Below are positions 1-64,000 of a DNA stretch of 64,000 bases, piece by piece; position 1 is the stretch's first letter; every line of letters begins with the position of its first letter. The position numbers and the translations under genes were made by a program. The notes below the pieces were generated by a model. That model saw only the letters and a program-made list of their open reading frames with translations, did not search any database and was not told where the DNA came from. The stretch is from Nesterenkonia aurantiaca (GTDB lineage Bacteria; Actinomycetota; Actinomycetes; Actinomycetales; Micrococcaceae), in NCBI RefSeq assembly GCF_004364585.1, contig NZ_SOAN01000004.1:62001-126000 (forward strand). Direction: 5' to 3'.

Positions 1-24
1 AGGGCACGGCACAGCAATCCAGCG

Positions 25-162
25 CTGCGGCGGAGCCAGCCCAGGCGCTGTCGCGGAGCCAGCCCGGCCGCTGCGGCGGAGCCAGCCCAGGCGCTGTCGC
101 GGAGCCAGCCCGGCCGCTGCGGCGGAGCCAGCCCAGGCGCTGTCGCGGAGCCAGCTCAGGCG
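25..162. repeat. 23-bp minisatellite, six units in alternating A/B types
   Basis: Two closely related 23-bp units alternate with an exact 46-bp period. Type A begins at 25, 71 and 117; type B begins at 48, 94 and 140. Units share the core CGGAGCCAGC. The last unit overlaps the 3' end of the LuxR-type gene and contains its stop codon (156-158). The array is strand-neutral and has no spacer diversity, so it is not CRISPR. The 24 bases before it hold no recognisable feature. Confidence 0.9.
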
Positions 163-3098
163 CTGCGCAGACCGTCCTCGGCCTCGTCCTGGAGCATCCG
201 ACGCAGCGCATGACGCGAGTCCAGCGCGAGCTTTCCCAGCGCGTTCGCCACGTGGTACTCCACGGTGCGCACCGAGAGGACGAGCTCCTCGGCCACGTCC
301 TTATTGGACAGACCGTGCCCGACCATCAGCGCGATCTCCCGCTCGCGGGCGGTGAGCGCGGCCAGCGCGAAGCGCGCCTTGGAGCTGAGTCCTGCGGGCA
401 GGTCGATCATCCTCACGCGTCCCACGGCACCTGGGAGTGCGCCCCCCTTGCGCAGCGTCCGGAAGACCTCATCGGCCTGATGGAAGAGCCCCTCCGCCCC
501 GCACCCCTGGAACATGGACCCGGCCCAGAGCACCCATTCAGAGCTCTGCTCGACCTTCTCCTGCAGTGAGTCCATGCCGAGCACCACGCACTGCGCCAGG
601 TCCAGTGCGAGGAGTCCGCGGTAGATGCTCAGCGCTCCGCCGTCACCGGAGACCTGGCTGGATTTCAGCGCCGGGATCCCGGAGACCGTGGTCATCGCCG
701 CGCTGAGGTGTTCATAGGCTGTGACGTGTTTTCCGGCCCCCATGGCGGCCAGTCCGCGCAGGTGACGCAGCACGTAGTCGCGCTGTGCGGCGGAGGAGTG
801 CTCATCAGCACGAACCTTGGTGATCAGTGCCGGCAGCGCCTGGGCCCGGCCGCTGTGGAACAGCGAGCGGCCGAGCAGCACTGCAGGGGTGATCGCGCGG
901 GACCAGATGTTGAGCTCGGCCTGCAGCCCGAGGACGCTGCTGATCACGCGCTCATGGTCCTGGGCGCACGTGGCCCCCCAGGCCTCGACGAATCCTCGGC
1001 CCGCGCGCCCGAGACTGGTGTCGGTCATGCGATGGATGTGTGCGCGCAGGTCGAAGGGCCAGTTCTGCCCCTCCCGCTCCCCGCGCGCCGCGGGCACCAG
1101 GTGGGCAGCGTTGAACGCCACCGGTGCCAGGTTGTCTTCGCTGATGTCCAGCACCTCCGCGGCGGCCGACTCGGCGAACCCCTGGGCCTCGCTCCACATC
1201 CCGGCCTCGAAGAGCAGGTAGGTGAGATGGATCTCGGCGTGCGCCAGTGCGCGACGATTTCGTCCGGGCCAGTTCTCGACGGCGGAGATCAGGTCCGAGT
1301 AGGCCTCGGAGAGGTGACCGGTGGTACGCAGCAGTGCGCCGCGCGCAACCAGCAGCACCAGCTGCGCAGACTCCGTGCCGGGAATCTGGCGAACCTCGTC
1401 GAGGAGCACCTCGACCTCCTGGGAGAACAGCTCGGGCTCAGCGGCATCCATGCCCTCCAGCAGTCGCCAGAGCTGCAGGCTGACCCGCAGTCCACGTGTC
1501 TCCGCCAGCAGCTGCTCGGGCGTAGCCATCCGGATGCGCAGGGTCGGATCCCCGGCTTGGAGGCGTTCTTCGAGCAGCTGCAGCACCTCGACGGTTCGTT
1601 CAGCGATCTTGAAGAGCTGCCAGTAGGATCCGCGGAGACCTGTGGTGCGCGAAGCGCTCAAGACCGTGTCGGCATAGCACAACAGTGCCTTCGGCGAGGC
1701 CTCCTCCAGACCGGCGCCGCCGGCCAGAAAGCCCAGTGTGCTCTGCAGATCTCCGCGCATCAGACTCTCGCGGGCCAGGATTCCGCGGCGCAGCACCGGA
1801 TGCACGTTCTCGTGGCTCTGCGCCCAGCTGGTCGTCGAGTCGATGGCGAACCGGGTGCCGGCGCGCATCGCGGCAAAGGTCAGGGCCTCCAGGGTGTCCC
1901 CTGATCGGTCCACCTCGAAGGCGAGCCGGCTCAGCTCGAGGGTCTCGGCATGATCGCTGGTCCGGCTCGCGGTGCGCGCTGCGTCCGTGAGCGCTGCAAC
2001 GATCGCCGGGCGGTCTCCCACCGAGGGGTCCAGCAGCGCCGCTTCCGCACGGTGACGCGCCGAGGAGGGACCCGCATCCAGGCGTGCCAGGCGCAGGTGC
2101 AGATCCGCCCGCTGCTCGCGCGGGAGATCGGCCACGAGGCCCTGCCGAAAGATGTGGTGGGTCAGGAAGAACCGGCCGGATTTGACCGATTCCTGGACCA
2201 GGCCGGAGTCTCGCAGCGCCGCGGCGTCCACGGCCTCGACGCCGAGCAGGTCACGGATCTCGTGGATCGCCAGCGGGTAGCTGGAGAGGGCGAGCAGCGC
2301 AAGGACCTCCTGCAGCTGCACAGGAGTCTCCTCGAAGACCTCCCGGATGCGCTGCCGCTGAGACTCGGCCGGACCTTCGCCCCGGTCCAGCTGCTCCAGC
2401 GCGTCGTCCAGCGCCGCGGCGGTGATCGCCTCGTCGCGTGCGGTGAGCTTCTCGATGACGTGGTCCAGGAAAGCCGGGAACCCGCCGGTGGCGTCGTGGA
2501 TCCGCGCCGCCACATTGCTGCTGATCGGCAGCCCGGTCTGCTCCTGGAGCAGCGCGCGGACCTCGGCTCGGCTGAACGGCTCCAACACGATGCGCAGCGC
2601 CTCGCCGGCGGTCGCTGTGTATCGCGCCAGGCGCTGCAGCTCCGGTCGCGTGGTGGGGCGGCTTGTCACCAGCGAGAGCAGCGGGACGTCCTCGACCTCG
2701 CGGATGGTCTGATAGACCACGGCGGCCGAGAGCGGATCCATCCACTGCAGGTCCTCGATGACCAGCACCACGGGTTCCGTGATGCCGTCGACCTGCTCCT
2801 GGACCAGCGCGGCAAGCTCCTGCGGATCTGTGGGCGCGTGGTAGCGCTGCGGCTTGCGCAGCAGATGCGCGGCCGCGTAGCCCGGCGTCGCCCGGTCGGC
2901 GACATCGAGGTAGACATTTGCACGGGACCAGCCCGTCAGTCGGGCCACGGCCTCATTGAGCAGGGACGTCTTGCCTACGCCCGGAGGGCCGTCGATCAGG
3001 ATGAACCTCGGGTCGGAGGAGGAGTGAACGGACTCCGCCGCCGCCGCAATGAGTTCCAGCTCTGATTCTCGGCCCAGAAACCTGTGCAATCGTGACAT
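156..3098 (-). CDS. Large LuxR-family ATPase transcriptional regulator (LAL/MalT type)
   Basis: A 980-residue regulator of the LAL class: N-terminal STAND/AAA ATPase, long helical middle and C-terminal LuxR DNA-binding domain. The Walker A motif GPPGVGKTS is at residues 37-45 and a Walker B stretch ending IEDLQWMD is near 113-121. The middle is rich in Ala/Leu/Glu helices as in TPR-like MalT arms. The C-terminal helix-turn-helix near residues 910-970 has the LTAREREI start and the SNKDVAEEL and SVRTVEYHV core. Length fits the family (about 900-1000). The ATG at 3098 has AGGGAG about 6 bases upstream. It lies 127 bp downstream of sufT on the same strand, but this gap and its unrelated type suggest separate transcription. 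The inducer and targets cannot be read from sequence. Its stop codon lies in a minisatellite. Confidence 0.9.
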   Translation of the reverse strand: MSRLHRFLGRESELELIAAAAESVHSSSDPRFILIDGPPGVGKTSLLNEAVARLTGWSRANVYLDVADRATPGYAAAHLLRKPQRYHAPTDPQELAALVQEQVDGITEPVVLVIEDLQWMDPLSAAVVYQTIREVEDVPLLSLVTSRPTTRPELQRLARYTATAGEALRIVLEPFSRAEVRALLQEQTGLPISSNVAARIHDATGGFPAFLDHVIEKLTARDEAITAAALDDALEQLDRGEGPAESQRQRIREVFEETPVQLQEVLALLALSSYPLAIHEIRDLLGVEAVDAAALRDSGLVQESVKSGRFFLTHHIFRQGLVADLPREQRADLHLRLARLDAGPSSARHRAEAALLDPSVGDRPAIVAALTDAARTASRTSDHAETLELSRLAFEVDRSGDTLEALTFAAMRAGTRFAIDSTTSWAQSHENVHPVLRRGILARESLMRGDLQSTLGFLAGGAGLEEASPKALLCYADTVLSASRTTGLRGSYWQLFKIAERTVEVLQLLEERLQAGDPTLRIRMATPEQLLAETRGLRVSLQLWRLLEGMDAAEPELFSQEVEVLLDEVRQIPGTESAQLVLLVARGALLRTTGHLSEAYSDLISAVENWPGRNRRALAHAEIHLTYLLFEAGMWSEAQGFAESAAAEVLDISEDNLAPVAFNAAHLVPAARGEREGQNWPFDLRAHIHRMTDTSLGRAGRGFVEAWGATCAQDHERVISSVLGLQAELNIWSRAITPAVLLGRSLFHSGRAQALPALITKVRADEHSSAAQRDYVLRHLRGLAAMGAGKHVTAYEHLSAAMTTVSGIPALKSSQVSGDGGALSIYRGLLALDLAQCVVLGMDSLQEKVEQSSEWVLWAGSMFQGCGAEGLFHQADEVFRTLRKGGALPGAVGRVRMIDLPAGLSSKARFALAALTAREREIALMVGHGLSNKDVAEELVLSVRTVEYHVANALGKLALDSRHALRRMLQDEAEDGLRSA

Positions 3099-3225
3099 GT
3101 GAGCTCCCTGGCACAGGCGGCATCCTGCCTGCTTCAGGGTACGGACATGGATGCCACCTGCTCCGAGACAGCCTATGCCAAGGTTCTTCCCAGCAATAGA
3201 CCCGGCAGGTAATTGTTCAAATTTA

Positions 3226-3558
3226 TTAGATGTTGAAGCCCAGGGCGCGCATCTGCTCGCGGCCGTCGTCGGTGATCTTCTCCGGGCCCCACGGCGGCAT
3301 CCAGACCCAGTTCAGCCGCCACTCGTCGACCAGGCTGCCCACGTGCTGTCCGACCTGCTCTTCGAGCACATCGGTGAGCGGGCAGGCCGCGGTGGTCAGC
3401 GTCATGTCGATGAGCAGCGCGCCGTCCTCGGCGTAGTGCAGGCCGTAGAGCAGACCGAGGTCCACGATGTTGATCCCGAGTTCGGGGTCGATGACGTCCT
3501 TGAGTGCTTCCTCGACATCTTCAAGCGGCGTCTGAGCCGCGGTGACAGCGTCACTCAT
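3226..3558 (-). CDS. sufT: SufT-like DUF59 (MIP18-family) Fe-S assembly protein
   Basis: A 110-residue DUF59 protein, last gene of the suf operon. Family members help mature Fe-S proteins in the cytoplasm. The sequence has the family's DPELGINIVDLGLLY block (about residues 24-38) and the TLTTAACPLTDVLEEQV block with the conserved cysteine, followed by the VWMPPWGPEKI-type segment near the end. The ATG at 3558 has a strong GGAGAGGAG upstream. The gap to sufU is 88 bp, larger than elsewhere in the operon. The symbol rests on domain plus operon position; PaaD-like phenylacetate proteins share the domain but not this context. Confidence 0.9.
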   Translation of the reverse strand: MSDAVTAAQTPLEDVEEALKDVIDPELGINIVDLGLLYGLHYAEDGALLIDMTLTTAACPLTDVLEEQVGQHVGSLVDEWRLNWVWMPPWGPEKITDDGREQMRALGFNI

Positions 3559-3646
3559 GGCGCTCTCCTCTCCTTCGACGTTCTGTATGTACGTGCTGTG
3601 GTCTGTATCTGATCATCTGCAGGGTCCAACGTTTCAAGTCAAGGGT

Positions 3647-4105
3647 CTATGCCCGGCCGCGCGCCTGGACCAGTGCGTCGCGCAGCGCCATCCAACCCAG
3701 CAGAGCACATTTGATCCGTGCGGGATAGCGTGCCACACCGGTGAAGGCCGAGGCGTCCTCGAGCGCCTCCAGGCGTGAGGAGTCCAGTTCCTTGCCTCGT
3801 GCCGCCATGAGCTCTCGGAAGTACGCCCCGAGCTCCTCGGCGCGGGCGACCGGCTGGTCGAGGACGAGCTCGTGCATGACCGAGAGCGAGGCCTGAGAGA
3901 TCGAGCAGCCCTGGCCGGTCCAGCCGAGCGCCTGGATCCGCTCCCCCTCCGGGTCCAGCCGGACCCGGAGCGTGACCTGATCTCCGCAGGTGGGATTGAT
4001 CTGGAAGGACTCTCCGCCGTATTCGGTGAGCTCGCCCTCGCCCTGCCGTACCCGGGCGTGATCAAGGATCACCTGCTGGTAGAGCTGTTCCATCGCATCG
4101 GCCAT
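3647..4105 (-). CDS. sufU: SufU, Fe-S scaffold / zinc-dependent sulfurtransferase
   Basis: A 152-residue SufU. It accepts persulfide sulfur from SufS and passes it to the SufBCD scaffold. The zinc/cluster ligands are visible as Cys40 and Asp42 (in the PTCGDQ motif), Cys67 (QGCSIS) and Cys133 (IKCALLGW). The insertion between the second and third cysteines that separates SufU from IscU is present. The start codon overlaps the sufS stop by one base (TGATG), so the two are translationally coupled, as expected for a sulfur-relay pair. No oddities. Confidence 0.96.
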   Translation of the reverse strand: MADAMEQLYQQVILDHARVRQGEGELTEYGGESFQINPTCGDQVTLRVRLDPEGERIQALGWTGQGCSISQASLSVMHELVLDQPVARAEELGAYFRELMAARGKELDSSRLEALEDASAFTGVARYPARIKCALLGWMALRDALVQARGRA

Positions 4106-5421
4106 CAGTGGCCTCCTGTATCCGAGGGCGCCGCGAAGAACCGGCGCACCTCGTGGAGCCCGGCGATGAACGCATCGACGTCTGCGGCGGTGGTGTAGAC
4201 CCCTGCCGAGGCGCGTGCCGAGGCATGGACACCGAGCCGCCGGTGGATCGGCTGGGCGCAGTGGTGGCCCACCCGCACGGCCACCCCTGCGTCGTCGAGC
4301 ACCTGGCCGACGTCGTGCGGGTGCACCCCGTCCACCTCGAAGGCGACGACGGCGAGCCGATCGGTGGCGTCCTGGGGTCCCAGCACCCGGACTCCGGGCA
4401 CCGAGGTGATGCCGTCGAGCAGCCGCTGGGTCAGCTGCGACTCGTGGGCGGCCACCTGGTCCATGCCCAGCTCGCTCAGGTACTTCACCGCGGCCGCGAA
4501 GCCGACGACCTGGGCGACCATCTGCGTGCCGGCCTCGAAGCGCTGCGGCGGCGGCATGAAGCTTGTGGCCTCCATCGTGACGACTTCGACCATGGAGCCC
4601 CCGGTGAGGAAGGGCGGCAGATCCTCGAGCAGCGCACGCTTGCCGTAGAGCGCGCCCACGCCCGTGGGTCCGACCATCTTGTGCGCGGAGAACGCGGCGA
4701 AGTCGACGTCGAGGGCGTGCAGGTCCACCGGCATGTGGGCCGCGGTCTGGCAGGCGTCGAGCACCACGTAGGCGCCCACCCTCCGGGCACGCGCCACCAG
4801 CGCCTCCACGTCGGTGATCGCACCGGAGACGTTGGAGGCGTGGGTGATGGCCAGAATCCTGGTCCGCTCCCCGATCACGGAGAAGGTCTCGGGATCCAGG
4901 CGGCCCTCCGCCGTGACCGAGATCCAGCGCAGGGTCGCGCCGGTCTTCTGCGCAAGCTGCTGCCAGGGCACCAGGTTTGCGTGGTGTTCGGCCTCGCTGA
5001 CCACGATCTCGTCACCGGGGACCAGCGCATAGCGCTGGACGGCCTCGGGCGTCACCGCGGCTGCCGCGGCGCTGCCTGGGGCTGCCGCGGCGGCGAGGCT
5101 GGCGTTGAGGAACCCGTAGGCCACGAGGTTCAGCGCCTCGGTGGCGTTCTTGGTCCAGACGATCTCCTCGGAGTCGGCGCCGACGAACTCTGCGACGACA
5201 TCGCGCGAGGTCTCGTAGGCCTCGGTGGCCTCCTCGGCGATCTGGTGGGCACCGCGGTGCACCGCCGCGTTGGTCTGGGCGTAGAACGTCAGCTCCGCGT
5301 CGATGACCTGCTGCGGCTTCTGCGCGGTGGCCCCGGAGTCCAGGTACACCAGCGGCTTCCCGCCGCGGACCGTGCGGCCCAGCAGCGGGAAGTCAGCCCT
5401 GACGGTGTCTGGATTCAGCAT
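4105..5421 (-). CDS. sufS: SufS, group II cysteine desulfurase
   Basis: PLP-dependent enzyme that takes sulfur from cysteine as a persulfide for cluster assembly. Counting from the ATG at 5421 (438 residues), the PLP lysine is Lys248 in SAHKMVGPTG and the catalytic cysteine is Cys388 in RVGHHCAQP. The frame is open upstream to 5499, but that would run 71 bp into sufC. The ATG at 5421 lies 7 bp after the sufC stop and begins the conserved MLNPDTVRADFP, so it is preferred. An Ala-rich stretch at about residues 110-128, after LNASL, is longer than I expect for SufS and looks like a surface-loop insertion. Confidence 0.96.
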   Translation of the reverse strand: MLNPDTVRADFPLLGRTVRGGKPLVYLDSGATAQKPQQVIDAELTFYAQTNAAVHRGAHQIAEEATEAYETSRDVVAEFVGADSEEIVWTKNATEALNLVAYGFLNASLAAAAAPGSAAAAAVTPEAVQRYALVPGDEIVVSEAEHHANLVPWQQLAQKTGATLRWISVTAEGRLDPETFSVIGERTRILAITHASNVSGAITDVEALVARARRVGAYVVLDACQTAAHMPVDLHALDVDFAAFSAHKMVGPTGVGALYGKRALLEDLPPFLTGGSMVEVVTMEATSFMPPPQRFEAGTQMVAQVVGFAAAVKYLSELGMDQVAAHESQLTQRLLDGITSVPGVRVLGPQDATDRLAVVAFEVDGVHPHDVGQVLDDAGVAVRVGHHCAQPIHRRLGVHASARASAGVYTTAADVDAFIAGLHEVRRFFAAPSDTGGH

Positions 5422-5428
5422 GGGGCGC

Positions 5429-6190
5429 TCAGGCCTGGGCGGGCGCGAGGAAGCGATCGTAGCCGTTGGCCTCGAGCTCGTCGGCCAGTTCTGGGCCACC
5501 CTGCTCGGCGACCCGGCCGTCGACGAACACGTGGACGAACTGCGGGGTGATGTAGTTCAGGATCCGCGTGTAGTGGGTGATCAGCAGGGTGCCCATGTCG
5601 TTCTCGGAGTGGGCACGGTTCACGCCGTCGGAGACCACGCGCAGCGCGTCGATGTCCAGGCCGGAGTCGGTCTCGTCGAGGACCGCGAACTTGGGCCTGA
5701 ACAGCTCCATCTGCAGGATCTCTACGCGCTTCTTCTCACCACCGGAGAAGCCTTCGTTGACGTTGCGGTTGGCGAAGTCGGCATCGATCTTCAGCTTCTC
5801 CATGGCGCCGCGGACATCCTTGGCCCAGGTGCGCAGCTTCGGAGCTTCGCCGTCGATGGCGGTCTTGGCGGTGCGCAGGAAGTTCGTCATGGTGACGCCG
5901 GGAACCTCCACGGGGTACTGCATGGCCAGGAACAGGCCGGCGCGGGCCCGCTCATCCACGGACATCTCCAGCACGTCGAGGTCGTCGAGCGTGATGGTGC
6001 CCGAGGTGACCTTGTAACGGGGGTGCCCGGCGATGGTGGAGGCCAGTGTGGACTTGCCGGAGCCGTTGGGGCCCATGATGGCGTGGATCTCACCGGACTT
6101 GATGGTCAGGGTGACCCCTTTGAGGATCTCTTTGGAACCCTGCTCGGTCTCGATGGAGACGTGCAGGTCCTTGATCGCGAGAGTAGACAT
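5429..6190 (-). CDS. sufC: SufC, ATPase of the SufBCD scaffold complex
   Basis: A 253-residue ABC-type ATPase that binds SufB and SufD and drives cluster assembly on them in the cytoplasm. Walker A GPNGSGKST is at residues 40-48, the signature SGGEKKRVEILQ follows near 150, and Walker B is in KFAVLDETDSGLD. Length is normal for SufC. It sits between sufD (109 bp upstream) and sufS (7 bp downstream). The longer gap before it holds a 20-bp palindrome. Confidence 0.97.
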   Translation of the reverse strand: MSTLAIKDLHVSIETEQGSKEILKGVTLTIKSGEIHAIMGPNGSGKSTLASTIAGHPRYKVTSGTITLDDLDVLEMSVDERARAGLFLAMQYPVEVPGVTMTNFLRTAKTAIDGEAPKLRTWAKDVRGAMEKLKIDADFANRNVNEGFSGGEKKRVEILQMELFRPKFAVLDETDSGLDIDALRVVSDGVNRAHSENDMGTLLITHYTRILNYITPQFVHVFVDGRVAEQGGPELADELEANGYDRFLAPAQA

Positions 6191-6253
6191 TCTTTGCGTG
6201 TCCTTTGCTTGATTCGTAGAAGTGCTGGTGATGGAGCGAACGAGCCGCGGCGC

Positions 6254-6273
6254 CCGGCAGGACTTCCTGCCGG
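6254..6273. other. Palindrome in the sufD-sufC gap
   Basis: A near-perfect palindrome with 9-bp arms (CCGGCAGGA / TCCTGCCGG) around a 2-base centre, about 64 bp upstream of the sufC start. In the mRNA it would form a short, very stable hairpin. It has no following U-run, so a processing or stability element is more likely than a terminator. Function is inferred only. Confidence 0.55.
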
Positions 6274-6298
6274 CGGTGCTTCTGGAGGACCGGGGCCC

Positions 6299-7588
6299 CT
6301 AGAAGCCGGCGATCTTCAGTTCGTTCTCCAGGTCCTGCTGGACCGTGTCCTCGATCGACTCCACGCCGATGGCCTGGACGATCTCGTTGAGGAAGCCGCG
6401 GACCACGAGCTGGCGGGCCTCCTTCTCCGGGATGCCGCGCGCCATCAGGTAGAACAGGTGGTTCTCATCGAAGCGCCCGGTGGAGGAGGCGTGTCCGGCA
6501 CCCTCGATCAGTCCGGTCTCGATCTCCAGGTTCGGGATCGAATCGGCGCGGGCGCCGTCGGTGAGGATCAGGTTCTGGTTCTTCTCATAGGAGTCGGTGC
6601 CTTCGGCCGCCTTGCGGATCAGCACGTCGCCGACCCAGACGGTACGAGCGTCCTGACCCTGCAGCGCCCCCTTGTAGAGCACGTTGGAGCTGTTCCGTGG
6701 GGAGTTGTGGTCCACGAAGCTGCGGTGCTCCAGGTGCTGGCCCGCGTCGGCGAAGTAGAGCCCGTACATCGAGGCCTCTCCGCCCTCGGCGGAGTAGCGG
6801 ACGTTGGAGTTCAGCCGGACGACCTCGCCGCCCAGGGTGATCGAGACGTGCTTGTACTTCGCGTCGCGGCCGACCTCGGCGTCCTGCTGGCCCACGTGGA
6901 CGGCGTCCTCGTCCCAGCGCTGCAGCGAGACCACGGTGACGTCGGCGCCGTCGCGCACGATGACCTCCACGTTGAGGTTGGCATCGGCGGAGCCCCGGTG
7001 CTCCATGACGAAGACCGCCTTGGAGTGGTTTCCCGCCTCCAGCACGATGTGCCCGTTGGCGCGGTGCCCGGCGGCTTCACCGGTGATGTCGAGGAAGATC
7101 GGCTCGCTGAGCTCAGTGTTCGCCGCGACCTTGATGTGATCGGCCGTCTGGGTCTGGCTGTAGCCGACGACGGCGGCGCGGTCGGCGGCGAGGAAGACGG
7201 TGCCGCGCGGTGACTGGGCCAGCGCCAGCTCACCGTGGGTGACGCCGGTGGCGGTGTTGCGCACCTTCAGCGTGACCGGGGTCTGGGTGGCGGCGTCGGA
7301 GAGGACGCGGCCGAGCTTCTTCAGCGGCGAGAAGCGCCACTCTTCTTCGCGCCCGGTGGGTACGGCGAAGTCAGCCACGTTCAGGCTGGTGGTGCGGTCG
7401 GCTCGGGAGCCGCCGGACTTGGCCTTCACGGTGGACTCACCGAGACCGCCGTGGCTGTGTTCGGTCTCCTCATGCGCGGTGGCGAGGTTCTCGCCCTCTT
7501 CGCTCATGCCTGGAATCGTGATGCGGGCTTCGCCGACCTCGACTCCTGCGACCTGTTCCGCCTGATCGGCGGACGCGGAATTCGTCAT
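6299..7588 (-). CDS. sufD: SufD, Fe-S scaffold subunit
   Basis: A 429-residue SufBD-family protein that pairs with SufB on the SufC ATPase. The first 60 or so residues are variable and acidic. The conserved beta-helix core follows, ending with the family C-terminal block containing [19 protein letters not shown] and LVVRGFLNEI. The ATG at 7588 is preceded by GGGAAGAG. It is the third gene of the operon, 154 bp after sufB. Lower identity to SufB and the shorter N-terminus separate it from SufB. Confidence 0.96.
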   Translation of the reverse strand: MTNSASADQAEQVAGVEVGEARITIPGMSEEGENLATAHEETEHSHGGLGESTVKAKSGGSRADRTTSLNVADFAVPTGREEEWRFSPLKKLGRVLSDAATQTPVTLKVRNTATGVTHGELALAQSPRGTVFLAADRAAVVGYSQTQTADHIKVAANTELSEPIFLDITGEAAGHRANGHIVLEAGNHSKAVFVMEHRGSADANLNVEVIVRDGADVTVVSLQRWDEDAVHVGQQDAEVGRDAKYKHVSITLGGEVVRLNSNVRYSAEGGEASMYGLYFADAGQHLEHRSFVDHNSPRNSSNVLYKGALQGQDARTVWVGDVLIRKAAEGTDSYEKNQNLILTDGARADSIPNLEIETGLIEGAGHASSTGRFDENHLFYLMARGIPEKEARQLVVRGFLNEIVQAIGVESIEDTVQQDLENELKIAGF

Positions 7589-7680
7589 GTGTTTCTCTTC
7601 CCTTGGTTCTGATGCGCGTATTTCTTCTGCGCACGGTGCTGATGCGCGGGGCAGCCGAGGCTGCGCGGTGGGCGGCAGGC

Positions 7681-7719
7681 CCCAGTCGCCCGGAGTGGTT
7701 GTGACCCCGGGCGACTGGG
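7681..7719. other. Strong hairpin in the sufB-sufD gap
   Basis: A perfect 13-bp stem (7681-7693 with 7707-7719, arm CCCAGTCGCCCGG) around a 13-base loop, about 24 bp after the sufB stop. There is no U-run on the suf strand. It could be a partial terminator or a 3' stabiliser that makes sufB more abundant than the downstream genes. Seen directly as structure; the role is inferred. Confidence 0.7.
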
Positions 7720-7742
7720 TGTCCTGCGACGATCTGGCTGGG

Positions 7743-9200
7743 TCAGCCGACCGAGCCTTCCATCTGCAGCTCGATCAGACGGTTGAGCTCCAGGGCGTAT
7801 TCCATGGGCAGCTCGCGGGCGATCGGCTCGATGAAGCCGCGCACGATCATGGCCATGGCCTCGTCTTCGGCGAGTCCGCGGGCCATGAGGTAGAAGAGCT
7901 GATCCTCAGAGACCTTCGAGACCGTGGCCTCGTGGCCCAGCGTCACATCGTCCTCGCGGATGTCGATGTAGGGGTAGGTGTCCGAGCGGGAGATCGTGTC
8001 CACCAGCAGGGCATCACAGACCACCGAGTTCGCGGAGTTCTTCGCGCCCTCGTTGATCTGCACCAGGCCGCGATAGGCGGCACGGCCGCCGTTGCGGGCC
8101 ACAGACTTCGACACGATGGTCGAGGAGGTGTTCGGCGCCATGTGGACCATCTTGGACCCGGTGTCCTGGTGCTGGCCCTCGCCGGCGAAGGCGACCGAGA
8201 GCGTCTCGCCCTTGGCGTGCTCACCGGTGAGGTAGACGGCCGGGTACTTCATGGTGACCTTGGAACCGATGTTGCCGTCGATCCACTCCATGGTGCCGCC
8301 GGCGTCGACCACGGCCCGCTTGGTGACCAGGTTGTAGACGTTGGTGGACCAGTTCTGGATGGTGGTGTACCGCACACGGGCGTTCTTCTTCACCACGATC
8401 TCCACCACGGCGGAGTGCAGCGAGTCGGAGTCATAGATCGGCGCGGTGCAGCCTTCGATGTAGTGGACGTAGGAGTCCTCGTCGGCGATGATCAGCGTGC
8501 GCTCGAACTGGCCCATGTTCTCGGTGTTGATCCGGAAGTAGGCCTGCAGCGGGATCTCCACGTGGACGCCCTTGGGGACGTAGACGAAGGAACCGCCGGA
8601 CCAGACCGAGGTGTTCAGCGCCGCGAACTTGTTGTCGCCCACCGGGATGACCGAGCCGAAGTACTCCTCGAAGAACTCGGGGTGCTCCTTCAGCGCGGTG
8701 TCGGTGTCCATGAAGATGACACCCTGCTCCTCCAGGTCCTCGCGGATCTGGTGGTAGACCACCTCGGACTCGTACTGTGCGGCGACGCCGGAGACCAGGC
8801 GCTCGCGCTCGGCCTCGGGGATGCCGAGCCGCTCGTAGGTGTTGCGGATGTCCTCGGGGAGGTCTTCCCAGGTCTTCGCCTGCTTCTCGGTGGAGCGCAC
8901 GAAGTACTTGATGTTGTCGAAGTGGATGCCGGAGAGGTCTGCTCCCCACATGGGCATGGGCTTGCGCTGGAAGTACTTCAGGCCCTTCTTGCGCAGCTTG
9001 AGCATCCACTCGGGTTCGCTCTTCTTCGAGGAGATGTCCTCCACGACCGCCTCATCGATGCCACGCTTGGCGTTGGCTCCGGCGGAGTCGGAATCCGACC
9101 AGCCGTATTCGTAGGAACCGATGCCGTGGAGCTCGGGGTTGCGCTCCAGAATATCGGAGGTGACCCCCTGGTCCTTTTCGCGCTGGATCTGCTCGGTCAT
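7743..9200 (-). CDS. sufB: SufB, Fe-S scaffold subunit
   Basis: A 485-residue SufB, the main scaffold on which clusters form in the SufBC2D complex. It shows the family pattern: N-terminal helical part with [17 protein letters not shown], the central beta-helix with [17 protein letters not shown], the conserved EGCTAPIY cysteine motif, and the C-terminal block [19 protein letters not shown]. The start overlaps the sufR stop by 4 bases (ATGA), so translation is coupled to the regulator. No frameshift or missing segment was noticed. Confidence 0.97.
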
Positions 9201-10174
9201 GACAACCTCTCTTGTTGACGGGGGGAGATGACGATTCGTTTTCGTCCGCCACTGACCCTGCGCGACGAATGTGTCGCGCCGGCTGCGGCGCTGATCTGTA
9301 GTTCTGCCTCTGCGCTTGCTGCGGCGCGTTCCCGCTGCTCAGCGGCGAGCCTCTCGCGACCCACCGGCACGTGAGTGGTGCAGACATGGGCACCGGCCGC
9401 CTGGGTGGAGAGCCGCCTGACATCGACGTCGAGCAGGCGGGAGATCATATCGGTCTCCTCCTCACAGAACACCGGATGGGCCGCAGCTATTTCCCGGATC
9501 GGGCAGTGACCCTGGCACAGCTGGGTGGACTGCATGGCCAGAAGTGGGTTGTCCCGGCCCACCAGGCGGGTGAAGCCGGCGAATCCCTCCTCGTTGAAGA
9601 GCTGGGAGAGCCGGTCGGTGCGCGCATCGAGGTCCTCGATCCCGGAGAGCTCCGTCTCCCAGCGCTGCTCGAAGCCGGCGAAGTACCCGCGCGCCAGGGC
9701 GGCGGCGGCCACCTGGGTGGTCTCCGGCTGGCTGGAGTCCGGCTGGGCTGCGACGTCTGCCTCGAGGGATGAGTCGCGGTCGTCCTGGAGCAGCGAGAGG
9801 GCGGTCTTGACCAGGCCGAGGTAGTCATCGCCCATGGTGCGCTGCCCGCGCTGGGACACGACGTAGCGCCGGGAGGGCCGGCCTGCGCCGCGACGGCGCG
9901 TGGTGACGTTCTTGACCTCGAGGATGCCTTGTTCGGTCATCGCGTCGAGGTGGCGGCGCACGGCGGCGGTGGTCAGCTGCAGCTCGCTGCCCAGCGCGGC
10001 CGCGCTGATCGGGCCCTCTTCGACCACCAGCTGCAGGACCCGCTGACGGGTCGTGCTCTCTGCCTCGCGGATCGTCTCACCTGCAGCCGCGGAATCGACG
10101 ACGTCGGCCGCCGGGGTGTCCACGTCGCGTGACTGCGCACCGGCGGCAGCAGACTCGGAAGCGATGGAATACAT
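9197..10174 (-). CDS. sufR: SufR-type Fe-S-sensing transcriptional repressor of the suf operon
   Basis: A 325-residue regulator. Residues about 44-90 form a winged helix-turn-helix ([20 protein letters not shown], then [12 protein letters not shown]) followed by a basic wing ([14 protein letters not shown]). Four cysteines lie at 220, 224, 237 and 265 in a CQGHC / VFCEEE / HVCTTH arrangement that fits binding of a 4Fe-4S cluster in SufR proteins. Family knowledge: the holo form represses suf, and cluster loss under iron or oxidative stress relieves it. It is the first gene of the operon and overlaps sufB by 4 bp. A perfect inverted repeat lies 8 bp upstream. The Ala-rich N-terminus and the C-terminal tail from residue 280 are less conserved. 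Confidence 0.93.
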
Positions 10175-10181
10175 GATCCTA

Positions 10182-10198
10182 TTCTGACCTATTCAGAA
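10182..10198. promoter_or_regulatory. Candidate SufR operator
   Basis: A perfect inverted repeat TTCTGA-CCTAT-TCAGAA (6-bp arms, 5-bp centre) ends 8 bp before the sufR start, where it would overlap the suf promoter. Arm and spacer geometry resembles known palindromic SufR sites in other bacteria, though the bases differ from those I recall. Its position fits autorepression of the whole operon. Confidence 0.65.
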
Positions 10199-10326
10199 CA
10201 AACCCGCCAGCAAGGTGCACCTAAGTTCCCGGAGACCTGCCCCACGGCGCTGCGCCAACTGCCCGCTGCCTGAGCTCGAACTGCGCCTCCAGCTGACTTG
10301 GCGCTCTTCTACGGGGCGTAGAAATG

Positions 10327-10332
10327 TAGACT
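10327..10332 (+). promoter_or_regulatory. -10 element TAGACT of a probably leaderless transcript (ABC exporter)
   Basis: TAGACT ends 6 bases before the GTG at 10339, so transcription would start at or next to the start codon. No Shine-Dalgarno sequence is visible. No convincing -35 box was found at normal spacing. Confidence 0.5.
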
Positions 10333-10338
10333 GGTGCA

Positions 10339-11313
10339 GTGCCCCAGCATCCACCCTGTCTGACCCTGCGCCATGTGCGCTACGCCGTCGGCTCAGCTCG
10401 CAGTCCTCAGGGCTTCAAGGAGATCCTCCGGAGCGTGGACCTCACCGCGCGATCCGGCGAGGTCACGGTCCTGCTCGGCCCCAATGGCGCCGGCAAGACG
10501 ACCACGCTCAGCTGCGCCCAGGGACTGCTGCGCCCCTCTCAGGGAAGCGTCACGCTGCTGGGTGAGAACCCGTTTCGCGCCGGTGCCGAGCTTCGGGCAC
10601 GGGTCGGGGTGATGCTTCAGGACGGCGGCATGCCCCAGTCGGTCCAGCCCCGCGCACTGCTGAACCACGTGGCCTCGCTGCACCAGAGTCCCTGGCCGGT
10701 GGATGACCTGGTCGCTCGCCTGGACATGGGTGATTTCCTCCGCACCTCGATCCGTCGGCTCTCCGGCGGACAGAAGCAGCGGGTCGCACTGGCGGCGAGC
10801 CTGCTCGGACGCCCCGAGGTGGTCTTCCTCGACGAGCCCACCGCCGGGCTGGACCCGCAGTCCCGGCAGACCGTCTTCGAGCTCATCGGCGAGCTGCGCG
10901 AGATGGGCATGGGGATCATCCTCACCACGCATCTGCTGGAGGAGGCCCAGAAGCTCGCCGATTCGGTGTTCATCCTCAAGGACGGTGAGGTGGTCCGCCA
11001 CGGATCCGTCGCGGAACTGACCGGGGCCAACGACGCAGGGTCCGGGGCCTCCCCCGGCGCCGCCCGTCGGATGCTGTTCACCGCGTCCAGGACGCTGACC
11101 CACCGCGAGATCATCAGCGCTCCGGTGAGCATCGAGCTCGACGGCGGCACCGACAACGCCCCCGGTGCGGCCTGGATGACTCCCAGCCTCACCGGACCGA
11201 CCCAGCTGCGCGAGCTGGCGGCCTGGTGGGAGCTGATCGACATGATGCCGGTAGAGGTCCGCATGGAAGCCCGCACGCTGGAAGACGTCTTCTGGGAGGT
11301 CTCCGTCTCATGA
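10339..11313 (+). CDS. ABC-2 type exporter, ATP-binding subunit
   Basis: A 324-residue ATPase of the drug/polyketide exporter type. Walker A GPNGAGKTT is at residues 47-55, the signature RLSGGQKQRVALAAS near 140, and Walker B VVFLDEPTAGLDP near 160, followed by the switch histidine in ILTTHLLEEA. The 100-residue C-terminal extension is common in this class. The GTG start at 10339 is supported by the -10 box 6 bases upstream. Its stop overlaps the permease start (ATGA). An ABC pair beside ctaA is recurrent in actinobacteria; its substrate is not established from sequence. Confidence 0.92.
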   Translation: MPQHPPCLTLRHVRYAVGSARSPQGFKEILRSVDLTARSGEVTVLLGPNGAGKTTTLSCAQGLLRPSQGSVTLLGENPFRAGAELRARVGVMLQDGGMPQSVQPRALLNHVASLHQSPWPVDDLVARLDMGDFLRTSIRRLSGGQKQRVALAASLLGRPEVVFLDEPTAGLDPQSRQTVFELIGELREMGMGIILTTHLLEEAQKLADSVFILKDGEVVRHGSVAELTGANDAGSGASPGAARRMLFTASRTLTHREIISAPVSIELDGGTDNAPGAAWMTPSLTGPTQLRELAAWWELIDMMPVEVRMEARTLEDVFWEVSVS

Positions 11314-12071
11314 CCACACCCCACGCGCCGCTGGCGCCCGCGCCGCGTCCCGCGGCTCGCCGGATCCTCTCGCACGGGCTCTATGAGACCCGCAACGTGC
11401 TGCGCAACGGCGAGCAGCTGCTGGTCTCGCTGATCCTGCCGCTGCTGGTGCTCTTCGGCGCTCACCGTCTGGAGCTGATCACCTCCGCCGCCACGCCGAG
11501 CATCGACGTGATCACCCCGGGCGTCCTCGCGCTGGCCGTGATGGCTTCGGCCTTCACGGGTCAGGGCATCGCGACCGGCTTCGAGCGCCAGTACGGGGTG
11601 CTGGCATATCTGGCCACCACGCCGCTGGGGGCCACCGGCCTGATCTTGGGCAAGGCCATCGCCGTGCTGGCAGTCGTCATCGTGCAGGTGGTGGTGATCG
11701 GCACCGCCGGGATGGTCCTGGGCTGGAGCCCGGACCCGGTGGGCCTGGTGTGGCTGGGCGTCGTCGTCGTCCTGGGCGCCACCGCGTTCACCGCGCTCGG
11801 GCTGCTGCTGGCCGGCACGGTCCGCGCCGAGGCGACCCTTGCGCTGACCAACGTCATCTGGGTGCTGCTCGGTGCCGCCGGCGGCTCGGTGTTCCCGCTC
11901 GACCACGAGGGGGCCGGGGCGCTGCTGCTGCTGCTGCCCTCCGCCGCCCTGGGTGAAGGTCTGCGCACCGCCTCCCTGGAGGGATCGTTCCCGATCCTGG
12001 AAGCTCTGATTCTCGCCGGGTGGGCCGCGCTGGCCGTCCTGGCCGCACGAAGGTGGTTCAACTGGCGATGA
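11310..12071 (+). CDS. ABC-2 type exporter, membrane subunit
   Basis: A 253-residue membrane permease with about six hydrophobic segments, partner of the preceding ATPase. The start is the ATG in the ATGA overlap with the ATPase stop; the frame is open further upstream, but only as the shadow of the ATPase gene. Its own stop overlaps the ctaA start in the same way, so all three genes are translationally coupled. The coupling suggests a role linked to haem or cytochrome oxidase biogenesis, but this is inference and the substrate is unknown. Confidence 0.9.
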   Translation: MTTPHAPLAPAPRPAARRILSHGLYETRNVLRNGEQLLVSLILPLLVLFGAHRLELITSAATPSIDVITPGVLALAVMASAFTGQGIATGFERQYGVLAYLATTPLGATGLILGKAIAVLAVVIVQVVVIGTAGMVLGWSPDPVGLVWLGVVVVLGATAFTALGLLLAGTVRAEATLALTNVIWVLLGAAGGSVFPLDHEGAGALLLLLPSAALGEGLRTASLEGSFPILEALILAGWAALAVLAARRWFNWR

Positions 12072-13138
12072 AATTTCCGATGAATGTGCTCGAAGTCTTT
12101 CGCACCAACCTGCCCACCCGGATCACCCGGGTCACCAAGGTGCTCGCCTGGGCGACGCTGGTCAGCAATATCGGCATCATCCTCACCGGCGGGGCGGTCC
12201 GACTGACCGCCTCGGGACTCGGCTGCCCGGAGTGGCCGCGCTGCACGCCGGATTCCTGGGTCGCCACCCAGGAGATGGGACTGCACGGGGCCATCGAGTT
12301 CGGCAACCGGCTGCTCACCTACGTGCTCGTGCTGATCTGCGCGCTGATGTTCTTCGCGCTGCTGCGGCTGCGGCGCAGCCATCGGCCGCTGTTCCGGATG
12401 AGCCTGATCATCCTCGCCGGGATCCCGCTGCAGGCGGTCATCGGCGGGATCACCGTGTGGACCAACCTGAACCCCTGGATCGTGGCGCTGCACTTCCTGC
12501 TCTCCGCGGCACTGGTCATGGTCGCCACGATGCTGCTGAACCGGATCCGACTTGAGCTGCGGAGTGCCCGCGAGGCCGGCCAGGGCTCGGGGCAGGACTC
12601 CCCCGCGGCGCCTGGTGCACAGCTTCAGGGCGTGGCCGGGGTCCGGATGAGCCACGGCGCCTCCGATGCGGTGACCTCCGCGATGGCCCCGGTCATCCTC
12701 GCCTCGACCTGGGTCTCGGTGTTCCTGGGCACCGTGGTGACCGGCACCGGCCCGCATGCGGGGGATCCCGGATCACCGCGACACCTCTTCGACCCGGATC
12801 TGGTGACCCGGATGCACGTGGTGCCGGTCTATGTCCTGTGCTTCGCGGCGATCGCGCTGCTGGTGCGCCAGTACCGGATCAGCACGGCACCGAATCAGCG
12901 ACGCTCGGCCTGGTGGCTGATGATCGTGATCATCGCCCAGGGGGTCATCGGCTACGTCCAGCACTTCACCGGACTGCCGATCATCCTGGTCGGGCTGCAC
13001 ATGCTCGGCTCGGCGCTGCTGGTCGTCATGGCCACCGCGGTCTTCGACAGCTACCGCGCCCGGTATGTCACCCGCGGGCTCGGCGACCCCGCGGCTGTGG
13101 CGCCCGCATCGCAGAGCGCGACGGCGCCGGCCTCCTGA
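12068..13138 (+). CDS. ctaA: CtaA, haem A synthase
   Basis: A 356-residue integral membrane enzyme that oxidises the C8 methyl of haem O to give haem A for aa3-type cytochrome oxidase. About eight membrane segments in two homologous halves are visible. The first extracytoplasmic loop has the cysteine pair Cys53 and Cys59 (LGCPEWPRCTP), then GLHGAIEFGNRLLTY with His73, Glu77 and Arg81. Later haem-ligand histidines are in TRMHVVPVY and LVGLHMLGSALL. The ATG at 12068 overlaps the permease stop. A polar loop of about 45 residues (near 160-205) between the halves is the main length variation. It converges with the peroxiredoxin gene with a 9-bp gap. Confidence 0.95.
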   Translation: MKFPMNVLEVFRTNLPTRITRVTKVLAWATLVSNIGIILTGGAVRLTASGLGCPEWPRCTPDSWVATQEMGLHGAIEFGNRLLTYVLVLICALMFFALLRLRRSHRPLFRMSLIILAGIPLQAVIGGITVWTNLNPWIVALHFLLSAALVMVATMLLNRIRLELRSAREAGQGSGQDSPAAPGAQLQGVAGVRMSHGASDAVTSAMAPVILASTWVSVFLGTVVTGTGPHAGDPGSPRHLFDPDLVTRMHVVPVYVLCFAAIALLVRQYRISTAPNQRRSAWWLMIVIIAQGVIGYVQHFTGLPIILVGLHMLGSALLVVMATAVFDSYRARYVTRGLGDPAAVAPASQSATAPAS

Positions 13139-13147
13139 GCGAGCGGC

Positions 13148-13648
13148 TCAGCGCAGACGCCCCAGCAGACGCAGCGCCTCATCAAGGTCGCGCGCCGTTC
13201 CGGCTGGCACGGATTGCACATGAGCCAGCCGCAGGGAGGAATCCAGCAGGAAGCTGCTGCGCTGGGCTGCGCCCTTGACCTGATCGAAGGACCCGTAACG
13301 CCGCGCAATCTCGCCGTGCGGCCAGAAATCGCTGACCAGGTCAAAAGGCAGCTCACTGGACTCGGCCTCTGAGAAGTCAGCGGTGAGCGTCTGCGCGTAG
13401 GCACGCAGACTATGCACCGGGTCACAGCTGATCGCGAGCACTCTCGCCCCTGTGGAGCGAACCCGTTCTCGGCGCGCCACCAGGGCCTGCAGCTCGGAGT
13501 CGCAGACCCGGCTGAAGGCAAAGGGGTAGAACATGAGCAGCACCGGAGAGCCGGCGAGTCGATCCAGTTCAAGCACCTCGCCATGGTGGCTGCGCCCGGA
13601 GAAGCCGGGCGCCTGCTCCCCGAGCACGGGGAGCGGCGAGGTGGTCAC
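13148..13648 (-). CDS. AhpE-like 1-Cys peroxiredoxin
   Basis: A 166-residue thioredoxin-fold peroxidase that would reduce peroxides in the cytoplasm. The peroxidatic cysteine is Cys49 in YPFAFSRVCDSEL. The usual PxxxTxxC motif carries serine at the threonine position, a conservative change. No clear resolving cysteine was seen; the ISCDP cysteine occurs in many members. The start is taken as the GTG at 13648, in the GTGA overlap with the DUF3052 stop; longer open sequence upstream is that gene's shadow. Cotranscription with DUF3052 and position beside aceE match the order in other actinobacteria. Confidence 0.9.
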   Translation of the reverse strand: MTTSPLPVLGEQAPGFSGRSHHGEVLELDRLAGSPVLLMFYPFAFSRVCDSELQALVARRERVRSTGARVLAISCDPVHSLRAYAQTLTADFSEAESSELPFDLVSDFWPHGEIARRYGSFDQVKGAAQRSSFLLDSSLRLAHVQSVPAGTARDLDEALRLLGRLR

Positions 13649-14121
13649 TGCTTCTTGCGCCCCATCAGGCGGGTCGCGGCCCAATGGGTGCTCACACCCG
13701 CCGAGGAGGTCACATGCAGACCCGCGTTGGGCGCCGCGTCCTGGATCTCCACCGGTGCCACATAGCCGTCCCGGCCCGAACGCGGAGTCAGCAGCCACAG
13801 CACGCCGCCCTCGTCGAGGGTGGCCAGCGCGTCCACGAGCGCGTCCGTGAGATCGTCATCGCCGTCTCTGAACCAGACCAGCACGGCGTCGACGACCTCC
13901 TGGACGTCTTCGTCGAGCAGGTCCTCGTCGAGCAGGTCCTCCAGACGGTCGCGGAAGTCGTCATCGACATCCTCATCTACACCGATCTCCTGGACCAGGG
14001 AATCGGGCTTGAGCCCGAGCTCCTGGAGCAGGTCGCCGAGCGAGACGACATTGGTTCCGGCGTCGTTCTTGTGGTCCGTCGAGGTGCCCGACGGATCCTC
14101 GGCTGCAGAAGCCTGACTCAC
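13645..14121 (-). CDS. DUF3052 family protein, conserved in actinobacteria
   Basis: A protein of 158 residues from the GTG at 14121. It has a very acidic N-terminal half (DEDVDDDFRDRLEDLLDED region) and the DUF3052 core with VQEVVDAVLVWFRDGDDDL, ALATLDEGGVLWLLTPR and the basic end WAATRLMGRKKQ. The GTG is preferred over the in-frame ATG at 14139 because AGGGAA lies at proper distance before the GTG and nothing similar lies before the ATG. Function is unknown. It is divergent from aceE, a conserved actinobacterial arrangement, and coupled to the peroxiredoxin. Confidence 0.88.
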   Translation of the reverse strand: MSQASAAEDPSGTSTDHKNDAGTNVVSLGDLLQELGLKPDSLVQEIGVDEDVDDDFRDRLEDLLDEDLLDEDVQEVVDAVLVWFRDGDDDLTDALVDALATLDEGGVLWLLTPRSGRDGYVAPVEIQDAAPNAGLHVTSSAGVSTHWAATRLMGRKKQ

Positions 14122-14365
14122 CTGAGGTTCCCTTCCCATTCATTAGCGTCTGAAGCGCAGCTCCCACCCGAGGATGGGGCTGCCACCAGCAACGTTACGC
14201 GGATCCCTGTCGGTTGGGGAAGTGCGACACCACCCAAGCGGGTAGAGTTGAGCTGAAATTCGGCCGTCGAACAACCGGTGGCCGATGCCCTCGTGGGTCC
14301 CGCCCGTGGAACATCCCTGTCCATGGACCGCATGACCCAGACCCTTACCCCTTGAGAGGTGACCC

Positions 14366-17107
<2,742 letters not shown>

Positions 17108-17145
17108 TTCTGCCCCCTCCTGAGGGGCCAGCACGATGAGCACCC

Positions 17146-17181
17146 AGCGGGGGCCCGGAGCATCAGCTCCGGGCCCCCGCT
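17146..17181 (+). terminator. GC-rich hairpin terminator after aceE
   Basis: A perfect 16-bp stem (17146-17161 with 17166-17181) and a 4-base ATCA loop, 38 bp after the aceE stop. There is no U-run, which is common for actinobacterial terminators. The remaining 158 bp up to the FasR box hold nothing recognisable. Confidence 0.8.
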
Positions 17182-17338
17182 GCGTGTATCGGCGGCATGT
17201 ATGCCCCTCCACCGGGACCGGACGTGGAGATCGCAGTGCGACTCACCGCTGGTCCGGCCGCCGGTGCCCCGCTGGTTCCCCGCTGGTCAGGCAGCTTGGG
17301 CGGCAGTCCAGGCGGAGGCAATGGCCATTCGATGCGGT

Positions 17339-17355
17339 TTGTAGGGATCACACAA
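17339..17355. promoter_or_regulatory. Candidate FasR box upstream of fasR
   Basis: TTGTAGGGATCACACAA is an imperfect inverted repeat and matches 13 of 17 positions of the perfect repeat before fabD (18576-18592). Its centre is about 46 bp upstream of the fasR start codon, a usual position for activator binding if the transcript is leaderless. It suggests autoregulation. Confidence 0.6.
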
Positions 17356-17379
17356 CTGGCGGGCGAACTCCGCAGGCTC

Positions 17380-17385
17380 TAGGCT
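17380..17385 (+). promoter_or_regulatory. -10 element TAGGCT of fasR, probably leaderless
   Basis: TAGGCT (TAnnnT pattern) ends 7 bases before the fasR ATG at 17393. No ribosome binding site is visible in the short interval, so a leaderless mRNA is likely. Confidence 0.45.
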
Positions 17386-17392
17386 CCTGAAC

Positions 17393-18568
17393 ATGACTGC
17401 ATCTGCTCCGACGACGCCAGGGCCCGTCCCGGTCTCCTGGGAGGCCCTCGAGGTGCTCCGCTCCGACGCCGGAAACCTCACCCACGAGGTCAACTGCTAC
17501 CTGGAGGAGACCCTCACCTGGTACCGCCACCTGAGCACCGATGAGCGGGCTTCGCTGCGCCTGATCGCGCAGCGTGGCATCGGCGGTCTGATCAGCTGGC
17601 TGGAGAACCCGTCCTCGAGGTCCCTGCCGCTGGTCAACGAGCTGTTGGGCAACGCCCCCACCGATCTGATGCGCACCATCTCCCTGCAGCGCGCGCTGCA
17701 GCTCATCCGCAGCATCGTCGAAGCGGTGGAGCAGCGACTGCCCGGTCTGGTGGCTCCGCAGGACCAGCAGCTGATGCTCGAAGCCGTGCTGCGTTACTCC
17801 CGGGAGGTGGCCTTCGCGATCGCCGACGTCTATGCCCGGGCCGCGGAGTCCCGCGGCGCGTGGGATTCTCGCCTGGAGGCGCTGCTGGTGGACGCGGTGC
17901 TGCGCGGCGAGCCCGCCGAGCAGATCGCCTCCCGCGCCGCGGCCGTCGGGTGGCGCAGCCACGAAGGAGTGGTCGTCGTCGTCGGCGACGCCCCGGACCA
18001 GGCCGACGCGGTGTTCATGTCGCAGCTGAGACGCCAATGCATCCGCTTCTCCGCCGATGCGGTGGTGGGGGTTCATGGTGACCGGCTGATCCTGCTCCTG
18101 GGCCGGGTCACCGACCTCGCCGAGGGACTGGAGCGGATCCTGCCCCGCTTCGGCCCCGGACAGGTGGTCTTCTCCAGCTTCGAGGGTTCGATCAGCCAGG
18201 CGCACGGCAGTGCACAGTCGGCCTTCACCGGGTTCACCGCTGTCGGGGCCTGGACCTCGGCACCCCGTCCGGTGGCCGCCGAGGACCTGCTTCCGGAACG
18301 CGCGCTCTGTGGAGACGAGACCGCGAAGACCGTGCTGCGCGAGCGCATCTTCGAGGTGCTCAGCGCCGCCGGCAACGGGCTGCTCGAAACGGTCACCGCT
18401 TATCTGGAGGCCGGTCACTCGCTGGAGGCGACCGCACGTGAACTCTTCGTCCATACCAATACCGTGCGCTACCGCCTGCGCCGGGTCACCGACGTCACCG
18501 GATGGGACCCCGTGACCCCGCGCGACGCCTATGTGCTGCAGACCGCGCTGGCCGTGGGGCGTCTCTGA
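17393..18568 (+). CDS. fasR: FasR, PucR/CdaR-type regulator of fatty acid synthesis genes
   Basis: A 391-residue regulator with a C-terminal PucR-type helix-turn-helix (about 330-385: GHSLEATARELFVHTNTVRY then RRVTDVTG) and a central GGDEF-like/CdaR domain. Its position immediately before fabD-fabH-acpP-fabF is that of Streptomyces FasR, known to activate this operon. Two inverted repeats of the same pattern, one before this gene and one before fabD, support the assignment. The start ATG has a -10 box 7 bases upstream and no Shine-Dalgarno. The symbol is by context and domain type; an effector ligand is not evident. Confidence 0.88.
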   Translation: MTASAPTTPGPVPVSWEALEVLRSDAGNLTHEVNCYLEETLTWYRHLSTDERASLRLIAQRGIGGLISWLENPSSRSLPLVNELLGNAPTDLMRTISLQRALQLIRSIVEAVEQRLPGLVAPQDQQLMLEAVLRYSREVAFAIADVYARAAESRGAWDSRLEALLVDAVLRGEPAEQIASRAAAVGWRSHEGVVVVVGDAPDQADAVFMSQLRRQCIRFSADAVVGVHGDRLILLLGRVTDLAEGLERILPRFGPGQVVFSSFEGSISQAHGSAQSAFTGFTAVGAWTSAPRPVAAEDLLPERALCGDETAKTVLRERIFEVLSAAGNGLLETVTAYLEAGHSLEATARELFVHTNTVRYRLRRVTDVTGWDPVTPRDAYVLQTALAVGRL

Positions 18569-18575
18569 CCAGCCG

Positions 18576-18592
18576 TTGTAGGGTACCTACAA
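18576..18592. promoter_or_regulatory. Candidate FasR box upstream of fabD
   Basis: A perfect inverted repeat TTGTAGG-GTA-CCTACAA, 8 bp after the fasR stop and 67 bp before the fabD start. The similar imperfect copy before fasR argues that this is a regulator site and not a terminator; no U-run follows it. Confidence 0.7.
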
Positions 18593-18659
18593 AGGCCACG
18601 GTGGAGCTTGGTGAGCCCATGACCCGCGAAAACCAGCCGCACTATGGGAGGTTGGTCTT

Positions 18660-19583
18660 GTGCTTGCCATAGTTTGCCCCGGACAGGGCTCCCAGACCCC
18701 AGGATTCCTCTCGGAATGGATCAGCGACGAGGCCACCCGCGCGGCGCTCGAGGCCTATTCCGAGCATTCCGGCACCGATCTGCGCGCCCACGGGACGGTC
18801 TCCGATGCCGAGACGATCCGGGACACCGCGGTCGCACAGCCGCTGATCGTGGCCGCCTCCCTGCTCAGCGCGTCCACCCTGGATCTCGCAGCGCTGGATC
18901 CTGACCGGGTGCTCTACGCCGGCCACTCGGTGGGCGAGATCCCTGCCGCCGTGCTCGCCGGGGTGCTCACGCCCGAGCAGGCCTTGGAGTTCATCAAGGT
19001 CCGCGCCACCTCCATGGCCGCAGCCGCCGCCGCGACGCCCACCTCCATGGCCGCCGTCGTCGGAGGTGTGGAGGCGGAGGTCCGGCAGGCGATCGCTGAC
19101 GCCGGGCTGACTCCGGCCAACGCCAACGGGCCCGGCCAGATCGTGGCCGCCGGGGAGCTGGAGAAGCTTGCGGCGCTGGAGGCCAGTCCTCCGGCTCGGG
19201 CCCGAGTGATACCGCTGACCGTGGCGGGTGCCTTCCACACGGACTTCATGGACTCGGCCCGGCAGACCCTGGCGGCCGCGGCTGCCGGCCTCACGGTGAA
19301 CGACCCCCGCCAGAAGCTGATCTCCAACCGGGACGGCGGCTACGTCTCCACCGGTGCCGAGGTGCTGGAGCGCCTCGTGGATCAGGTGACTCGTCCGGTC
19401 CGCTGGGATCTCTGCATGGAGACCATGGCGCAGGCCGAGGTCACCGGCGTGCTCGAGCTGCTGCCCGGTGGCACGCTGACCGGCCTGGCCAAGCGCGGAC
19501 TCAAGGGCGTGAAGTCGCTGGCCATCAAGACTCCCGCCGACATCCCCCTCGCCCAGGAATTCATCGCCGAGCATGCGGGTTGA
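18660..19583 (+). CDS. fabD: FabD, malonyl-CoA:ACP transacylase
   Basis: A 307-residue transferase that loads malonyl groups onto ACP for chain elongation. The catalytic serine is Ser90 in AGHSVGEIPAA and the catalytic histidine is His193 in GAFHTDFM. The N-terminal PGQGSQTPGF motif is present. The GTG start at 18660 has GGGAGG upstream. First gene of the fabD-fabH-acpP-fabF operon; the candidate FasR box lies in its upstream region. Normal length. Confidence 0.97.
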   Translation: MLAIVCPGQGSQTPGFLSEWISDEATRAALEAYSEHSGTDLRAHGTVSDAETIRDTAVAQPLIVAASLLSASTLDLAALDPDRVLYAGHSVGEIPAAVLAGVLTPEQALEFIKVRATSMAAAAAATPTSMAAVVGGVEAEVRQAIADAGLTPANANGPGQIVAAGELEKLAALEASPPARARVIPLTVAGAFHTDFMDSARQTLAAAAAGLTVNDPRQKLISNRDGGYVSTGAEVLERLVDQVTRPVRWDLCMETMAQAEVTGVLELLPGGTLTGLAKRGLKGVKSLAIKTPADIPLAQEFIAEHAG

Positions 19584-19678
19584 GCTGAGCGGGCCTAGGT
19601 CCATGGCCGTCGACAAACTCTGCGCAGGCGGCACCGCCGCGCAGCTCCCCCCAATGATCCACGAAGGACGTTCCTGAC

Positions 19679-20731
19679 GTGACTGTCGCATTGAACCAGC
19701 CCACCGCCGTGGCGGGCACCCGTGTCATGGGCCTGGGTGCCTACCGACCCGAGCTCGTGATTGACAACGAGCAGATCTGCCAGTGGATCGACTCCTCAGA
19801 CGAGTGGATCCAGAAGCGCACCGGTATCAAGACCCGGCGCCGTGCGCCCAGAGACGTCTCCGTGGTGGACATGGCCGAAGGCGCCGCCCGCGAGGCGCTG
19901 GAGCACGCCGGGATCTCTGGAGATCAGCTCGGCGGAGTCATCCTCGCGACCGTGACCCACCCCTACGCGACCCCCTCGGCCGCGGCGGACCTGGCTCACC
20001 GGCTGGGCGCCACCCCAGCGGCGGCCTTCGACATCTCCGCCGCCTGCGCCGGCTACTGCTACGGAATCGGCCAGGCCGACGCCATGGTGCGCTCCGGGCT
20101 GTCCTCCTATGTGCTGGTCGTCGGGGTGGAGAAGCTCTCGGACTTCATCGACAACCACGAGCGCACCATCTCCTTCCTGCTCGGCGACGGCGCCGGGGCC
20201 GCGATCATCGGTCCCGCCGAAGCTCCCGGGATCTCGCCCTCGATCCTGGGCTCCAACGGCGAGAAGTGGGAGGCCGTGGCGATGGACAGCACGCTGCTGA
20301 ACTTCCGCGACGCGCTCGCCCGAGCCCGCGAGACCCAGGACGCCACCGAGCTGCTCGACGCCGAGAACCGCTACTGGCCCACGCTGCGCCAGGACGGTCC
20401 CACGGTGTTCCGCTGGGCCGTCTGGGAGATGGCCAAGGTCGCCCAGCAGGCACTCGATGCCGCTGGGATCACCGCCGAGGACCTCGTGGCGTTCGTCCCA
20501 CATCAGGCGAACATGCGGATCATCGACGAGATGGTCAAACAATTGAAGCTTCCTGAGCACGTGATGGTGGGACGCGACATCGTGGACGCGGGCAACACCT
20601 CCGCAGCCTCGATCCCGCTGGCCATGCACCGCCTGCTCAAGGAGAACCCAGAACTCTCCGGCGGTCTTGCTCTGCAGATCGGTTTCGGAGCCGGACTGGT
20701 CTACGGCGCGCAGGTCATCCGGCTGCCGTAG
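19679..20731 (+). CDS. fabH: FabH, 3-oxoacyl-ACP synthase III
   Basis: A 350-residue condensing enzyme that starts fatty acid synthesis by joining a short acyl-CoA to malonyl-ACP. The catalytic triad is visible: Cys123 (SAACAG), His275 (VPHQANMRI) and Asn306 (DAGNTSAAS). In actinobacteria FabH usually prefers branched starter units, which would fit branched-chain membrane lipids, but this cannot be read directly. The GTG start at 19679 has AAGGACG upstream. The gap to fabD is 95 bp. Confidence 0.97.
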   Translation: MTVALNQPTAVAGTRVMGLGAYRPELVIDNEQICQWIDSSDEWIQKRTGIKTRRRAPRDVSVVDMAEGAAREALEHAGISGDQLGGVILATVTHPYATPSAAADLAHRLGATPAAAFDISAACAGYCYGIGQADAMVRSGLSSYVLVVGVEKLSDFIDNHERTISFLLGDGAGAAIIGPAEAPGISPSILGSNGEKWEAVAMDSTLLNFRDALARARETQDATELLDAENRYWPTLRQDGPTVFRWAVWEMAKVAQQALDAAGITAEDLVAFVPHQANMRIIDEMVKQLKLPEHVMVGRDIVDAGNTSAASIPLAMHRLLKENPELSGGLALQIGFGAGLVYGAQVIRLP

Positions 20732-20782
20732 CCCCGGGACCGGGGCCGCCACGCGGCCGCGGGACAGATTCACCACGTATCC

Positions 20783-20814
20783 CTGGAACCACCCAACGAA
20801 CTGGAACCACCCAA
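20783..20814 (+). repeat. Short direct repeat before acpP
   Basis: CTGGAACCACCCAA occurs twice with an 18-bp period (20783-20796 and 20801-20814), just upstream of the acpP ribosome binding site. It may affect acpP expression; no direct sign of function. Confidence 0.6.
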
Positions 20815-20832
20815 AGAAAAGGAGTCGCCGAT

Positions 20833-21078
20833 ATGGCTGACAAGAACGAGATCCTCGCAGGCCTGGCCGAGATTGTGAACGAGGAGACCGGCCTGGAGGT
20901 CGAAGAGGTCCAGTCGGAGAAGTCCTTCACCGAGGACCTCGACATCGACTCGATCTCGATGATGACCATCGTGGTCAACGCCGAAGAGAAGTTCGACGTG
21001 AAGATCCCCGATGAAGAGGTCAAGAACCTGGCCACCGTCGGCGACGCCGTGGACTTCATCGCCAACGCACAGGGCTGA
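20833..21078 (+). CDS. acpP: AcpP, acyl carrier protein
   Basis: An 81-residue acidic acyl carrier protein. Ser40 in the DIDSISMM motif is the phosphopantetheine attachment site; the more common motif is DSLS, and isoleucine here is a conservative change. It carries growing acyl chains between FabD, FabH and FabF in the same operon. The ATG at 20833 is preceded by AAGGAG at good spacing. Length is standard. Confidence 0.97.
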   Translation: MADKNEILAGLAEIVNEETGLEVEEVQSEKSFTEDLDIDSISMMTIVVNAEEKFDVKIPDEEVKNLATVGDAVDFIANAQG

Positions 21079-21173
21079 TCCAGCCCCGCATCGGACGGGA
21101 GGGCTCCGGCGCACCGCCGAGCCCTCCCCTCCTCTCCCCCCACCCGCTGTCCCACTTTCATTGAGGTAGATCC

Positions 21174-22433
21174 ATGACCCGTCGTCTTGTCATCACCGGT
21201 CTCGGCGCCACCACTCCCATCGGCGGCGACGTGAAGACGCTCTGGACCAACGCCCTGGCCGGCACTCCCGGTGCCAAGACCCTCGAGCACGACTGGGTCG
21301 AGAAGTACCAGCTGCCGGTCACCTTCGCCGCCGAGGTCTCCATCGAGCCCTCCGAGGTGCTGGCCCGTCCGGAGCTCCGCCGGATGGATCGCTCCACCCA
21401 GCTAGGCATGGTCGCCGCCCGGCAGGCCTGGGACGACGCCGGTCTCAGCCGCCCCGGCGATGAGGGCTACGACCTGGATCCCGAGCGGGTCGCGGTGTCC
21501 TTCGCCACCGGCATCGGCGGGGTCTGGACGCTGATCGACAGCTGGGACACCCTGCGCGAGCGTGGCCCGCGCCGGGTGATGCCGATGACCGTGCCGATGC
21601 TGATGCCCAACGGCGCGGCCGGAGCGATCAGCCTGGACCTCGGCGCTCAGGGCGGGGCCCGCACGGCGGTCTCCGCCTGCGCCTCCGGTGTCGAGGCGCT
21701 GGACGTCGCGCTGGAGATGCTGCGCAAGGGCGACGCCGACGTCGTCCTGGCCGGCGGCACCGAGGCTGCGATCCATCCGCTGCCCATGGCCGCGTTCAGC
21801 TCGCTGCAGGCGCTCTCCAAGCGCAACGACGACCCCGCTGCCGCCTCGCGGCCCTATGACCGAGACCGCGATGGATTCGTCATGGGTGAGGGCGCCGGCG
21901 CTCTGGTCGTCGAGACCGAAGAGCACGCCAAGGCCCGCGGCGCCACCATCTATGCCGAGCTCGCGGGTTCCGCGATCACCTCGGACGCGCACCACATCAC
22001 CGCCCCGGACCCCAAGGCGCTGGGTGCTTCCCGCGCGCTGCGCCGGGCGCTGGAGTCCGCCGGCGCGCAGCTGAGCGAGGTCACCCACATCAACGCCCAC
22101 GCCACCTCCACCCCGGTGGGCGACAAGCCTGAGTATGCGGCGCTGAAGTCGGTGTTCGGAGATCACCTCGAGAACGTCTGCATCTCCGCCACGAAGTCCC
22201 AGACCGGTCATCTGCTCGGCGCCGCCGGTGCCGTGGAGTCGGTGCTGACCGTGAAGGCCCTGCATGAGCGTCGCGCGCCGGTCACGATCAACCTCGATCA
22301 TCAGGACCCGGAGATGCCGCTCGACGTGGTCACCGGCTCGCCTCGCGAGCTCGGGGACCAGCAGCAGGTGGCGCTGTGCAACTCCTTCGGCTTCGGCGGG
22401 CACAACGCCGTGGCGGCGTTCCGCACCTACTGA
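21174..22433 (+). CDS. fabF: FabF, 3-oxoacyl-ACP synthase II
   Basis: A 419-residue elongating condensing enzyme. The Cys-His-His triad is Cys169 (VSACASGVEAL), His309 (INAHATSTPVGD) and His346 (SQTGHLLGAAG), with Lys341 in SATKSQ. It completes the minimal type II synthase of this operon; reductases and dehydratase are not in the window. A clear terminator follows at 22475-22519. No abnormality seen. Confidence 0.97.
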   Translation: MTRRLVITGLGATTPIGGDVKTLWTNALAGTPGAKTLEHDWVEKYQLPVTFAAEVSIEPSEVLARPELRRMDRSTQLGMVAARQAWDDAGLSRPGDEGYDLDPERVAVSFATGIGGVWTLIDSWDTLRERGPRRVMPMTVPMLMPNGAAGAISLDLGAQGGARTAVSACASGVEALDVALEMLRKGDADVVLAGGTEAAIHPLPMAAFSSLQALSKRNDDPAAASRPYDRDRDGFVMGEGAGALVVETEEHAKARGATIYAELAGSAITSDAHHITAPDPKALGASRALRRALESAGAQLSEVTHINAHATSTPVGDKPEYAALKSVFGDHLENVCISATKSQTGHLLGAAGAVESVLTVKALHERRAPVTINLDHQDPEMPLDVVTGSPRELGDQQQVALCNSFGFGGHNAVAAFRTY

Positions 22434-22474
22434 GCAACTCCGCCGGGGCTCATCCGGCGGCATCCGCGCAGAAG

Positions 22475-22519
22475 AAGACCCCCGGTCGGGATCCTCAGGG
22501 ATCCCCGCCGGGGGTCTTT
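22475..22519 (+). terminator. Intrinsic terminator of the fas operon
   Basis: An 11-bp perfect stem (22475-22485 AAGACCCCCGG with 22508-22518) enclosing a second GGGATC/GATCCC stem, ending in GTCTTT. It lies 41 bp after the fabF stop. Confidence 0.9.
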
Positions 22520-22679
22520 GCTGCTTCATGTAGAAGCTGCCGCGCTGGGAAGCGACGGCCCGCTTCAGCGGGCTCTGTGCGGCAGGACTGTGGTGGTGCC
22601 GGTCGATCACGGCTGCTGGTGGTCAGCACCGGCTGAGCGGATGGGCGGCGGTGGAGGACGCCGCGCGGTCCGCCTGGGC

Positions 22680-23186
22680 TCAGCTGACCACCTGGTGCAG
22701 CCAGTGCACAGGGGCGCCCTCTGCGGCATGGCGGAAGGACTCCAGCTCCTCGTCCCAGGCCTCGCCCAGCGCCAGTGAGAGCTCCTGATAGACCACGGAG
22801 GGGTCACCGGCGCCCATCTCGTAGGCGTAACGGATCCGGTCCTCGGAGACCACGATGTTGCCGTGCACATCGGTGGTGGCATGGAAGATGCCCAGTTCAG
22901 GCGTGTGGGACCAGCGGCCGCCGTCGCAGCCGGGAGAGGGGTCCTCGGTCACCTCGAACCGGAGATGGCTCACCGCGCGCAGCGCTGAGGCCAGGGTGGC
23001 GCCCAGACCGGCTGAGCCCTCCCAGGAGAGCTCTGCACGGAAGTCGCCGGGCGCGGCAGGCTGAGGGTGCCATGTGAAGTCCACGCGCGCGTCAACCGCC
23101 GAGGACACCGCCCATTCAACGTGTGGGCAGAGCGCGGCGGGCGCCGAATGGATGTGAAGCACACCTCGGGCCGTATTTTGGGACAT
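22680..23186 (-). CDS. DUF3145 family protein, conserved in actinobacteria
   Basis: A 168-residue protein of unknown function. Recognisable family stretches are ARGVLHIHSAPAALCPHVEWAV at the N-terminus, the SWEGSAGLGATLASALR segment, and GIFHATTDVHGNIVVSEDRIR. The ATG at 23186 is chosen because GGAGG lies 6 bases upstream; frames open further upstream lack such a site. It converges with fabF across the terminator. The same gene follows fabF in Streptomyces, so the neighbourhood is conserved, but a role in lipid metabolism is only suggested by that. Confidence 0.88.
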   Translation of the reverse strand: MSQNTARGVLHIHSAPAALCPHVEWAVSSAVDARVDFTWHPQPAAPGDFRAELSWEGSAGLGATLASALRAVSHLRFEVTEDPSPGCDGGRWSHTPELGIFHATTDVHGNIVVSEDRIRYAYEMGAGDPSVVYQELSLALGEAWDEELESFRHAAEGAPVHWLHQVVS

Positions 23187-23334
23187 ATCCATCCTCCACT
23201 GTGCTGTTGGTACGTCTTCCCCTACGACCAGACAGCAGCCAGGTGGCTGATGGTTTTGATGCTCCACCAAAGGTTAACACCTTGCGCGGCGAGCACTACT
23301 ACTGATGTTAACAGATCCAGATCAGATCGGTCTC

Positions 23335-24312
23335 TCAGGCGCGGGGATGAGCCTGTCCGTAGGCGTCGCGCAGCCTGTCGATGGTGACGTGGGTGTAGAG
23401 CTGCGTGGTGCTCAGCGAGGCGTGCCCGAGCAGCTCCTGGACGGTCCGCAGATCAGCACCTCCTTCCAACAGGTGCGTGGCGGCGGTGTGACGCAGCGCG
23501 TGCGGGCCTCGGGCTGCCGTGGTCCCAAGCCGGGCGAGGGAATCGTCGACGACGCGGCGCACCGTGCGCACATCGATGCGGCCTCCTCGACGACCCAGGA
23601 AACACGCCTCGGCCGAGGTGCTCGTGACGAGTCGGGATCGGCCGTGGTACAACCAGCTGCGCAGAGCGGTCTCTGCCGGCACCCCGTAGGGGACGATCCG
23701 TTCCTTGTTGCCCTTGCCGAGCAGCCGGACCATCCGCCGACCGGTCTCGAAGGAGGCCAGGTTCAGACCGCTGAGCTCGGAGACGCGCATACCGGTGGCG
23801 TAGAGCAGCTCCACCATCGCTGCGTCACGCAGGCTCAGCGCATGCGCGATCGGATCTGCCTCATCCGCCTGTCCGGCCTGCTGGGCCGCACCTGCCAGCT
23901 GGGAGGTGAGCTGTTCGACGTGCTGGTGCTGCAGCACATCGGGCAGGTGGCTGCTCTTTCGGGCGGTGCGCAGCCGCACGGAAGGATCCTCGGGCAGGTG
24001 CCCCCGGCGGTGCGCCCAGGCGGTGAAGGCCCGCACCGAGGCGGTCTTGCGGTTCAGGGTGTTCCGCGAGAGTCCCGCTTCGTGCAGCTCGCTCAGCCAG
24101 CTGCGAATCTCCGCGAGGCCGAGCTCCTCCAGCGGACCACGCTGCAGAGCGAGCTGGCGCAGATCGCCGCGATAGGCGCGGAGCGTCTGCACCGAGAGCC
24201 CCCGTTCGTGCCTGAGATGGTCGATGAACGCTGTGACCAGCTCGGGTTCGACCGCAGCGTCGGGGCCCGGAGGTGCAGCCGGGTCTGTGGATCGATCCTG
24301 CGCGGAGGCCAT
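23335..24312 (-). CDS. xerC: XerC-type tyrosine recombinase
   Basis: A 325-residue site-specific recombinase that resolves chromosome dimers at dif sites. The N-terminal SAM-like core-binding domain is at about residues 22-110. The catalytic residues are all visible: Arg176 (TGMRVSEL), Lys200 (LLGKGNKER), His271 and Arg274 (HALRHTAATH), His297 (LLGHASL) and Tyr306 (TTQLYTHV). It follows dprA with a 48-bp gap but has its own -10 box 6 bases before the ATG. Position at the end of the housekeeping series is typical, so it is a chromosomal xer gene and not a phage integrase. Confidence 0.93.
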   Translation of the reverse strand: MASAQDRSTDPAAPPGPDAAVEPELVTAFIDHLRHERGLSVQTLRAYRGDLRQLALQRGPLEELGLAEIRSWLSELHEAGLSRNTLNRKTASVRAFTAWAHRRGHLPEDPSVRLRTARKSSHLPDVLQHQHVEQLTSQLAGAAQQAGQADEADPIAHALSLRDAAMVELLYATGMRVSELSGLNLASFETGRRMVRLLGKGNKERIVPYGVPAETALRSWLYHGRSRLVTSTSAEACFLGRRGGRIDVRTVRRVVDDSLARLGTTAARGPHALRHTAATHLLEGGADLRTVQELLGHASLSTTQLYTHVTIDRLRDAYGQAHPRA

Positions 24313-24318
24313 GAGGGA

Positions 24319-24324
24319 AGTCTA
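24319..24324 (-). promoter_or_regulatory. -10 element TAGACT of xerC, probably leaderless
   Basis: On the minus strand TAGACT ends 6 bases before the xerC ATG and no ribosome binding site is present between them. It lies in the 48-bp gap after dprA. Confidence 0.5.
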
Positions 24325-24360
24325 CGACCGCGCACATCGGGCTTAGGTGCTCCGCGCCGA

Positions 24361-25758
24361 TCATGCCCGACCCCAATGACCGTTGACCATGCGGGCGCGG
24401 CCCGAACGCTGAAGCCGGGTCAGCTCGGCGAGCACAGTGGGCAGCGGGAGCCCCGCGACTTGGGAGAGCTTGCCCGGCGCGCTCAGACCACGTCTGGGCA
24501 GCGCGTCGAAGAGCAGCCGCTGGGCCTCATCGAGTCCATCCTGCGGGTGCTCCCGGCCCAGGGGAAGCTCGGGTTGGACAGCCGGTCGGGAGGCTGATTC
24601 CCTGCGCCCGGCCCAGGAGCCGATGGCCAGCGACTCCTGGCTGGGGCCCGGCGGATGCGCGGTTTCTGGGCCTGCGCCTTCAGCGACAAGGTTCAGGATG
24701 TCGGTCGCGTCCCGGACCAGCTGCGCGGGTGTCTCGCGCAACAGACGGTGACATCCTGCCGAGGCGGCGGAGAAGACGCTTCCGGGGATCACCCCCACCT
24801 CCCGGCCGAGGTTCAGCGCATGGTGGGCGGTGGACTGGGCTCCGCTGCGCCAGCGCGCCTCGGTGATCACGGTGACCATACCCAGTGCCGCGATCAGGCG
24901 GTTCCGCTGCAGGAACCGGTGCCTGGTCGGCGCCGAACCGGGGGCCATCTCGCTGAGCAGCAGACCCTGTTCTGCAACTTCGCGGAGCAGACGTTCGTTC
25001 CCAGCCGGGTAGAACCGATCCAGTCCGCCGGCCAAGACTGCCAGCGTCGGCGCGGAGCGGTCTGCATCGCTGAACCTGGAGGCGTCTCTGTCCCCGGAGT
25101 CCTCCGCGCGGCGCGAACCTGAGTCCTGATCCGAGCACGCGCGCAGCGCGGCCCGATGGGCGGCGGCATCGACCCCGTAGGCGCCGCCGGAGACCACACA
25201 GAGACCGGCATGGACCAGATCCTCGGTGAGCTGGGCGGTGATCCGGATGCCATAGTCCGTCACCTCCCGGGACCCGACGATCGCCACCGTCCGGGCCGGG
25301 CCGGGAAGTCGGCCCAGTGCCTGGGAGGCGGACTCCTCCCGGCTGCCACGGAACCAGATCGCCACCGGGGCCAGCGGACCGAGATCTCCCAGCTGTGCGG
25401 GCCAGCCGGGGTCCTGCGGGATCAACAGACCCCCGCCGAGCCGGCGGATCGTGGCGAGGTCCGAGGCGCCATGCAGCTGCCCGCACCGGGTGCGCCAACG
25501 GGCAAGCCCGGTGCGCAGGTCCTGCTGCCGGGCTCCGAGCCCCGCCGAGTCAGCGACCTGCGCCATTCGGTCACGCTCTGCGGCGGAGGGTGCCCGCGCC
25601 GAGGTGATCAGTGCGTGGAGGCTCTGAGCTCCGAAGGTCTCCAGAGCGAGTCCGGCGAGCAGGTCTCCAGGTTCGATCAGCCGGGACAGCTCGGCACGAA
25701 GGACCCTTTCCTGCTCGAGGTCCACCCCAGGGGCGGCGGGACCGGGGTCATGTCTCAT
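24361..25758 (-). CDS. dprA: DprA/Smf, DNA-processing protein
   Basis: A 465-residue DprA. Family role: binds incoming single-stranded DNA and loads RecA during transformation. The Rossmann-like core has VAIVGSREVTDYGIRITAQL and VVSGGAYGVDAAAHRAAL, and later MAPGSAPTRHRFLQRNRLIA and VITEARWRSGAQSTAHHAL. A poorly conserved N-terminal helical domain precedes it, and a short C-terminal winged helix ends the protein. An extra Ser/Asp/Arg-rich loop interrupts the core near residues 235-265. The ATG at 25758 follows the comM stop by 14 bp with GAGGAG upstream. Confidence 0.93.
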   Translation of the reverse strand: MRHDPGPAAPGVDLEQERVLRAELSRLIEPGDLLAGLALETFGAQSLHALITSARAPSAAERDRMAQVADSAGLGARQQDLRTGLARWRTRCGQLHGASDLATIRRLGGGLLIPQDPGWPAQLGDLGPLAPVAIWFRGSREESASQALGRLPGPARTVAIVGSREVTDYGIRITAQLTEDLVHAGLCVVSGGAYGVDAAAHRAALRACSDQDSGSRRAEDSGDRDASRFSDADRSAPTLAVLAGGLDRFYPAGNERLLREVAEQGLLLSEMAPGSAPTRHRFLQRNRLIAALGMVTVITEARWRSGAQSTAHHALNLGREVGVIPGSVFSAASAGCHRLLRETPAQLVRDATDILNLVAEGAGPETAHPPGPSQESLAIGSWAGRRESASRPAVQPELPLGREHPQDGLDEAQRLLFDALPRRGLSAPGKLSQVAGLPLPTVLAELTRLQRSGRARMVNGHWGRA

Positions 25759-25772
25759 AGCTGCTCCTCGAT

Positions 25773-27356
25773 TCAGTTCGTCTGGGCCCGCTGCCGCAGC
25801 TGCAAGGCAGCATCGACCTCGTCGGCCCCTGGCTGGTCCCGCTGCGCCAGATCCGCGATGGTCCAGGCCAGGCGCAGAACCCGCAGATAACCGCGCAGCG
25901 AGATCGCGGCTCGATCCAGTGCGGCGTCGATGTGACGGGTGGAGCCGGCGGGCAGGCGCAGCTCTCCGGTCAAGAGCTGCATCGGAGCCTGAGCGTTGGT
26001 GCGCAGGCCCCACCGGTGAAGACGTTCGCTCTGCACCGTGCGCGCGTCAAGCACCCTGGACCGGACGGCCGCGGAGCTCTCCCCCGGCGGTCCCAGGGCG
26101 GCGGCCGCCGATCGAGGACGCTCGACCTGGATCTGCAGGTCGATGCGATCCAGCAGTGGACCGGAGAGGCGTGACATGTAGTGCCGCCGCTGGGCCACCG
26201 AGCATCTGCAGCCTGCGCCGGTGCCCACGTTGAGTCCGCAGGGACAGGGATTCGCGCCGAGCACCAGTTGGAAGCGCGCCGGGTACGTCACGCTCCCGGC
26301 CGAGCGGTGCAGCGAGATCCTGCCGGTCTCCATGGGTTGACGCAGTGCGTCCAACGCGGGGCGTGGAAACTCCGGGGCCTCATCGAGGAAGAGCACTCCC
26401 TGGTGTGCCCGGGTCACGGCGCCGGGCCGCGCGATCCGCGCGCCGCCGCCCACGATGGCCGCCATCGAAGCGCTGTGGTGCGGGGCCTGGAACGGCGGGG
26501 TGCGGCGCAGCCGAATCACGGTCCGTGGGTCCGCCGAGAGGGATTCGATCGCCGTGGCCTCCATCGCCGCCTGATCATCCAGCGGCGGGAGGATCCCCGA
26601 CATTCGTTCAGCCAGCATCGTCTTGCCGGCACCCGGGGCACCGATGAGCAGCAGGTGGTGGCCACCGGCGGCCGCCAGCTCCAGCGCGAACCTCGCTTCC
26701 TGCTGGCCCCGCACCTCCGCGAGATCGACCGCGGGAGCGCCGGAGTTCTCGGAGCCGGCGGCATCTTCGCCCACCATCGAGGCTGCGACACCGTGGCCAG
26801 CCGACCACCGATGGACCCCGGACGCCTCACGCACCAGCGGTTCGAGCTCGGCGGTGGCGAAGGAGGCCGCCACCTGTGACACATGGGCGGCCGCGAGGAC
26901 CTCCATCCCGGGCACCAGGGCCGCTTCCTGGGCGTTCTCCATCGCCACGACCACCGTCTGGGCCCCGGCGGCCTGCGCGGCCGCCACTGCGGGAAGCACA
27001 CCGCGGACCGGGCGCAGCCTCCCGTCCAGACCCAGCTCCGCCAGGAAGACGATCTCTGCCGTGCCCTGGACCCTGCCGTCGGCCGCCCAGGCGCTCATCA
27101 GAATGGCGAGGTCCAGGACGGAACCCGATTTCGGCAGCGAGGCCGGGAGCAGGTTCACGGTGAGCCGCCGGGTCGGAAGATCGCAACCGGTGTTCTTCGC
27201 CGCGGATCGGATCCGGTCCTGGCTCTCCCGCAGCGAGGCATCGGGCAGGCCCAGCAGGATGAACGCCGGAAGAGCCCGGCCGATATCGGCCTCGACCTCG
27301 ATCAGGTGTCCGTCCATGCCGAAGAGGACCACGCCACGGGCCCGACCCATGCTCAT
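25773..27356 (-). CDS. comM: YifB/ComM family Mg-chelatase-like AAA+ ATPase
   Basis: A 527-residue ATPase. In transformable bacteria ComM is a helicase that promotes branch migration of donor DNA; the family also occurs widely without proven competence. The N-terminal Lon-protease-like domain covers about 1-165, Walker A GAPGAGKTM is near 220, and VLFLDEAPEFPRPALDALRQ near 300 is Walker B. The CPCG zinc motif in LGANPCPCG and the C-terminal Mg_chelatase_C domain follow. The start ATG (MSMGRARG) overlaps the yraN stop by one base. Order yraN-comM-dprA is the standard actinobacterial one. Confidence 0.94.
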   Translation of the reverse strand: MSMGRARGVVLFGMDGHLIEVEADIGRALPAFILLGLPDASLRESQDRIRSAAKNTGCDLPTRRLTVNLLPASLPKSGSVLDLAILMSAWAADGRVQGTAEIVFLAELGLDGRLRPVRGVLPAVAAAQAAGAQTVVVAMENAQEAALVPGMEVLAAAHVSQVAASFATAELEPLVREASGVHRWSAGHGVAASMVGEDAAGSENSGAPAVDLAEVRGQQEARFALELAAAGGHHLLLIGAPGAGKTMLAERMSGILPPLDDQAAMEATAIESLSADPRTVIRLRRTPPFQAPHHSASMAAIVGGGARIARPGAVTRAHQGVLFLDEAPEFPRPALDALRQPMETGRISLHRSAGSVTYPARFQLVLGANPCPCGLNVGTGAGCRCSVAQRRHYMSRLSGPLLDRIDLQIQVERPRSAAAALGPPGESSAAVRSRVLDARTVQSERLHRWGLRTNAQAPMQLLTGELRLPAGSTRHIDAALDRAAISLRGYLRVLRLAWTIADLAQRDQPGADEVDAALQLRQRAQTN

Positions 27357-27736
27357 CAGCTCACGTCCCTGAGATGTTCCAGCCGCTGCACCAGGTGCTC
27401 CTCGGCATGCGCCTCGGCGGCTCCGCTCAGGAGCACCGCGATGACGTCCACCCGGCGCTGCATATGGAGCCAATGCCGGGCGACACAGTAGTCCAGCAGC
27501 AGCCGGTGCAGCCGGGCCAGCTTGGCTGTGCCGATCGCCTCGAAGGGATGGCCGTATCCCTCACCCCGCCGGGTCTTGACCTCCACCGCCACCAGTTGTG
27601 CCCCATCCCTGGTGATCAGGTCCAGCTCTCCACGCACCCCGCGCCAGCGGCGCTCCAAGATCTGGTGACCCTGCCGACTCAGATAGTCGGCCGCGATCTC
27701 TTCTCCGATGATGCCGGTGACGTCCTTGGCTCGCAT
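27356..27736 (-). CDS. YraN/UPF0102 family nuclease-like protein
   Basis: A 126-residue member of UPF0102, with a restriction-endonuclease-like fold. The motif GVRGELDLITRDG followed by VAVEVKTRRGEGYG gives the acidic and lysine residues of a PD-(D/E)xK site. Biological role is unclear. The ATG at 27736 is chosen because GAAGGAG lies 6 bases upstream; open sequence further upstream has no comparable site. It is coupled to comM by TGATG. The 169-bp gap up to rnhB is empty, where many relatives carry a DUF2469 gene. Confidence 0.9.
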   Translation of the reverse strand: MRAKDVTGIIGEEIAADYLSRQGHQILERRWRGVRGELDLITRDGAQLVAVEVKTRRGEGYGHPFEAIGTAKLARLHRLLLDYCVARHWLHMQRRVDVIAVLLSGAAEAHAEEHLVQRLEHLRDVS

Positions 27737-27905
27737 CTGCGCTCCTTCCTCGCAGGCACCAGCATCCGGCACCTCCCGAGACCCCGGCCGCAAGATCGGG
27801 GCGCTGTGGAGGGACCGAGCCGAGCGCACAGGCTGAACGGGCCTGGGGAAGATGCGGGACGCCGGAGACCTCAGAGAGGATCCAGTCGCAGGTCAGGCCG
27901 TGAGC

Positions 27906-28574
27906 TCAGACCCCGAGGTTCCAGCTGAGCCGATGCTGCGCGGTGACGCCGAGCTCCAGCAGTGCGCTCCGGTGTCCCTGGGAGCCGTACCCGCGGTTGG
28001 AATCCCAGCCATAGCCGGGGTGGGCTGCCGCGAGCTCCTCCATCAGCCGGTCCCGTTCCAGCTTCGCCAGCACCGAGGCGCAGGCCACCGAAAGCGCCCT
28101 GATATCGGCCTTGACCATGGTCTGCACCCGCGGTGAGGCGCCGTGGGTGAGCCAGTCGTAGGAGCCGTCCAGGATCACGGCATCCAGCGGCCTCCCGAGC
28201 TGGACCTCTACCGCGTTGAGCCCGGCGAGACCGGCGGCGCGCAGCGCCCCGTTGATGCCCAGCGCGTCGATCTCTCGAGGCGCGCGGTGTTGGACGCTGT
28301 AGGCGGCGGCGTGTTCGCAGATGTGCGGGTGCCAGCGCTGCCGGGCTTTGGCGCTGAGCAGCTTGGAGTCGCGCACGCCGTCGAGCTGGGAGCAGATCCC
28401 GCTCGCCGTCGGCGTCTCGGCGAAGACCGGGGCGTTGAGGTCGAACACGACCACCCCGATGCTGACCGGTCCAGCCAGGGCGCCCCGGCCGACCTCGTCG
28501 ATCCCCGCGATGAAACGGACATTGCGCTGCGCGGCGATGGCCAGCTCAGGCAGCAGCGTGGCGTTCTCGGGCAT
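27906..28574 (-). CDS. rnhB: Ribonuclease HII
   Basis: A 222-residue enzyme that removes ribonucleotides from RNA-DNA hybrids. The metal-binding motif IDEVGRGALAGPV begins at residue 25 (Asp26, Glu27). The third aspartate is probably in VILDGSYDW, and the conserved SVACASVLAKLERDRLM helix and HPGYGWDSNRGYGSQGH block follow. Length is normal. Gene order lepB-rnhB-yraN fits the family neighbourhood. Upstream gap to lepB is 64 bp. Confidence 0.95.
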   Translation of the reverse strand: MPENATLLPELAIAAQRNVRFIAGIDEVGRGALAGPVSIGVVVFDLNAPVFAETPTASGICSQLDGVRDSKLLSAKARQRWHPHICEHAAAYSVQHRAPREIDALGINGALRAAGLAGLNAVEVQLGRPLDAVILDGSYDWLTHGASPRVQTMVKADIRALSVACASVLAKLERDRLMEELAAAHPGYGWDSNRGYGSQGHRSALLELGVTAQHRLSWNLGV

Positions 28575-28638
28575 CAGCGCGCGCCGTCCGCAAATCCTGC
28601 GCTGGCGCCCGCGGATCCGGCGCCAGTGGATCGGGTGC

Positions 28639-29403
28639 TCACGGCGCCGGGACCGCCTCGAAGGGATCCCGCTCGGTGCCGCCGCCGCCGAAGTTCTCGA
28701 ACGGCCAGATCACCGCCGAGGAGCGTCCGATGACGTCTTCCAGGGGCACCGCACCCATATCGGGTTCGTCCACATGGGAGCGCGAGTCGGCGGAGTTGCC
28801 GCGGTGATCTCCGAGCAGCCAGACGCTGTCCTCGGGGACGGTCACGGAGAACTCACCCTCGCTGGGGACGTTTCCGGGGAAGATATAGGGCTCGTCGATG
28901 GGTTCGCCGTTGACCAGGATCCGTCCGGAATCGTCACAGCACTCCACCTCGTCACCGCCCAGGCCCACCACGCGTTTGACCACGAAGTGGGACGAGGTGT
29001 CGGGCATCAGACCGACGAAGATCATCGCGTCTTGGAAGGCGTTGGTGGGCACTCCGCTTCCGGCGCCCCACCACGCTCGGGTGTCCTCGAACACGACGAC
29101 GTCGCCGCGCTGGACCTCCATGACCTCCGGGGCGAGCAGGTTCACGATGATCCGGTCATCGACCTCCAGGGTCGGCTCCATGGACTCCGAAGGGATGTAG
29201 AAGGCCCGGAAGAAGAAGGTCTTGACCACGAAGGAGATCACGAGCGCGAAGACCAGAATCGTCGCGATCTCGATCAGGAAACTCACCGCCGGGTGCCGGG
29301 CCGACCGGGCCTGACGGCGGCGTTCGCGTCGGCTCTCGGACGGTGGTGTCGAAGGCCCGTCACTGCTGCTGATGATCGGCCTCCGGGAGCTCTCGTCGTT
29401 CAT
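28639..29403 (-). CDS. lepB: Signal peptidase I (second of a tandem pair)
   Basis: A 254-residue membrane-bound serine protease that cleaves Sec signal peptides. A Ser/Arg-rich cytoplasmic tail is followed by one membrane segment at about residues 41-65. The catalytic Ser74 is in YIPSESMEPTL and the Lys143 general base in FVVKRVVGLGGD. The GDHRGNSADSRSH box near the C-terminus is present. The ATG at 29403 lies 44 bp inside the 3' end of the upstream paralogue; no alternative start lies between it and the membrane segment. Typical SPase I motif set. Confidence 0.93.
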   Translation of the reverse strand: MNDESSRRPIISSSDGPSTPPSESRRERRRQARSARHPAVSFLIEIATILVFALVISFVVKTFFFRAFYIPSESMEPTLEVDDRIIVNLLAPEVMEVQRGDVVVFEDTRAWWGAGSGVPTNAFQDAMIFVGLMPDTSSHFVVKRVVGLGGDEVECCDDSGRILVNGEPIDEPYIFPGNVPSEGEFSVTVPEDSVWLLGDHRGNSADSRSHVDEPDMGAVPLEDVIGRSSAVIWPFENFGGGGTERDPFEAVPAP

Positions 29404-30085
29404 CCCAGGGCCAGAAGACGCCAGTGACGCGGCCCAGGATGCGGTCCTGGCTGATCATACCCCCGCCGGGGGCGCCCAGCAGTGCCCGCGAATCCAGGGA
29501 CTGTTCCCGGTTGTCCCCCATGACCCAGAGCCGGCCGGGAGGCACCTCCGCCTCGAAGCCCAGCGCTGAGGCGGGGTTCTCGGAGGTGATGGGACGGCCC
29601 AGGTAGGGCTCCGCGAGGGGTTCACCGTTGACGCTGAGCTCTCCGGTGTCCTCGCAGCAGGTCACGGTGTCGCCCCCGGTGCCGAGGACCCGCTTGACGT
29701 AGGTCGCGGGAGGAGTGGCGAGCCCGAACCAGTGGCCCACCCGGGCGCCGAGCTGCTCCAGGGTGGAGCCTCTGCCCTCGTATGGAGTGAAGGAGCCCTC
29801 CCCGTCGAAGACGATCACATCCCCACGCTGCACCCCCTGGTCCTCGGGGTAGCTCTTCTCGACCAGGATCCGCTCGGAATCGGCCAGGGTCGGTGCCATG
29901 GAGACCTGGGAGACGGTGTAGACGTCGACCACGAACAGGCGCAGACCGGTGGCGACCAGCACGGCGAGGACCGCGGTGACGAGCACCGCGGCCCAGAGCC
30001 GAACGCGGTGAGGGCGCTTCAGACGCCGAGAACCCTGAGTCTCCGAGTCAGACTCGGAGGGCTCAGGGTTCTCGGGATTCTTCAT
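29360..30085 (-). CDS. Signal peptidase I (first of a tandem pair)
   Basis: A 241-residue second signal peptidase. One membrane segment lies at about residues 30-53, after an acidic and basic cytoplasmic tail. The catalytic serine is Ser62 in VSQVSMAPTL; Ala replaces the usual Glu after SM. Lys131 is in YVKRVLGTGGD, and GDNREQSLDSRA forms the C-terminal box. It is only moderately similar to its neighbour, so the duplication is old or the two have different substrates. It is 44 bp downstream of rplS and overlaps the next lepB by 44 bp. Confidence 0.92.
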   Translation of the reverse strand: MKNPENPEPSESDSETQGSRRLKRPHRVRLWAAVLVTAVLAVLVATGLRLFVVDVYTVSQVSMAPTLADSERILVEKSYPEDQGVQRGDVIVFDGEGSFTPYEGRGSTLEQLGARVGHWFGLATPPATYVKRVLGTGGDTVTCCEDTGELSVNGEPLAEPYLGRPITSENPASALGFEAEVPPGRLWVMGDNREQSLDSRALLGAPGGGMISQDRILGRVTGVFWPWDERRELPEADHQQQ

Positions 30086-30129
30086 AAGACGTACAGGCTC
30101 TCAGCGCTGGGCCGAAGCCGATCCGCGGA

Positions 30130-30525
30130 TCAGGCCTCGGTGACCTCTTCGACCTTCTCGCCCTGCTGGCGAGCAATGGTGGACTCACGCTTCTCTTTGA
30201 TGCGTGCAGCCTTGCCGTGGCGATCGCGCATGTAGTAGAGCTTCGCGCGGCGGACGTCACCGCGGGCGAGGACCTCGATCTTCTCGGTCACTGGGGAGTG
30301 CACCGGGAAGGTGCGCTCCACGCCGACGCCGAAGGACACCTTGCGGACCGTGAAGGTCTCGCCGATGCCGTGGCCCTGGCGGCCCAGGACGTAGCCCTTG
30401 AAGACCTGAACACGGGTGTTCTTGCCCTCGATGATGTTGACGTGCACGTTGACCGTGTCGCCGGGGCCGAACTCCGGGATGTCGGTGCGCAGGCTGGCGG
30501 AATCAACGAAATCAAGCTTATGCAT
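30130..30525 (-). CDS. rplS: Ribosomal protein L19
   Basis: A 131-residue 50S protein at the subunit interface. Conserved blocks [32 protein letters not shown] and [21 protein letters not shown] are visible. The start is the ATG at 30525 with AGGAG at proper distance; the longer frame is not supported. The C-terminal tail after about residue 112 ([18 protein letters not shown]) is acidic and variable. The 205-bp gap upstream to trmD probably contains the rplS promoter or leader, but no element could be assigned with confidence. Confidence 0.97.
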
Positions 30526-30730
30526 ATGCTTCTCCTTGGACGACTGCCACAGGTCACTCGCCCGGGTTGCGACCTCTCCGTGCCGGCGCACAAGGCGCCG
30601 ACCACGCCGAATCACGGCGCAGGTCAAAGCGTGAGCAACCGGATCGGGATGAGTTCCCGCACCGGCGGCCTGGCTGTTGACGGCCATCCCCTATGGCAGA
30701 TGGGCCGCCCAGCAGGCACGGTGGTCAATT

Positions 30731-31465
30731 CTATGTCAGATTCTGCTCCCGTGCGACCACGTGTTTGGCCCACAGATCGGAGCGCAGCTTTCGAGTCCGG
30801 ATCTCCTGCTGCTGTGCCCGCCACGCGCCGATCTTCGCGTGGTCCCCGGAGAGCAGGATCTCGGGCACCTCGAGGCCGCGCCAGCGCGCAGGCTTGGTGT
30901 AGACCGGGTATTCCAGGAGCCCGTCGGCGTGAGACTCCTCGGCGAGCGATTCCGGGTTGCCCAGCACCCCAGGGATCAGCCGGGTGATCGCCTCGACCAT
31001 CACGACGACGGCGGACTCCCCGCCGTTGAGCACGTAGTCCCCGATGGACATGGGGCGCACCTGGAAGTGCTCCGGCGCCCAGTCCAGCAGCCGCTGGTCG
31101 ATGCCCTCGAACCGGCCGGGCGCGAAGACCAGGTGCTCTGCCTGGGCGAGCTCCTGGGCGGCGCGCTGGGTGAGCACCTCGCCGGCCGGGGTGGGGATGA
31201 TCAGGATCGGCGGCTGCTCTGCCGCGGCAGCCTCAGGCTGGGTCAGCACGTGTTCCAGCGCCAACGCCCAGGGCTCGGGCTTCATCACCATCCCGGCGCC
31301 TCCACCGGTGGGGGTGTCATCCACGCTGCGGTGCTTGTCGAAGCTGAAGTCGCGCAGCTGGTGCCGGTGCAGGCTGAGCAGTCCCTCGCGCTGGGCCTTC
31401 CCGATCAGGGAGAGGTCCAGGACGTCGAAGAACTCGGGGAAGATGGAGATGAGGTCGATCCGCAT
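30731..31465 (-). CDS. trmD: TrmD, tRNA (guanine37-N1)-methyltransferase
   Basis: A 244-residue SPOUT methyltransferase that methylates G37 of tRNAs and protects reading frame. Conserved blocks are [31 protein letters not shown], the knot region with RFEGIDQR and [14 protein letters not shown], and the C-terminal [13 protein letters not shown]. It lies 14 bp after rimM in the standard rpsP-KH-rimM-trmD-rplS order. The proposed ATG is fixed by the conserved N-terminus; no strong Shine-Dalgarno is seen. Confidence 0.97.
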
Positions 31466-31479
31466 GGCGGGGCGCTCGC

Positions 31480-32064
31480 TCAGAAGAGGCCGGGCGGCGG
31501 GGTCAGCACGATGCGCTGATTCTCCACGTCCACCTCGGGCACGAGCTCTTCGACGAAGGGGACCATCACGTCCTCGCCGTTGACCGCGGTGACCACGAGC
31601 AGGTCCTGCGCCGTTCCGGTGAGCAGCTCCTTGAGCGTGCCCAGGGGCTCGCCCGCGGCGTCCACGCAGGCGAATCCGGCGAGTTCGTGGCTGTACCAGC
31701 CGTCGGAGTCGGACTCCTGCTCCGTCGCCACCTCGACGTAGAGCGTCGACCCACGCAGGGCCTCGGCGCCGTCGCGGTCGGTGACCTCTCGGAAGCTCAG
31801 CAGAGCGATGCTCTTGTTCCAGCGCTGTCGGGTCACGGTGAGCAGCGTGGTGATCCGGTCGGCGGTGTTCTCCCCGGCGATGCGGATGACCACCGAACCG
31901 GGGGCGAGCCGCTGCTCCGGCTCATCGGTGAAGAGTTGGGCAGTGACCTCGCCACGGATGCCGTGGGGTTTGCCGATGCGAGCGACCCGCAGGCGCTCTG
32001 CCGTTTCCGGCAGTGCCTGCGGGTCGATCTCATGTGCTTCCTGGCCATTGATGCCAGCAGTCAT
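31480..32064 (-). CDS. rimM: RimM, 16S rRNA-processing factor
   Basis: A 194-residue RimM that assists maturation of the 30S head and binds S19. It has the N-terminal beta-barrel with [21 protein letters not shown] and the C-terminal PRC-barrel with [21 protein letters not shown] and [18 protein letters not shown]. The ATG at 32064 gives the family length; the open extension to 32133 covers the end of the KH gene. It follows the KH gene by 19 bp. Confidence 0.95.
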
Positions 32065-32083
32065 GGTGCAGTCCCTCGGTCCG

Positions 32084-32341
32084 TCAGCGGCTGCGGTCGG
32101 TGTCGACCACGTCCACGCGGACATCGCCCCCACCGGGGAGGGCTGAGACCACGGTGCGCAGTGCCTTGGCGGTGCGCCCGGCCCGGCCGATCACTCGACC
32201 GAGGTCATCCGGATGAACTCGCACCTGAAGCACGTCGTAGCGACGCCCGCCCTTACGGCGGACATCGACGTCATCAGGTGCATCCACGATTCCGCGGACC
32301 AGGTGTTCGAGCGCGTCACTCAGCACTGCATCAGCTCCCAT
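32084..32341 (-). CDS. khpA: KhpA-like KH-domain RNA-binding protein
   Basis: An 85-residue single KH-domain protein (YlqC/KhpA type). The GxxG loop is in LGRVIGRAGRTAKALR. In Gram-positive bacteria such proteins pair with KhpB and affect cell division and small RNAs; that role is family knowledge only. It lies 5 bp after rpsP. Two starts are possible: ATG at 32341 or an in-frame GTG five codons later that has GGGAGC upstream. Confidence 0.9.
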   Translation of the reverse strand: MGADAVLSDALEHLVRGIVDAPDDVDVRRKGGRRYDVLQVRVHPDDLGRVIGRAGRTAKALRTVVSALPGGGDVRVDVVDTDRSR

Positions 32342-32346
32342 GATTA

Positions 32347-32751
32347 CTATGCATTCTCCTGCGAGGCAGACTCAGCTGCATCCTCGGCAGGAGCCGGAGC
32401 CTTGGACTTCTGCTCCTGAATGACTGAACCCTTGTTGGGAGCGACGAACGCTTCCTTCGGGGCCTTGGTCCGCAGAGTGCCCTCGGAGCCTTCGAGGCCC
32501 TTGAACTTCTGCCAGTCACCGGTGACCTTCAGCAGTGCATTGACCTGCTCGGTGGGCTGAGCGCCCACGGAGAGCCAGTACTGAGCGCGCTCGGAATCGA
32601 TCTCGATCAGCGAGGGCTCCTGCGTCGGGTCATACTTGCCGATCTGCTCGATGGCGGCGCCATCCCGCTTGGTGCGGGAGTCGGCGACGACAACGCGGTA
32701 GAACGGTGCACGGATCTTGCCCATGCGCTTCAGACGAATTTTAACTGCCAC
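32347..32751 (-). CDS. rpsP: Ribosomal protein S16
   Basis: A 134-residue 30S protein with the conserved [21 protein letters not shown] start and [19 protein letters not shown] block. The last 50 or so residues (from about 85) are a basic then Ala/Glu-rich tail, longer than E. coli S16 but usual for actinobacteria. It opens the rpsP-khpA-rimM-trmD group, 199 bp downstream of ffh. This gap probably holds the rpsP promoter; TACTTT on the minus strand near 32890 is a weak -10 candidate. Confidence 0.97.
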
Positions 32752-32950
32752 TTGAGTGGTCCACTCCCGTTTCTTGTTTCAGGGGCGCGGTCAGGCACCG
32801 GATTGCGTGGGGACGAGCTGCACAATCGATGCGACCACTTCAGAACATTGTCCCTACGGCGGGTTTAGAGGGTGCCCCCGTCGAACAAAGTACCTGCCTA
32901 TTGTGCCAGAGATCGGCCGAACACGCGATCTGAGACCGCGTCGGTCCTGC

Positions 32951-34558
32951 TCAGCGCAGGTACTTCTCGAACCCCTTGGGCAGGTTCAGGTCCTCGGGCT
33001 TGAGGTCCTTGGTACCCGCCCCGAAGCTGGAGCCATCCATCCGCTTGGCCGCGCCCTGGGTCCGCTTGAGTTCGGCCTCTCGGGCCTCCTGGGCGGCCTT
33101 GGCCGGGTTCCCGGACTTCTTCTTCGGCTTCGGCTGGGGCTTGCGCTTCTTCGAGGCGCCGCCGCCGGCGCCCATTCCAGGCATGCCACCCATACCGGGC
33201 ATCCCTCCGCCGCCACCGGGCATCGAGGGCATTCCCCCGCCGCCGGCCATCTTCTTCATCATCTTCTGCGCCTGGGTGAAGCGTTCCAGGAGCTGGTTGA
33301 CCTCGGAGACGTGCACCCCGGAGCCCTTGGCGATGCGTGCACGGCGGGAGCCGTTGATCACCTTGGGGACGTTGCGCTCATAGGGGGTCATGGAATAGAT
33401 GATGGCCTCGACCCGGCCGATGGAGGACTCGTCGAACTGCTCCAGCTGCTGACGCATCCCCTGCGCGCCGGGCATCATGCCCAGCAGCTTCTTCATCGAG
33501 CCCATCTTCTTGAGCTGCTGCATCTGACCCAGGAAGTCCTCCAGGGTGAAGTCCTCCTGGTCGGCGAACTTCTGCGCCATCTTCTCGGCCTCGCCACGAT
33601 CCCAGTTGGCTTCGGCCTGCTCGACCAGGGAGAGGATGTCGCCCATGTCCAAGATCCGGCGGGCCATCCGGTCCGGGTGGAAGACCTCGAAGTCCTTCAG
33701 CCCCTCACCGGTGGAGGCGTACATGACCGGCTTGCCGGTGACCGAGGCGACCGAGAGCGCGGCGCCGCCGCGGGCGTCGCCGTCGAGCTTGGTGAGCACC
33801 ACGCCGGTGAAGTTCACGCCCTCGTTGAACGCCTGCGCGGTGGTGACCGCGTCCTGTCCGATCATCGCGTCGATCACGAAGAGCGTCTCGTGCGCGCCCA
33901 CCGCGGCCTTGATGTCGGCGGCCTGGCGCATCAGCTCGGCGTCGACGCCGAGGCGGCCGGCCGTGTCGATGATGATCACGTCGTGAAGCTTGTTGCGCGC
34001 CTCGGCCAGGCCGTCGGTGGCCACCTTGACCGGGTCCCCGGTGGCGGACTCGAACTCAGAGGACACCCCGGGGTGCGGGGCGTAGACGGGCACGCCGGCC
34101 CGCCGACCGCCGACCTGCAGCTGGGTGACCGCGTTGGGCCGCTGCAGGTCACAGGCGACCAGCATCGGGGTGTGGCCCTGATTCTTCAGGTGGTGCGCGA
34201 GCTTCCCGGCGAGCGTGGTCTTGCCCGCGCCCTGGAGGCCGGCGAGCATGATCACCGTGGGCGGGTTCTTGGCGAACGCGAGCTCGCGGGTCTGCCCGCC
34301 GAGGATCCCGACGAGCTCCTCGTTGACGATCTTCACGACCTGCTGACCCGGGTTCAACGCCTGCGCGACCTCGGAGCCCATGGCGCGCGCCTTGACCTTG
34401 GCGATGAACTCACGGACCACCGGCACCGCGACGTCGGCGTCGAGCAGCGCCCGGCGGATCTCCCGAGCGGTGCCGTCGATGTCTGCCTCGGAGAGCCTCC
34501 CCTTGCCGCGGAGGTTCTTGAAGGTGGCGCTCAGGCGATCGGAGAGGGAGTTGAACAC
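32951..34558 (-). CDS. ffh: Ffh, signal recognition particle GTPase
   Basis: A 535-residue SRP54 protein that binds signal sequences and 4.5S RNA and docks with FtsY at the membrane. N domain covers about 1-90, the GTPase P-loop GLQGAGKTT is at 107-115, and DTAGRLGVD and TKLDGDARGGAALS lie in the G domain. The M domain after about 300 has the RNA-binding NGSRRARIAKGSG motif and a Met/Gly-rich stretch near 440-475. A Lys-rich tail (SKKRKPQPKPKKKSG) extends beyond the minimal protein. Its receptor gene ftsY is 11.6 kb away, separated by surface-polymer genes. Confidence 0.97.
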   Translation of the reverse strand: MFNSLSDRLSATFKNLRGKGRLSEADIDGTAREIRRALLDADVAVPVVREFIAKVKARAMGSEVAQALNPGQQVVKIVNEELVGILGGQTRELAFAKNPPTVIMLAGLQGAGKTTLAGKLAHHLKNQGHTPMLVACDLQRPNAVTQLQVGGRRAGVPVYAPHPGVSSEFESATGDPVKVATDGLAEARNKLHDVIIIDTAGRLGVDAELMRQAADIKAAVGAHETLFVIDAMIGQDAVTTAQAFNEGVNFTGVVLTKLDGDARGGAALSVASVTGKPVMYASTGEGLKDFEVFHPDRMARRILDMGDILSLVEQAEANWDRGEAEKMAQKFADQEDFTLEDFLGQMQQLKKMGSMKKLLGMMPGAQGMRQQLEQFDESSIGRVEAIIYSMTPYERNVPKVINGSRRARIAKGSGVHVSEVNQLLERFTQAQKMMKKMAGGGGMPSMPGGGGGMPGMGGMPGMGAGGGASKKRKPQPKPKKKSGNPAKAAQEAREAELKRTQGAAKRMDGSSFGAGTKDLKPEDLNLPKGFEKYLR

Positions 34559-34643
34559 GTCTGGGATGTCCCTTGGGTCGTGGGTGAGGGCTGCGCAGCG
34601 CGACGCCGAGGGCGTCCACCGCGCAGTGGATGTACCGAGGCTC

Positions 34644-34649
34644 TAGAGT
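34644..34649 (+). promoter_or_regulatory. -10 element TAGAGT before the first large glycosyltransferase, probably leaderless
   Basis: TAGAGT ends 6 bases before the GTG at 34656 and no ribosome binding site intervenes. It supports this GTG as the true start. Confidence 0.5.
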
Positions 34650-34655
34650 ATCAAT

Positions 34656-37547
34656 GTGCGATGGATAGACCTTCACCCCAGTGCCAACCCGTCCGACCTC
34701 GGCGAACCCGACGCAACTGCAGACTCTGTCGGCACCGAGATGGTGGACGCCGCACTCGCGATGCATCGTTCTGCACTGGGGGCCGCCGGACGGGCGCACC
34801 TGGCCGCCGCCCGTGCCTGGATGACGACCGCCTCGTCGTCGGCTGCCGAGTCGTCGCCGGCCTTGACGCTGCTCAACCAGGCAAGTGCCGCGCATATGCG
34901 GCGGACCCGGTCCTACGACGAGTTGATCCAGATCTTGGAGCACCGCGCCGCGGCAGCGCCGCGAGGCGGTGCCGTTCCGACCGCCAGCAGCGTCGCCGAG
35001 ATCTCAGCGCCCGCTGAATTGGGACAGGAGTTCCTCCGATCTCCCGTTCACGCAGTGGAGGACGCGCTTGAGGCGGCGGTGACGCTCCCCGTCCCGGAGC
35101 CCGGCGCGTCTCGTCCTCGGCTGTCCTTGCGTGTAGGACTGATCGCGGGTCCGCGACTGGGCGCAGGACTGTTTGGGCTGGCGCAGATCATCCACATAGA
35201 CGCTGAGAACTGGATGGACCTTCACGGAGACCTCGACCTGCTGCTCATCGGCTCGGACACCTCTGTATCCCATGAACTGCTCATCGACTCGATCATTCCG
35301 CACTACAAGGAACGTTCCGTGCCCACTGCGTTCTTCTCCGCCGTCGGCAAGGACGAGGCCGAGGAAGCCACCGGCATCGTAGAGAGCTGCGACGCGGTGT
35401 TCGCGGTGGACCACGAAGTCGCGGAGACATACCGGGAACTGGGCCGGTCGGGTCTGAGCGTGACCATGGTTCAACTCCCCGTGAGCCCCCTGCTGCACAC
35501 TCCCCTCGGGACCCGACCTGCGGGCACGGATCTGCTCGCGTTCATGGGGTTGGACCCATCGTCGACACCGGCCAAGATCCACGCCGCCCAGTCGGTCTCC
35601 CCCTTGTTCGACGGCGCCCTTGCGTCCGGCCGCGCTGTGGCGCTGTTTCGGCCCGCCGAGGAGGACGGACTGCGAGCTTCTCAGTGGGCTGTGCCAGCGG
35701 AGTACGCTCCCTGGACGCTGTCCCGGCGCGAGGTTCCGGCCCTGGAGGGCCTCACCGAGACCGCGATGCTGCAGCGCAGCATGGACATCGGCCTCGCCGT
35801 GAACTCGGTGGCCAACTCGCAGACGTTGCTCGACAGCCAGATCTTGCAGCTGCAGGCGTGCGGGACCATGGTGCTCGCCACCTACAACCAAGGCGTCAAC
35901 TCCTATCATCCGAACGTGTATGTCGCCAATGCGGCGGAGGACGTGGCGAAGACCCTCCAGTACATGGACCTCGAGGAGCTTCGCCGTGTCCAGAGCGATG
36001 GCATCCGCCAGGTCTTCACGGCCCATCACGGGACGGATGTGCTCGGCACGATCGCACGGACGGTCGGTCTGCACGTGGCCGCTCCCACCGACCGGGTCCT
36101 CGCCGTCACCGAGGAGGTCACGGATGAGCTTCGCGAAGACATCGCACGCCAGACCCACCCCGCCGTCGCTCTGGTCACCTGGGCAGAGATCGGAGAATGG
36201 CAGGTCGGCAGCGACACTGATGCCGGGGACTTCGACATACTCCTGCCGGTGAGCGCCTCGCGTCGATACTCCCCGATCTACACGGCCGATCATGTGGCCG
36301 CGTTCCGGTATCAGTCGGCACCGATCACCACCAAGCTCCAGGGAACTGCCGAAGAGACGGATCACCTCGCCCATTCGCGGACCTCCGAGGTCAGGAAGCT
36401 CTCGCTCACCGCCTGGTGGCGGCCGTCTGCGGCCGCCCTGGGCTCACCGCAGGAGCTGGAGGCGTCCAGATCTGGCCTGCCGGTCTACGCCATCGACCAT
36501 TTCGGGCATCGTTCCCCCGCCACCCGGCGCGTGGTCGACCCCGCTGTGGGGTCGGACTTCGAGCGCACGGCACGGGAGTTCAAGACCACGGCTGAGGCTG
36601 AAGGGCTTGAGCTCGCCGTCGTCGTCCCGATCTATAACAACGGCGACCACCTGCGGCACAAGGCCTTCGCCTCGCTGCGCCGCTCCGAGATGTTCGACCG
36701 GATGCACGTTCTGCTGATCAACGACGGTTCCACGGATGCGTCCACGTTCGACACCATCGAGGAGCTGGCGCATTCTTATCCGAACGTCTCCGCATTCCAT
36801 CACGCTTCCGGCGGGTCTGGTTCAGCATCGAGACCGCGCAACACCGGCCTGGCGCTCAGCTTCACCGAGTTCGTGACGTATCTGGACCCCGACGACGAAG
36901 AGCTCGACGACGGCTACCTGGTGCTCCTCGACGAGCTCCGCAGTAGGCCCGAGGCCGATTTCTCGCTGGGCACGATGGCTGTCTGGACGCATCGCTACAG
37001 TGTCCATGACTACCACGCATGGTTCGCCGACGGGGTCGAGCATCGAGACGGGCTCGTGTGGCCTCACCGCGACACCCTGCGCACGCTGAACTTCAGACCA
37101 GCCTCCATCGAGGCCCTGGTCGCTCGCACGGATTGGCTCAAAGGGTTGGGACTCGTCCAGCCGGTGGGCGCGGTCGGGCAGGACTCGTACTTTTTCCAGC
37201 AGCTGATGTACCACGTCCGGGCCTACGTCCCGGTGCACCGACCGGTCTACACCTACTACGGCGCCGTGGATACCTCGATCGTGAACGTGGTCTCTCCGAA
37301 ATACTTCCGGAAGTACCTGATCCTGGAACTCGACCGGGCCCAGTGGCTGCGTGAGGTGGGCCTCCTCGAGGACTACATGGAACAACGCTTCGAGAACTTC
37401 TTCGTCTCCTGGTATCTCGCGAAGTTCGCGAAGGTCCGCCCTGAGGATCGCGAGGAGGCCGCGGGCGTGCTCCGAGAGATCGCACGCGCCTATGGCCCTT
37501 ACCACTGGAACGACTCTAGGGCGCGAGCCTTCTTCAGAAGGTACTAG
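34656..37547 (+). CDS. Two-module glycosyltransferase (CgeB/GT-B-like N-terminal part plus GT2 domain), paralogue 1
   Basis: A 963-residue protein. The first 150 residues are Ala-rich and variable. Residues about 155-475 resemble the spore-protein-CgeB/GT-B type, with LQLQACGTMVLATYNQGVNSY near 398. A spacer follows, then from about 650 a GT2 (GT-A fold) domain with VVVPIYNNGDHLRHKAFASL, INDGSTD and the metal-binding YLDPDDEE near 742. The end is helical with EKYF-type patterns common in polymer-forming GT2 proteins. No membrane segment or signal peptide is seen, so it should act on the cytoplasmic face. It shares long identical blocks with the gene at 39589. Context suggests a role in a uronic-acid-containing wall polymer; donor and acceptor sugars are unknown. 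Confidence 0.85.
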   Translation: MRWIDLHPSANPSDLGEPDATADSVGTEMVDAALAMHRSALGAAGRAHLAAARAWMTTASSSAAESSPALTLLNQASAAHMRRTRSYDELIQILEHRAAAAPRGGAVPTASSVAEISAPAELGQEFLRSPVHAVEDALEAAVTLPVPEPGASRPRLSLRVGLIAGPRLGAGLFGLAQIIHIDAENWMDLHGDLDLLLIGSDTSVSHELLIDSIIPHYKERSVPTAFFSAVGKDEAEEATGIVESCDAVFAVDHEVAETYRELGRSGLSVTMVQLPVSPLLHTPLGTRPAGTDLLAFMGLDPSSTPAKIHAAQSVSPLFDGALASGRAVALFRPAEEDGLRASQWAVPAEYAPWTLSRREVPALEGLTETAMLQRSMDIGLAVNSVANSQTLLDSQILQLQACGTMVLATYNQGVNSYHPNVYVANAAEDVAKTLQYMDLEELRRVQSDGIRQVFTAHHGTDVLGTIARTVGLHVAAPTDRVLAVTEEVTDELREDIARQTHPAVALVTWAEIGEWQVGSDTDAGDFDILLPVSASRRYSPIYTADHVAAFRYQSAPITTKLQGTAEETDHLAHSRTSEVRKLSLTAWWRPSAAALGSPQELEASRSGLPVYAIDHFGHRSPATRRVVDPAVGSDFERTAREFKTTAEAEGLELAVVVPIYNNGDHLRHKAFASLRRSEMFDRMHVLLINDGSTDASTFDTIEELAHSYPNVSAFHHASGGSGSASRPRNTGLALSFTEFVTYLDPDDEELDDGYLVLLDELRSRPEADFSLGTMAVWTHRYSVHDYHAWFADGVEHRDGLVWPHRDTLRTLNFRPASIEALVARTDWLKGLGLVQPVGAVGQDSYFFQQLMYHVRAYVPVHRPVYTYYGAVDTSIVNVVSPKYFRKYLILELDRAQWLREVGLLEDYMEQRFENFFVSWYLAKFAKVRPEDREEAAGVLREIARAYGPYHWNDSRARAFFRRY

Positions 37548-37583
37548 GCGCTCTCCCCAAGCTGGAGGCGCGAGGCCACACAG

Positions 37584-37620
37584 CCAGCCCGGGGAGCGCA
37601 GGCCCGGGATCTCGGGCTGG
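37584..37620 (+). terminator. Possible hairpin after the first large glycosyltransferase
   Basis: An 8-bp stem CCAGCCCG / CGGGCTGG (37584-37591 and 37613-37620) with a GC-rich loop, 37 bp after the stop. No U-run. The rest of this 289-bp gap holds only the candidate wecC promoter. Confidence 0.35.
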
Positions 37621-37785
37621 CATCGCCCGCTCCGACCCGGGTGGGCGGGGCGGGCCTCAAACCGAGTTCGCGTGAACTGGTTCTGGGCCGCGGCAGCTCG
37701 GTGCCGCTACTCCGGATTGATCAAATCCACGTTCACCGTTCGCGGCGCGCGGGATGCGGGTCACGCTCATATCTAGCTGCTGGGA

Positions 37786-37791
37786 TAGACT
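37786..37791 (+). promoter_or_regulatory. Candidate -10 element TAGACT for the UDP-ManNAc dehydrogenase gene
   Basis: TAGACT lies 45 bp before the TTG start at 37837, giving a leader of about 38 bases. No clear -35 box was seen. Confidence 0.35.
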
Positions 37792-37836
37792 CGCCAGCTG
37801 TTAGACACCTAGGACCGCCGAAGAAAGTGAATCGCC

Positions 37837-39072
37837 TTGATCAGCAAATCCTCCACCGTCGGTGTGATCGGACTTGGCTACATCGGTCTACCCACCGCAG
37901 CCATCCTCGCCGATCACGGTGTCACCACCATCGGGATGGACGTCTCCGAGCGCAACGTCACCGCTGTCAACAACGGCGAGGTGCCGTTCGTGGAACCAGG
38001 GCTGCGCGAAGTCCTGGAACGGGCAGTCAGCAGCGGCGCACTGACCGCGAGCACGCAGACACCCGTGGCGGACGCCTACATCGTCGCCGTGCCCACTCCC
38101 TTCACCGATACCCACTCGGCTGACCTGAGCTACATCGAAGCTGCCGCGGATGGAATTGCCGCCAAGCTCTCCGGCGGCGAACTGATCATCCTGGAATCGA
38201 CGTCCCCTCCGGGGGCCACCGAACACATGGCCGCACGGATCCTTGCCGCACGCCCCGACCTGGGCCCGGCGGACATCATGGTCGCGCACTGCCCCGAGCG
38301 TGTGCTGCCGGGCAAGATCATGGAGGAGATGATCTCCAATGACCGGATCATCGGTGGTCTGACACCCGCCGCCGCGGAGGCGGCGAAGGACCTCTACTCA
38401 GCCTTCTGCAAAGGCGAGTTCCTGCTCACCGATGCGCGCACCGCAGAGATGGCGAAGCTCACGGAGAACAGCTTCCGTGACGTCAACATCGCATTCGCCA
38501 ATGAGCTCTCGGTGATCAGCCACAAACTCGGTATCGACGTGTGGGAGCTCATCGAGCTCGCTAACCACCACCCGCGGGTCAACATCCTTCAGCCAGGACC
38601 CGGCGTGGGCGGGCACTGCATCGCGGTGGACCCGTGGTTCATCGTCGACGCCGCCCCGGAGCAGGCCAATCTGATCCGGACCGCCCGCGAGACCAACGAC
38701 GCGAAACCTGAGTGGGTCCTGGGCCGCATCGAACAGGCGCTCGAAGCCTCCGGTGAGGCGCCCACTGTGGCGCTGCTGGGCCTGGCGTTCAAGGCGAATA
38801 TCGATGACCTGAGAGAATCGCCATCGCTGCACATCGCGGAGAAGCTGGCGCAGCGGGCCCCCGATGCGAAGATCCTCGCGGTGGAGCCGCACATCCAGAA
38901 GCTGCCCGCTCCCTTGGAACAGTTTGGCAACGTCGCGCTGACCGAACTGGACGAGGCCCTGGAGCGCGCAGATGTGCTGGTGCTGCTGGTCGACCACGAC
39001 GTGTTCAAGTCCTTGCCGAAGTCCCGGCTGGGCTCCGCGGCGGTCATCGACACTCGCGGCATCTGGCGCTGA
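37837..39072 (+). CDS. wecC: UDP-N-acetyl-D-mannosamine dehydrogenase
   Basis: A 411-residue nucleotide-sugar dehydrogenase that oxidises UDP-ManNAc to UDP-ManNAcA with NAD. The Rossmann motif VGVIGLGYIGLP is at residues 8-19. The catalytic cysteine is Cys261 in GPGVGGHCIAVDPWFI, whose DPWF ending is typical of the WecC branch and not of UDP-glucose dehydrogenases. The C-terminal domain has LGLAFKANIDDLRESPS. The start is TTG at 37837, with AGAAAGTG upstream. WecB at 61264-62430 supplies its substrate although it is 22 kb away. ManNAcA is a known component of Micrococcus teichuronic acid. Confidence 0.93.
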   Translation: MISKSSTVGVIGLGYIGLPTAAILADHGVTTIGMDVSERNVTAVNNGEVPFVEPGLREVLERAVSSGALTASTQTPVADAYIVAVPTPFTDTHSADLSYIEAAADGIAAKLSGGELIILESTSPPGATEHMAARILAARPDLGPADIMVAHCPERVLPGKIMEEMISNDRIIGGLTPAAAEAAKDLYSAFCKGEFLLTDARTAEMAKLTENSFRDVNIAFANELSVISHKLGIDVWELIELANHHPRVNILQPGPGVGGHCIAVDPWFIVDAAPEQANLIRTARETNDAKPEWVLGRIEQALEASGEAPTVALLGLAFKANIDDLRESPSLHIAEKLAQRAPDAKILAVEPHIQKLPAPLEQFGNVALTELDEALERADVLVLLVDHDVFKSLPKSRLGSAAVIDTRGIWR

Positions 39073-39107
39073 GGCGTCCACAGGGGCGGTCCCAAACCGA
39101 CCGCAGT

Positions 39108-39113
39108 TACACT
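39108..39113 (+). promoter_or_regulatory. Candidate -10 element TACACT for the 39179-42294 pair
   Basis: TACACT lies 65 bp before the ATG at 39179 in the 106-bp gap after wecC. A GCGGT/ACCGC inverted repeat overlaps the -35 region. Weak evidence. Confidence 0.3.
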
Positions 39114-39178
39114 GTGCCCAATGATCCCTTGGGCTAACCCCGAAGCAGCAGAACTCTATTGAGCCAACGAGGAGCCTG

Positions 39179-39592
39179 ATGACCACCGACTCAGCCACAA
39201 GACGTTCTGGCGTCACCGAAGATGCGCCTGAGGGCGCTGTCAGCGGAGACCAGCTGTCCCCCGAGGACGTCGTGGTCGCCTTGTTGCGTCAGCAGGAGAC
39301 CCTCCTCGCCGAGCTGAGCTGGGCGTACGAGCAGCTCGAACGGTCCCAGGAGTCGGAGATCGCCGCCCTCAGGTCCCGCGTCTCCTCACTGGAGTACCGG
39401 GTGGCCAAGAAGCTGAAGGGACGAAGCGCTCCCGAGCGGGACCTCAGCCCCGCCCCACCGTCGTTCCTGACGGATACCCGCAAGCGCCTGGATTTCACGC
39501 TTCGGCACCCGCGCCGGGCCGTCCGAGCAGCAGAGCGCCGTCTGCGGAGGAGGAACGAGGCCCCTGCCGCACAAGAGGGCCTCACGAAGTGA
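39179..39592 (+). CDS. Small coiled-coil protein coupled to the second large glycosyltransferase
   Basis: A 137-residue protein without a family I recognise. Residues about 25-75 are Leu/Glu/Gln-rich with heptad spacing (ETLLAELSWAYEQLERSQES, then AALRSRVSSLEYRVAKKL), a probable coiled coil. The C-terminal 45 residues are strongly basic (TLRHPRRAVRAAERRLRRRN). No membrane segment or signal peptide. The ATG follows GAGGAG. Its stop overlaps the GTG of the next gene (GTGA), so it is made in step with that glycosyltransferase and may anchor or assemble it. Function otherwise unknown. Confidence 0.75.
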   Translation: MTTDSATRRSGVTEDAPEGAVSGDQLSPEDVVVALLRQQETLLAELSWAYEQLERSQESEIAALRSRVSSLEYRVAKKLKGRSAPERDLSPAPPSFLTDTRKRLDFTLRHPRRAVRAAERRLRRRNEAPAAQEGLTK

Positions 39593-42294
39593 ACCGCCCC
39601 CGACACCGACAGCCGTTCGACAGGCATTCCCAGCTCGCCGTCGGCCGGGCCCGCGTAGAGCGTCTGCTCAGCACGAGTGATCCGCTGAGCGCGCTGCGAG
39701 ACCCCAGCCTGCTCGCGGCTCTGGGCGTGGCGGCTTCTTCGCCGTTCCGCGGTGGAGTGATGCACCCCGACACCCAGCCTGCGCTCTCCGGAGCCATGGA
39801 TGCTCTGCCGGCGCTGGAGAGCGGTATTGCCAAACCGGCCGTTCCCGCGACGGTGGGTGTATTCGGCGATGACACGCTGCTGCATGCCTTCGAGAACAGC
39901 GCCCTCATGAGGTCCATCGACCCGCTCGACTGGGAAGCAGGGGTCCGGGATTCCCAGATCATCTTGCTCGGCCCCCAGAGCACCCGGTCACGCCGGGGCC
40001 GCGGCAGGGTCATAGAGTATGCCCGTGAACACTCCCTGCCGTTGATCTACGTAGACCTCGGCACCGCCGCACCGACTGCAGAGCAGCTGAGGCTCGCGGC
40101 CCGCTGTGATCGAATCTTCGCCGTCTCGGAGGAGAATGCGGGGGTCTTCCAGAACGCGCGATCTGTTCCCCCGACCTCGGCAGACGACGATGCCCGGATC
40201 TCCTCGCCGCAGCTCATCCCCGTAGAAGTCGTTGCATGCCCGGTCAACCCCCTCCATCGGTCCCCACTGGGCTCCCGCCAGGTCATTCCTCCTCTGGTCA
40301 CCTATCTGGGTGATCTCGGCACCCAGCTTCCGACCGAGGTCGGCGAAAGTCTAAAATGGACCCTCGATGGAGTCTTGGCGGCCGGCGCTGATCTGCTGAT
40401 CAGCCCCGAAGCGCGTGTCGAGGCGGCGCTGACCACCCAGTATTGGCCGCACGTCCAGGATTGGGTGTCGAACCGCAGGTCCGAGCTCGACCGACTCACG
40501 GACATCGGAGTGGTGGCACACACGATCAGCGGCTCCCAGACGGCGTTCTCCCCTCGAGTGATCGAGCTGCAGGCTTCCGGGTCCTTCGTGCTCTCAACAT
40601 ATAACCAGGGCGTCAACTCCTACTATCCGCAGGTGCACGTGGCGAACTCCACGCTCGACGTTGCCTCGATGCTGGAAGCGTTGCAGCGGACTGACCTGCG
40701 TCGAGCCCAGAACGACGGGGTTCGGCAGGTCTTCAGCGAGAACCACGCGACAGATGTTCTGCGTCAGATCCTCCATTCCGTGGGACTGTCTGATCCAGCT
40801 TCCGCGCCGCGGGTTCTTGCCGTCACGGATGACGAGGATGACGTGCTCAGAGCAGAGCTCTCGGTCCAGACTGTGGGCGGTGTCGACGTCGTCACCTGGC
40901 GCGAAGCCTCCATGCGCTCTGCGGGTTACGACGTTCTGCTCCCGGTCTCCTCTGCGCATCACTACGCATCGACGTACGTTGCTGACCATCTCGCCGCGAT
41001 GGCCTACCAGTCTGCTCAGGTGGTTGCCAAGTTGGACTCGGGTGCCGAGGATCAGGGCCACCGGCACGTCGAGGGGTCCCTTGGCGATCTCGCTCTGACG
41101 GCTTGGTGGCGTCCCGACCTCGGCGAAGAGATGAGTGCCGAGAAGTTGGCTGGAAGCCTCGCCGAAGCTCGCGTCTACATCGCCGAGGAATCAAGCCATC
41201 GCACTCGACGAGCCGACTCGCCGCGCCGCACGTCCATGGAGCTCGCCCAGGGAGATGACTTCGATGAGGTTTCTCGCCAGGTGGCGCAGACGTCACGCGA
41301 CGCCGACCTCAGGCTCTCGGTCGTCGTGCCGATCTACAACAATGGACCCCACCTGCGACATAAGGCCTTCGCCTCGCTGCTGAGGTCGAGCGCGTTTTCT
41401 GACATGCATGTGCTGCTGGTCAGCGACGGTTCCACGGACCCGTTGACGCTAGACACGATCCAGGACCTCACCGAGGACCATCCCAACGTCTCTGCCTTCC
41501 ATCACGCTCGAGGCGGCTCTGGTTCGGCATCGCGTCCCCGCAACACGGGGCTCGATCTCGCCCAGACGGAGTTCGTGACCTATCTCGATCCTGACAACGA
41601 GGCCATAGAAGACGGGTACGCAGAGCTCTACGCAGCAATCCAGGAGCATCAAGACGTGGACTTCGCGCTGGGCAACATGTCCCAGTGGGCTAAGCGCAGG
41701 TCCATGCAGCCCTACGCCGAGGTGCTTCAGACCGTGTTCGCCGATGATATCGACGGGGCAGGAAACATCACGGTCCCTCCGCGGGCGCTCGAGGCTCTGC
41801 GCTTCCGGCCCATGGGCATCCAGACGGTGGTGGCGCGCACCGAATGGTTGCAGTCGCTGAACCTCACCCAGCCGGTCGGGGCCGTCGGCCAAGATTCGTA
41901 TTTCTTCCAACAGATGCTGCACTACGCAAAATCGATCAGGGCGATCGACGTCGGCGTGCACACGTATTACATGGCCGTGAGCAACTCGACGGTCAACACC
42001 TTGAATCCGCACTACTTCAGGAAGTACCTGCCGCTGGACCGGGCGCGCGCGAAATGGCTGGATGAAGTCGGTCTTCTGGACGCTTATAAAACCGATCGTC
42101 TTGAGCCGTTCCTGGTCTCCTGGTTATTGCCAAAGTTGAGGCGCGTGAAGCCCGAAGAATGGCAAGAGGCGGCGGAGAATCTCGCCGAACTGCTAGATTG
42201 CTATGGGGAGTATGAATGGACACAACCCACAGCTATCTCATTCTGGAAAGATCTCAACGCCGCCAGATCACCACGTGTGCAGTCCTGCGGATGA
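39589..42294 (+). CDS. Two-module glycosyltransferase, paralogue 2
   Basis: A 901-residue protein with the same order of parts as the gene at 34656 but a shorter N-terminus. The CgeB/GT-B-like part has LQASGSFVLSTYNQGVNSYYP near residue 326. The GT2 domain from about 574 has SVVVPIYNNGPHLRHKAFAS, VSDGSTD and YLDPDNEA near 665. Blocks such as GGSGSASRPRNTGL are identical in both paralogues, so they arose by duplication, but flanking parts have diverged and they may add different sugars. The GTG start overlaps the stop of the coiled-coil gene. Base use in its last third is slightly richer in A/T than nearby housekeeping genes. Specificity is unknown. Confidence 0.85.
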   Translation: MNRPRHRQPFDRHSQLAVGRARVERLLSTSDPLSALRDPSLLAALGVAASSPFRGGVMHPDTQPALSGAMDALPALESGIAKPAVPATVGVFGDDTLLHAFENSALMRSIDPLDWEAGVRDSQIILLGPQSTRSRRGRGRVIEYAREHSLPLIYVDLGTAAPTAEQLRLAARCDRIFAVSEENAGVFQNARSVPPTSADDDARISSPQLIPVEVVACPVNPLHRSPLGSRQVIPPLVTYLGDLGTQLPTEVGESLKWTLDGVLAAGADLLISPEARVEAALTTQYWPHVQDWVSNRRSELDRLTDIGVVAHTISGSQTAFSPRVIELQASGSFVLSTYNQGVNSYYPQVHVANSTLDVASMLEALQRTDLRRAQNDGVRQVFSENHATDVLRQILHSVGLSDPASAPRVLAVTDDEDDVLRAELSVQTVGGVDVVTWREASMRSAGYDVLLPVSSAHHYASTYVADHLAAMAYQSAQVVAKLDSGAEDQGHRHVEGSLGDLALTAWWRPDLGEEMSAEKLAGSLAEARVYIAEESSHRTRRADSPRRTSMELAQGDDFDEVSRQVAQTSRDADLRLSVVVPIYNNGPHLRHKAFASLLRSSAFSDMHVLLVSDGSTDPLTLDTIQDLTEDHPNVSAFHHARGGSGSASRPRNTGLDLAQTEFVTYLDPDNEAIEDGYAELYAAIQEHQDVDFALGNMSQWAKRRSMQPYAEVLQTVFADDIDGAGNITVPPRALEALRFRPMGIQTVVARTEWLQSLNLTQPVGAVGQDSYFFQQMLHYAKSIRAIDVGVHTYYMAVSNSTVNTLNPHYFRKYLPLDRARAKWLDEVGLLDAYKTDRLEPFLVSWLLPKLRRVKPEEWQEAAENLAELLDCYGEYEWTQPTAISFWKDLNAARSPRVQSCG

Positions 42295-42396
42295 ATGCTC
42301 TCGATAGGCCGTCCACCAGTGCTTGGATGTCCTTGAGGTCAAGACCGTAGGCCTACCTCCGTGGCGCTCCCTGGGTGCTGGCACGGAAGGAATCGC

Positions 42397-43797
42397 ATGC
42401 CGCAGATCCCGAAGGCACTGCACGACCGCATTCCTGGCATAGGGTGGCGCGATCGGAAGATCGCCTTCCTTCAGACGCGAACGAATCAGCTCGACCGTGC
42501 CCAGCACTCGCTGACCATGAAGGTTCGGAAGCTGAAGACCGCCTTGGATCAGGAGCGTGCTGCACACGCCGCAGCCGATGCGGCCCACATATCGGAGCGT
42601 GCGGCGGCCGATGCCGCCTACACCTCCGAGCGTGCCGCAGCCGATGCCGCCTACACCTCCGAGCGTGCCGCAGCCCATGCCGCGCACAAGGCGGAACGGG
42701 ACACCCTCGAGGCGGCACACGACGCAGAGCGTGCCGCCCTCACGGAGGAGAACGACGGCCTGAAATCGGAGATCGAGATTCTGCAGGCCAAGTATGAGGC
42801 CGCAGTCGCTGAGCACCAGCGATTCACCCTGCCGTCCTTCAAGGCAAAGCTCGTGAATTACCGAGATGCCGCCGACATCACCAGTGACAACAAGTGGCAC
42901 GCATCCGGTCCGCTTGCTCAGGTGAGCTACAAGCTGCGCAGCTACGCCCTCGCAGACAGCCTCGGCATAGCTACACCTGAGATCTACAGGGTGTGGCACT
43001 CCCTGGAAGACATCGATTTCAGCGACCTCACCGTTCAGCGCTTCGTCCTCAAAGCTGACCGGGGGCACAGCGGTATGGCAGTCATTCCTCTGACGCGCAC
43101 CGGGACCGGTTGGCAGACACTCACCGGGAAGGAGCAGCTCACCGAAAGCCGCCCCTCAGCACGGATGCTGACCCGCCTCGAGCAAGGAGGAGGACCCTAT
43201 TTCGCTGAAGAGTTCCTCGAGAGCGCGAGCAATGCCACGATCCCCGAAGACATCAAGGTCTACACCGCGTACGGTCAGGTGCTTCATGTGCTCGTGATGA
43301 GCACCGAGGGCGTGCAGGTGATGAATCGAAAGACCTTCAAGCGGAAGTACTTCGGCCCGGACGGTGGTGATCTCGGTCCCATTCTGCCCGGGGCAAACTA
43401 CGGACCAGACATCCCTGTGCCGGTGGGCTGGAACGGGCTGCTCGAAGCGGCAGAGAAGATGTCCATCGCCGCAGGCATACCCTTTGTGAGGGTCGACCTC
43501 TATGCGACCTCACGGGGTCCGGTGCTGGGCGAACTCACTCCGGCTCCTGGGGGGAAGCAGACATATTCCCTGGACCACGATGCCCAGCTCGGCGCCGCGT
43601 GGAACAACGCGGAGGTGCGTCTACACCGCGACATCGCGCGGGGACGCCCTCCGGGCACGATCTTCGGAGCGCAGCCCTACACCTGGTGGTACCCAGAATC
43701 ACCCCTGGAGTCGCACCCCTCGGCGTGGCCGCGCCGGCGTGCCGACGCCCGGCGCTGGTTCACTCCGCCCCCGTCTCGGCAGGGCGAGCAGGACTGA
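42397..43797 (+). CDS. TupA-like ATP-grasp protein with long N-terminal coiled coil
   Basis: A 466-residue protein. Residues about 20-142 form a long Ala/Glu/Arg-rich coiled coil with 11-residue repeats (SERAAADAAYT type). Residues about 150-440 match the TupA-like ATP-grasp family: FVLKADRGHSGM, EDIKVYTAYGQVLHVLVMS and FVRVDLYATSRGPVLGELTP with the metal-binding acidic residues. TupA of alkaliphilic Bacillus is needed for teichuronopeptide, an acidic wall polymer of glutamate and glucuronate. The ATG at 42397 has GGAAGGAA upstream; the earlier GTG lacks one. It converges with the acyltransferase gene (32-bp gap). The ligase role on a ManNAcA polymer is inferred; no signal peptide is present, so it is cytoplasmic. 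Confidence 0.82.
   Translation: MPQIPKALHDRIPGIGWRDRKIAFLQTRTNQLDRAQHSLTMKVRKLKTALDQERAAHAAADAAHISERAAADAAYTSERAAADAAYTSERAAAHAAHKAERDTLEAAHDAERAALTEENDGLKSEIEILQAKYEAAVAEHQRFTLPSFKAKLVNYRDAADITSDNKWHASGPLAQVSYKLRSYALADSLGIATPEIYRVWHSLEDIDFSDLTVQRFVLKADRGHSGMAVIPLTRTGTGWQTLTGKEQLTESRPSARMLTRLEQGGGPYFAEEFLESASNATIPEDIKVYTAYGQVLHVLVMSTEGVQVMNRKTFKRKYFGPDGGDLGPILPGANYGPDIPVPVGWNGLLEAAEKMSIAAGIPFVRVDLYATSRGPVLGELTPAPGGKQTYSLDHDAQLGAAWNNAEVRLHRDIARGRPPGTIFGAQPYTWWYPESPLESHPSAWPRRRADARRWFTPPPSRQGEQD
42595..42726 (+). repeat. 33-bp coding repeats in the coiled coil of the TupA-like gene
   Basis: Four in-frame 33-bp units begin at 42595, 42628, 42661 and 42694. The first two are nearly identical in DNA, the third diverges in its second half and the fourth is degenerate. 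Each encodes 11 residues, which keeps hendecad coiled-coil register. Confidence 0.85.
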
Positions 43798-43829
43798 CCC
43801 CAGTACTGCGAGGGGAGGTGGGGCGACCC

Positions 43830-46001
43830 TCAGCCCTGCGCCGAGAGCGCCGGTTCCATCCGGTCGCTGATCTCAGGGATCATGGACCGCACGAAGTCCT
43901 CTGCCAGGTGGCTGTTGTCTGAGTACGTGATGGCACCGCCGATCGTTGCGTAGCAGGTGTCCTCCAGGCAGACCAGGTCCTCTGTGGGCACGAAGTGGTA
44001 GTTCTCCGCATCCTCGAAGACCTCGGCTGATCGTGTCAGCCAACGATCCCCCACCTGGGTGTCCTCTCGGGTCTCATTGCACGCGGAGGGATCATCCTCG
44101 TTCAGGGCAACACATTCCGGCAGGGTCTCTTCCGAGTCCTCATCGTTGCTCATGCGGGGGGACTCGCCGAAGACCACCACTTCCTTCTCGGCCTCGAGCC
44201 AGGTCACGATCGGCTCGTACATCGCCAGCGCGGAATCATCGAGATCGTAGTCACTCTCGTCCAGACCAAGGTCGCGGCTCGGTCCGCCGAATTCGCCGTG
44301 CATCTGGCTGGCGGCCACCACCACCGTGTGGACGCTCTCGTCCTCGGAGACCTGCTCCATGATCTCTGCATTGGCCTGCAGACACTCGCTGGAGTCGTCG
44401 CCGACCTCGCCGCCACGCGGCGTGCAGGCAGATCTGGTGAGCACCAGGAGCTGCTTGTCCTGCTCTTGGGCGATCTCATCGAGAGCCGGGAGCCACATGG
44501 TGGCGTGGGAGTCCCCGAAGACCGCAATCGTGCCGTCGGCGTCGGACTCCTCGGCACCGAGCCAGCACTCCTGGACAGCAGGGTCTTCGTTGTCGGCCTG
44601 GCATCCCGGGAATGCCCCCTCCTGGTACTGCTCCGCCACCACCGCAGGCGAGGGCCACAGACCAAGCTCACCTGCAAAGGCGTCGCCGCATTCCCCGATG
44701 TTGGCTAACGCCCGGTAGCCGTAGCAGGGGTGGTCCGCCGTGATGGTGGAGTCTTCGGAGCTGGTCTGCATGGTCGAGACTGCCGCGATGCCGGAGACGA
44801 TGACCAGCGCCATGCCAGCACCGGCCGCGACCATCGTCCGCCAGGTGGGCAGCAGGATCTTGGCCCGGCGGATCGGGGTCTCGAAGAAGCGGGTGCTCAG
44901 CGCAGAGAGCGCGATGATCCCCAGGATCAGCAGGACCTTCACATACCAGAACCTTGCGGCCTCGCTGATGTAAGGAGAGAAGATCACCACTGGCCAGTGC
45001 CAGAGGTAGATGGCGTAGGACCAGTCACCGATGGCAGTCGCGGGGCGCAGCGAGAGCCACCAGTGGATGCCGGTCACAGGTTCGCGTCCGCCGCAGGACA
45101 GCACCAGCACCGTGCCGAGGGTCGGCACCAGTGCCGTCCAGCCGGGGAACGGGGTGGCATCGGTATACATGATCGCCGAGCCCAAGATCATCAGGAACCC
45201 GACCCAGCCCAGCACATTTCCCCACTTGCCGGTGAACTGCCGAGAGCCGAGGACGAGCGCCGCGATCGCTCCCAGGGTGAACTCCCAGATCCGAGTGGGG
45301 GTCACGAAGTACGCCTGCGCAGGCGCGGCGGCGGTGTAGTAGATGGAGAAGATCAGCGAGAAGGCGCCGAGCAGTCCTACCACCCAGAGGAACGCTACCC
45401 GGATCTGAGCATGCCCCAACGCCGGGGCCCCCGACCGTCGTTGCCGGAATGCCAGGAACATCAGTGTGAGCGCCAACAGGACGGGCCACAGGACGTAGAA
45501 CTGCTCCTCCACCGACAGCGTCCAGAAATGCTGGACTGCGGTCGCCCGTTCGTCGGCCTTCGAGTACTCCACCGCGTCTGCCGCGAGGACCCAGTTCTGC
45601 ACGTAGAGCGTGGACGCGATGATCTGGCGCAGCGTGGCCTGCCAGGCGGTGCTGGGCAGGATCAGCACGGCCGAGATTGCGGTCAGCAGCAGCACGAGCA
45701 GGCTCAGCGGCAGCAGCCGACGGATCCTGCGCGCCCAGAACTGACCGAGCCGGACTCCCCCGGTCTTCACCGCCTCCTTGAACAGATGCGCGGTGATCAG
45801 GTACCCGGAGATCACGAAGAACACATCCACGCCCACGTAGCCGCCGGTGAGCCGGTCGGGCCAGAAGTGGTAGAGCAGCACGACCAGAACCGCCAAGGCT
45901 CGGAGCCCCTGGATCTCAGGCTGGAAGTGCGCCGGGGTCTTGACCTGCGCGGGCAGCGGGCGCCCCGATGGGGTGGCCGTTGTCGAGGGTATCGAAGTCA
46001 T
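43830..46001 (-). CDS. OatA-like membrane O-acyltransferase (acyltransferase-3 plus SGNH domain)
   Basis: A 723-residue protein. The N-terminal 400 residues form an acyltransferase-3 domain with about ten membrane segments, starting IQGLRALAVLVVLLYHFWP with the conserved His45, and GYVGVDVFFVISGYLI. The C-terminal 270 residues form an extracytoplasmic SGNH hydrolase-like domain with FGDSHATMWLPAL and, near the end, the DNSHL block that provides the Asp-His pair. Such proteins move acetyl groups out of the cell and attach them to peptidoglycan or wall polymers. Neighbouring polymer genes suggest a wall polymer acceptor. Divergent from ftsY, with a 202-bp gap between. Confidence 0.92.
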   Translation of the reverse strand: MTSIPSTTATPSGRPLPAQVKTPAHFQPEIQGLRALAVLVVLLYHFWPDRLTGGYVGVDVFFVISGYLITAHLFKEAVKTGGVRLGQFWARRIRRLLPLSLLVLLLTAISAVLILPSTAWQATLRQIIASTLYVQNWVLAADAVEYSKADERATAVQHFWTLSVEEQFYVLWPVLLALTLMFLAFRQRRSGAPALGHAQIRVAFLWVVGLLGAFSLIFSIYYTAAAPAQAYFVTPTRIWEFTLGAIAALVLGSRQFTGKWGNVLGWVGFLMILGSAIMYTDATPFPGWTALVPTLGTVLVLSCGGREPVTGIHWWLSLRPATAIGDWSYAIYLWHWPVVIFSPYISEAARFWYVKVLLILGIIALSALSTRFFETPIRRAKILLPTWRTMVAAGAGMALVIVSGIAAVSTMQTSSEDSTITADHPCYGYRALANIGECGDAFAGELGLWPSPAVVAEQYQEGAFPGCQADNEDPAVQECWLGAEESDADGTIAVFGDSHATMWLPALDEIAQEQDKQLLVLTRSACTPRGGEVGDDSSECLQANAEIMEQVSEDESVHTVVVAASQMHGEFGGPSRDLGLDESDYDLDDSALAMYEPIVTWLEAEKEVVVFGESPRMSNDEDSEETLPECVALNEDDPSACNETREDTQVGDRWLTRSAEVFEDAENYHFVPTEDLVCLEDTCYATIGGAITYSDNSHLAEDFVRSMIPEISDRMEPALSAQG

Positions 46002-46203
46002 TCGGGCACTGAATCTCTCACCTTGTCCTACGTTGCACGCGGATGCGCCGGTCTATTCAAGCTCATGCAATGTCAGTCGCCCACTCATGAAACGCCGACG
46101 ATTCCGAAACTGCACGATACTCCAACGCCCTGGAGCTTCGCGTCAAGACGCGATCCTCGTTACCCTGGCCGCCCACCGCGCAGGTCTGTGACAGACTGAA
46201 CGG

Positions 46204-47403
46204 GTGGATTTTGACGTACTGATTCTGTTCATCGTTCTTGCTGTGATCCTGCTCAGCACCCTGGGATTCTTCCTGGTGCAGGGCGGGAAGTTGCTGCCCA
46301 AGGCCAAGCGTGAGCAATACCTGACCCAGCGGGACCCCGACGATCTGCCCTCCGGCGGCGTGGACACTCTCCCGGCTCCCACCGAGGACCGCCCGGAGAC
46401 CGCCGAGCCGAGCCTCGGGGACGGCGTCGACCTTCTCGAGGAGCCGACGGTCCTTGAACCGACCGTCGAGACCCCGGAGCCGGTGGCGGGGCGCCTGGCG
46501 CGGCTTCGCGCCCGGCTGGTCAAGTCCAACAACATCTTCGGCAAGTCGCTGCTGGCCCTGCTCTCCCGAGACGAGATCGACGAGGACGTCTGGGAGGAGA
46601 TCGAAGAGGTCCTGCTCATGGCGGACCTCGGCACCGATCCCACCATGGAGCTCGTGGACCGGCTCCGCGAGCGGGTCAAGGTCGAAGGCACCCGGGATCC
46701 CGCGACGGTCAAGTCGATGCTGACCCAGGAGCTGACCGATCTGGTCGACCCGACCCTGGATCGCCGGCTCACGGTGACGGCCGAGGGCCGCCCCGCAGTC
46801 ATCATGGTCGTCGGCGTCAACGGCGTCGGCAAGACCACCACGGTGGGCAAGCTGGCCCGGATGCTGGTCGCCGAGGACAAGGACGTCCTCCTCGGTGCGG
46901 CCGACACCTTCCGTGCCGCCGCCGCGGAGCAGCTGAGCACCTGGGGTCACCGCGTGGGCGTGCCCACGGTGAAGTCCGACGTCGAAGGCGCTGACCCGGC
47001 CTCTGTGGCCTACGAGGCCGTGGACAAGGGCATCGAGCTCGAAGCCGACGTCGTCATGATCGACACCGCGGGCCGGCTGCAGAACAAGTCCAACCTGATG
47101 GACGAGCTCGGCAAGGTCAAGCGCGTGGTGGAGAAGAAGTCCGCCGTCGACGAGGTCCTGCTGGTCCTCGACGCGACCACCGGTCAGAACGGCCTGAACC
47201 AGGCCAAGGTCTTCTCCGAGGTCGTCAATGTCACCGGCATCGTGCTGACCAAGCTCGACGGCACCGCTCGCGGAGGCATCGTGGTCGCGATCCAGCGCCA
47301 GCTGGGCGTCCCGGTCAAGCTCATCGGGCTCGGCGAGGGGCCCGATGACCTCGCACCCTTCGACGCCGCCGAGTTCGTCGCCGCGCTGCTCGAGGACCAC
47401 TGA
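46204..47403 (+). CDS. ftsY: FtsY, signal recognition particle receptor
   Basis: A 399-residue SRP receptor. The N-terminus carries a membrane segment at about residues 4-26 (VLILFIVLAVILLSTLGFFL), which anchors it, followed by an acidic linker to about 95. The NG GTPase domain has GVNGVGKTT at 204-212, DTAGRLQNKSNLM, and TKLDGTARGGIVVAI. The GTG at 46204 has a CAGACT -10-like box 6 bases upstream and no Shine-Dalgarno, again suggesting a leaderless mRNA. It normally adjoins smc and amt; here smc is 10 kb away. Confidence 0.96.
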   Translation: MDFDVLILFIVLAVILLSTLGFFLVQGGKLLPKAKREQYLTQRDPDDLPSGGVDTLPAPTEDRPETAEPSLGDGVDLLEEPTVLEPTVETPEPVAGRLARLRARLVKSNNIFGKSLLALLSRDEIDEDVWEEIEEVLLMADLGTDPTMELVDRLRERVKVEGTRDPATVKSMLTQELTDLVDPTLDRRLTVTAEGRPAVIMVVGVNGVGKTTTVGKLARMLVAEDKDVLLGAADTFRAAAAEQLSTWGHRVGVPTVKSDVEGADPASVAYEAVDKGIELEADVVMIDTAGRLQNKSNLMDELGKVKRVVEKKSAVDEVLLVLDATTGQNGLNQAKVFSEVVNVTGIVLTKLDGTARGGIVVAIQRQLGVPVKLIGLGEGPDDLAPFDAAEFVAALLEDH

Positions 47404-47519
47404 GCCTGAACGGTCGCTGAGTCTGAACGGCCACTGACTATGGGCCGCCACAGCTCTGAGCGGCCGCCGCATCCGGACGACCACAGCCTCGCTCCGCCCC
47501 GGGGAGGCAGCCCGGCGGC

Positions 47520-48236
47520 CTAGGTGAGGAAGCCGCGCAGCAGCGAAGCAGTGCCCTCCAGGTGATCGATCATCAAGGACTTCGCCCGCGCTCCATCCCC
47601 GTGCAGGATCGCGGTGGTGATCGCCAGGTGCTGGGCGTTGGAATGCTCCAGGTTCGCCGGCAGCAGCGGAATCTCATCCAGCAGCGCGCTGACCCGTGCC
47701 CGGGTGTCGGTCACCGCGGTGATCAGCGACGGCGACCCGCTCAGCTCCGCGATCGCGATATGGAACCGCGCATCCCGGGCACGATAGCTGGCCCGATCCG
47801 CGCCCTCCAGATCTGAGAGGCAGCCCTGCAGGTGCTCTCGGGCCGAGGCGGAGAGGTCTGCCTGGGCGGCGAGCTCCGCGGCGGCGGGCTCAAGCACCGC
47901 CCTGAACACCAGCACGTCGCGCCGCTGGAGCGGATCCATATGCTGCACCCCCTGAGGGGCGGCGTTGGGAGCTTCCAGGATGTAGGTCCCGCCGTAGCGT
48001 CCCCGGCGGATCTCGAGGAACCCCGCCGTCTGCAGCTCGGCCAGGGCCTCACGCAGGGTCGCACGCGATACCCCCAGGTGCTCCGCCAGGTCCCGCTCCG
48101 GGGGCAGCTTCTGCCCCGGTGGGAAGAGCCCGACCCGGATCGCCTGCAGCAGATGCTCGATCGTCTCCTCGAAGGTGTTGCCGGAACGCACCGGACGCAG
48201 CACCGAATAGGGGTCCCCGAAGTCTGCCGCAGTCAT
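47520..48236 (-). CDS. GntR/FadR-family regulator, probably of the adjacent ethanolamine-type operon
   Basis: A 238-residue FadR-type regulator. The N-terminal winged helix (about 25-85) has PPGQKLPPERDLAEHLGVSR and TLREALAELQ. The C-terminal all-helical FCD ligand domain has RAVLEPAAAELAAQ and a conserved HXXH-type metal pocket (HIAIAELSGS, EHSNAQHLAI). The ATG at 48236 is chosen for GGAGG at good spacing. It is divergent from the permease-glnA-like operon, with a perfect palindrome between them, so it most likely controls that operon. Confidence 0.88.
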   Translation of the reverse strand: MTAADFGDPYSVLRPVRSGNTFEETIEHLLQAIRVGLFPPGQKLPPERDLAEHLGVSRATLREALAELQTAGFLEIRRGRYGGTYILEAPNAAPQGVQHMDPLQRRDVLVFRAVLEPAAAELAAQADLSASAREHLQGCLSDLEGADRASYRARDARFHIAIAELSGSPSLITAVTDTRARVSALLDEIPLLPANLEHSNAQHLAITTAILHGDGARAKSLMIDHLEGTASLLRGFLT

Positions 48237-48349
48237 CTGATCCTCCGCTCTGGCTCTGGCCACAGCCTACGTGTTCCCTGCGCGGACGGAACGGGCGTCC
48301 GCCTATTGACGCCTCAGATCAGAGCTGGCAGGCTTCCGCACAACACCAT

Positions 48350-48365
48350 GGACTGAAATCAGTCC
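48350..48365. promoter_or_regulatory. Candidate operator of the GntR regulator
   Basis: A perfect inverted repeat GGACTGA-AA-TCAGTCC in the divergent gap, 46 bp before the permease start. The sequence TTGACG at 48306-48311 could be a -35 box, but no good -10 was found at the right distance. Confidence 0.6.
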
Positions 48366-48411
48366 TTTGAGGGTGTTCCGATCGGTTCGAATCCACAAGA
48401 GGTGGACAGCC

Positions 48412-49845
48412 ATGCCGCATGACAAGACCGGCCCATTCGTCGCTGATTCCAGCTATATGGCCCACCGTCGGCTCAAGACCGGCGCCGCGGGATGGATCCT
48501 GCTCGCCGGACTGGGGGTCTCCTACGTCATCTCCGGGGACTTCGCGGGGTGGAACCTCGGCCTGGCCGAGGGCGGCTGGGGCGGGCTGCTGATCGCCTTC
48601 GTGCTCATGGGTGTGATGTACACCTGCATGGTCTTCGGCCTCGCAGAGATGTCCTCCTCGCTGCCCACCGCGGGTGCCGGCTACGGCTTCGCCCGCCGGG
48701 CACTGGGACCGCTGGGCGGCTACGCGACCGGCGTCGCGGTGCTCATCGAATACGCGGTCGCGCCGGCCGCGATCGCCACGTTCATCGGCGGCTACATCGA
48801 GGCGCTGGGGCTGTTCGGCATGACCAACTCCTGGCCGGTCTACCTGGCGGCCTATGTGATCTTCGTGGGCATCCATCTCTACGGCGTGGGTGAGGCGCTG
48901 CGGCTGATGTTCGGCATCACCGCGATCGCCGTGCTCGCCCTGGTGGTCACGGTCATCGCGCTGGTCCCGCACTTCGACGCCGCGAACCTCTTCGACATCG
49001 TCCCGAACGACGCCGTGGGCGCCAGCGCCTTCCTGCCGATGGGCTACGCCGGGGCGATGGCCGCGCTGGTCTACGGCATCTGGTTCTTCCTGGCGATCGA
49101 GGGCGTGCCGCTGGCCGCCGAGGAGACCACCGATCCCCAGCGCGACATGCCGCGCGGGATCATCGTGGCGATGCTCATCCTGCTGGTCACCGGGGCGCTG
49201 ATGCTGGTCCTGGTCCCCGGCGCTGCGGGCGCGGAATCGATGAGCACCTCCGACAACCCGCTGCCCGAGGCGATCCGCGCCGTCGGCGGCCCCGACAGCG
49301 TGATGGCCAGCATCGTCAACTACGCCGGGCTCGCGGGCCTGATCGCCAGCTTCTTCTCGATCATCTACGCCTACTCCCGGCAGCTCTTCGCGCTCTCCCG
49401 CGCCGGCTACCTGCCGCGCTGGCTCTCGTTGACCGGTAGCCGCCAGACCCCCTGGGTGGCCCTGATCGTGCCCGGCACCATCGGCTTCGTGCTGGCGGCG
49501 GCGACCCGGGACGGTGGCCTGCTGATCAACATCGCGGTCTTCGGCGCCACCGTGTCCTATGTGCTGCTCAACCTCTCTCACATCGTGCTGCGACTGCGCG
49601 AACCCGACCTCCCGCGCGCCTACCGCACACCCGGCGGAGTGGTCACCACCGGCATCGCACTCGTCCTGGCGGTGGTGGCGGTGATCGCGACCTTCCTGGT
49701 CGATGTGTTCGCCGCCTCGATCACCGCCGCAGTGTTCCTGGCCTTCCTCGGCTACTTCTGGTTCTTCAGCCGCCACCGTGTGGTCGCCAACGCACCAGAG
49801 GAGGAGTTCGCCCGGGTCAAGGACGCAGACTCCACCCTGAACTGA
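48412..49845 (+). CDS. Ethanolamine/amino-acid permease (APC family, EAT type)
   Basis: A 477-residue transporter with about 12 membrane segments. The N-terminal GVSYVISGDFAGWNLGLAEG motif is typical of the ethanolamine permease branch of the APC superfamily. The ATG at 48412 has AGAGGTGG upstream; open sequence before it overlaps the palindrome. First gene of a five-gene set with a glutamine-synthetase-like ligase, amidotransferase, aldehyde dehydrogenase and dehydrogenase. Substrate is inferred from family and context; other small amines are possible. Confidence 0.88.
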   Translation: MPHDKTGPFVADSSYMAHRRLKTGAAGWILLAGLGVSYVISGDFAGWNLGLAEGGWGGLLIAFVLMGVMYTCMVFGLAEMSSSLPTAGAGYGFARRALGPLGGYATGVAVLIEYAVAPAAIATFIGGYIEALGLFGMTNSWPVYLAAYVIFVGIHLYGVGEALRLMFGITAIAVLALVVTVIALVPHFDAANLFDIVPNDAVGASAFLPMGYAGAMAALVYGIWFFLAIEGVPLAAEETTDPQRDMPRGIIVAMLILLVTGALMLVLVPGAAGAESMSTSDNPLPEAIRAVGGPDSVMASIVNYAGLAGLIASFFSIIYAYSRQLFALSRAGYLPRWLSLTGSRQTPWVALIVPGTIGFVLAAATRDGGLLINIAVFGATVSYVLLNLSHIVLRLREPDLPRAYRTPGGVVTTGIALVLAVVAVIATFLVDVFAASITAAVFLAFLGYFWFFSRHRVVANAPEEEFARVKDADSTLN

Positions 49846-49945
49846 GCCGACCCTGAACCAGGCCCACCTCGAACCGAACCCGCCCGGGCATCACCACCCC
49901 AGCCTGGACCCCGTCCCTGCCCCTCCACCCCAAGGAACAGATCCC

Positions 49946-51328
49946 GTGACGACATCGCCCAAGCACCCCCGCAACGATCGAATGCTCACCGTCCCTGCGC
50001 TGCGCCAGGAGATCACCGAGGGGCGCATCGACACCGTGGTCCTCGCGTTCACCGATATGCAGGGTCGGCTGCAGGGCAAGCTGTGCCACGCGCAGTTCTT
50101 CCTGGATTCGATGCTCGAGGAGGGCGCCGAGGGCTGCAACTATCTGCTGGCCGTGGACACCGAGATGAACACCCCGGGCGGCTACGCGATCAGCAGCTGG
50201 GAGGCCGGCTACGGCGATATGAGCTTCGCCATGGACTTGGACACGATCCGGGTGATGCCGCACAACCCGGGGCAGGTGATGATCCAGTGTGATCTCACCG
50301 CTCACGACGGCCAGCTGATCCCGATGTCGCCTCGGGCGATGCTGACCCGTCAGCTCGATCGCGCTCGGGAGATGGGCTATCAGATGCTCACCGGCACGGA
50401 GCTCGAGTTCTGCGTCTACAACACCAGCTACGAGGACGCCTGGGACTCCAACTATCACAGCCTGGTCCCGGCGAACCGATACAACGTCGACTACAACATC
50501 CTCGGCTCCCAACGGGTGGAGCCGCTGCTGCGCGAGATCCGCAATGCGATGTATACCGCTGGGATGACCGTGGAGAGCGCGAAGGGAGAATGCAACTTCG
50601 GCCAGCACGAGATCGCCTTCCGCTTCGATGAGGGTCTGGTCACGGCGGACAACCACGTGGTCTACAAGCTCGCCTCGAAGCAGATCGCCCAGCAGCAGGG
50701 GAAGTCCATCACCTTCATGGCCAAGCCCAACGAGCGTGAGGGCAGCTCCTGCCACATCCACATGTCCCTGCGCGGACTCGACGGCGAACTGAGCTTCTGG
50801 GACGAGGAGACCAACGCCCGCAGCGCCACCTACGACCACTTCATCGCCGGGGTGCTCAAGGGGATGCGGGAACTCTCCATCTTCTACGCGCCGAACATCA
50901 ACTCCTATAAGCGATTCGCCAAGGGAAGCTTCGCTCCCACCTCGGTGGCCTGGGGCATCGACAACCGGTCCTGCGCGGTGCGGCTGGTCGGTCACGGCGG
51001 CTCCGCGCGGATGGAGAACCGACTTCCCGGCGGCGACGTCAATCCCTACCTGGCACTCTCCGCCATGCTGGCCTCAGGTCTCTACGGCATCGAGCATCAG
51101 CTGGAGCTGGAGCCCATGATGGAGGGCAACGCGTATGAGTCCGACGCGCAGGTCGTGCCCTCGGCGATGCGCGAGGCCCGCGACCTCCTCGAGGGCTCAG
51201 CACTGGCCCGCGAGGTCTTCGGCGAGGACGTGATCGAGCACTACGTCCACTACGCCGATGTGGAGCTGGAGGCGTTCGAGGCCGCCGTCACCGACTGGGA
51301 GCTGCACCGTGGTTTCGAGAGGCTCTGA
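49946..51328 (+). CDS. Glutamine-synthetase-like gamma-glutamyl-amine ligase (GlnA4/PuuA type)
   Basis: A 460-residue glutamine synthetase homologue. It has the N-terminal beta-grasp (DTVVLAFTDMQGRLQGKL), the GTELEFCVYN and GECNFGQHEIAFRF metal-site blocks, REGSSCHIHMSL and the NRSCAVRLVG and MENRLPGGDVNPYLALSAML C-terminal blocks. Dedicated ammonia-fixing GlnA enzymes differ in these blocks, and the gene's partners point to amine glutamylation. With an ethanolamine-type permease, the best-fitting reaction is ATP-dependent formation of gamma-glutamylethanolamide, as described for Streptomyces GlnA4. A polyamine substrate (GlnA3/PuuA type) is the main alternative. Confidence 0.85.
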   Translation: MTTSPKHPRNDRMLTVPALRQEITEGRIDTVVLAFTDMQGRLQGKLCHAQFFLDSMLEEGAEGCNYLLAVDTEMNTPGGYAISSWEAGYGDMSFAMDLDTIRVMPHNPGQVMIQCDLTAHDGQLIPMSPRAMLTRQLDRAREMGYQMLTGTELEFCVYNTSYEDAWDSNYHSLVPANRYNVDYNILGSQRVEPLLREIRNAMYTAGMTVESAKGECNFGQHEIAFRFDEGLVTADNHVVYKLASKQIAQQQGKSITFMAKPNEREGSSCHIHMSLRGLDGELSFWDEETNARSATYDHFIAGVLKGMRELSIFYAPNINSYKRFAKGSFAPTSVAWGIDNRSCAVRLVGHGGSARMENRLPGGDVNPYLALSAMLASGLYGIEHQLELEPMMEGNAYESDAQVVPSAMREARDLLEGSALAREVFGEDVIEHYVHYADVELEAFEAAVTDWELHRGFERL

Positions 51329-52148
51329 CGACACCTCGACCGCGCCGGGACGTCCGCCCCGGATCGCGCTGACCACGTACTACCAGGAGGGATCCTGGGG
51401 CGACTGGAGGTCGATCGCGGCGATCGTGCCCGGGACCTATGTGGAAGGCGTTGCGGCCGCCGGTGGAACTCCGGTGCTGCTGCCTCCGGTGGGCACCGAC
51501 CCCTCGGTTCTGGAGCTGATGGACGGGCTGATCGTGATCGGCGGGGTCGACGTGGATCCCCGGTTCTACGGCGCCGACCGGCACGAACGCACCTCCTCCC
51601 AGCCGAGCCGGGATGAGCACGACATCGCGCTGACCCGGGCGGCCCTGGATCGGGGCCTGCCGCTGTTTGCGATCTGCCGCGGCGCCCAGATCCTCAACGT
51701 CGCGCTGGGCGGAACCCTGATCCAGCATCTGCCCGACGTGAATCCCGACGCCGCGCAGTACCAGCCCGCACCCGGGCGCTACGGCAAGGTCCGGTTCACC
51801 ACGGAACCGGGCAGCCGATGCGCGCAGCTGCTCGGGGAGAGCGCGGAGTCACCCTGCTACCACCACCAGGCGCTGGACGCGGTGGCTGAAGGGCTCGTCG
51901 TGACCGCCCGCGCCGCTGACGGCACGATCGAGGCCGTGGAGACCACCACAGAGCCCTGGACCCTGGGCGTCCAGTTCCACCCCGAGGAGAACCGCAAGGA
52001 TGCCCGGCTCTTCGAGGGCTTCATCGACGTCGCCCGGCGCTTCGCCCAGCAGCGGGACGCCGCAGCAGAGACCGACCGCCACCAGAGCCCGCCCCGAGGA
52101 TCTGGGGCGCTGGTTGACCACGACCGAGAGGACGCACTGCACCCATGA
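51309..52148 (+). CDS. PuuD-like class I amidotransferase, gamma-glutamyl hydrolase
   Basis: A 279-residue class I glutamine amidotransferase-like hydrolase. The nucleophile is Cys123 in [11 protein letters not shown], and His224 and Glu226 lie in VQFHPEEN, completing the triad. It would release glutamate from a gamma-glutamylated product at the last step. The GTG at 51309 lies 20 bp inside the 3' end of the ligase gene, with GGGAGC upstream. Its own stop overlaps the aldehyde dehydrogenase start (ATGA). Similarity to GuaA-type synthetases is limited to the domain. Confidence 0.88.
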
Positions 52149-53503
52149 CCGCGACCGAGATCATCGACCCGACCACCGAAGAGGTCATCGAGACCATCGA
52201 GCTGACCTCGCTGCAGGAGACCGACGCCGCCATCGCCGGCGCCCAGCGCGCCTTCACCTCCTGGCGCGCGGTGGACCCGGCGGACCGGGCGCGTCTGCTG
52301 CGTCGCTTCGCCCAGGCGGTGGACGCGGATCTGGAACATCTCGCGGCCCTGGAGGTGCGCAACGCCGGGCACACCATCGGAAATGCCCGCTGGGAGGCCG
52401 GCAACGTCCGCGACGTGCTGGACTACTACTCCGGCACGCCGGAGCGACTCTCCGGTCGGCAGATCCCGGCGCCCGGAGGCGTGAACCTGACGTTCCATGA
52501 GCCGCTGGGCGTGATCGGGGTGATCGTGCCCTGGAACTTCCCGATGCCGATCGCCGGATGGGGCTTCGCGCCCGCCCTGGCGGCGGGAAACACCGTGGTG
52601 CTCAAGCCGGCGGAGATCACCCCACTGACCGCCATCCGGCTGGGCGAGCTGGCGCTGCAGGCCGGGCTGCCCGAGGGGGTCTTCACCGTGCTGCCCGGCA
52701 AGGGCTCGGTGGTCGGCGAGCGCTTCGTGACCCACCCGGGGGTGCGCAAGGTGGTCTTCACCGGCTCCACGGCTGTGGGCAAGCGGATCATGGCCGGCTG
52801 CGCGGACCAGGTCAAGCGACTCACCCTGGAGCTGGGCGGGAAGAACTCCAACATCATCTTCGCCGACGCCGACCTGGAGCAGGCCGCCGCCGCCACACCG
52901 GGCGGCGCCTTCGACAACGCCGGACAGGACTGCTGCGCCCGGTCCCGGGTCCTGGTGCAGCGCAAGGTCCTGGACCGGTACCTGGAGCTGCTGGAACCTG
53001 CCGTGCGCGGCTTCCGCTGTGGGGATCCCCGGCAGGAGCAGACCGATATGGGCCCCCTGGTCTCCGCCGCCCATCGCGACTCGGTGGCCGCCTACCTCGA
53101 GGACGACGCCTCGATCGCCTTCCAGGGGTCCGTACCCACCGGGCCCGGATTCTGGTTCCCGCCGACCGTGCTCACCCCGTCCCCCGACTCCCGGGTGTTC
53201 AACGAAGAGATCTTCGGACCGGTCCTGGCCGTGGTCCCCTTCGAGGATGAGGCCGAGGCGATCCGCCTGGCCAATGACACCGACTATGGCCTCTCGGGCT
53301 CTATCTGGACCCGGGACGTGGGACGCGCGCTGCGGGTCTCGCGCGGGGTCGAGGCCGGAAACCTCTCGGTCAACACCCATGCCTCGGTGCGCTACTGGAC
53401 CCCCTTCGGCGGGTTCAAGGAATCCGGCTTCGGCCGGGAGCTGGGCCCCGACGCGGCCGAGGCCTTCACCGAGACCAAGAACGTCTTCATCTCCAGCAGC
53501 TGA
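52145..53503 (+). CDS. NAD(P)-dependent aldehyde dehydrogenase
   Basis: A 452-residue aldehyde dehydrogenase. The PWNFP motif is near 129, the general base is Glu229 (TLELGGKNS), and the catalytic cysteine is Cys263 in [21 protein letters not shown] and the [13 protein letters not shown] block complete the family pattern. In the proposed pathway it oxidises the gamma-glutamylated aldehyde to the acid. It is a little shorter than the usual 480-500 residues, mainly at the N-terminus. Coupled to the preceding hydrolase gene by ATGA. Confidence 0.92.
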
Positions 53504-53553
53504 AGGGCTGCACAGAACATCCCACCCCCCCTGTCCATCGATCAAGGAGCCCC

Positions 53554-54330
53554 ATGCAGATCAACGCCCGCCGTCTCGTCGACCGAAGCGCCGTCATCAC
53601 CGGAGGCGCCAGCGGCATCGGTCTCGCCAGTGCCCGCCGGATGGCCGCCGAAGGAGCACGGGTGGTCATCGCCGACGTCGACGCGGTCGCCGGCGAGCAG
53701 GTCGCCGCCGAACTGGGCGGGCTCTTCGTCAAGGTCGACGTCACCGACCCGGAGCAGGTCAAGGACCTGTACGCGCAGACCCAGGAGGCCTACGGCAGCG
53801 TGGACATCGCGTTCAACAACGCCGGCATCGCCCCGCCCGATGACGCCTCCATCCTGGACACCGATATCGACGCCTGGCGCCGGGTCCAGGACGTCAACCT
53901 CACCTCGGTCTACCTCTGCTGCAAGCACGCCATCCCGTACATGCAGCAGCAGGGCAAGGGATCGATCATCAACACGGCCTCCTTCGTGGCGGTGATGGGC
54001 GCCGCGACCTCCCAGATCTCCTACAGCGCCTCCAAGGGGGGCGTGCTCTCGATGAGCCGGGAGCTGGGCGTGGAGTTCGCCCGGCAGGGCATCCGGGTCA
54101 ACGCGCTGTGCCCGGGGCCGGTGAACACGCCGCTGTTGAAGGAGCTCTTCGCCAAGGACCTGGAGAAGGCCGCCCGCCGCCTGGTCCACGTGCCGCTGGG
54201 CCGCTTCGCGGAGCCCGAGGAGCTCGCCGCCGCGGTGGCCTTCCTCGCCAGCGACGACTCCTCCTTCATGACCGCCTCCACCTTCCTGGTCGACGGCGGC
54301 ATCTCGGGTGCCTACGTCACCCCGTTCTGA
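53554..54330 (+). CDS. Short-chain dehydrogenase/reductase
   Basis: A 258-residue SDR. The nucleotide-binding TGGASGIG is at residues 16-23, NNAGI near 88-92, and the catalytic Ser143, Tyr157 and Lys161 (YSASK) are present. It resembles 3-oxoacyl-ACP reductase-type SDRs, but its place after the aldehyde dehydrogenase (50-bp gap) suggests catabolic use. It could oxidise the alcohol of gamma-glutamylethanolamide to the aldehyde, a step that polyamine pathways do with a flavin oxidase absent here. Substrate not proven. Confidence 0.9.
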   Translation: MQINARRLVDRSAVITGGASGIGLASARRMAAEGARVVIADVDAVAGEQVAAELGGLFVKVDVTDPEQVKDLYAQTQEAYGSVDIAFNNAGIAPPDDASILDTDIDAWRRVQDVNLTSVYLCCKHAIPYMQQQGKGSIINTASFVAVMGAATSQISYSASKGGVLSMSRELGVEFARQGIRVNALCPGPVNTPLLKELFAKDLEKAARRLVHVPLGRFAEPEELAAAVAFLASDDSSFMTASTFLVDGGISGAYVTPF

Positions 54331-54387
54331 GCCCCGAGGCGGCGAAGGGCCCCGGTGCATGGCGGACCCCGCACCGCGGGGAAAGGT

Positions 54388-54425
54388 TTAACCTTCCTGA
54401 AACATCACGGCGCGCCCGGTGAAAC
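54388..54425 (+). promoter_or_regulatory. Candidate GlnR-binding site upstream of amt
   Basis: TTAAC (54388-54392), 6 bases, GAAAC (54399-54403), then a second GAAAC at 54421-54425. This follows the actinobacterial GlnR pattern gTnAc-n6-GaAAc repeated every 22 bp; the second gTnAc position is degenerate. It starts 112 bp before the amt ATG, a usual distance for GlnR activation. Confidence 0.6.
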
Positions 54426-54499
54426 ACGAGGCGGTCACCATGGAGATCAGCTCGTCTCGGTGAAGTTCACCGATGAATTGATGTTTCCTGGAGGGACAC

Positions 54500-55780
54500 A
54501 TGGAACTTGGATCACTAGACGTCTGGGTGCTTGTGGCAAGCGGCCTCGTGCTGCTCATGACACCCGGACTGGCCTTCTTCTACGGTGGTCTGTCTCAGGC
54601 CAAGTCCGCCATCAACATGATGATGATGAGCTTCGCGGCCATGGGGCTGGTCGCCGTGGTCTGGGCCCTCTGGGGCTCCGCCATCGCAGGCGGCGAGTCC
54701 GTCGGTGGCCTGTTCGGCAACCCCGGCACCGATCTCGGCCTCTACAACACCCTGGCCGAGGCACCCGAGGACCTGATCGGCATCGGCTTCGGTGCCACCT
54801 TCGCCATCATCACCACGGCACTGATCTCCGGCGCGATCGCGGACCGCGCCAAGTTCTCCGCCTGGATGGTCTTCGTGCCCATCTGGGTCACCCTGGTCTA
54901 CTGCCCGCTGGCCTTCATGGTCTGGGGCGATGGTGGACTCCTCGTTGAGGGCGGCGCCGTGGGCGACGCTGTCGGTGAGGCAGTCGACTACGCCGGCGGC
55001 CTCGTGGTCCACATGTGTGCCGGTCTCGCTGCTCTGGTTCTTGCACTGATCCTGGGCAAGCGTCGCAACTTCACCGAACGCGCCTCACACCGCCCGCACA
55101 ACACCCCGTTCGTGCTGCTGGGCGCCTCACTCCTCTGGTTCGGCTGGTTCGGCTTCAACGGCGGCGCAGCTGCCGAAGCCGGCGAAGCTGGACTCATCTG
55201 GGTCAACACCCTGCTGGCCCCCGCGTCGGCTCTGGTCGTCTGGCTCATCACCCAGCGCATCCGCGGCGAGAAGCCGACCGCCCTCGGCGCCGCCTCGGGC
55301 ATCGTGGCCGGACTCGTGGCCATCACCCCGGCCTGTGCACACGTGGACCCAGTCGGTGCCATCATCATCGGCGCCATCTCCGGCTTCGTCTGCTACCTGG
55401 CAGTCGGCCTGAAGTACAAGCTCGGCTTCGATGACACGCTCGACGTGGTCGGCCTGCACTTCGTCGCCGGCCTCTGGGGCACCGTCGCGATCGGCCTGCT
55501 GGGCCGCGCCGAACTGATCGACGGCGAACGCGCCGGTCTGTTCTACGGCGGCGGTCTGGGCCTGATGGGCTCACAGGTCGTGGCCGTGCTGGTGACCCTG
55601 GTCTTCACCGTGGTGATGACCGCGATCATCGCCTACGCCATCCACGCCACCATCGGCTTCCGCGTCACCTCCGACGTCGAGACCCTCGGCATCGACCGCT
55701 CCGAGCACGACGAGGATGCCTACATCTTCGAGACCATCAACGGTGAGCACAAGACCACCGTCGGCGCACCCCGCGAGTGA
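54500..55780 (+). CDS. amt: Amt, ammonium transporter
   Basis: A 426-residue Amt/MEP channel with about 11 membrane segments and an extracellular N-terminus. The twin pore histidines are His171 (GGLVVHMCAGLAAL) and His320 (VVGLHFVAGLWGT). The N-terminal TPGLAFFYGGLSQAKSAINMM is typical. The ATG has GGAGGG upstream. In most actinobacteria glnK/glnB and glnD follow amt; here a terminator and a convergent MFS gene follow instead. A GlnR-like site upstream suggests induction under nitrogen limitation. Confidence 0.96.
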   Translation: MELGSLDVWVLVASGLVLLMTPGLAFFYGGLSQAKSAINMMMMSFAAMGLVAVVWALWGSAIAGGESVGGLFGNPGTDLGLYNTLAEAPEDLIGIGFGATFAIITTALISGAIADRAKFSAWMVFVPIWVTLVYCPLAFMVWGDGGLLVEGGAVGDAVGEAVDYAGGLVVHMCAGLAALVLALILGKRRNFTERASHRPHNTPFVLLGASLLWFGWFGFNGGAAAEAGEAGLIWVNTLLAPASALVVWLITQRIRGEKPTALGAASGIVAGLVAITPACAHVDPVGAIIIGAISGFVCYLAVGLKYKLGFDDTLDVVGLHFVAGLWGTVAIGLLGRAELIDGERAGLFYGGGLGLMGSQVVAVLVTLVFTVVMTAIIAYAIHATIGFRVTSDVETLGIDRSEHDEDAYIFETINGEHKTTVGAPRE

Positions 55781-55807
55781 CCCCCGTCTAGGTCCCCGCA
55801 ACGCATC

Positions 55808-55864
55808 AAGAGCCTGGGTCCGCTTCATCGAGCATCTCGCTCGGTGGACCGGACCCAGGCTCTT
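55808..55864. terminator. Bidirectional terminator between amt and the MFS gene
   Basis: A perfect 14-bp stem (55808-55821 AAGAGCCTGGGTCC with 55851-55864) and a 29-base loop. CTCTTT follows on the plus strand and the A/T-flanked arm also serves the minus strand, so it can end both convergent transcripts. Confidence 0.88.
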
Positions 55865-55887
55865 TGTGCGGGATCAGCGGCGGCGGC

Positions 55888-57120
55888 TCAGGGCCGCGCC
55901 GTGTCGGCGGTCTCCGCTTCGGCCTCCAAGGTGTCCGGAGCCTGGGTCCAGGCCAGAGCGCCGAACATCAGAATCACTCCGGTCACACCGAAGGCCCAGG
56001 CGTAGCCGAGCTGATCCACCAGGAACCCTGCCAGCAGCGGCCCGATGATCGCCCCGAGGTCCTGGGTCATCTGGAAGGTGGAGACCACCGATCCCCCGTT
56101 GCGTCCCGAACCGACGATGTCCGCGATCGCCGCCTGCTGCGCGGGATTCATCAGGCCGGTGCCCACCCCGGCGATCACGCTGAGCAGCAGCAGCACCAGC
56201 GGGCTCGGCGCGAGACCGAGCAGGCCTGTGGCCAGCGCCGAGACGAGGAGACCGAGGATGATCGGGCGTCGTCGTCCGAACCGATCCGACCGCCGTGAGA
56301 ACAGCAGCACCGCCGCCACGTTGCCTGCGGCGAAGGTGGCCAGCGCGACCCCGGCGAGCTGGCTGGAGTCCAGCATCCAGCCGGAGCCGACGAAGGCCGT
56401 GGCGGCGAAGAGCGGCACCACGGAATTGCGCAGCCCGAAGGTCGCCCATCCGTTCGCGAAGCCGGCCGTGAGCGCGGCCCGGTACCCGCGGTGCTGCCAG
56501 GCCTCGGCCAGGGTGGCGGTCTCGCGTTCTTCCTTGCGTCCCCGGTCCTCCAGGCGAGACTGCCGAAGCATCACGAACACGATCGCGGCCGCCACCACCA
56601 GCGCCGCTCCGTAGACCAGGAAGGGCACCCGCGGGCCGAAGACCAACAGTCCCGAACCCACCAGCGGACCGGCGACGCTGCCGATCAGAAACGCCGAGGC
56701 GTAGGCGCCGGAGACCCGGCCGCGGATCGTTGGCGGCGATTTCCGGGCCAGGAACGTCATCGCCGAGACGGTGAAGAAGGTCGAGCCGATCCCGCCGAGG
56801 GCCCGGAAGAGCAGCAGCAGCTCATAGCTGGGGGCGTAGGCGGTGGCGATCATGGACACCGCCACGATCAGCAGACCGATCACGTAGACCGGGGTCTCCC
56901 CCAGCCACTGGGTGAGCTTTCCCGATGCCGGGGCGAAGAGCAGCCGGAAGAGGCCGAACGCCGAGACCACGGCGGAGACCGCCATGGCCGAGACGCCGAA
57001 GTCTGAGGCGTACTGCGGCAGGATCGGGGCCACGATGCCGAACCCGATGGCGATCACGAAGGCCGAGACGATCATCACCTTCAGCTCAGGAGGGATCCCG
57101 ATCTTCGTGTCACGTGTCAT
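55888..57120 (-). CDS. MFS transporter, drug-efflux type
   Basis: A 410-residue major facilitator with 12 membrane segments. The N-terminal half has PILPQYASDFGVSAMAVSAV and the GRVSGAYASAFLIGSVAGPLVG segment with motif C-like GPLVG, usual in antiporters. The second half has SRRSDRFGRRRPIILG, a motif A-like loop. The ATG at 57120 has AGGAG about 8 bases upstream. No regulator or partner is adjacent on its strand; divergent from the DUF1801 gene. Substrate is unknown. Confidence 0.9.
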   Translation of the reverse strand: MTRDTKIGIPPELKVMIVSAFVIAIGFGIVAPILPQYASDFGVSAMAVSAVVSAFGLFRLLFAPASGKLTQWLGETPVYVIGLLIVAVSMIATAYAPSYELLLLFRALGGIGSTFFTVSAMTFLARKSPPTIRGRVSGAYASAFLIGSVAGPLVGSGLLVFGPRVPFLVYGAALVVAAAIVFVMLRQSRLEDRGRKEERETATLAEAWQHRGYRAALTAGFANGWATFGLRNSVVPLFAATAFVGSGWMLDSSQLAGVALATFAAGNVAAVLLFSRRSDRFGRRRPIILGLLVSALATGLLGLAPSPLVLLLLSVIAGVGTGLMNPAQQAAIADIVGSGRNGGSVVSTFQMTQDLGAIIGPLLAGFLVDQLGYAWAFGVTGVILMFGALAWTQAPDTLEAEAETADTARP

Positions 57121-57250
57121 GGAGCCACTCCTGTTTGTTCTGCCATCGGTCATCCTCGTTGCTCAACGCAACGAACCCCGGGACCATTCCCTCCCCCGGC
57201 TTCGCGATCTCATGGCAGGATAGGGGCACTTCATCACGAGAGGCGTTTCG

Positions 57251-57643
57251 ATGGAACCCACTGCCGGCAGCCTGGACGTCTTCTTGAGCGCGATCACGCC
57301 GAAGGTTCGGCAGCGTGACGCTCGGACCATGGTGGAGCTGATGCGGCGGGTCACGGCCGAGGAGCCGCAGCTCTGGGGCAGCATCATCGGCTTCGGGGCC
57401 TACCACTACCGCTATGCCTCGGGCCGCGAGGGCGACGCCCCGGCGGCGGGCTTCGCCGCCCGCTGGCAGGCCACCACGATCTATCTGCCCGACGGGGTCG
57501 AGGCGCACGCCGAGGCGCTGGACCGGCTCGGTCCGCACAGCACCGGCGTCGGATGTCTCTACATCCCACGCTTGGATCAGGTGGATCTCGCGGTGCTTGA
57601 GGAGATCATCGCCGGCTCCTACCGCAGAGTCACGGCGTGGTGA
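57251..57643 (+). CDS. DUF1801 (YdhG-like) protein
   Basis: A 130-residue protein of the DUF1801 fold. It has the family's ARTMVELMRRVTAEEPQLWG, the GFGAYHYRYASGREGD motif and the GPHSTGVGCLYIPRLDQVD block. Biochemical function is not established. ATG at 57251 with GAGAGGCG upstream. Its 3' end overlaps the 3' end of convergent smc by 14 bp. Single-gene transcript by context. Confidence 0.88.
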   Translation: MEPTAGSLDVFLSAITPKVRQRDARTMVELMRRVTAEEPQLWGSIIGFGAYHYRYASGREGDAPAAGFAARWQATTIYLPDGVEAHAEALDRLGPHSTGVGCLYIPRLDQVDLAVLEEIIAGSYRRVTAW

Positions 57644-60600
57644 GCTCTGCGCCACTGATCTCCTGCGCCGCGCCGAGGCGCTGCGAGACCACCCGGGTGG
57701 AGCCGTCCTGCCGCATCGACACCCCGTAGAGCGCGTCGGCGATCTCCATGGTGCGCTTCTGGTGGGTGATGATGATCAGCTGGGAGGACTCGCGGAGCTC
57801 CTCGAAGATCACCAGCAGCCGTGAAAGGTTCGTATCGTCGAGCGCGGCCTCCACCTCGTCCATCACATAGAACGGGCTTGGCCGAGCCTTGAAGATCGCG
57901 ACCAGCAGCGCGACGGCGGTCAGTGACCGTTCTCCCCCGGAGAGCAGCGAGAGCCGGCGGATCCGTTTGCCGGGAGGCCTCGCCTGCACCTCGATTCCGG
58001 TGTTGAGCATGTCTTCGGGGTTGGTCAGCTCCAATCGGCCCTCGCCGCCGGGGAAGAGCCGGGCGAAGACCCGTTCGAACTGCATCTTGGTGTCGAGCCA
58101 GGCCTCGGTGAACACCTTCTCCACGGTGGCATCGACATCCGCGATGATCTCGAGCAGATCCTGCCGAGACCTCTTGAGGTCGGCCAGCTGCTCCTGCAGG
58201 TAGGTATGGCGCTCCTCGAGGGCAGAATGTTCCTCCAGCGCCAGCGGGTTGACCTTGCCGAGTGCCTTCAGATCACGGCGCGCGCGGGTGAGCCGCTTCT
58301 CCTGCTCCGAGCGATCGAAGGGCACTCCGCGCTCGAGCTCCGGGGACGCACCGGTGCGCTCGTCGGTCTCCGGCGTCTCGGCGTGTGGCACCAGCTGGTC
58401 CGGCCCGTAGTGCTCGATGAGATACTCCGCGGTGAGACTGAGCTCCTCGAGTCCGCGGGCCTCCGCGGCCTCCAGGCTCAGGCGCAGCTCGGTGCGGGTC
58501 AGCTCGGCCCGGTGCAGCGCTGCGGTGAGCGTCTCCAGCTCGGCGGCGTCGTTCCGGCGTGCGGCGCGCAGCGTGGTGGTGCGCTCCTGGGTGGCCGCCC
58601 CGGCAGTTTCGGCGACGGTGCGCGTCGTCTCCGAGCGGCGCAGGACCTCGTTCAGTGCCTGGAAGGCGGTTTCGGCCTCGCCCTGAATGGTCTCGGCCGC
58701 CTGGGCGCGGGAGCTGCGAGCCTCCGCGACCTTCTGGGCTTGTTCCCTGCGGGTCTCTTCAGCGGAGGCGCTGCGCCTCAGCGCGGCGGCCCGCTCAAGC
58801 ATCTGTTTATGCTGCTCCTCGGCGGCGCGCAGCTCCAGGCGGGCGTCGACCTCTTCACGGCGCCGCGCCGCGGCGGCTGCCGAGAGACGATCCCGCTCGG
58901 CGCTGGAGGGCTCCTCCTCGATGTCTTCGCTCTGCGCGGCCTCCAGCCGTGACTGAGCCTCCTGGCACTGCTGCTGCGCCTCGGCGGCCGAGGACTGCGC
59001 TGCATGGGCCTCCTGGTCAGAGGTCTCGATCCGCTCGGCGGAGCGCGCCATCTCCGCGTGGAGCCGCGCGAGCTGTTCGGTCATGGCATGCAGCTCGGCG
59101 TCGTTGGCGTGCAGAGCCTGCAGGGTCGCCTCCACACGCAGCTCCGCGGCATTGACCTCCGATTCATCCGATGCGGAGGCGGCGGCGAGCGCCTCGAGCT
59201 CGAGCTCCCGCTGCTCCACGGCCTCGGTGAGCTCGGCGATCTCGGCGGTGATCGCCACATCGGAGTTCTCCAGCACCGTGCCACCGATCCGCTCACCGGC
59301 GCGCAGGATGATCCCTTCACTGGTCACCGCGGCGCGCACCTCAGACCGCTGGAGCAGCCCGGCGGCCTGCGGCTGGTCGGCGCAGAGCACGACCCCGGCA
59401 AGGGCAGCGTGCACCGGGATCTGCTGGTCCTCGGCGACGCTGACCACCTGGTGGGCCCAGGCCGCGCCCTCGGGAAGCGCGGGAAGCTCAGCGTCTGGCA
59501 GCCCGGCGGAGACCTGCTCGGAACGGGTATCGGTCCCGGTGAGCACCGGGTGGATCAGGTGTGCCCGGCCGGCGTCCTCCGCGGCGAGCCAGCCCAGCGC
59601 CTCCGCGGCAGTCTCGGCGTCCTTCACGATGAGTGCCGCGTCCAGACTGCCCAGGCAGGCGGCGATCGCGGTCTCCCAGCCACGGGTGATGCGCAGCCGG
59701 TGCGCCAGCGGCGCCTCGATGTCCTCGGCCCGGTCTCGCAGCAGCGCCGCGGCGCCGTCGCGAGGGGTGCGGGCCGCGGAGAGCCCCGAGAGCCGGGCGC
59801 GGTGTTCATTGATCTGCGTGCGCAGCCGCTGCTGCGCGGCGAGCTGTTCGTCGTAGCCGGTGCGCAGCGTCTCAAGTCGCTGATGCGCAGCCTCATAGTC
59901 GGCGTCGAGATCAGCTTCGCCGGTCTCGACGCCGGCGAGGCGCTGCTCGAGCTCGGCGAACTCGCTGCGGGCACGCTTCTGGGCCGCCCGGGCGGCGTCG
60001 CCCTGCTCCCGCGCACGGCGACGACGCGCCTGCGCCGCGTCGATCCGGCCCTGGGCGGTGTCCACCCGGCCGCGCAGCGTGGCCAGCCCGGCGCGACGGT
60101 CTGCGACGGCGCGCAGCTGCTCGGTCAGCCGGGTCTCCTCCACCTTCAAGGCCTCCTCGGCCTGCGCCCGCGCGGCAGAGCAGCGTTCCAGCCGTTCCCG
60201 GTTCGCGGTGACCTCGGCGTCGAGCTCGGCGGCGGCCTCGGCCACGGACTGGGCCTGAGCGCGCAGCGCCTCCGGGTCGCGGCCGGACTGCTGCACCACG
60301 GCGGAGGCCCGAAGGCTGCGAGCTCGTTCTTGAGCCAGGGAGGCCACCGAGCGCAGTCGCTCCTGGACCCGCTCGAGCCGGTGGTGTCCCGCCAGCAGCT
60401 TCTCGACGTGGGCGCGCTGATCTGCGGCCTGCTTCTCCAGCTGCGCGATCTCCGCGTCCTGCGCCGCGAGCGAGGCTCGGAGCTGCTCGGCGGCGTCCCG
60501 GTCCTGCTGTTCGCCCTGGCTGGATTCGTGCAGAGCGGTGGCCGCGCGGACCAAATCATCGGCGATGATCCGGGAGAGCGAATCGCGCAAATCATGCTGG

Positions 60601-61253
60601 ATGCGCTGGGCGCGGCGGGCTACTCGGGCCTGGCGGCCCAGCGGCGCGAGCTGCCGGGAGATCTCACCGATCAGGTCCTCGAGGCGGGAGAGGTTGGTCT
60701 GCATCGATTCGAGCTTGCGCACGCTGCGTTCCCGGCGGCGCCGGTGCTTCAGAACTCCGGCTGCCTCTTCGACGAAGCCGCGCCGCTGCTCCGGGGTGGC
60801 CTGGAGGATCTGATCCAGCTGCCCCTGACCGACGATCACATGCATCTCCCGGCCCAGCCCGGAGTCCGAGAGCAGCTCCTGGATGTCGAGCAGCCGACAC
60901 TTGGCACCGTTGATCGTGTAGTCGCTGCCCCCGGTGCGGAACATCGTCCGGGAGATCGTGACCTCGGAGTATTCGATCGGCAGCGCACCGTCGGAGTTGT
61001 CGATGGTCAGCGACACCGAGGCTCGGCCCAGCGGCTGGCGCTCGGTGGTGCCGGCGAAGATGACGTCCTCCATGGTGCCGCCGCGCAGTGACTTCGCGCC
61101 CTGCTCGCCCATGACCCAGGCCAGGGCGTCGACCACGTTGGACTTGCCCGACCCGTTGGGACCCACCACGGCGGTGACCCCGGGTTCGAACTCGAAGGTC
61201 GTGGCCGAGGCGAAGGACTTGAATCCGCGGACCGTCAGGGTCTTCAGGTGCAC
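57630..61253 (-). CDS. smc: SMC, chromosome condensation ATPase
   Basis: A 1207-residue condensin core. The Walker A motif VGPNGSGKSNVVDAL is at about 30-44, QGQLDQIL near 145 is the Q-loop area, two long Ala/Glu/Arg coiled coils flank a hinge at about 500-640, and the C-terminal head has LSGGERSLTAVALLVAIF and PFYVMDEVEAALDD. Start is GTG at 61253, without a strong Shine-Dalgarno. It is 10 bp downstream of wecB on the same strand, so the two are probably cotranscribed. ScpA/ScpB are not in the window. Confidence 0.96.
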   Translation of the reverse strand: MHLKTLTVRGFKSFASATTFEFEPGVTAVVGPNGSGKSNVVDALAWVMGEQGAKSLRGGTMEDVIFAGTTERQPLGRASVSLTIDNSDGALPIEYSEVTISRTMFRTGGSDYTINGAKCRLLDIQELLSDSGLGREMHVIVGQGQLDQILQATPEQRRGFVEEAAGVLKHRRRRERSVRKLESMQTNLSRLEDLIGEISRQLAPLGRQARVARRAQRIQHDLRDSLSRIIADDLVRAATALHESSQGEQQDRDAAEQLRASLAAQDAEIAQLEKQAADQRAHVEKLLAGHHRLERVQERLRSVASLAQERARSLRASAVVQQSGRDPEALRAQAQSVAEAAAELDAEVTANRERLERCSAARAQAEEALKVEETRLTEQLRAVADRRAGLATLRGRVDTAQGRIDAAQARRRRAREQGDAARAAQKRARSEFAELEQRLAGVETGEADLDADYEAAHQRLETLRTGYDEQLAAQQRLRTQINEHRARLSGLSAARTPRDGAAALLRDRAEDIEAPLAHRLRITRGWETAIAACLGSLDAALIVKDAETAAEALGWLAAEDAGRAHLIHPVLTGTDTRSEQVSAGLPDAELPALPEGAAWAHQVVSVAEDQQIPVHAALAGVVLCADQPQAAGLLQRSEVRAAVTSEGIILRAGERIGGTVLENSDVAITAEIAELTEAVEQRELELEALAAASASDESEVNAAELRVEATLQALHANDAELHAMTEQLARLHAEMARSAERIETSDQEAHAAQSSAAEAQQQCQEAQSRLEAAQSEDIEEEPSSAERDRLSAAAAARRREEVDARLELRAAEEQHKQMLERAAALRRSASAEETRREQAQKVAEARSSRAQAAETIQGEAETAFQALNEVLRRSETTRTVAETAGAATQERTTTLRAARRNDAAELETLTAALHRAELTRTELRLSLEAAEARGLEELSLTAEYLIEHYGPDQLVPHAETPETDERTGASPELERGVPFDRSEQEKRLTRARRDLKALGKVNPLALEEHSALEERHTYLQEQLADLKRSRQDLLEIIADVDATVEKVFTEAWLDTKMQFERVFARLFPGGEGRLELTNPEDMLNTGIEVQARPPGKRIRRLSLLSGGERSLTAVALLVAIFKARPSPFYVMDEVEAALDDTNLSRLLVIFEELRESSQLIIITHQKRTMEIADALYGVSMRQDGSTRVVSQRLGAAQEISGAELTTP

Positions 61254-61263
61254 GGGGGTGGAC

Positions 61264-62430
61264 TCACACTCCGCCGGACTCGGCGGGGCTGGGCTGGAAG
61301 TCTTCCATCCGTTCCCCGAGCCCGAACATCGCAGCGATCGCCGCCACGGTGCGCTGCGCGGCGTGGCCGTCGCCGTAGGGGTTCACCGCATTGGCCATCG
61401 CGGAATAGGCGTCCGGGTCGTCGAAGAGCGCGGCGACCTCTTCGACCACTCGTTCCTCGGCGGTGCCGATGAGCCGGACGGTGCCGGCGTCCACGGCCTC
61501 GGGGCGTTCGGTGTTGTCCCGCATCACCAGCACCGGCTTGCCCAGGGAGGGGGCCTCCTCCTGCACGCCGCCGGAGTCGGTGAGCACCACGGTGGAGAGA
61601 TTCATCAGCCGGGTGAACTCGCCGTAGGGCAGCGGCTCGGTGACGATCACGTTCTCGTGCCCAGCCAGGGCGGGAAGGATCGCTTCGCGGACCACCGGGT
61701 TGCGGTGCGCCGGAAGCACGATCAGCTTCTCGGGGTACCGGTTGGCCAGGCGGGCCAGCGCGCGGCCCACGCCCTCCATGGCGGAGCCCTGGTTCTCGCG
61801 TCGGTGGGTGGTGACCAGCAGGACGTCCCGGCCGGAGGCCGCCGCGTCTTCAAGCTGGGCATCGGCGAACGGCACATGCTTGCTCGCGACCTCGAGCAGC
61901 GCGTCGATCACGGTGTTGCCGGTGACCACTATGTCCTGCGCCGGCAGCGCCTCGCGCAGCAGGTTGTCCCGGGACTGCCCGGTGGGAGCCAGGTGCAGCG
62001 CGGTGATCTGGCTGGTCATCTTGCGGTTCGCCTCTTCGGGGAACGGTGAGTAGAGGTTGAACGAGCGCAGCCCGGCCTCGGCGTGGATCACCGGGATCCC
62101 GGAGTAGAACGCGGCCATCGCGCCGGCGGTGGTGGTGGTCGTGTCACCCTGGACGACGACGGCGTCGGGCTTGTTCCGCGCGAAGATCGCGTCCAGTCCG
62201 GTGACTGTGCGGGTCAGCACCCCGTTGAGCGTCTGCCGGGGCTGGATGATGTTCAGGTCATGGTCCGGCACGATGCCGAAGAGCTCGTTGACCTGGTCCA
62301 GCATCTCGCGGTGCTGGCCGGTCACGGTGACCTCGCACTCGAAGAGCTCGCTGGCCTGCAGCGCCTTGACGATCGGTGCCATCTTGATGGCCTCGGGACG
62401 TGTCCCGTAGATGGGCATGATTCGCTTCAT
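61264..62430 (-). CDS. wecB: UDP-N-acetylglucosamine 2-epimerase (non-hydrolysing)
   Basis: A 388-residue GT-B fold epimerase that converts UDP-GlcNAc to UDP-ManNAc. Conserved blocks are YGTRPEAIKMAPIVKAL at the N-terminus, VTGQHREML, VQGDTTTT, AEAGLRSFNLYSPFPEE with the active-site Glu and His region, and TDSGGVQEEAPSLGKPVLVMR. The ATG at 62430 has AGAGGAA upstream. It supplies substrate for the UDP-ManNAc dehydrogenase at 37837-39072. It is transcribed towards smc with a 10-bp gap and is divergent from an ATP-grasp gene. Confidence 0.95.
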   Translation of the reverse strand: MKRIMPIYGTRPEAIKMAPIVKALQASELFECEVTVTGQHREMLDQVNELFGIVPDHDLNIIQPRQTLNGVLTRTVTGLDAIFARNKPDAVVVQGDTTTTTAGAMAAFYSGIPVIHAEAGLRSFNLYSPFPEEANRKMTSQITALHLAPTGQSRDNLLREALPAQDIVVTGNTVIDALLEVASKHVPFADAQLEDAAASGRDVLLVTTHRRENQGSAMEGVGRALARLANRYPEKLIVLPAHRNPVVREAILPALAGHENVIVTEPLPYGEFTRLMNLSTVVLTDSGGVQEEAPSLGKPVLVMRDNTERPEAVDAGTVRLIGTAEERVVEEVAALFDDPDAYSAMANAVNPYGDGHAAQRTVAAIAAMFGLGERMEDFQPSPAESGGV

Positions 62431-62581
62431 AGCGTGGATTCCTCTTTCGCTGGTGTCGCCAGGTGTGACGAATTCTGCGGCTGGTGGCGTGCAGCGGGGA
62501 CGTGCCCGCTCCACACCGACGAAAACAGCCTATCCGCAGGACGGGCGAAGCAGAGGGAGACTCCCCCGTCCCGACGCGGCC

Positions 62582-62587
62582 TAGACT
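62582..62587 (+). promoter_or_regulatory. Candidate -10 element TAGACT for the ATP-grasp gene
   Basis: TAGACT lies 46 bp before the ATG at 62634; a GAGGAG site follows, so this transcript would have a leader, unlike several others here. No clear -35 box. Confidence 0.4.
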
Positions 62588-62633
62588 GGATCAGCACCAC
62601 TACCAATCTGGACCGACGAGGAGATTCATAGCG

Positions 62634-63761
62634 ATGGCAAGTGCAACGGACTCGACCTCGTCGGCGGATCAGGCTAGGCGCTCCGAGCGGCGACGACGAG
62701 CCGAGAGATTCCGCGACCCGAGCGATCCCAGCCGCCGCCTCATCGCCCGCTTCGACTCGATTGACTGGAGCGCGCCGGAAGAGTACTCAACCTTCAAGTC
62801 CAACAACATCCTCTTGCTCGATGCGGCCAAGAAGGGCAAGGCTGGCATCCTTGAGGTCCATAAAGGCTACCGCACGTTCACCCGGAACGGCCGGGTCATC
62901 GGCGGGTTCCACCAGCTCACCACCTCGCTGACGAGCGATCTGGCGAAGACGGTCATGCGATCACGCGCGCTGGTCAAGGACTGCCTTGAATCGGCGAGCG
63001 TTCCCACCCCGGTCGGGCGTGGGTTCAGTGTGCGAGACCTGCAGGGAGCCCGAGACTACATGGCCGGACTCGGTGGCTCCGTCACGGTCAAACCCCAAGC
63101 CGGCAGACACGGCGACGGGATCTCCACAGATGTTTCGAGCCACCAGGAACTGGCGCATGCCTGGGAGTCAGCCCAGCCGCAGGAGAAGTCTCCACTGTGG
63201 CGCGCCAAGAACCTCCTCGTCGAGCAGTTCGTCCCGGGAGCCGATCTTCGGGTCTATGTCGTCGGTGAGGCGGTGGTCGGCGCACTGGCACGGCTTCCGC
63301 TCTTCATCGTCGGCGACGGACGCTCAACCGTGGCGACTCTCGCCCGAGATGCAGTTGCGGCCCGCGGTCGAAACGCCTTTCTAGCCGAGTCTCCACCGGA
63401 CATCAGCGCCGACGCGCTGGCTGACCTGGGGCTCGATCCCCTGGTGACTCTTCCAGTCGGGGAAGTGCGTGATATCAGTGGGACGTCGAATCCCAAGGCG
63501 GGAGGCGTCACCCTCGACGTCACGGCGATGCTCAGCGCCCCGCTGCGTCGGCTGGCGGTCGATGCCCTGTGGGCGGTTCCCGGACTGCCTGCGGGAGGGG
63601 TTGATCTTCGGGTGAGTGACCTGAGCGAAACCGCCGAGGCGGTCGTCACCGATGTCACCGACAGTGCGGACATGTCTCTGCATCGATACCCCACGTTCGG
63701 CACCTGGCGCTCTCCAGCGCCCGCTGTCATCAGTCGGATGCTGGCGGACTCCGCTGCGTGA
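62634..63761 (+). CDS. Cyanophycin-synthetase-like ATP-grasp ligase
   Basis: A 375-residue protein. After a charged N-terminus it resembles the ATP-grasp part of cyanophycin synthetase and GshAB: SRALVKDCLESASVPTP near 110, TVKPQAGRHGDGIS at 151-164, LLVEQFVPGADLRVYVVG near 194, and ARLPLFIVGDGRSTVATL near 219. The Mur-ligase half of cyanophycin synthetase is absent, so it is not a full cyanophycin enzyme. GAGGAG lies 10 bases before the ATG. Its stop overlaps the start of an acyltransferase gene (TGATG). Beside wecB and distant from the TupA-like gene, it may attach amino acids to a surface polymer; substrates are unknown. Confidence 0.8.
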   Translation: MASATDSTSSADQARRSERRRRAERFRDPSDPSRRLIARFDSIDWSAPEEYSTFKSNNILLLDAAKKGKAGILEVHKGYRTFTRNGRVIGGFHQLTTSLTSDLAKTVMRSRALVKDCLESASVPTPVGRGFSVRDLQGARDYMAGLGGSVTVKPQAGRHGDGISTDVSSHQELAHAWESAQPQEKSPLWRAKNLLVEQFVPGADLRVYVVGEAVVGALARLPLFIVGDGRSTVATLARDAVAARGRNAFLAESPPDISADALADLGLDPLVTLPVGEVRDISGTSNPKAGGVTLDVTAMLSAPLRRLAVDALWAVPGLPAGGVDLRVSDLSETAEAVVTDVTDSADMSLHRYPTFGTWRSPAPAVISRMLADSAA

Positions 63762-64000
63762 TGGGGACCGGCTTGCTCCGCTCGACTGAAGACTCCCCAC
63801 CTGCCCCCGCCCCCTGGAGCGCTCCGGAACGGCGCTACCGACCAGAGCTGCACGGACTGCGCGGCCTGGCGATCCTCGGGGTCGTCCTGTTCCACCTCTT
63901 CGGCGCCGGCCGGATCTCCGGCGGCATCGACATCTTCCTGGCAATCTCAGGGTTTCTGTTCACTTCGATGCTCCTCAGGGAGGCAGTCGAGAACCGAGGC
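63761..64000 (+). CDS. Acyltransferase-3 family protein, 5' part (cut by window end)
   Basis: The first 80 codons of a membrane O-acyltransferase. From the ATG at 63761 the frame reads a short Pro/Ala-rich tail, then RPELHGLRGLAILGVVLFHL and ISGGIDIFLAISGFLFTSML, the first two membrane segments and conserved histidine of acyltransferase-3 proteins. The start overlaps the ATP-grasp stop by one base, so the two are coupled. Whether a C-terminal SGNH domain follows cannot be seen. Confidence 0.85.
   Translation, partial: MGTGLLRSTEDSPPAPAPWSAPERRYRPELHGLRGLAILGVVLFHLFGAGRISGGIDIFLAISGFLFTSMLLREAVENRG

Follow-up and report, generated by a model that had tools for sequence, protein, structure and literature searches.

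One of the described systems close to the locus analysed here is the Campylobacter jejuni HS:2 capsule, in which Cj1438 uses its TupA-like domain to form an amide at the C6 carboxylate of GlcA once the uronate is in the chain (PMC11800379). Like the Nesterenkonia locus, it has a TupA-like ATP-grasp unit that is fused with, or adjacent to, a GT2 glycosyltransferase, as well as a UDP-uronate dehydrogenase and an ABC-dependent polymer. However, the C. jejuni uronate is GlcA whereas that of Nesterenkonia is predicted to be ManNAcA; the HS:2 amines, serinol-P and ethanolamine-P, have enzymes and a phosphatase of their own, which are not seen in the Nesterenkonia modules; and the TupA-like part of Cj1438 is a C-terminal domain, while its Nesterenkonia counterpart is encoded as a protein by itself and carries a coiled coil. 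Amino acids on the C6 of ManNAcA are also on record, with Ala, Ser or Thr in Haemophilus influenzae type d and Gly in Pasteurella multocida B (PMC10627249). These polymers match what we predict for Nesterenkonia in their amino-acid-bearing ManNAcA, but they are Gram-negative capsules with GlcNAc as the backbone partner, and the part of the account available to us names no ligase. A sequence-only reading of the DNA had called such a polymer a new combination, which is too strong as chemistry; for the ManNAcA of a Gram-positive wall polymer, a narrow literature search returned no report of linked amino acids, and we found no paper linking teichuronic acid with ATP-grasp proteins.

Micrococcus belongs to the same family as Nesterenkonia. 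The teichuronic acid of Micrococcus luteus is likewise a wall polymer of ManNAcA, there alternating with glucose, and its synthesis takes glycosyltransferases of two kinds; the enzyme subunits are of 52.5 and 54 kDa as against 901 and 963 aa in Nesterenkonia, and amidation is not described in the portion of the literature available to us. Teichuronic-acid-like polymers have also been described in Streptomyces (PMC13274773). The teichuronopeptide of Bacillus halodurans, according to the partial account at hand, shares with our locus a TupA family protein, an acidic wall polymer and an alkaliphilic setting, but it consists of polyglucuronate and poly-gamma-glutamate, whereas the Nesterenkonia dehydrogenase is of the ManNAc type and no poly-glutamate gene lies in the modules.

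The window, that is, the whole stretch of 64,000 nucleotides of Nesterenkonia aurantiaca DNA that was analysed, carries the genes in question in two modules:

34656-46001: module 1, between ffh and ftsY
34656-37547, + strand: GT_A, a 963-aa glycosyltransferase with a C-terminal GT2 domain (PF00535, 42 bits)
37837-39072, + strand: UDP-N-acetyl-D-mannosamine dehydrogenase (NF008286, 570 bits, cut-off 459)
39179-39592, + strand: small coiled-coil protein of 137 aa with a basic C-terminus, overlooked in the sequence-only reading
39589-42294, + strand: GT_B, a 901-aa glycosyltransferase with a C-terminal GT2 domain (PF00535, 50 bits)
42397-43797, + strand: TupA-like ATP-grasp protein with an N-terminal coiled coil (PF14305, 46.5 bits, cut-off 25)
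43830-46001, - strand: AT3-SGNH acyltransferase (PF01757, 73 bits; PF19040, 111 bits)
61264 to about 70.1 kb: module 2, extending past the window
61264-62514, - strand: wecB, UDP-GlcNAc 2-epimerase (TIGR00236, 461 bits, cut-off 210), given as the longest ORF, with a probable start near 62430
62634-63761, + strand: CphA-like ATP-grasp-fold protein, with D-V-T in place of E-x-N
63758-64000, + strand: start of a second AT3-SGNH acyltransferase, which overlaps the stop of the CphA-like gene and runs past the window

The sequence-only reading had treated these genes as one 29-kb cluster. The genes it listed are indeed present, including the TupA-like protein, the dehydrogenase and wecB (all matching their family models over cut-off) and the two large polymer-type glycosyltransferases; what had to be revised included the single grouping, the acyltransferase count and the reading of the CphA-like protein. 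The 15 kb between the modules (46204-61253) are filled by other genes (ftsY, GntR, an amino-acid permease, a glutamine-synthetase-like gene, peptidase C26, aldehyde dehydrogenase, SDR, Amt, MFS, DUF1801 and smc), so that we speak of two modules and not of one cluster. The host is termed alkaliphilic in the title of one reference only.

That the locus makes a ManNAcA-containing surface polymer, as had been proposed, is well supported by its gene content. The UDP-ManNAcA pathway and polymer glycosyltransferases expected of a ManNAcA teichuronic acid locus are both encoded in the modules, and the module dehydrogenase is of the ManNAc type and not the UDP-Glc dehydrogenase that a glucuronic acid backbone calls for. 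Similar loci occur elsewhere in the family: in six fetched loci from six other genera (L175, L177-L181), a ManNAc dehydrogenase with 61-67% identity lies with GT_B-like glycosyltransferases, WecB being found in 4/6 and an ABC exporter gene in 4/6. None of these six stretches has a TupA or CphA-like match. Genes in all fetched loci were called as longest ORFs by GC bias, with rough starts and short genes possibly absent, and the labels FolC, FtsY and IleS there stand for Pfam matches, similarity to window genes or gene order.

GT_A and GT_B are paralogous, being about 40% identical. The N-terminal half of GT_A is weakly GT-B-like (PF13524 falls under its cut-off), relatives in the same setting occur in 13 of the 14 genomes with module 1, and we regard this protein as a candidate polymer elongation enzyme; the predicted structure of GT_B (mean pLDDT 40.7) was too poor for use. 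The stop of the coiled-coil gene overlaps the GT_B start. Its product is 41-49% identical to those of four other Nesterenkonia and weakly similar (17-27%) to small genes at like positions in five non-Nesterenkonia loci; it may perhaps serve as a scaffold or length ruler.

The AT3-SGNH protein of module 1, which scores 235 bits as SucT-like (cut-off 1275), is predicted from its domains to transfer O-acyl groups to the polymer. Two acyltransferases had been claimed for the window: this one is complete, the second merely starts at 63758, and a third AT3-SGNH gene follows beyond it, together with an ABC-2 permease and an ATPase, all within about 6 kb. Such a permease-ATPase pair is what ABC-dependent export of the Wzm/Wzt or TagG/TagH kind requires, and its best NCBIfam models, none of which reached its cut-off, were Wzm with 49 bits and, with 168-180 bits, teichoic-acid export ATPases.

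By analogy with Cj1438, the TupA-like protein is predicted to be a uronate (ManNAcA) amidoligase. Residues K219, E271, D285, K287, R365, D367, E379 and T381 are invariant in 6/6 aligned sequences, and the columns equivalent to the ATP-grasp residues are kept in 27-28 of 28 family members. The structural model (pLDDT 75.8) matches the folds of D-Ala-D-Ala ligase, PsnB, RimK and ArgX; searches of solved structures returned no strong relative, the best hit being a protein outside the ATP-grasp fold for the single-protein query (E 0.17) and VanA for the profile query (E 0.0043). The RimK family was also tried as a route to amino-acid ligases, and PF08443 had no match in this genome. As expected of a uronate amidoligase, the gene shares its locus with genes for a polymer glycosyltransferase and a UDP-uronate dehydrogenase. 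Neither dedicated amine-making enzymes nor a phosphatase turned up when the module proteins were scanned with Pfam, which points to a ready-made amine.

But is the ManNAcA polymer the target? An ordinary teichuronic acid locus in which the TupA-like protein acts on something other than ManNAcA, such as another uronate or a small molecule, seems unlikely to us, though parts of the genome speak for it. This genome has four PF14305 genes, and two of the other three sit 5-7 kb upstream of the window, within a polysaccharide cluster; its two EPS-type TupA genes have no UDP-sugar dehydrogenase closer than 44-45 kb, and a second UDP-sugar dehydrogenase gene is located at G000:C5:203567. Across the genus, TupA of the window type has a UDP-sugar dehydrogenase no more than 7 kb away in 8/14 places (0.17 expected), counting places that are not independent of each other, and in the order it has one within about 10 kb in nine of 14 other genomes and none in the remaining five. 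For the other PF14305 places in the genus the figure is 2/40 within 7 kb, so a link with uronates does not hold for TupA-like proteins in general. In G007, G010, G012 and G024, even the window-type gene is 60-67 kb from the nearest dehydrogenase, in loci of different make-up. Against a target other than ManNAcA stand direct gene adjacency, the shared shape of the TupA and GT_B trees and the exact tracking of GT_B type by TupA.

This tracking is new: TupA follows glycosyltransferase type exactly in 14 Nesterenkonia genomes, seven with and seven without it. The comparison covers the 14 of 30 genomes that were counted as having module 1, TupA being scored by its presence there; three genomes with a GT_A/GT_B-type paralog (G008, G023, G029) and 13 with partial matches alone were not counted as having the module. 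The GT_B tree needs a single TupA change, which splits the seven TupA-plus from the seven TupA-minus genomes, whereas a tree of FtsY, SMC, WecB and the dehydrogenase needs four, as does a flank-only tree in which FFH replaces the dehydrogenase. A single TupA-plus clade is rejected on both (p 8e-43 and p 0.0002, respectively), and on the flank tree the sister of the window is the TupA-minus G017 (support 98/95). The same discord is seen in pairwise identities: TupA-plus G011 and TupA-minus G015 share 96% in FtsY, 93% in SMC, 98% in WecB and 90% in the dehydrogenase, versus 53% in GT_A, 42% in the coiled-coil protein and 47% in GT_B. For shared genomes the TupA tree has the shape of the GT_B tree, barring one unsure long branch. 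Since TupA follows glycosyltransferase type exactly, with one change against four on the trees, GT_A, the coiled-coil gene, GT_B and TupA appear to form a cassette that can be exchanged in the manner of serotypes. Its limits are not sharp, as the GT_A tree (12 genomes, without G009, where GT_A is split, and G026, with no GT_A in the fetched contigs) and the dehydrogenase tree need two changes each; the dehydrogenase may partly travel with the cassette.

Taken together, we propose, with moderate confidence, that the two modules specify a switchable, amidated ManNAcA surface polymer whose TupA is exchanged along with GT_B. WecB and the dehydrogenase, assigned by their family models, would supply UDP-ManNAcA, from which GT_A and GT_B with their coiled-coil partner would build a chain of the teichuronic-acid kind. 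During chain growth, the TupA-like protein would activate the C6 carboxylate of a ManNAcA residue as an acyl phosphate and join it to an amine, of which a ready-made amino acid is the likeliest, and the amidated end would be the acceptor that this GT_B type extends, as the C-terminal domain of Cj1438 and the co-inheritance with GT_B suggest. That the TupA-like protein forms amides on the polymer, as had been supposed, is likely in view of the Cj1438 precedent and of its exchange with the polymerase. The AT3-SGNH proteins would O-acylate the polymer and the Wzm/Wzt-like pair would export it. Exchange of GT_A, the coiled-coil gene, GT_B and TupA as one cassette inside conserved flanks, as the trees indicate, would then let species change from an amidated polymer to a plain one or back, comparable to serotype switching in capsules. 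If true, uronate amidation of the TupA type, shown for the capsule of a Gram-negative species, would also occur in a surface polymer of a Gram-positive one, and a TupA gene would be linked with one particular type of polymerase. Closely related genomes that form natural pairs, such as TupA-plus G011 and TupA-minus G015, or the window and G017, would be expected to differ in polymer amidation, so that what TupA does in wall polymers could be tested directly.

What, then, of the CphA-like protein in the exporter operon, which had been read as a cyanophycin-synthetase-like ligase and as the second of two ATP-grasp ligases? It aligns to solved cyanophycin synthetases, but it covers only their ATP-grasp part (scores of 115 and 124 bits against cut-offs of 850 and 877; TIGR02068, 115 bits, spans profile positions 199-472 only), without the Mur-ligase half and with D-V-T for the canonical E-x-N. 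The canonical K/D/E/N set is kept in 1/24 members of its clade, the other 23 being altered in at least one of these four ATP or metal residues (the underlying tree has 50 rows after 3/53 were dropped, nine of them exceeding 600 aa and partially aligned). It is thus probably not a second ordinary ligase, and its activity is doubtful. Tentatively, the protein may still work as a ligase whose metal ligands are unusual, D-x-T or D-x-D: the window copy retains K203 and D374 (numbered on the 425-aa ORF), members of the TupA family usually have T at the N position (27/28), the KDDD set recurs in seven relatives, and dN/dS values of 0.11-0.25 over five pairs (0.25 against G022) show that these proteins are maintained. 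Yet the four syntenic orthologs carry KDDT, TDDN, KDDH and RDDA, unlike a fixed active site. More speculatively, and with rather low probability in our view, horizontal swapping of the cassette could change the chemistry of the ManNAcA wall polymer by moving the amidoligase together with the sole polymerase type that extends its amidated product, the altered ATP-grasp proteins next to the exporter acting as a non-catalytic reader or gate for the modified chain.

The same residues bear on whether the locus makes a true teichuronopeptide-like polymer, with TupA and the CphA-like protein, both ATP-grasp relatives, adding amino acids to the ManNAcA polymer as a short chain or a poly-amino-acid. 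In G017 and G020, TupA, a canonical E-x-N CphA-like protein and a divergent one adjoin a UDP-sugar dehydrogenase, and a single CapA (PGA_cap) gene is present in the genome of the window, though on a different contig (G000:C5:45665-46435). However, besides the scarcity of the canonical set in the clade, the ATP-site lysine is replaced by R or T in 2/3 syntenic orthologs; no CapA or Pgs-type match exists among the scanned module proteins, whose sole Mur-ligase-fold match is a folC-like gene beyond ndk; and TupA-minus genomes also possess the CphA-like gene (e.g. G015, G002, G025) and a CapA gene (G015, G025, G017, G018). With no poly-glutamate genes beside the polymer genes, we consider the peptide-bearing polymer suggested earlier quite improbable. 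Nor does TupA serve as a marker of alkaliphiles, as module-1 TupA is absent from 7/14 congeners and EPS-type relatives occur on plasmids: queried with the EPS-type TupA of this genome, 114 plasmid records were found, 72 of them from Klebsiella.

The polymer genes that the sequence-only reading had gathered into one system are indeed present, but they lie in two modules with about 15 kb of other genes between them; what that reading observed thus holds in part, and its interpretation has partial support. The window (G000:C4:62001-126000, in a host genome of 2,948,026 bases on 25 contigs) belongs to a species described as alkaliphilic and of Antarctic origin in the title of a reference listed in PMC8875376, and three contigs were related to it by sequence, two from Nesterenkonia and one from Ornithinimicrobium. 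Module 1 is flanked by two genes:

32951-34558, minus strand: ffh
46204-47403: ftsY

Its order is a glycosyltransferase (GT_A), a UDP-ManNAc dehydrogenase, a 137-aa coiled-coil protein, a paralogous glycosyltransferase (GT_B) whose start overlaps the coiled-coil gene stop, a TupA-like gene and, on the strand opposite to the others, an AT3-SGNH acyltransferase. The small coiled-coil gene (39179-39592), immediately 5' of GT_B, could possibly encode a chain-length ruler; elsewhere in the family, the small genes in corresponding positions share only 17-27% identity with it. Module 2 starts past smc with wecB (minus strand), after which a CphA-like gene and a second AT3-SGNH gene overlap, stop to start. 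Next come a third AT3-SGNH gene and an ABC-2 permease, then an ATPase for which teichoic-acid export and Wzt are the nearest models, at scores below their cut-offs. In four congeneric loci (L116:11567-18221, L131, L133, L138), the make-up of module 2 around the CphA-like gene differs, with two rhamnosyltransferase-like genes, one pectate-lyase-like gene and one pyruvyl transferase. Upstream of the window by 0.2-8.7 kb (L009:11309-19816), a polysaccharide cluster holds two more TupA-like genes along with sugar transferase, GT2, WecG-like and Wzz-like genes.

Our main new point is that TupA appears to be exchanged together with its glycosyltransferases. Module 1 was assigned in 14 of 30 Nesterenkonia genomes searched; three of the other 16 had a paralog of unfetched setting and 13 only partial matches, and none of these entered the module 1 set. 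TupA follows GT_B in seven genomes (the window's own, G000, and G022, G011, G027, G003, G009, G026) and is missing there in seven (G015, G002, G019, G025, G017, G018, G020), among which G017 and G020 have a different TupA in module 2. On the GT_B tree, a single change explains TupA presence. The tree of FtsY, SMC, WecB and the dehydrogenase requires four, a count unaltered when G017 (rows one third filled) was excluded from counting. Because the dehydrogenase sits within module 1, a flank-only tree was made from FtsY, SMC, WecB and FFH; it also requires four changes and places TupA-minus G017 (36% filled) as sister of the window with support of 98/95. TupA-plus genomes as one group were rejected on both trees (p 8e-43 with the dehydrogenase, p 0.0002 flank-only), and the GT_B tree rejected grouping the window with its neighbours as taken from the scaffold tree (p 1e-66). 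The window and G017 are 98% identical in FtsY but only 43% in GT_B, and the window's GT_B shares 64% identity with those of TupA-plus G022 and G011. The signal is less clean for GT_A (12 genomes) and the dehydrogenase, whose trees each require two changes. For common genomes, the TupA tree has the shape of the GT_B tree, with one long branch, G026, unsure. This agreement, together with the cassette exchange, links TupA with the assembly of the polymer, and we infer that the exchange affects the polymer.

In the genus, 8 of 14 places with TupA of the window's type have a UDP-sugar dehydrogenase no more than 7 kb away, against 0.17 expected at random, a figure that is not a probability since the places counted are related; for other PF14305 genes of the genus, it is 2 of 40 against 0.40. 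Across the order, matches at E up to 1e-30 occurred in 15 of 297 genomes. Besides the window's own genome, fetched stretches from nine of 14 order genomes held a dehydrogenase relative, and those from the other five, one a 4.6-kb contig, held none. Within one genus (g20), a polymer locus resembling that of the window includes TupA in G117 but not in G048. Ornithinimicrobium laminariae has three TupA-like genes in tandem (L015:7621-16049), with a UDP-sugar dehydrogenase and genes for an ABC exporter close by.

The TupA-like protein matches PF14305 with 46.5 bits and retains the conserved residues of the family. Its predicted structure (pLDDT 75.8) matched D-Ala-D-Ala ligase, PsnB, RimK and ArgX in Foldseek (E about 1e-7 to 2e-6), with a TM-score by query length of only about 0.3. 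ATP-grasp ligases act via an acyl phosphate. The TupA-like domain of Campylobacter jejuni Cj1438 forms an amide at the C6 carboxylate of capsular GlcA (PMC11800379). According to PMC11800397, UDP-GlcA is not accepted, so the uronate is amidated after it has joined the chain, and the next step may depend on this. For the polymer system here, every biochemical step proposed is one that we infer.

The second ATP-grasp protein can be aligned to the ATP-grasp part of cyanophycin synthetase, with D-V-T at the site of the canonical E-x-N. Of 53 relatives collected, 50 entered a tree after three poor rows were removed. There the protein belongs to a 24-member clade (SH-aLRT 98) with the canonical K, D, E and N kept in one member, versus 22 of 26 outside; its four-member syntenic group reads KDDT, TDDN, KDDH and RDDA. 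The dN/dS of 0.11-0.25 in five pairs of this clade shows that the protein is maintained. The altered motif is no proof of inactivity, because T is usual at the N position in the TupA family. The CphA-like gene also occurs in TupA-minus genomes, which speaks against a fixed pairing of the two ligases. In L106:7079-16719 (G009) and L108:1-10416 (G003), GT_A/GT_B-type genes alternate with CphA-like genes of canonical E-x-N. In L119:8824-13872 and L121:8100-13541, a UDP-sugar dehydrogenase and TupA stand in succession with two CphA-like genes, one divergent and one canonical, possibly an inactive/active pair.

GT_A/GT_B-type proteins (E up to 1e-60) were found in 23 of 149 family genomes, seven of them Nesterenkonia. 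Besides one own paralog, we fetched ten loci outside the genus, picked for TupA or for such glycosyltransferases. In six of these, each from a different genus (L175, L177, L178, L179, L180, L181), a ManNAc dehydrogenase (61-67% identity) accompanies GT_B-like proteins; four of the six also showed WecB, and four an ABC exporter gene. Because neither TupA nor CphA-like genes occur in these six fetched stretches, the base polymer locus looks wider in distribution than the two ATP-grasp genes. Micrococcus luteus belongs to the same family as the host, and its teichuronic acid is probably the closest known polymer. That polymer consists of ManNAcA and glucose and is made by two kinds of glycosyltransferase (PMC3005890).

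The suggested teichuronopeptide fits less well than ManNAcA-amino acid chemistry. Parts of PMC10627249 describe Ala, Ser or Thr on ManNAcA in Haemophilus influenzae type d and Gly on ManNAcA in Pasteurella multocida B, and these capsules fit the window better than the Bacillus halodurans teichuronopeptide, which a section of PMC8153356 gives as poly-gamma-glutamate plus polyglucuronate. A CapA gene of the host lies on another contig; CapA matches turned up in 23 of the 30 congeners searched, some of them TupA-minus, so CapA has no particular tie to module 1. Better candidates than the window for a teichuronopeptide-type system may be L191:765-10507 and L198:1280-10247, where TupA-like and UDP-sugar dehydrogenase genes adjoin multi-domain proteins with an enolase-superfamily domain and a Mur ligase, in L198 also an ATP-grasp domain. 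Two genes from smc, L124:82-4443 is a single open frame with enolase-type, CapA (PGA_cap) and ATP-grasp domains.
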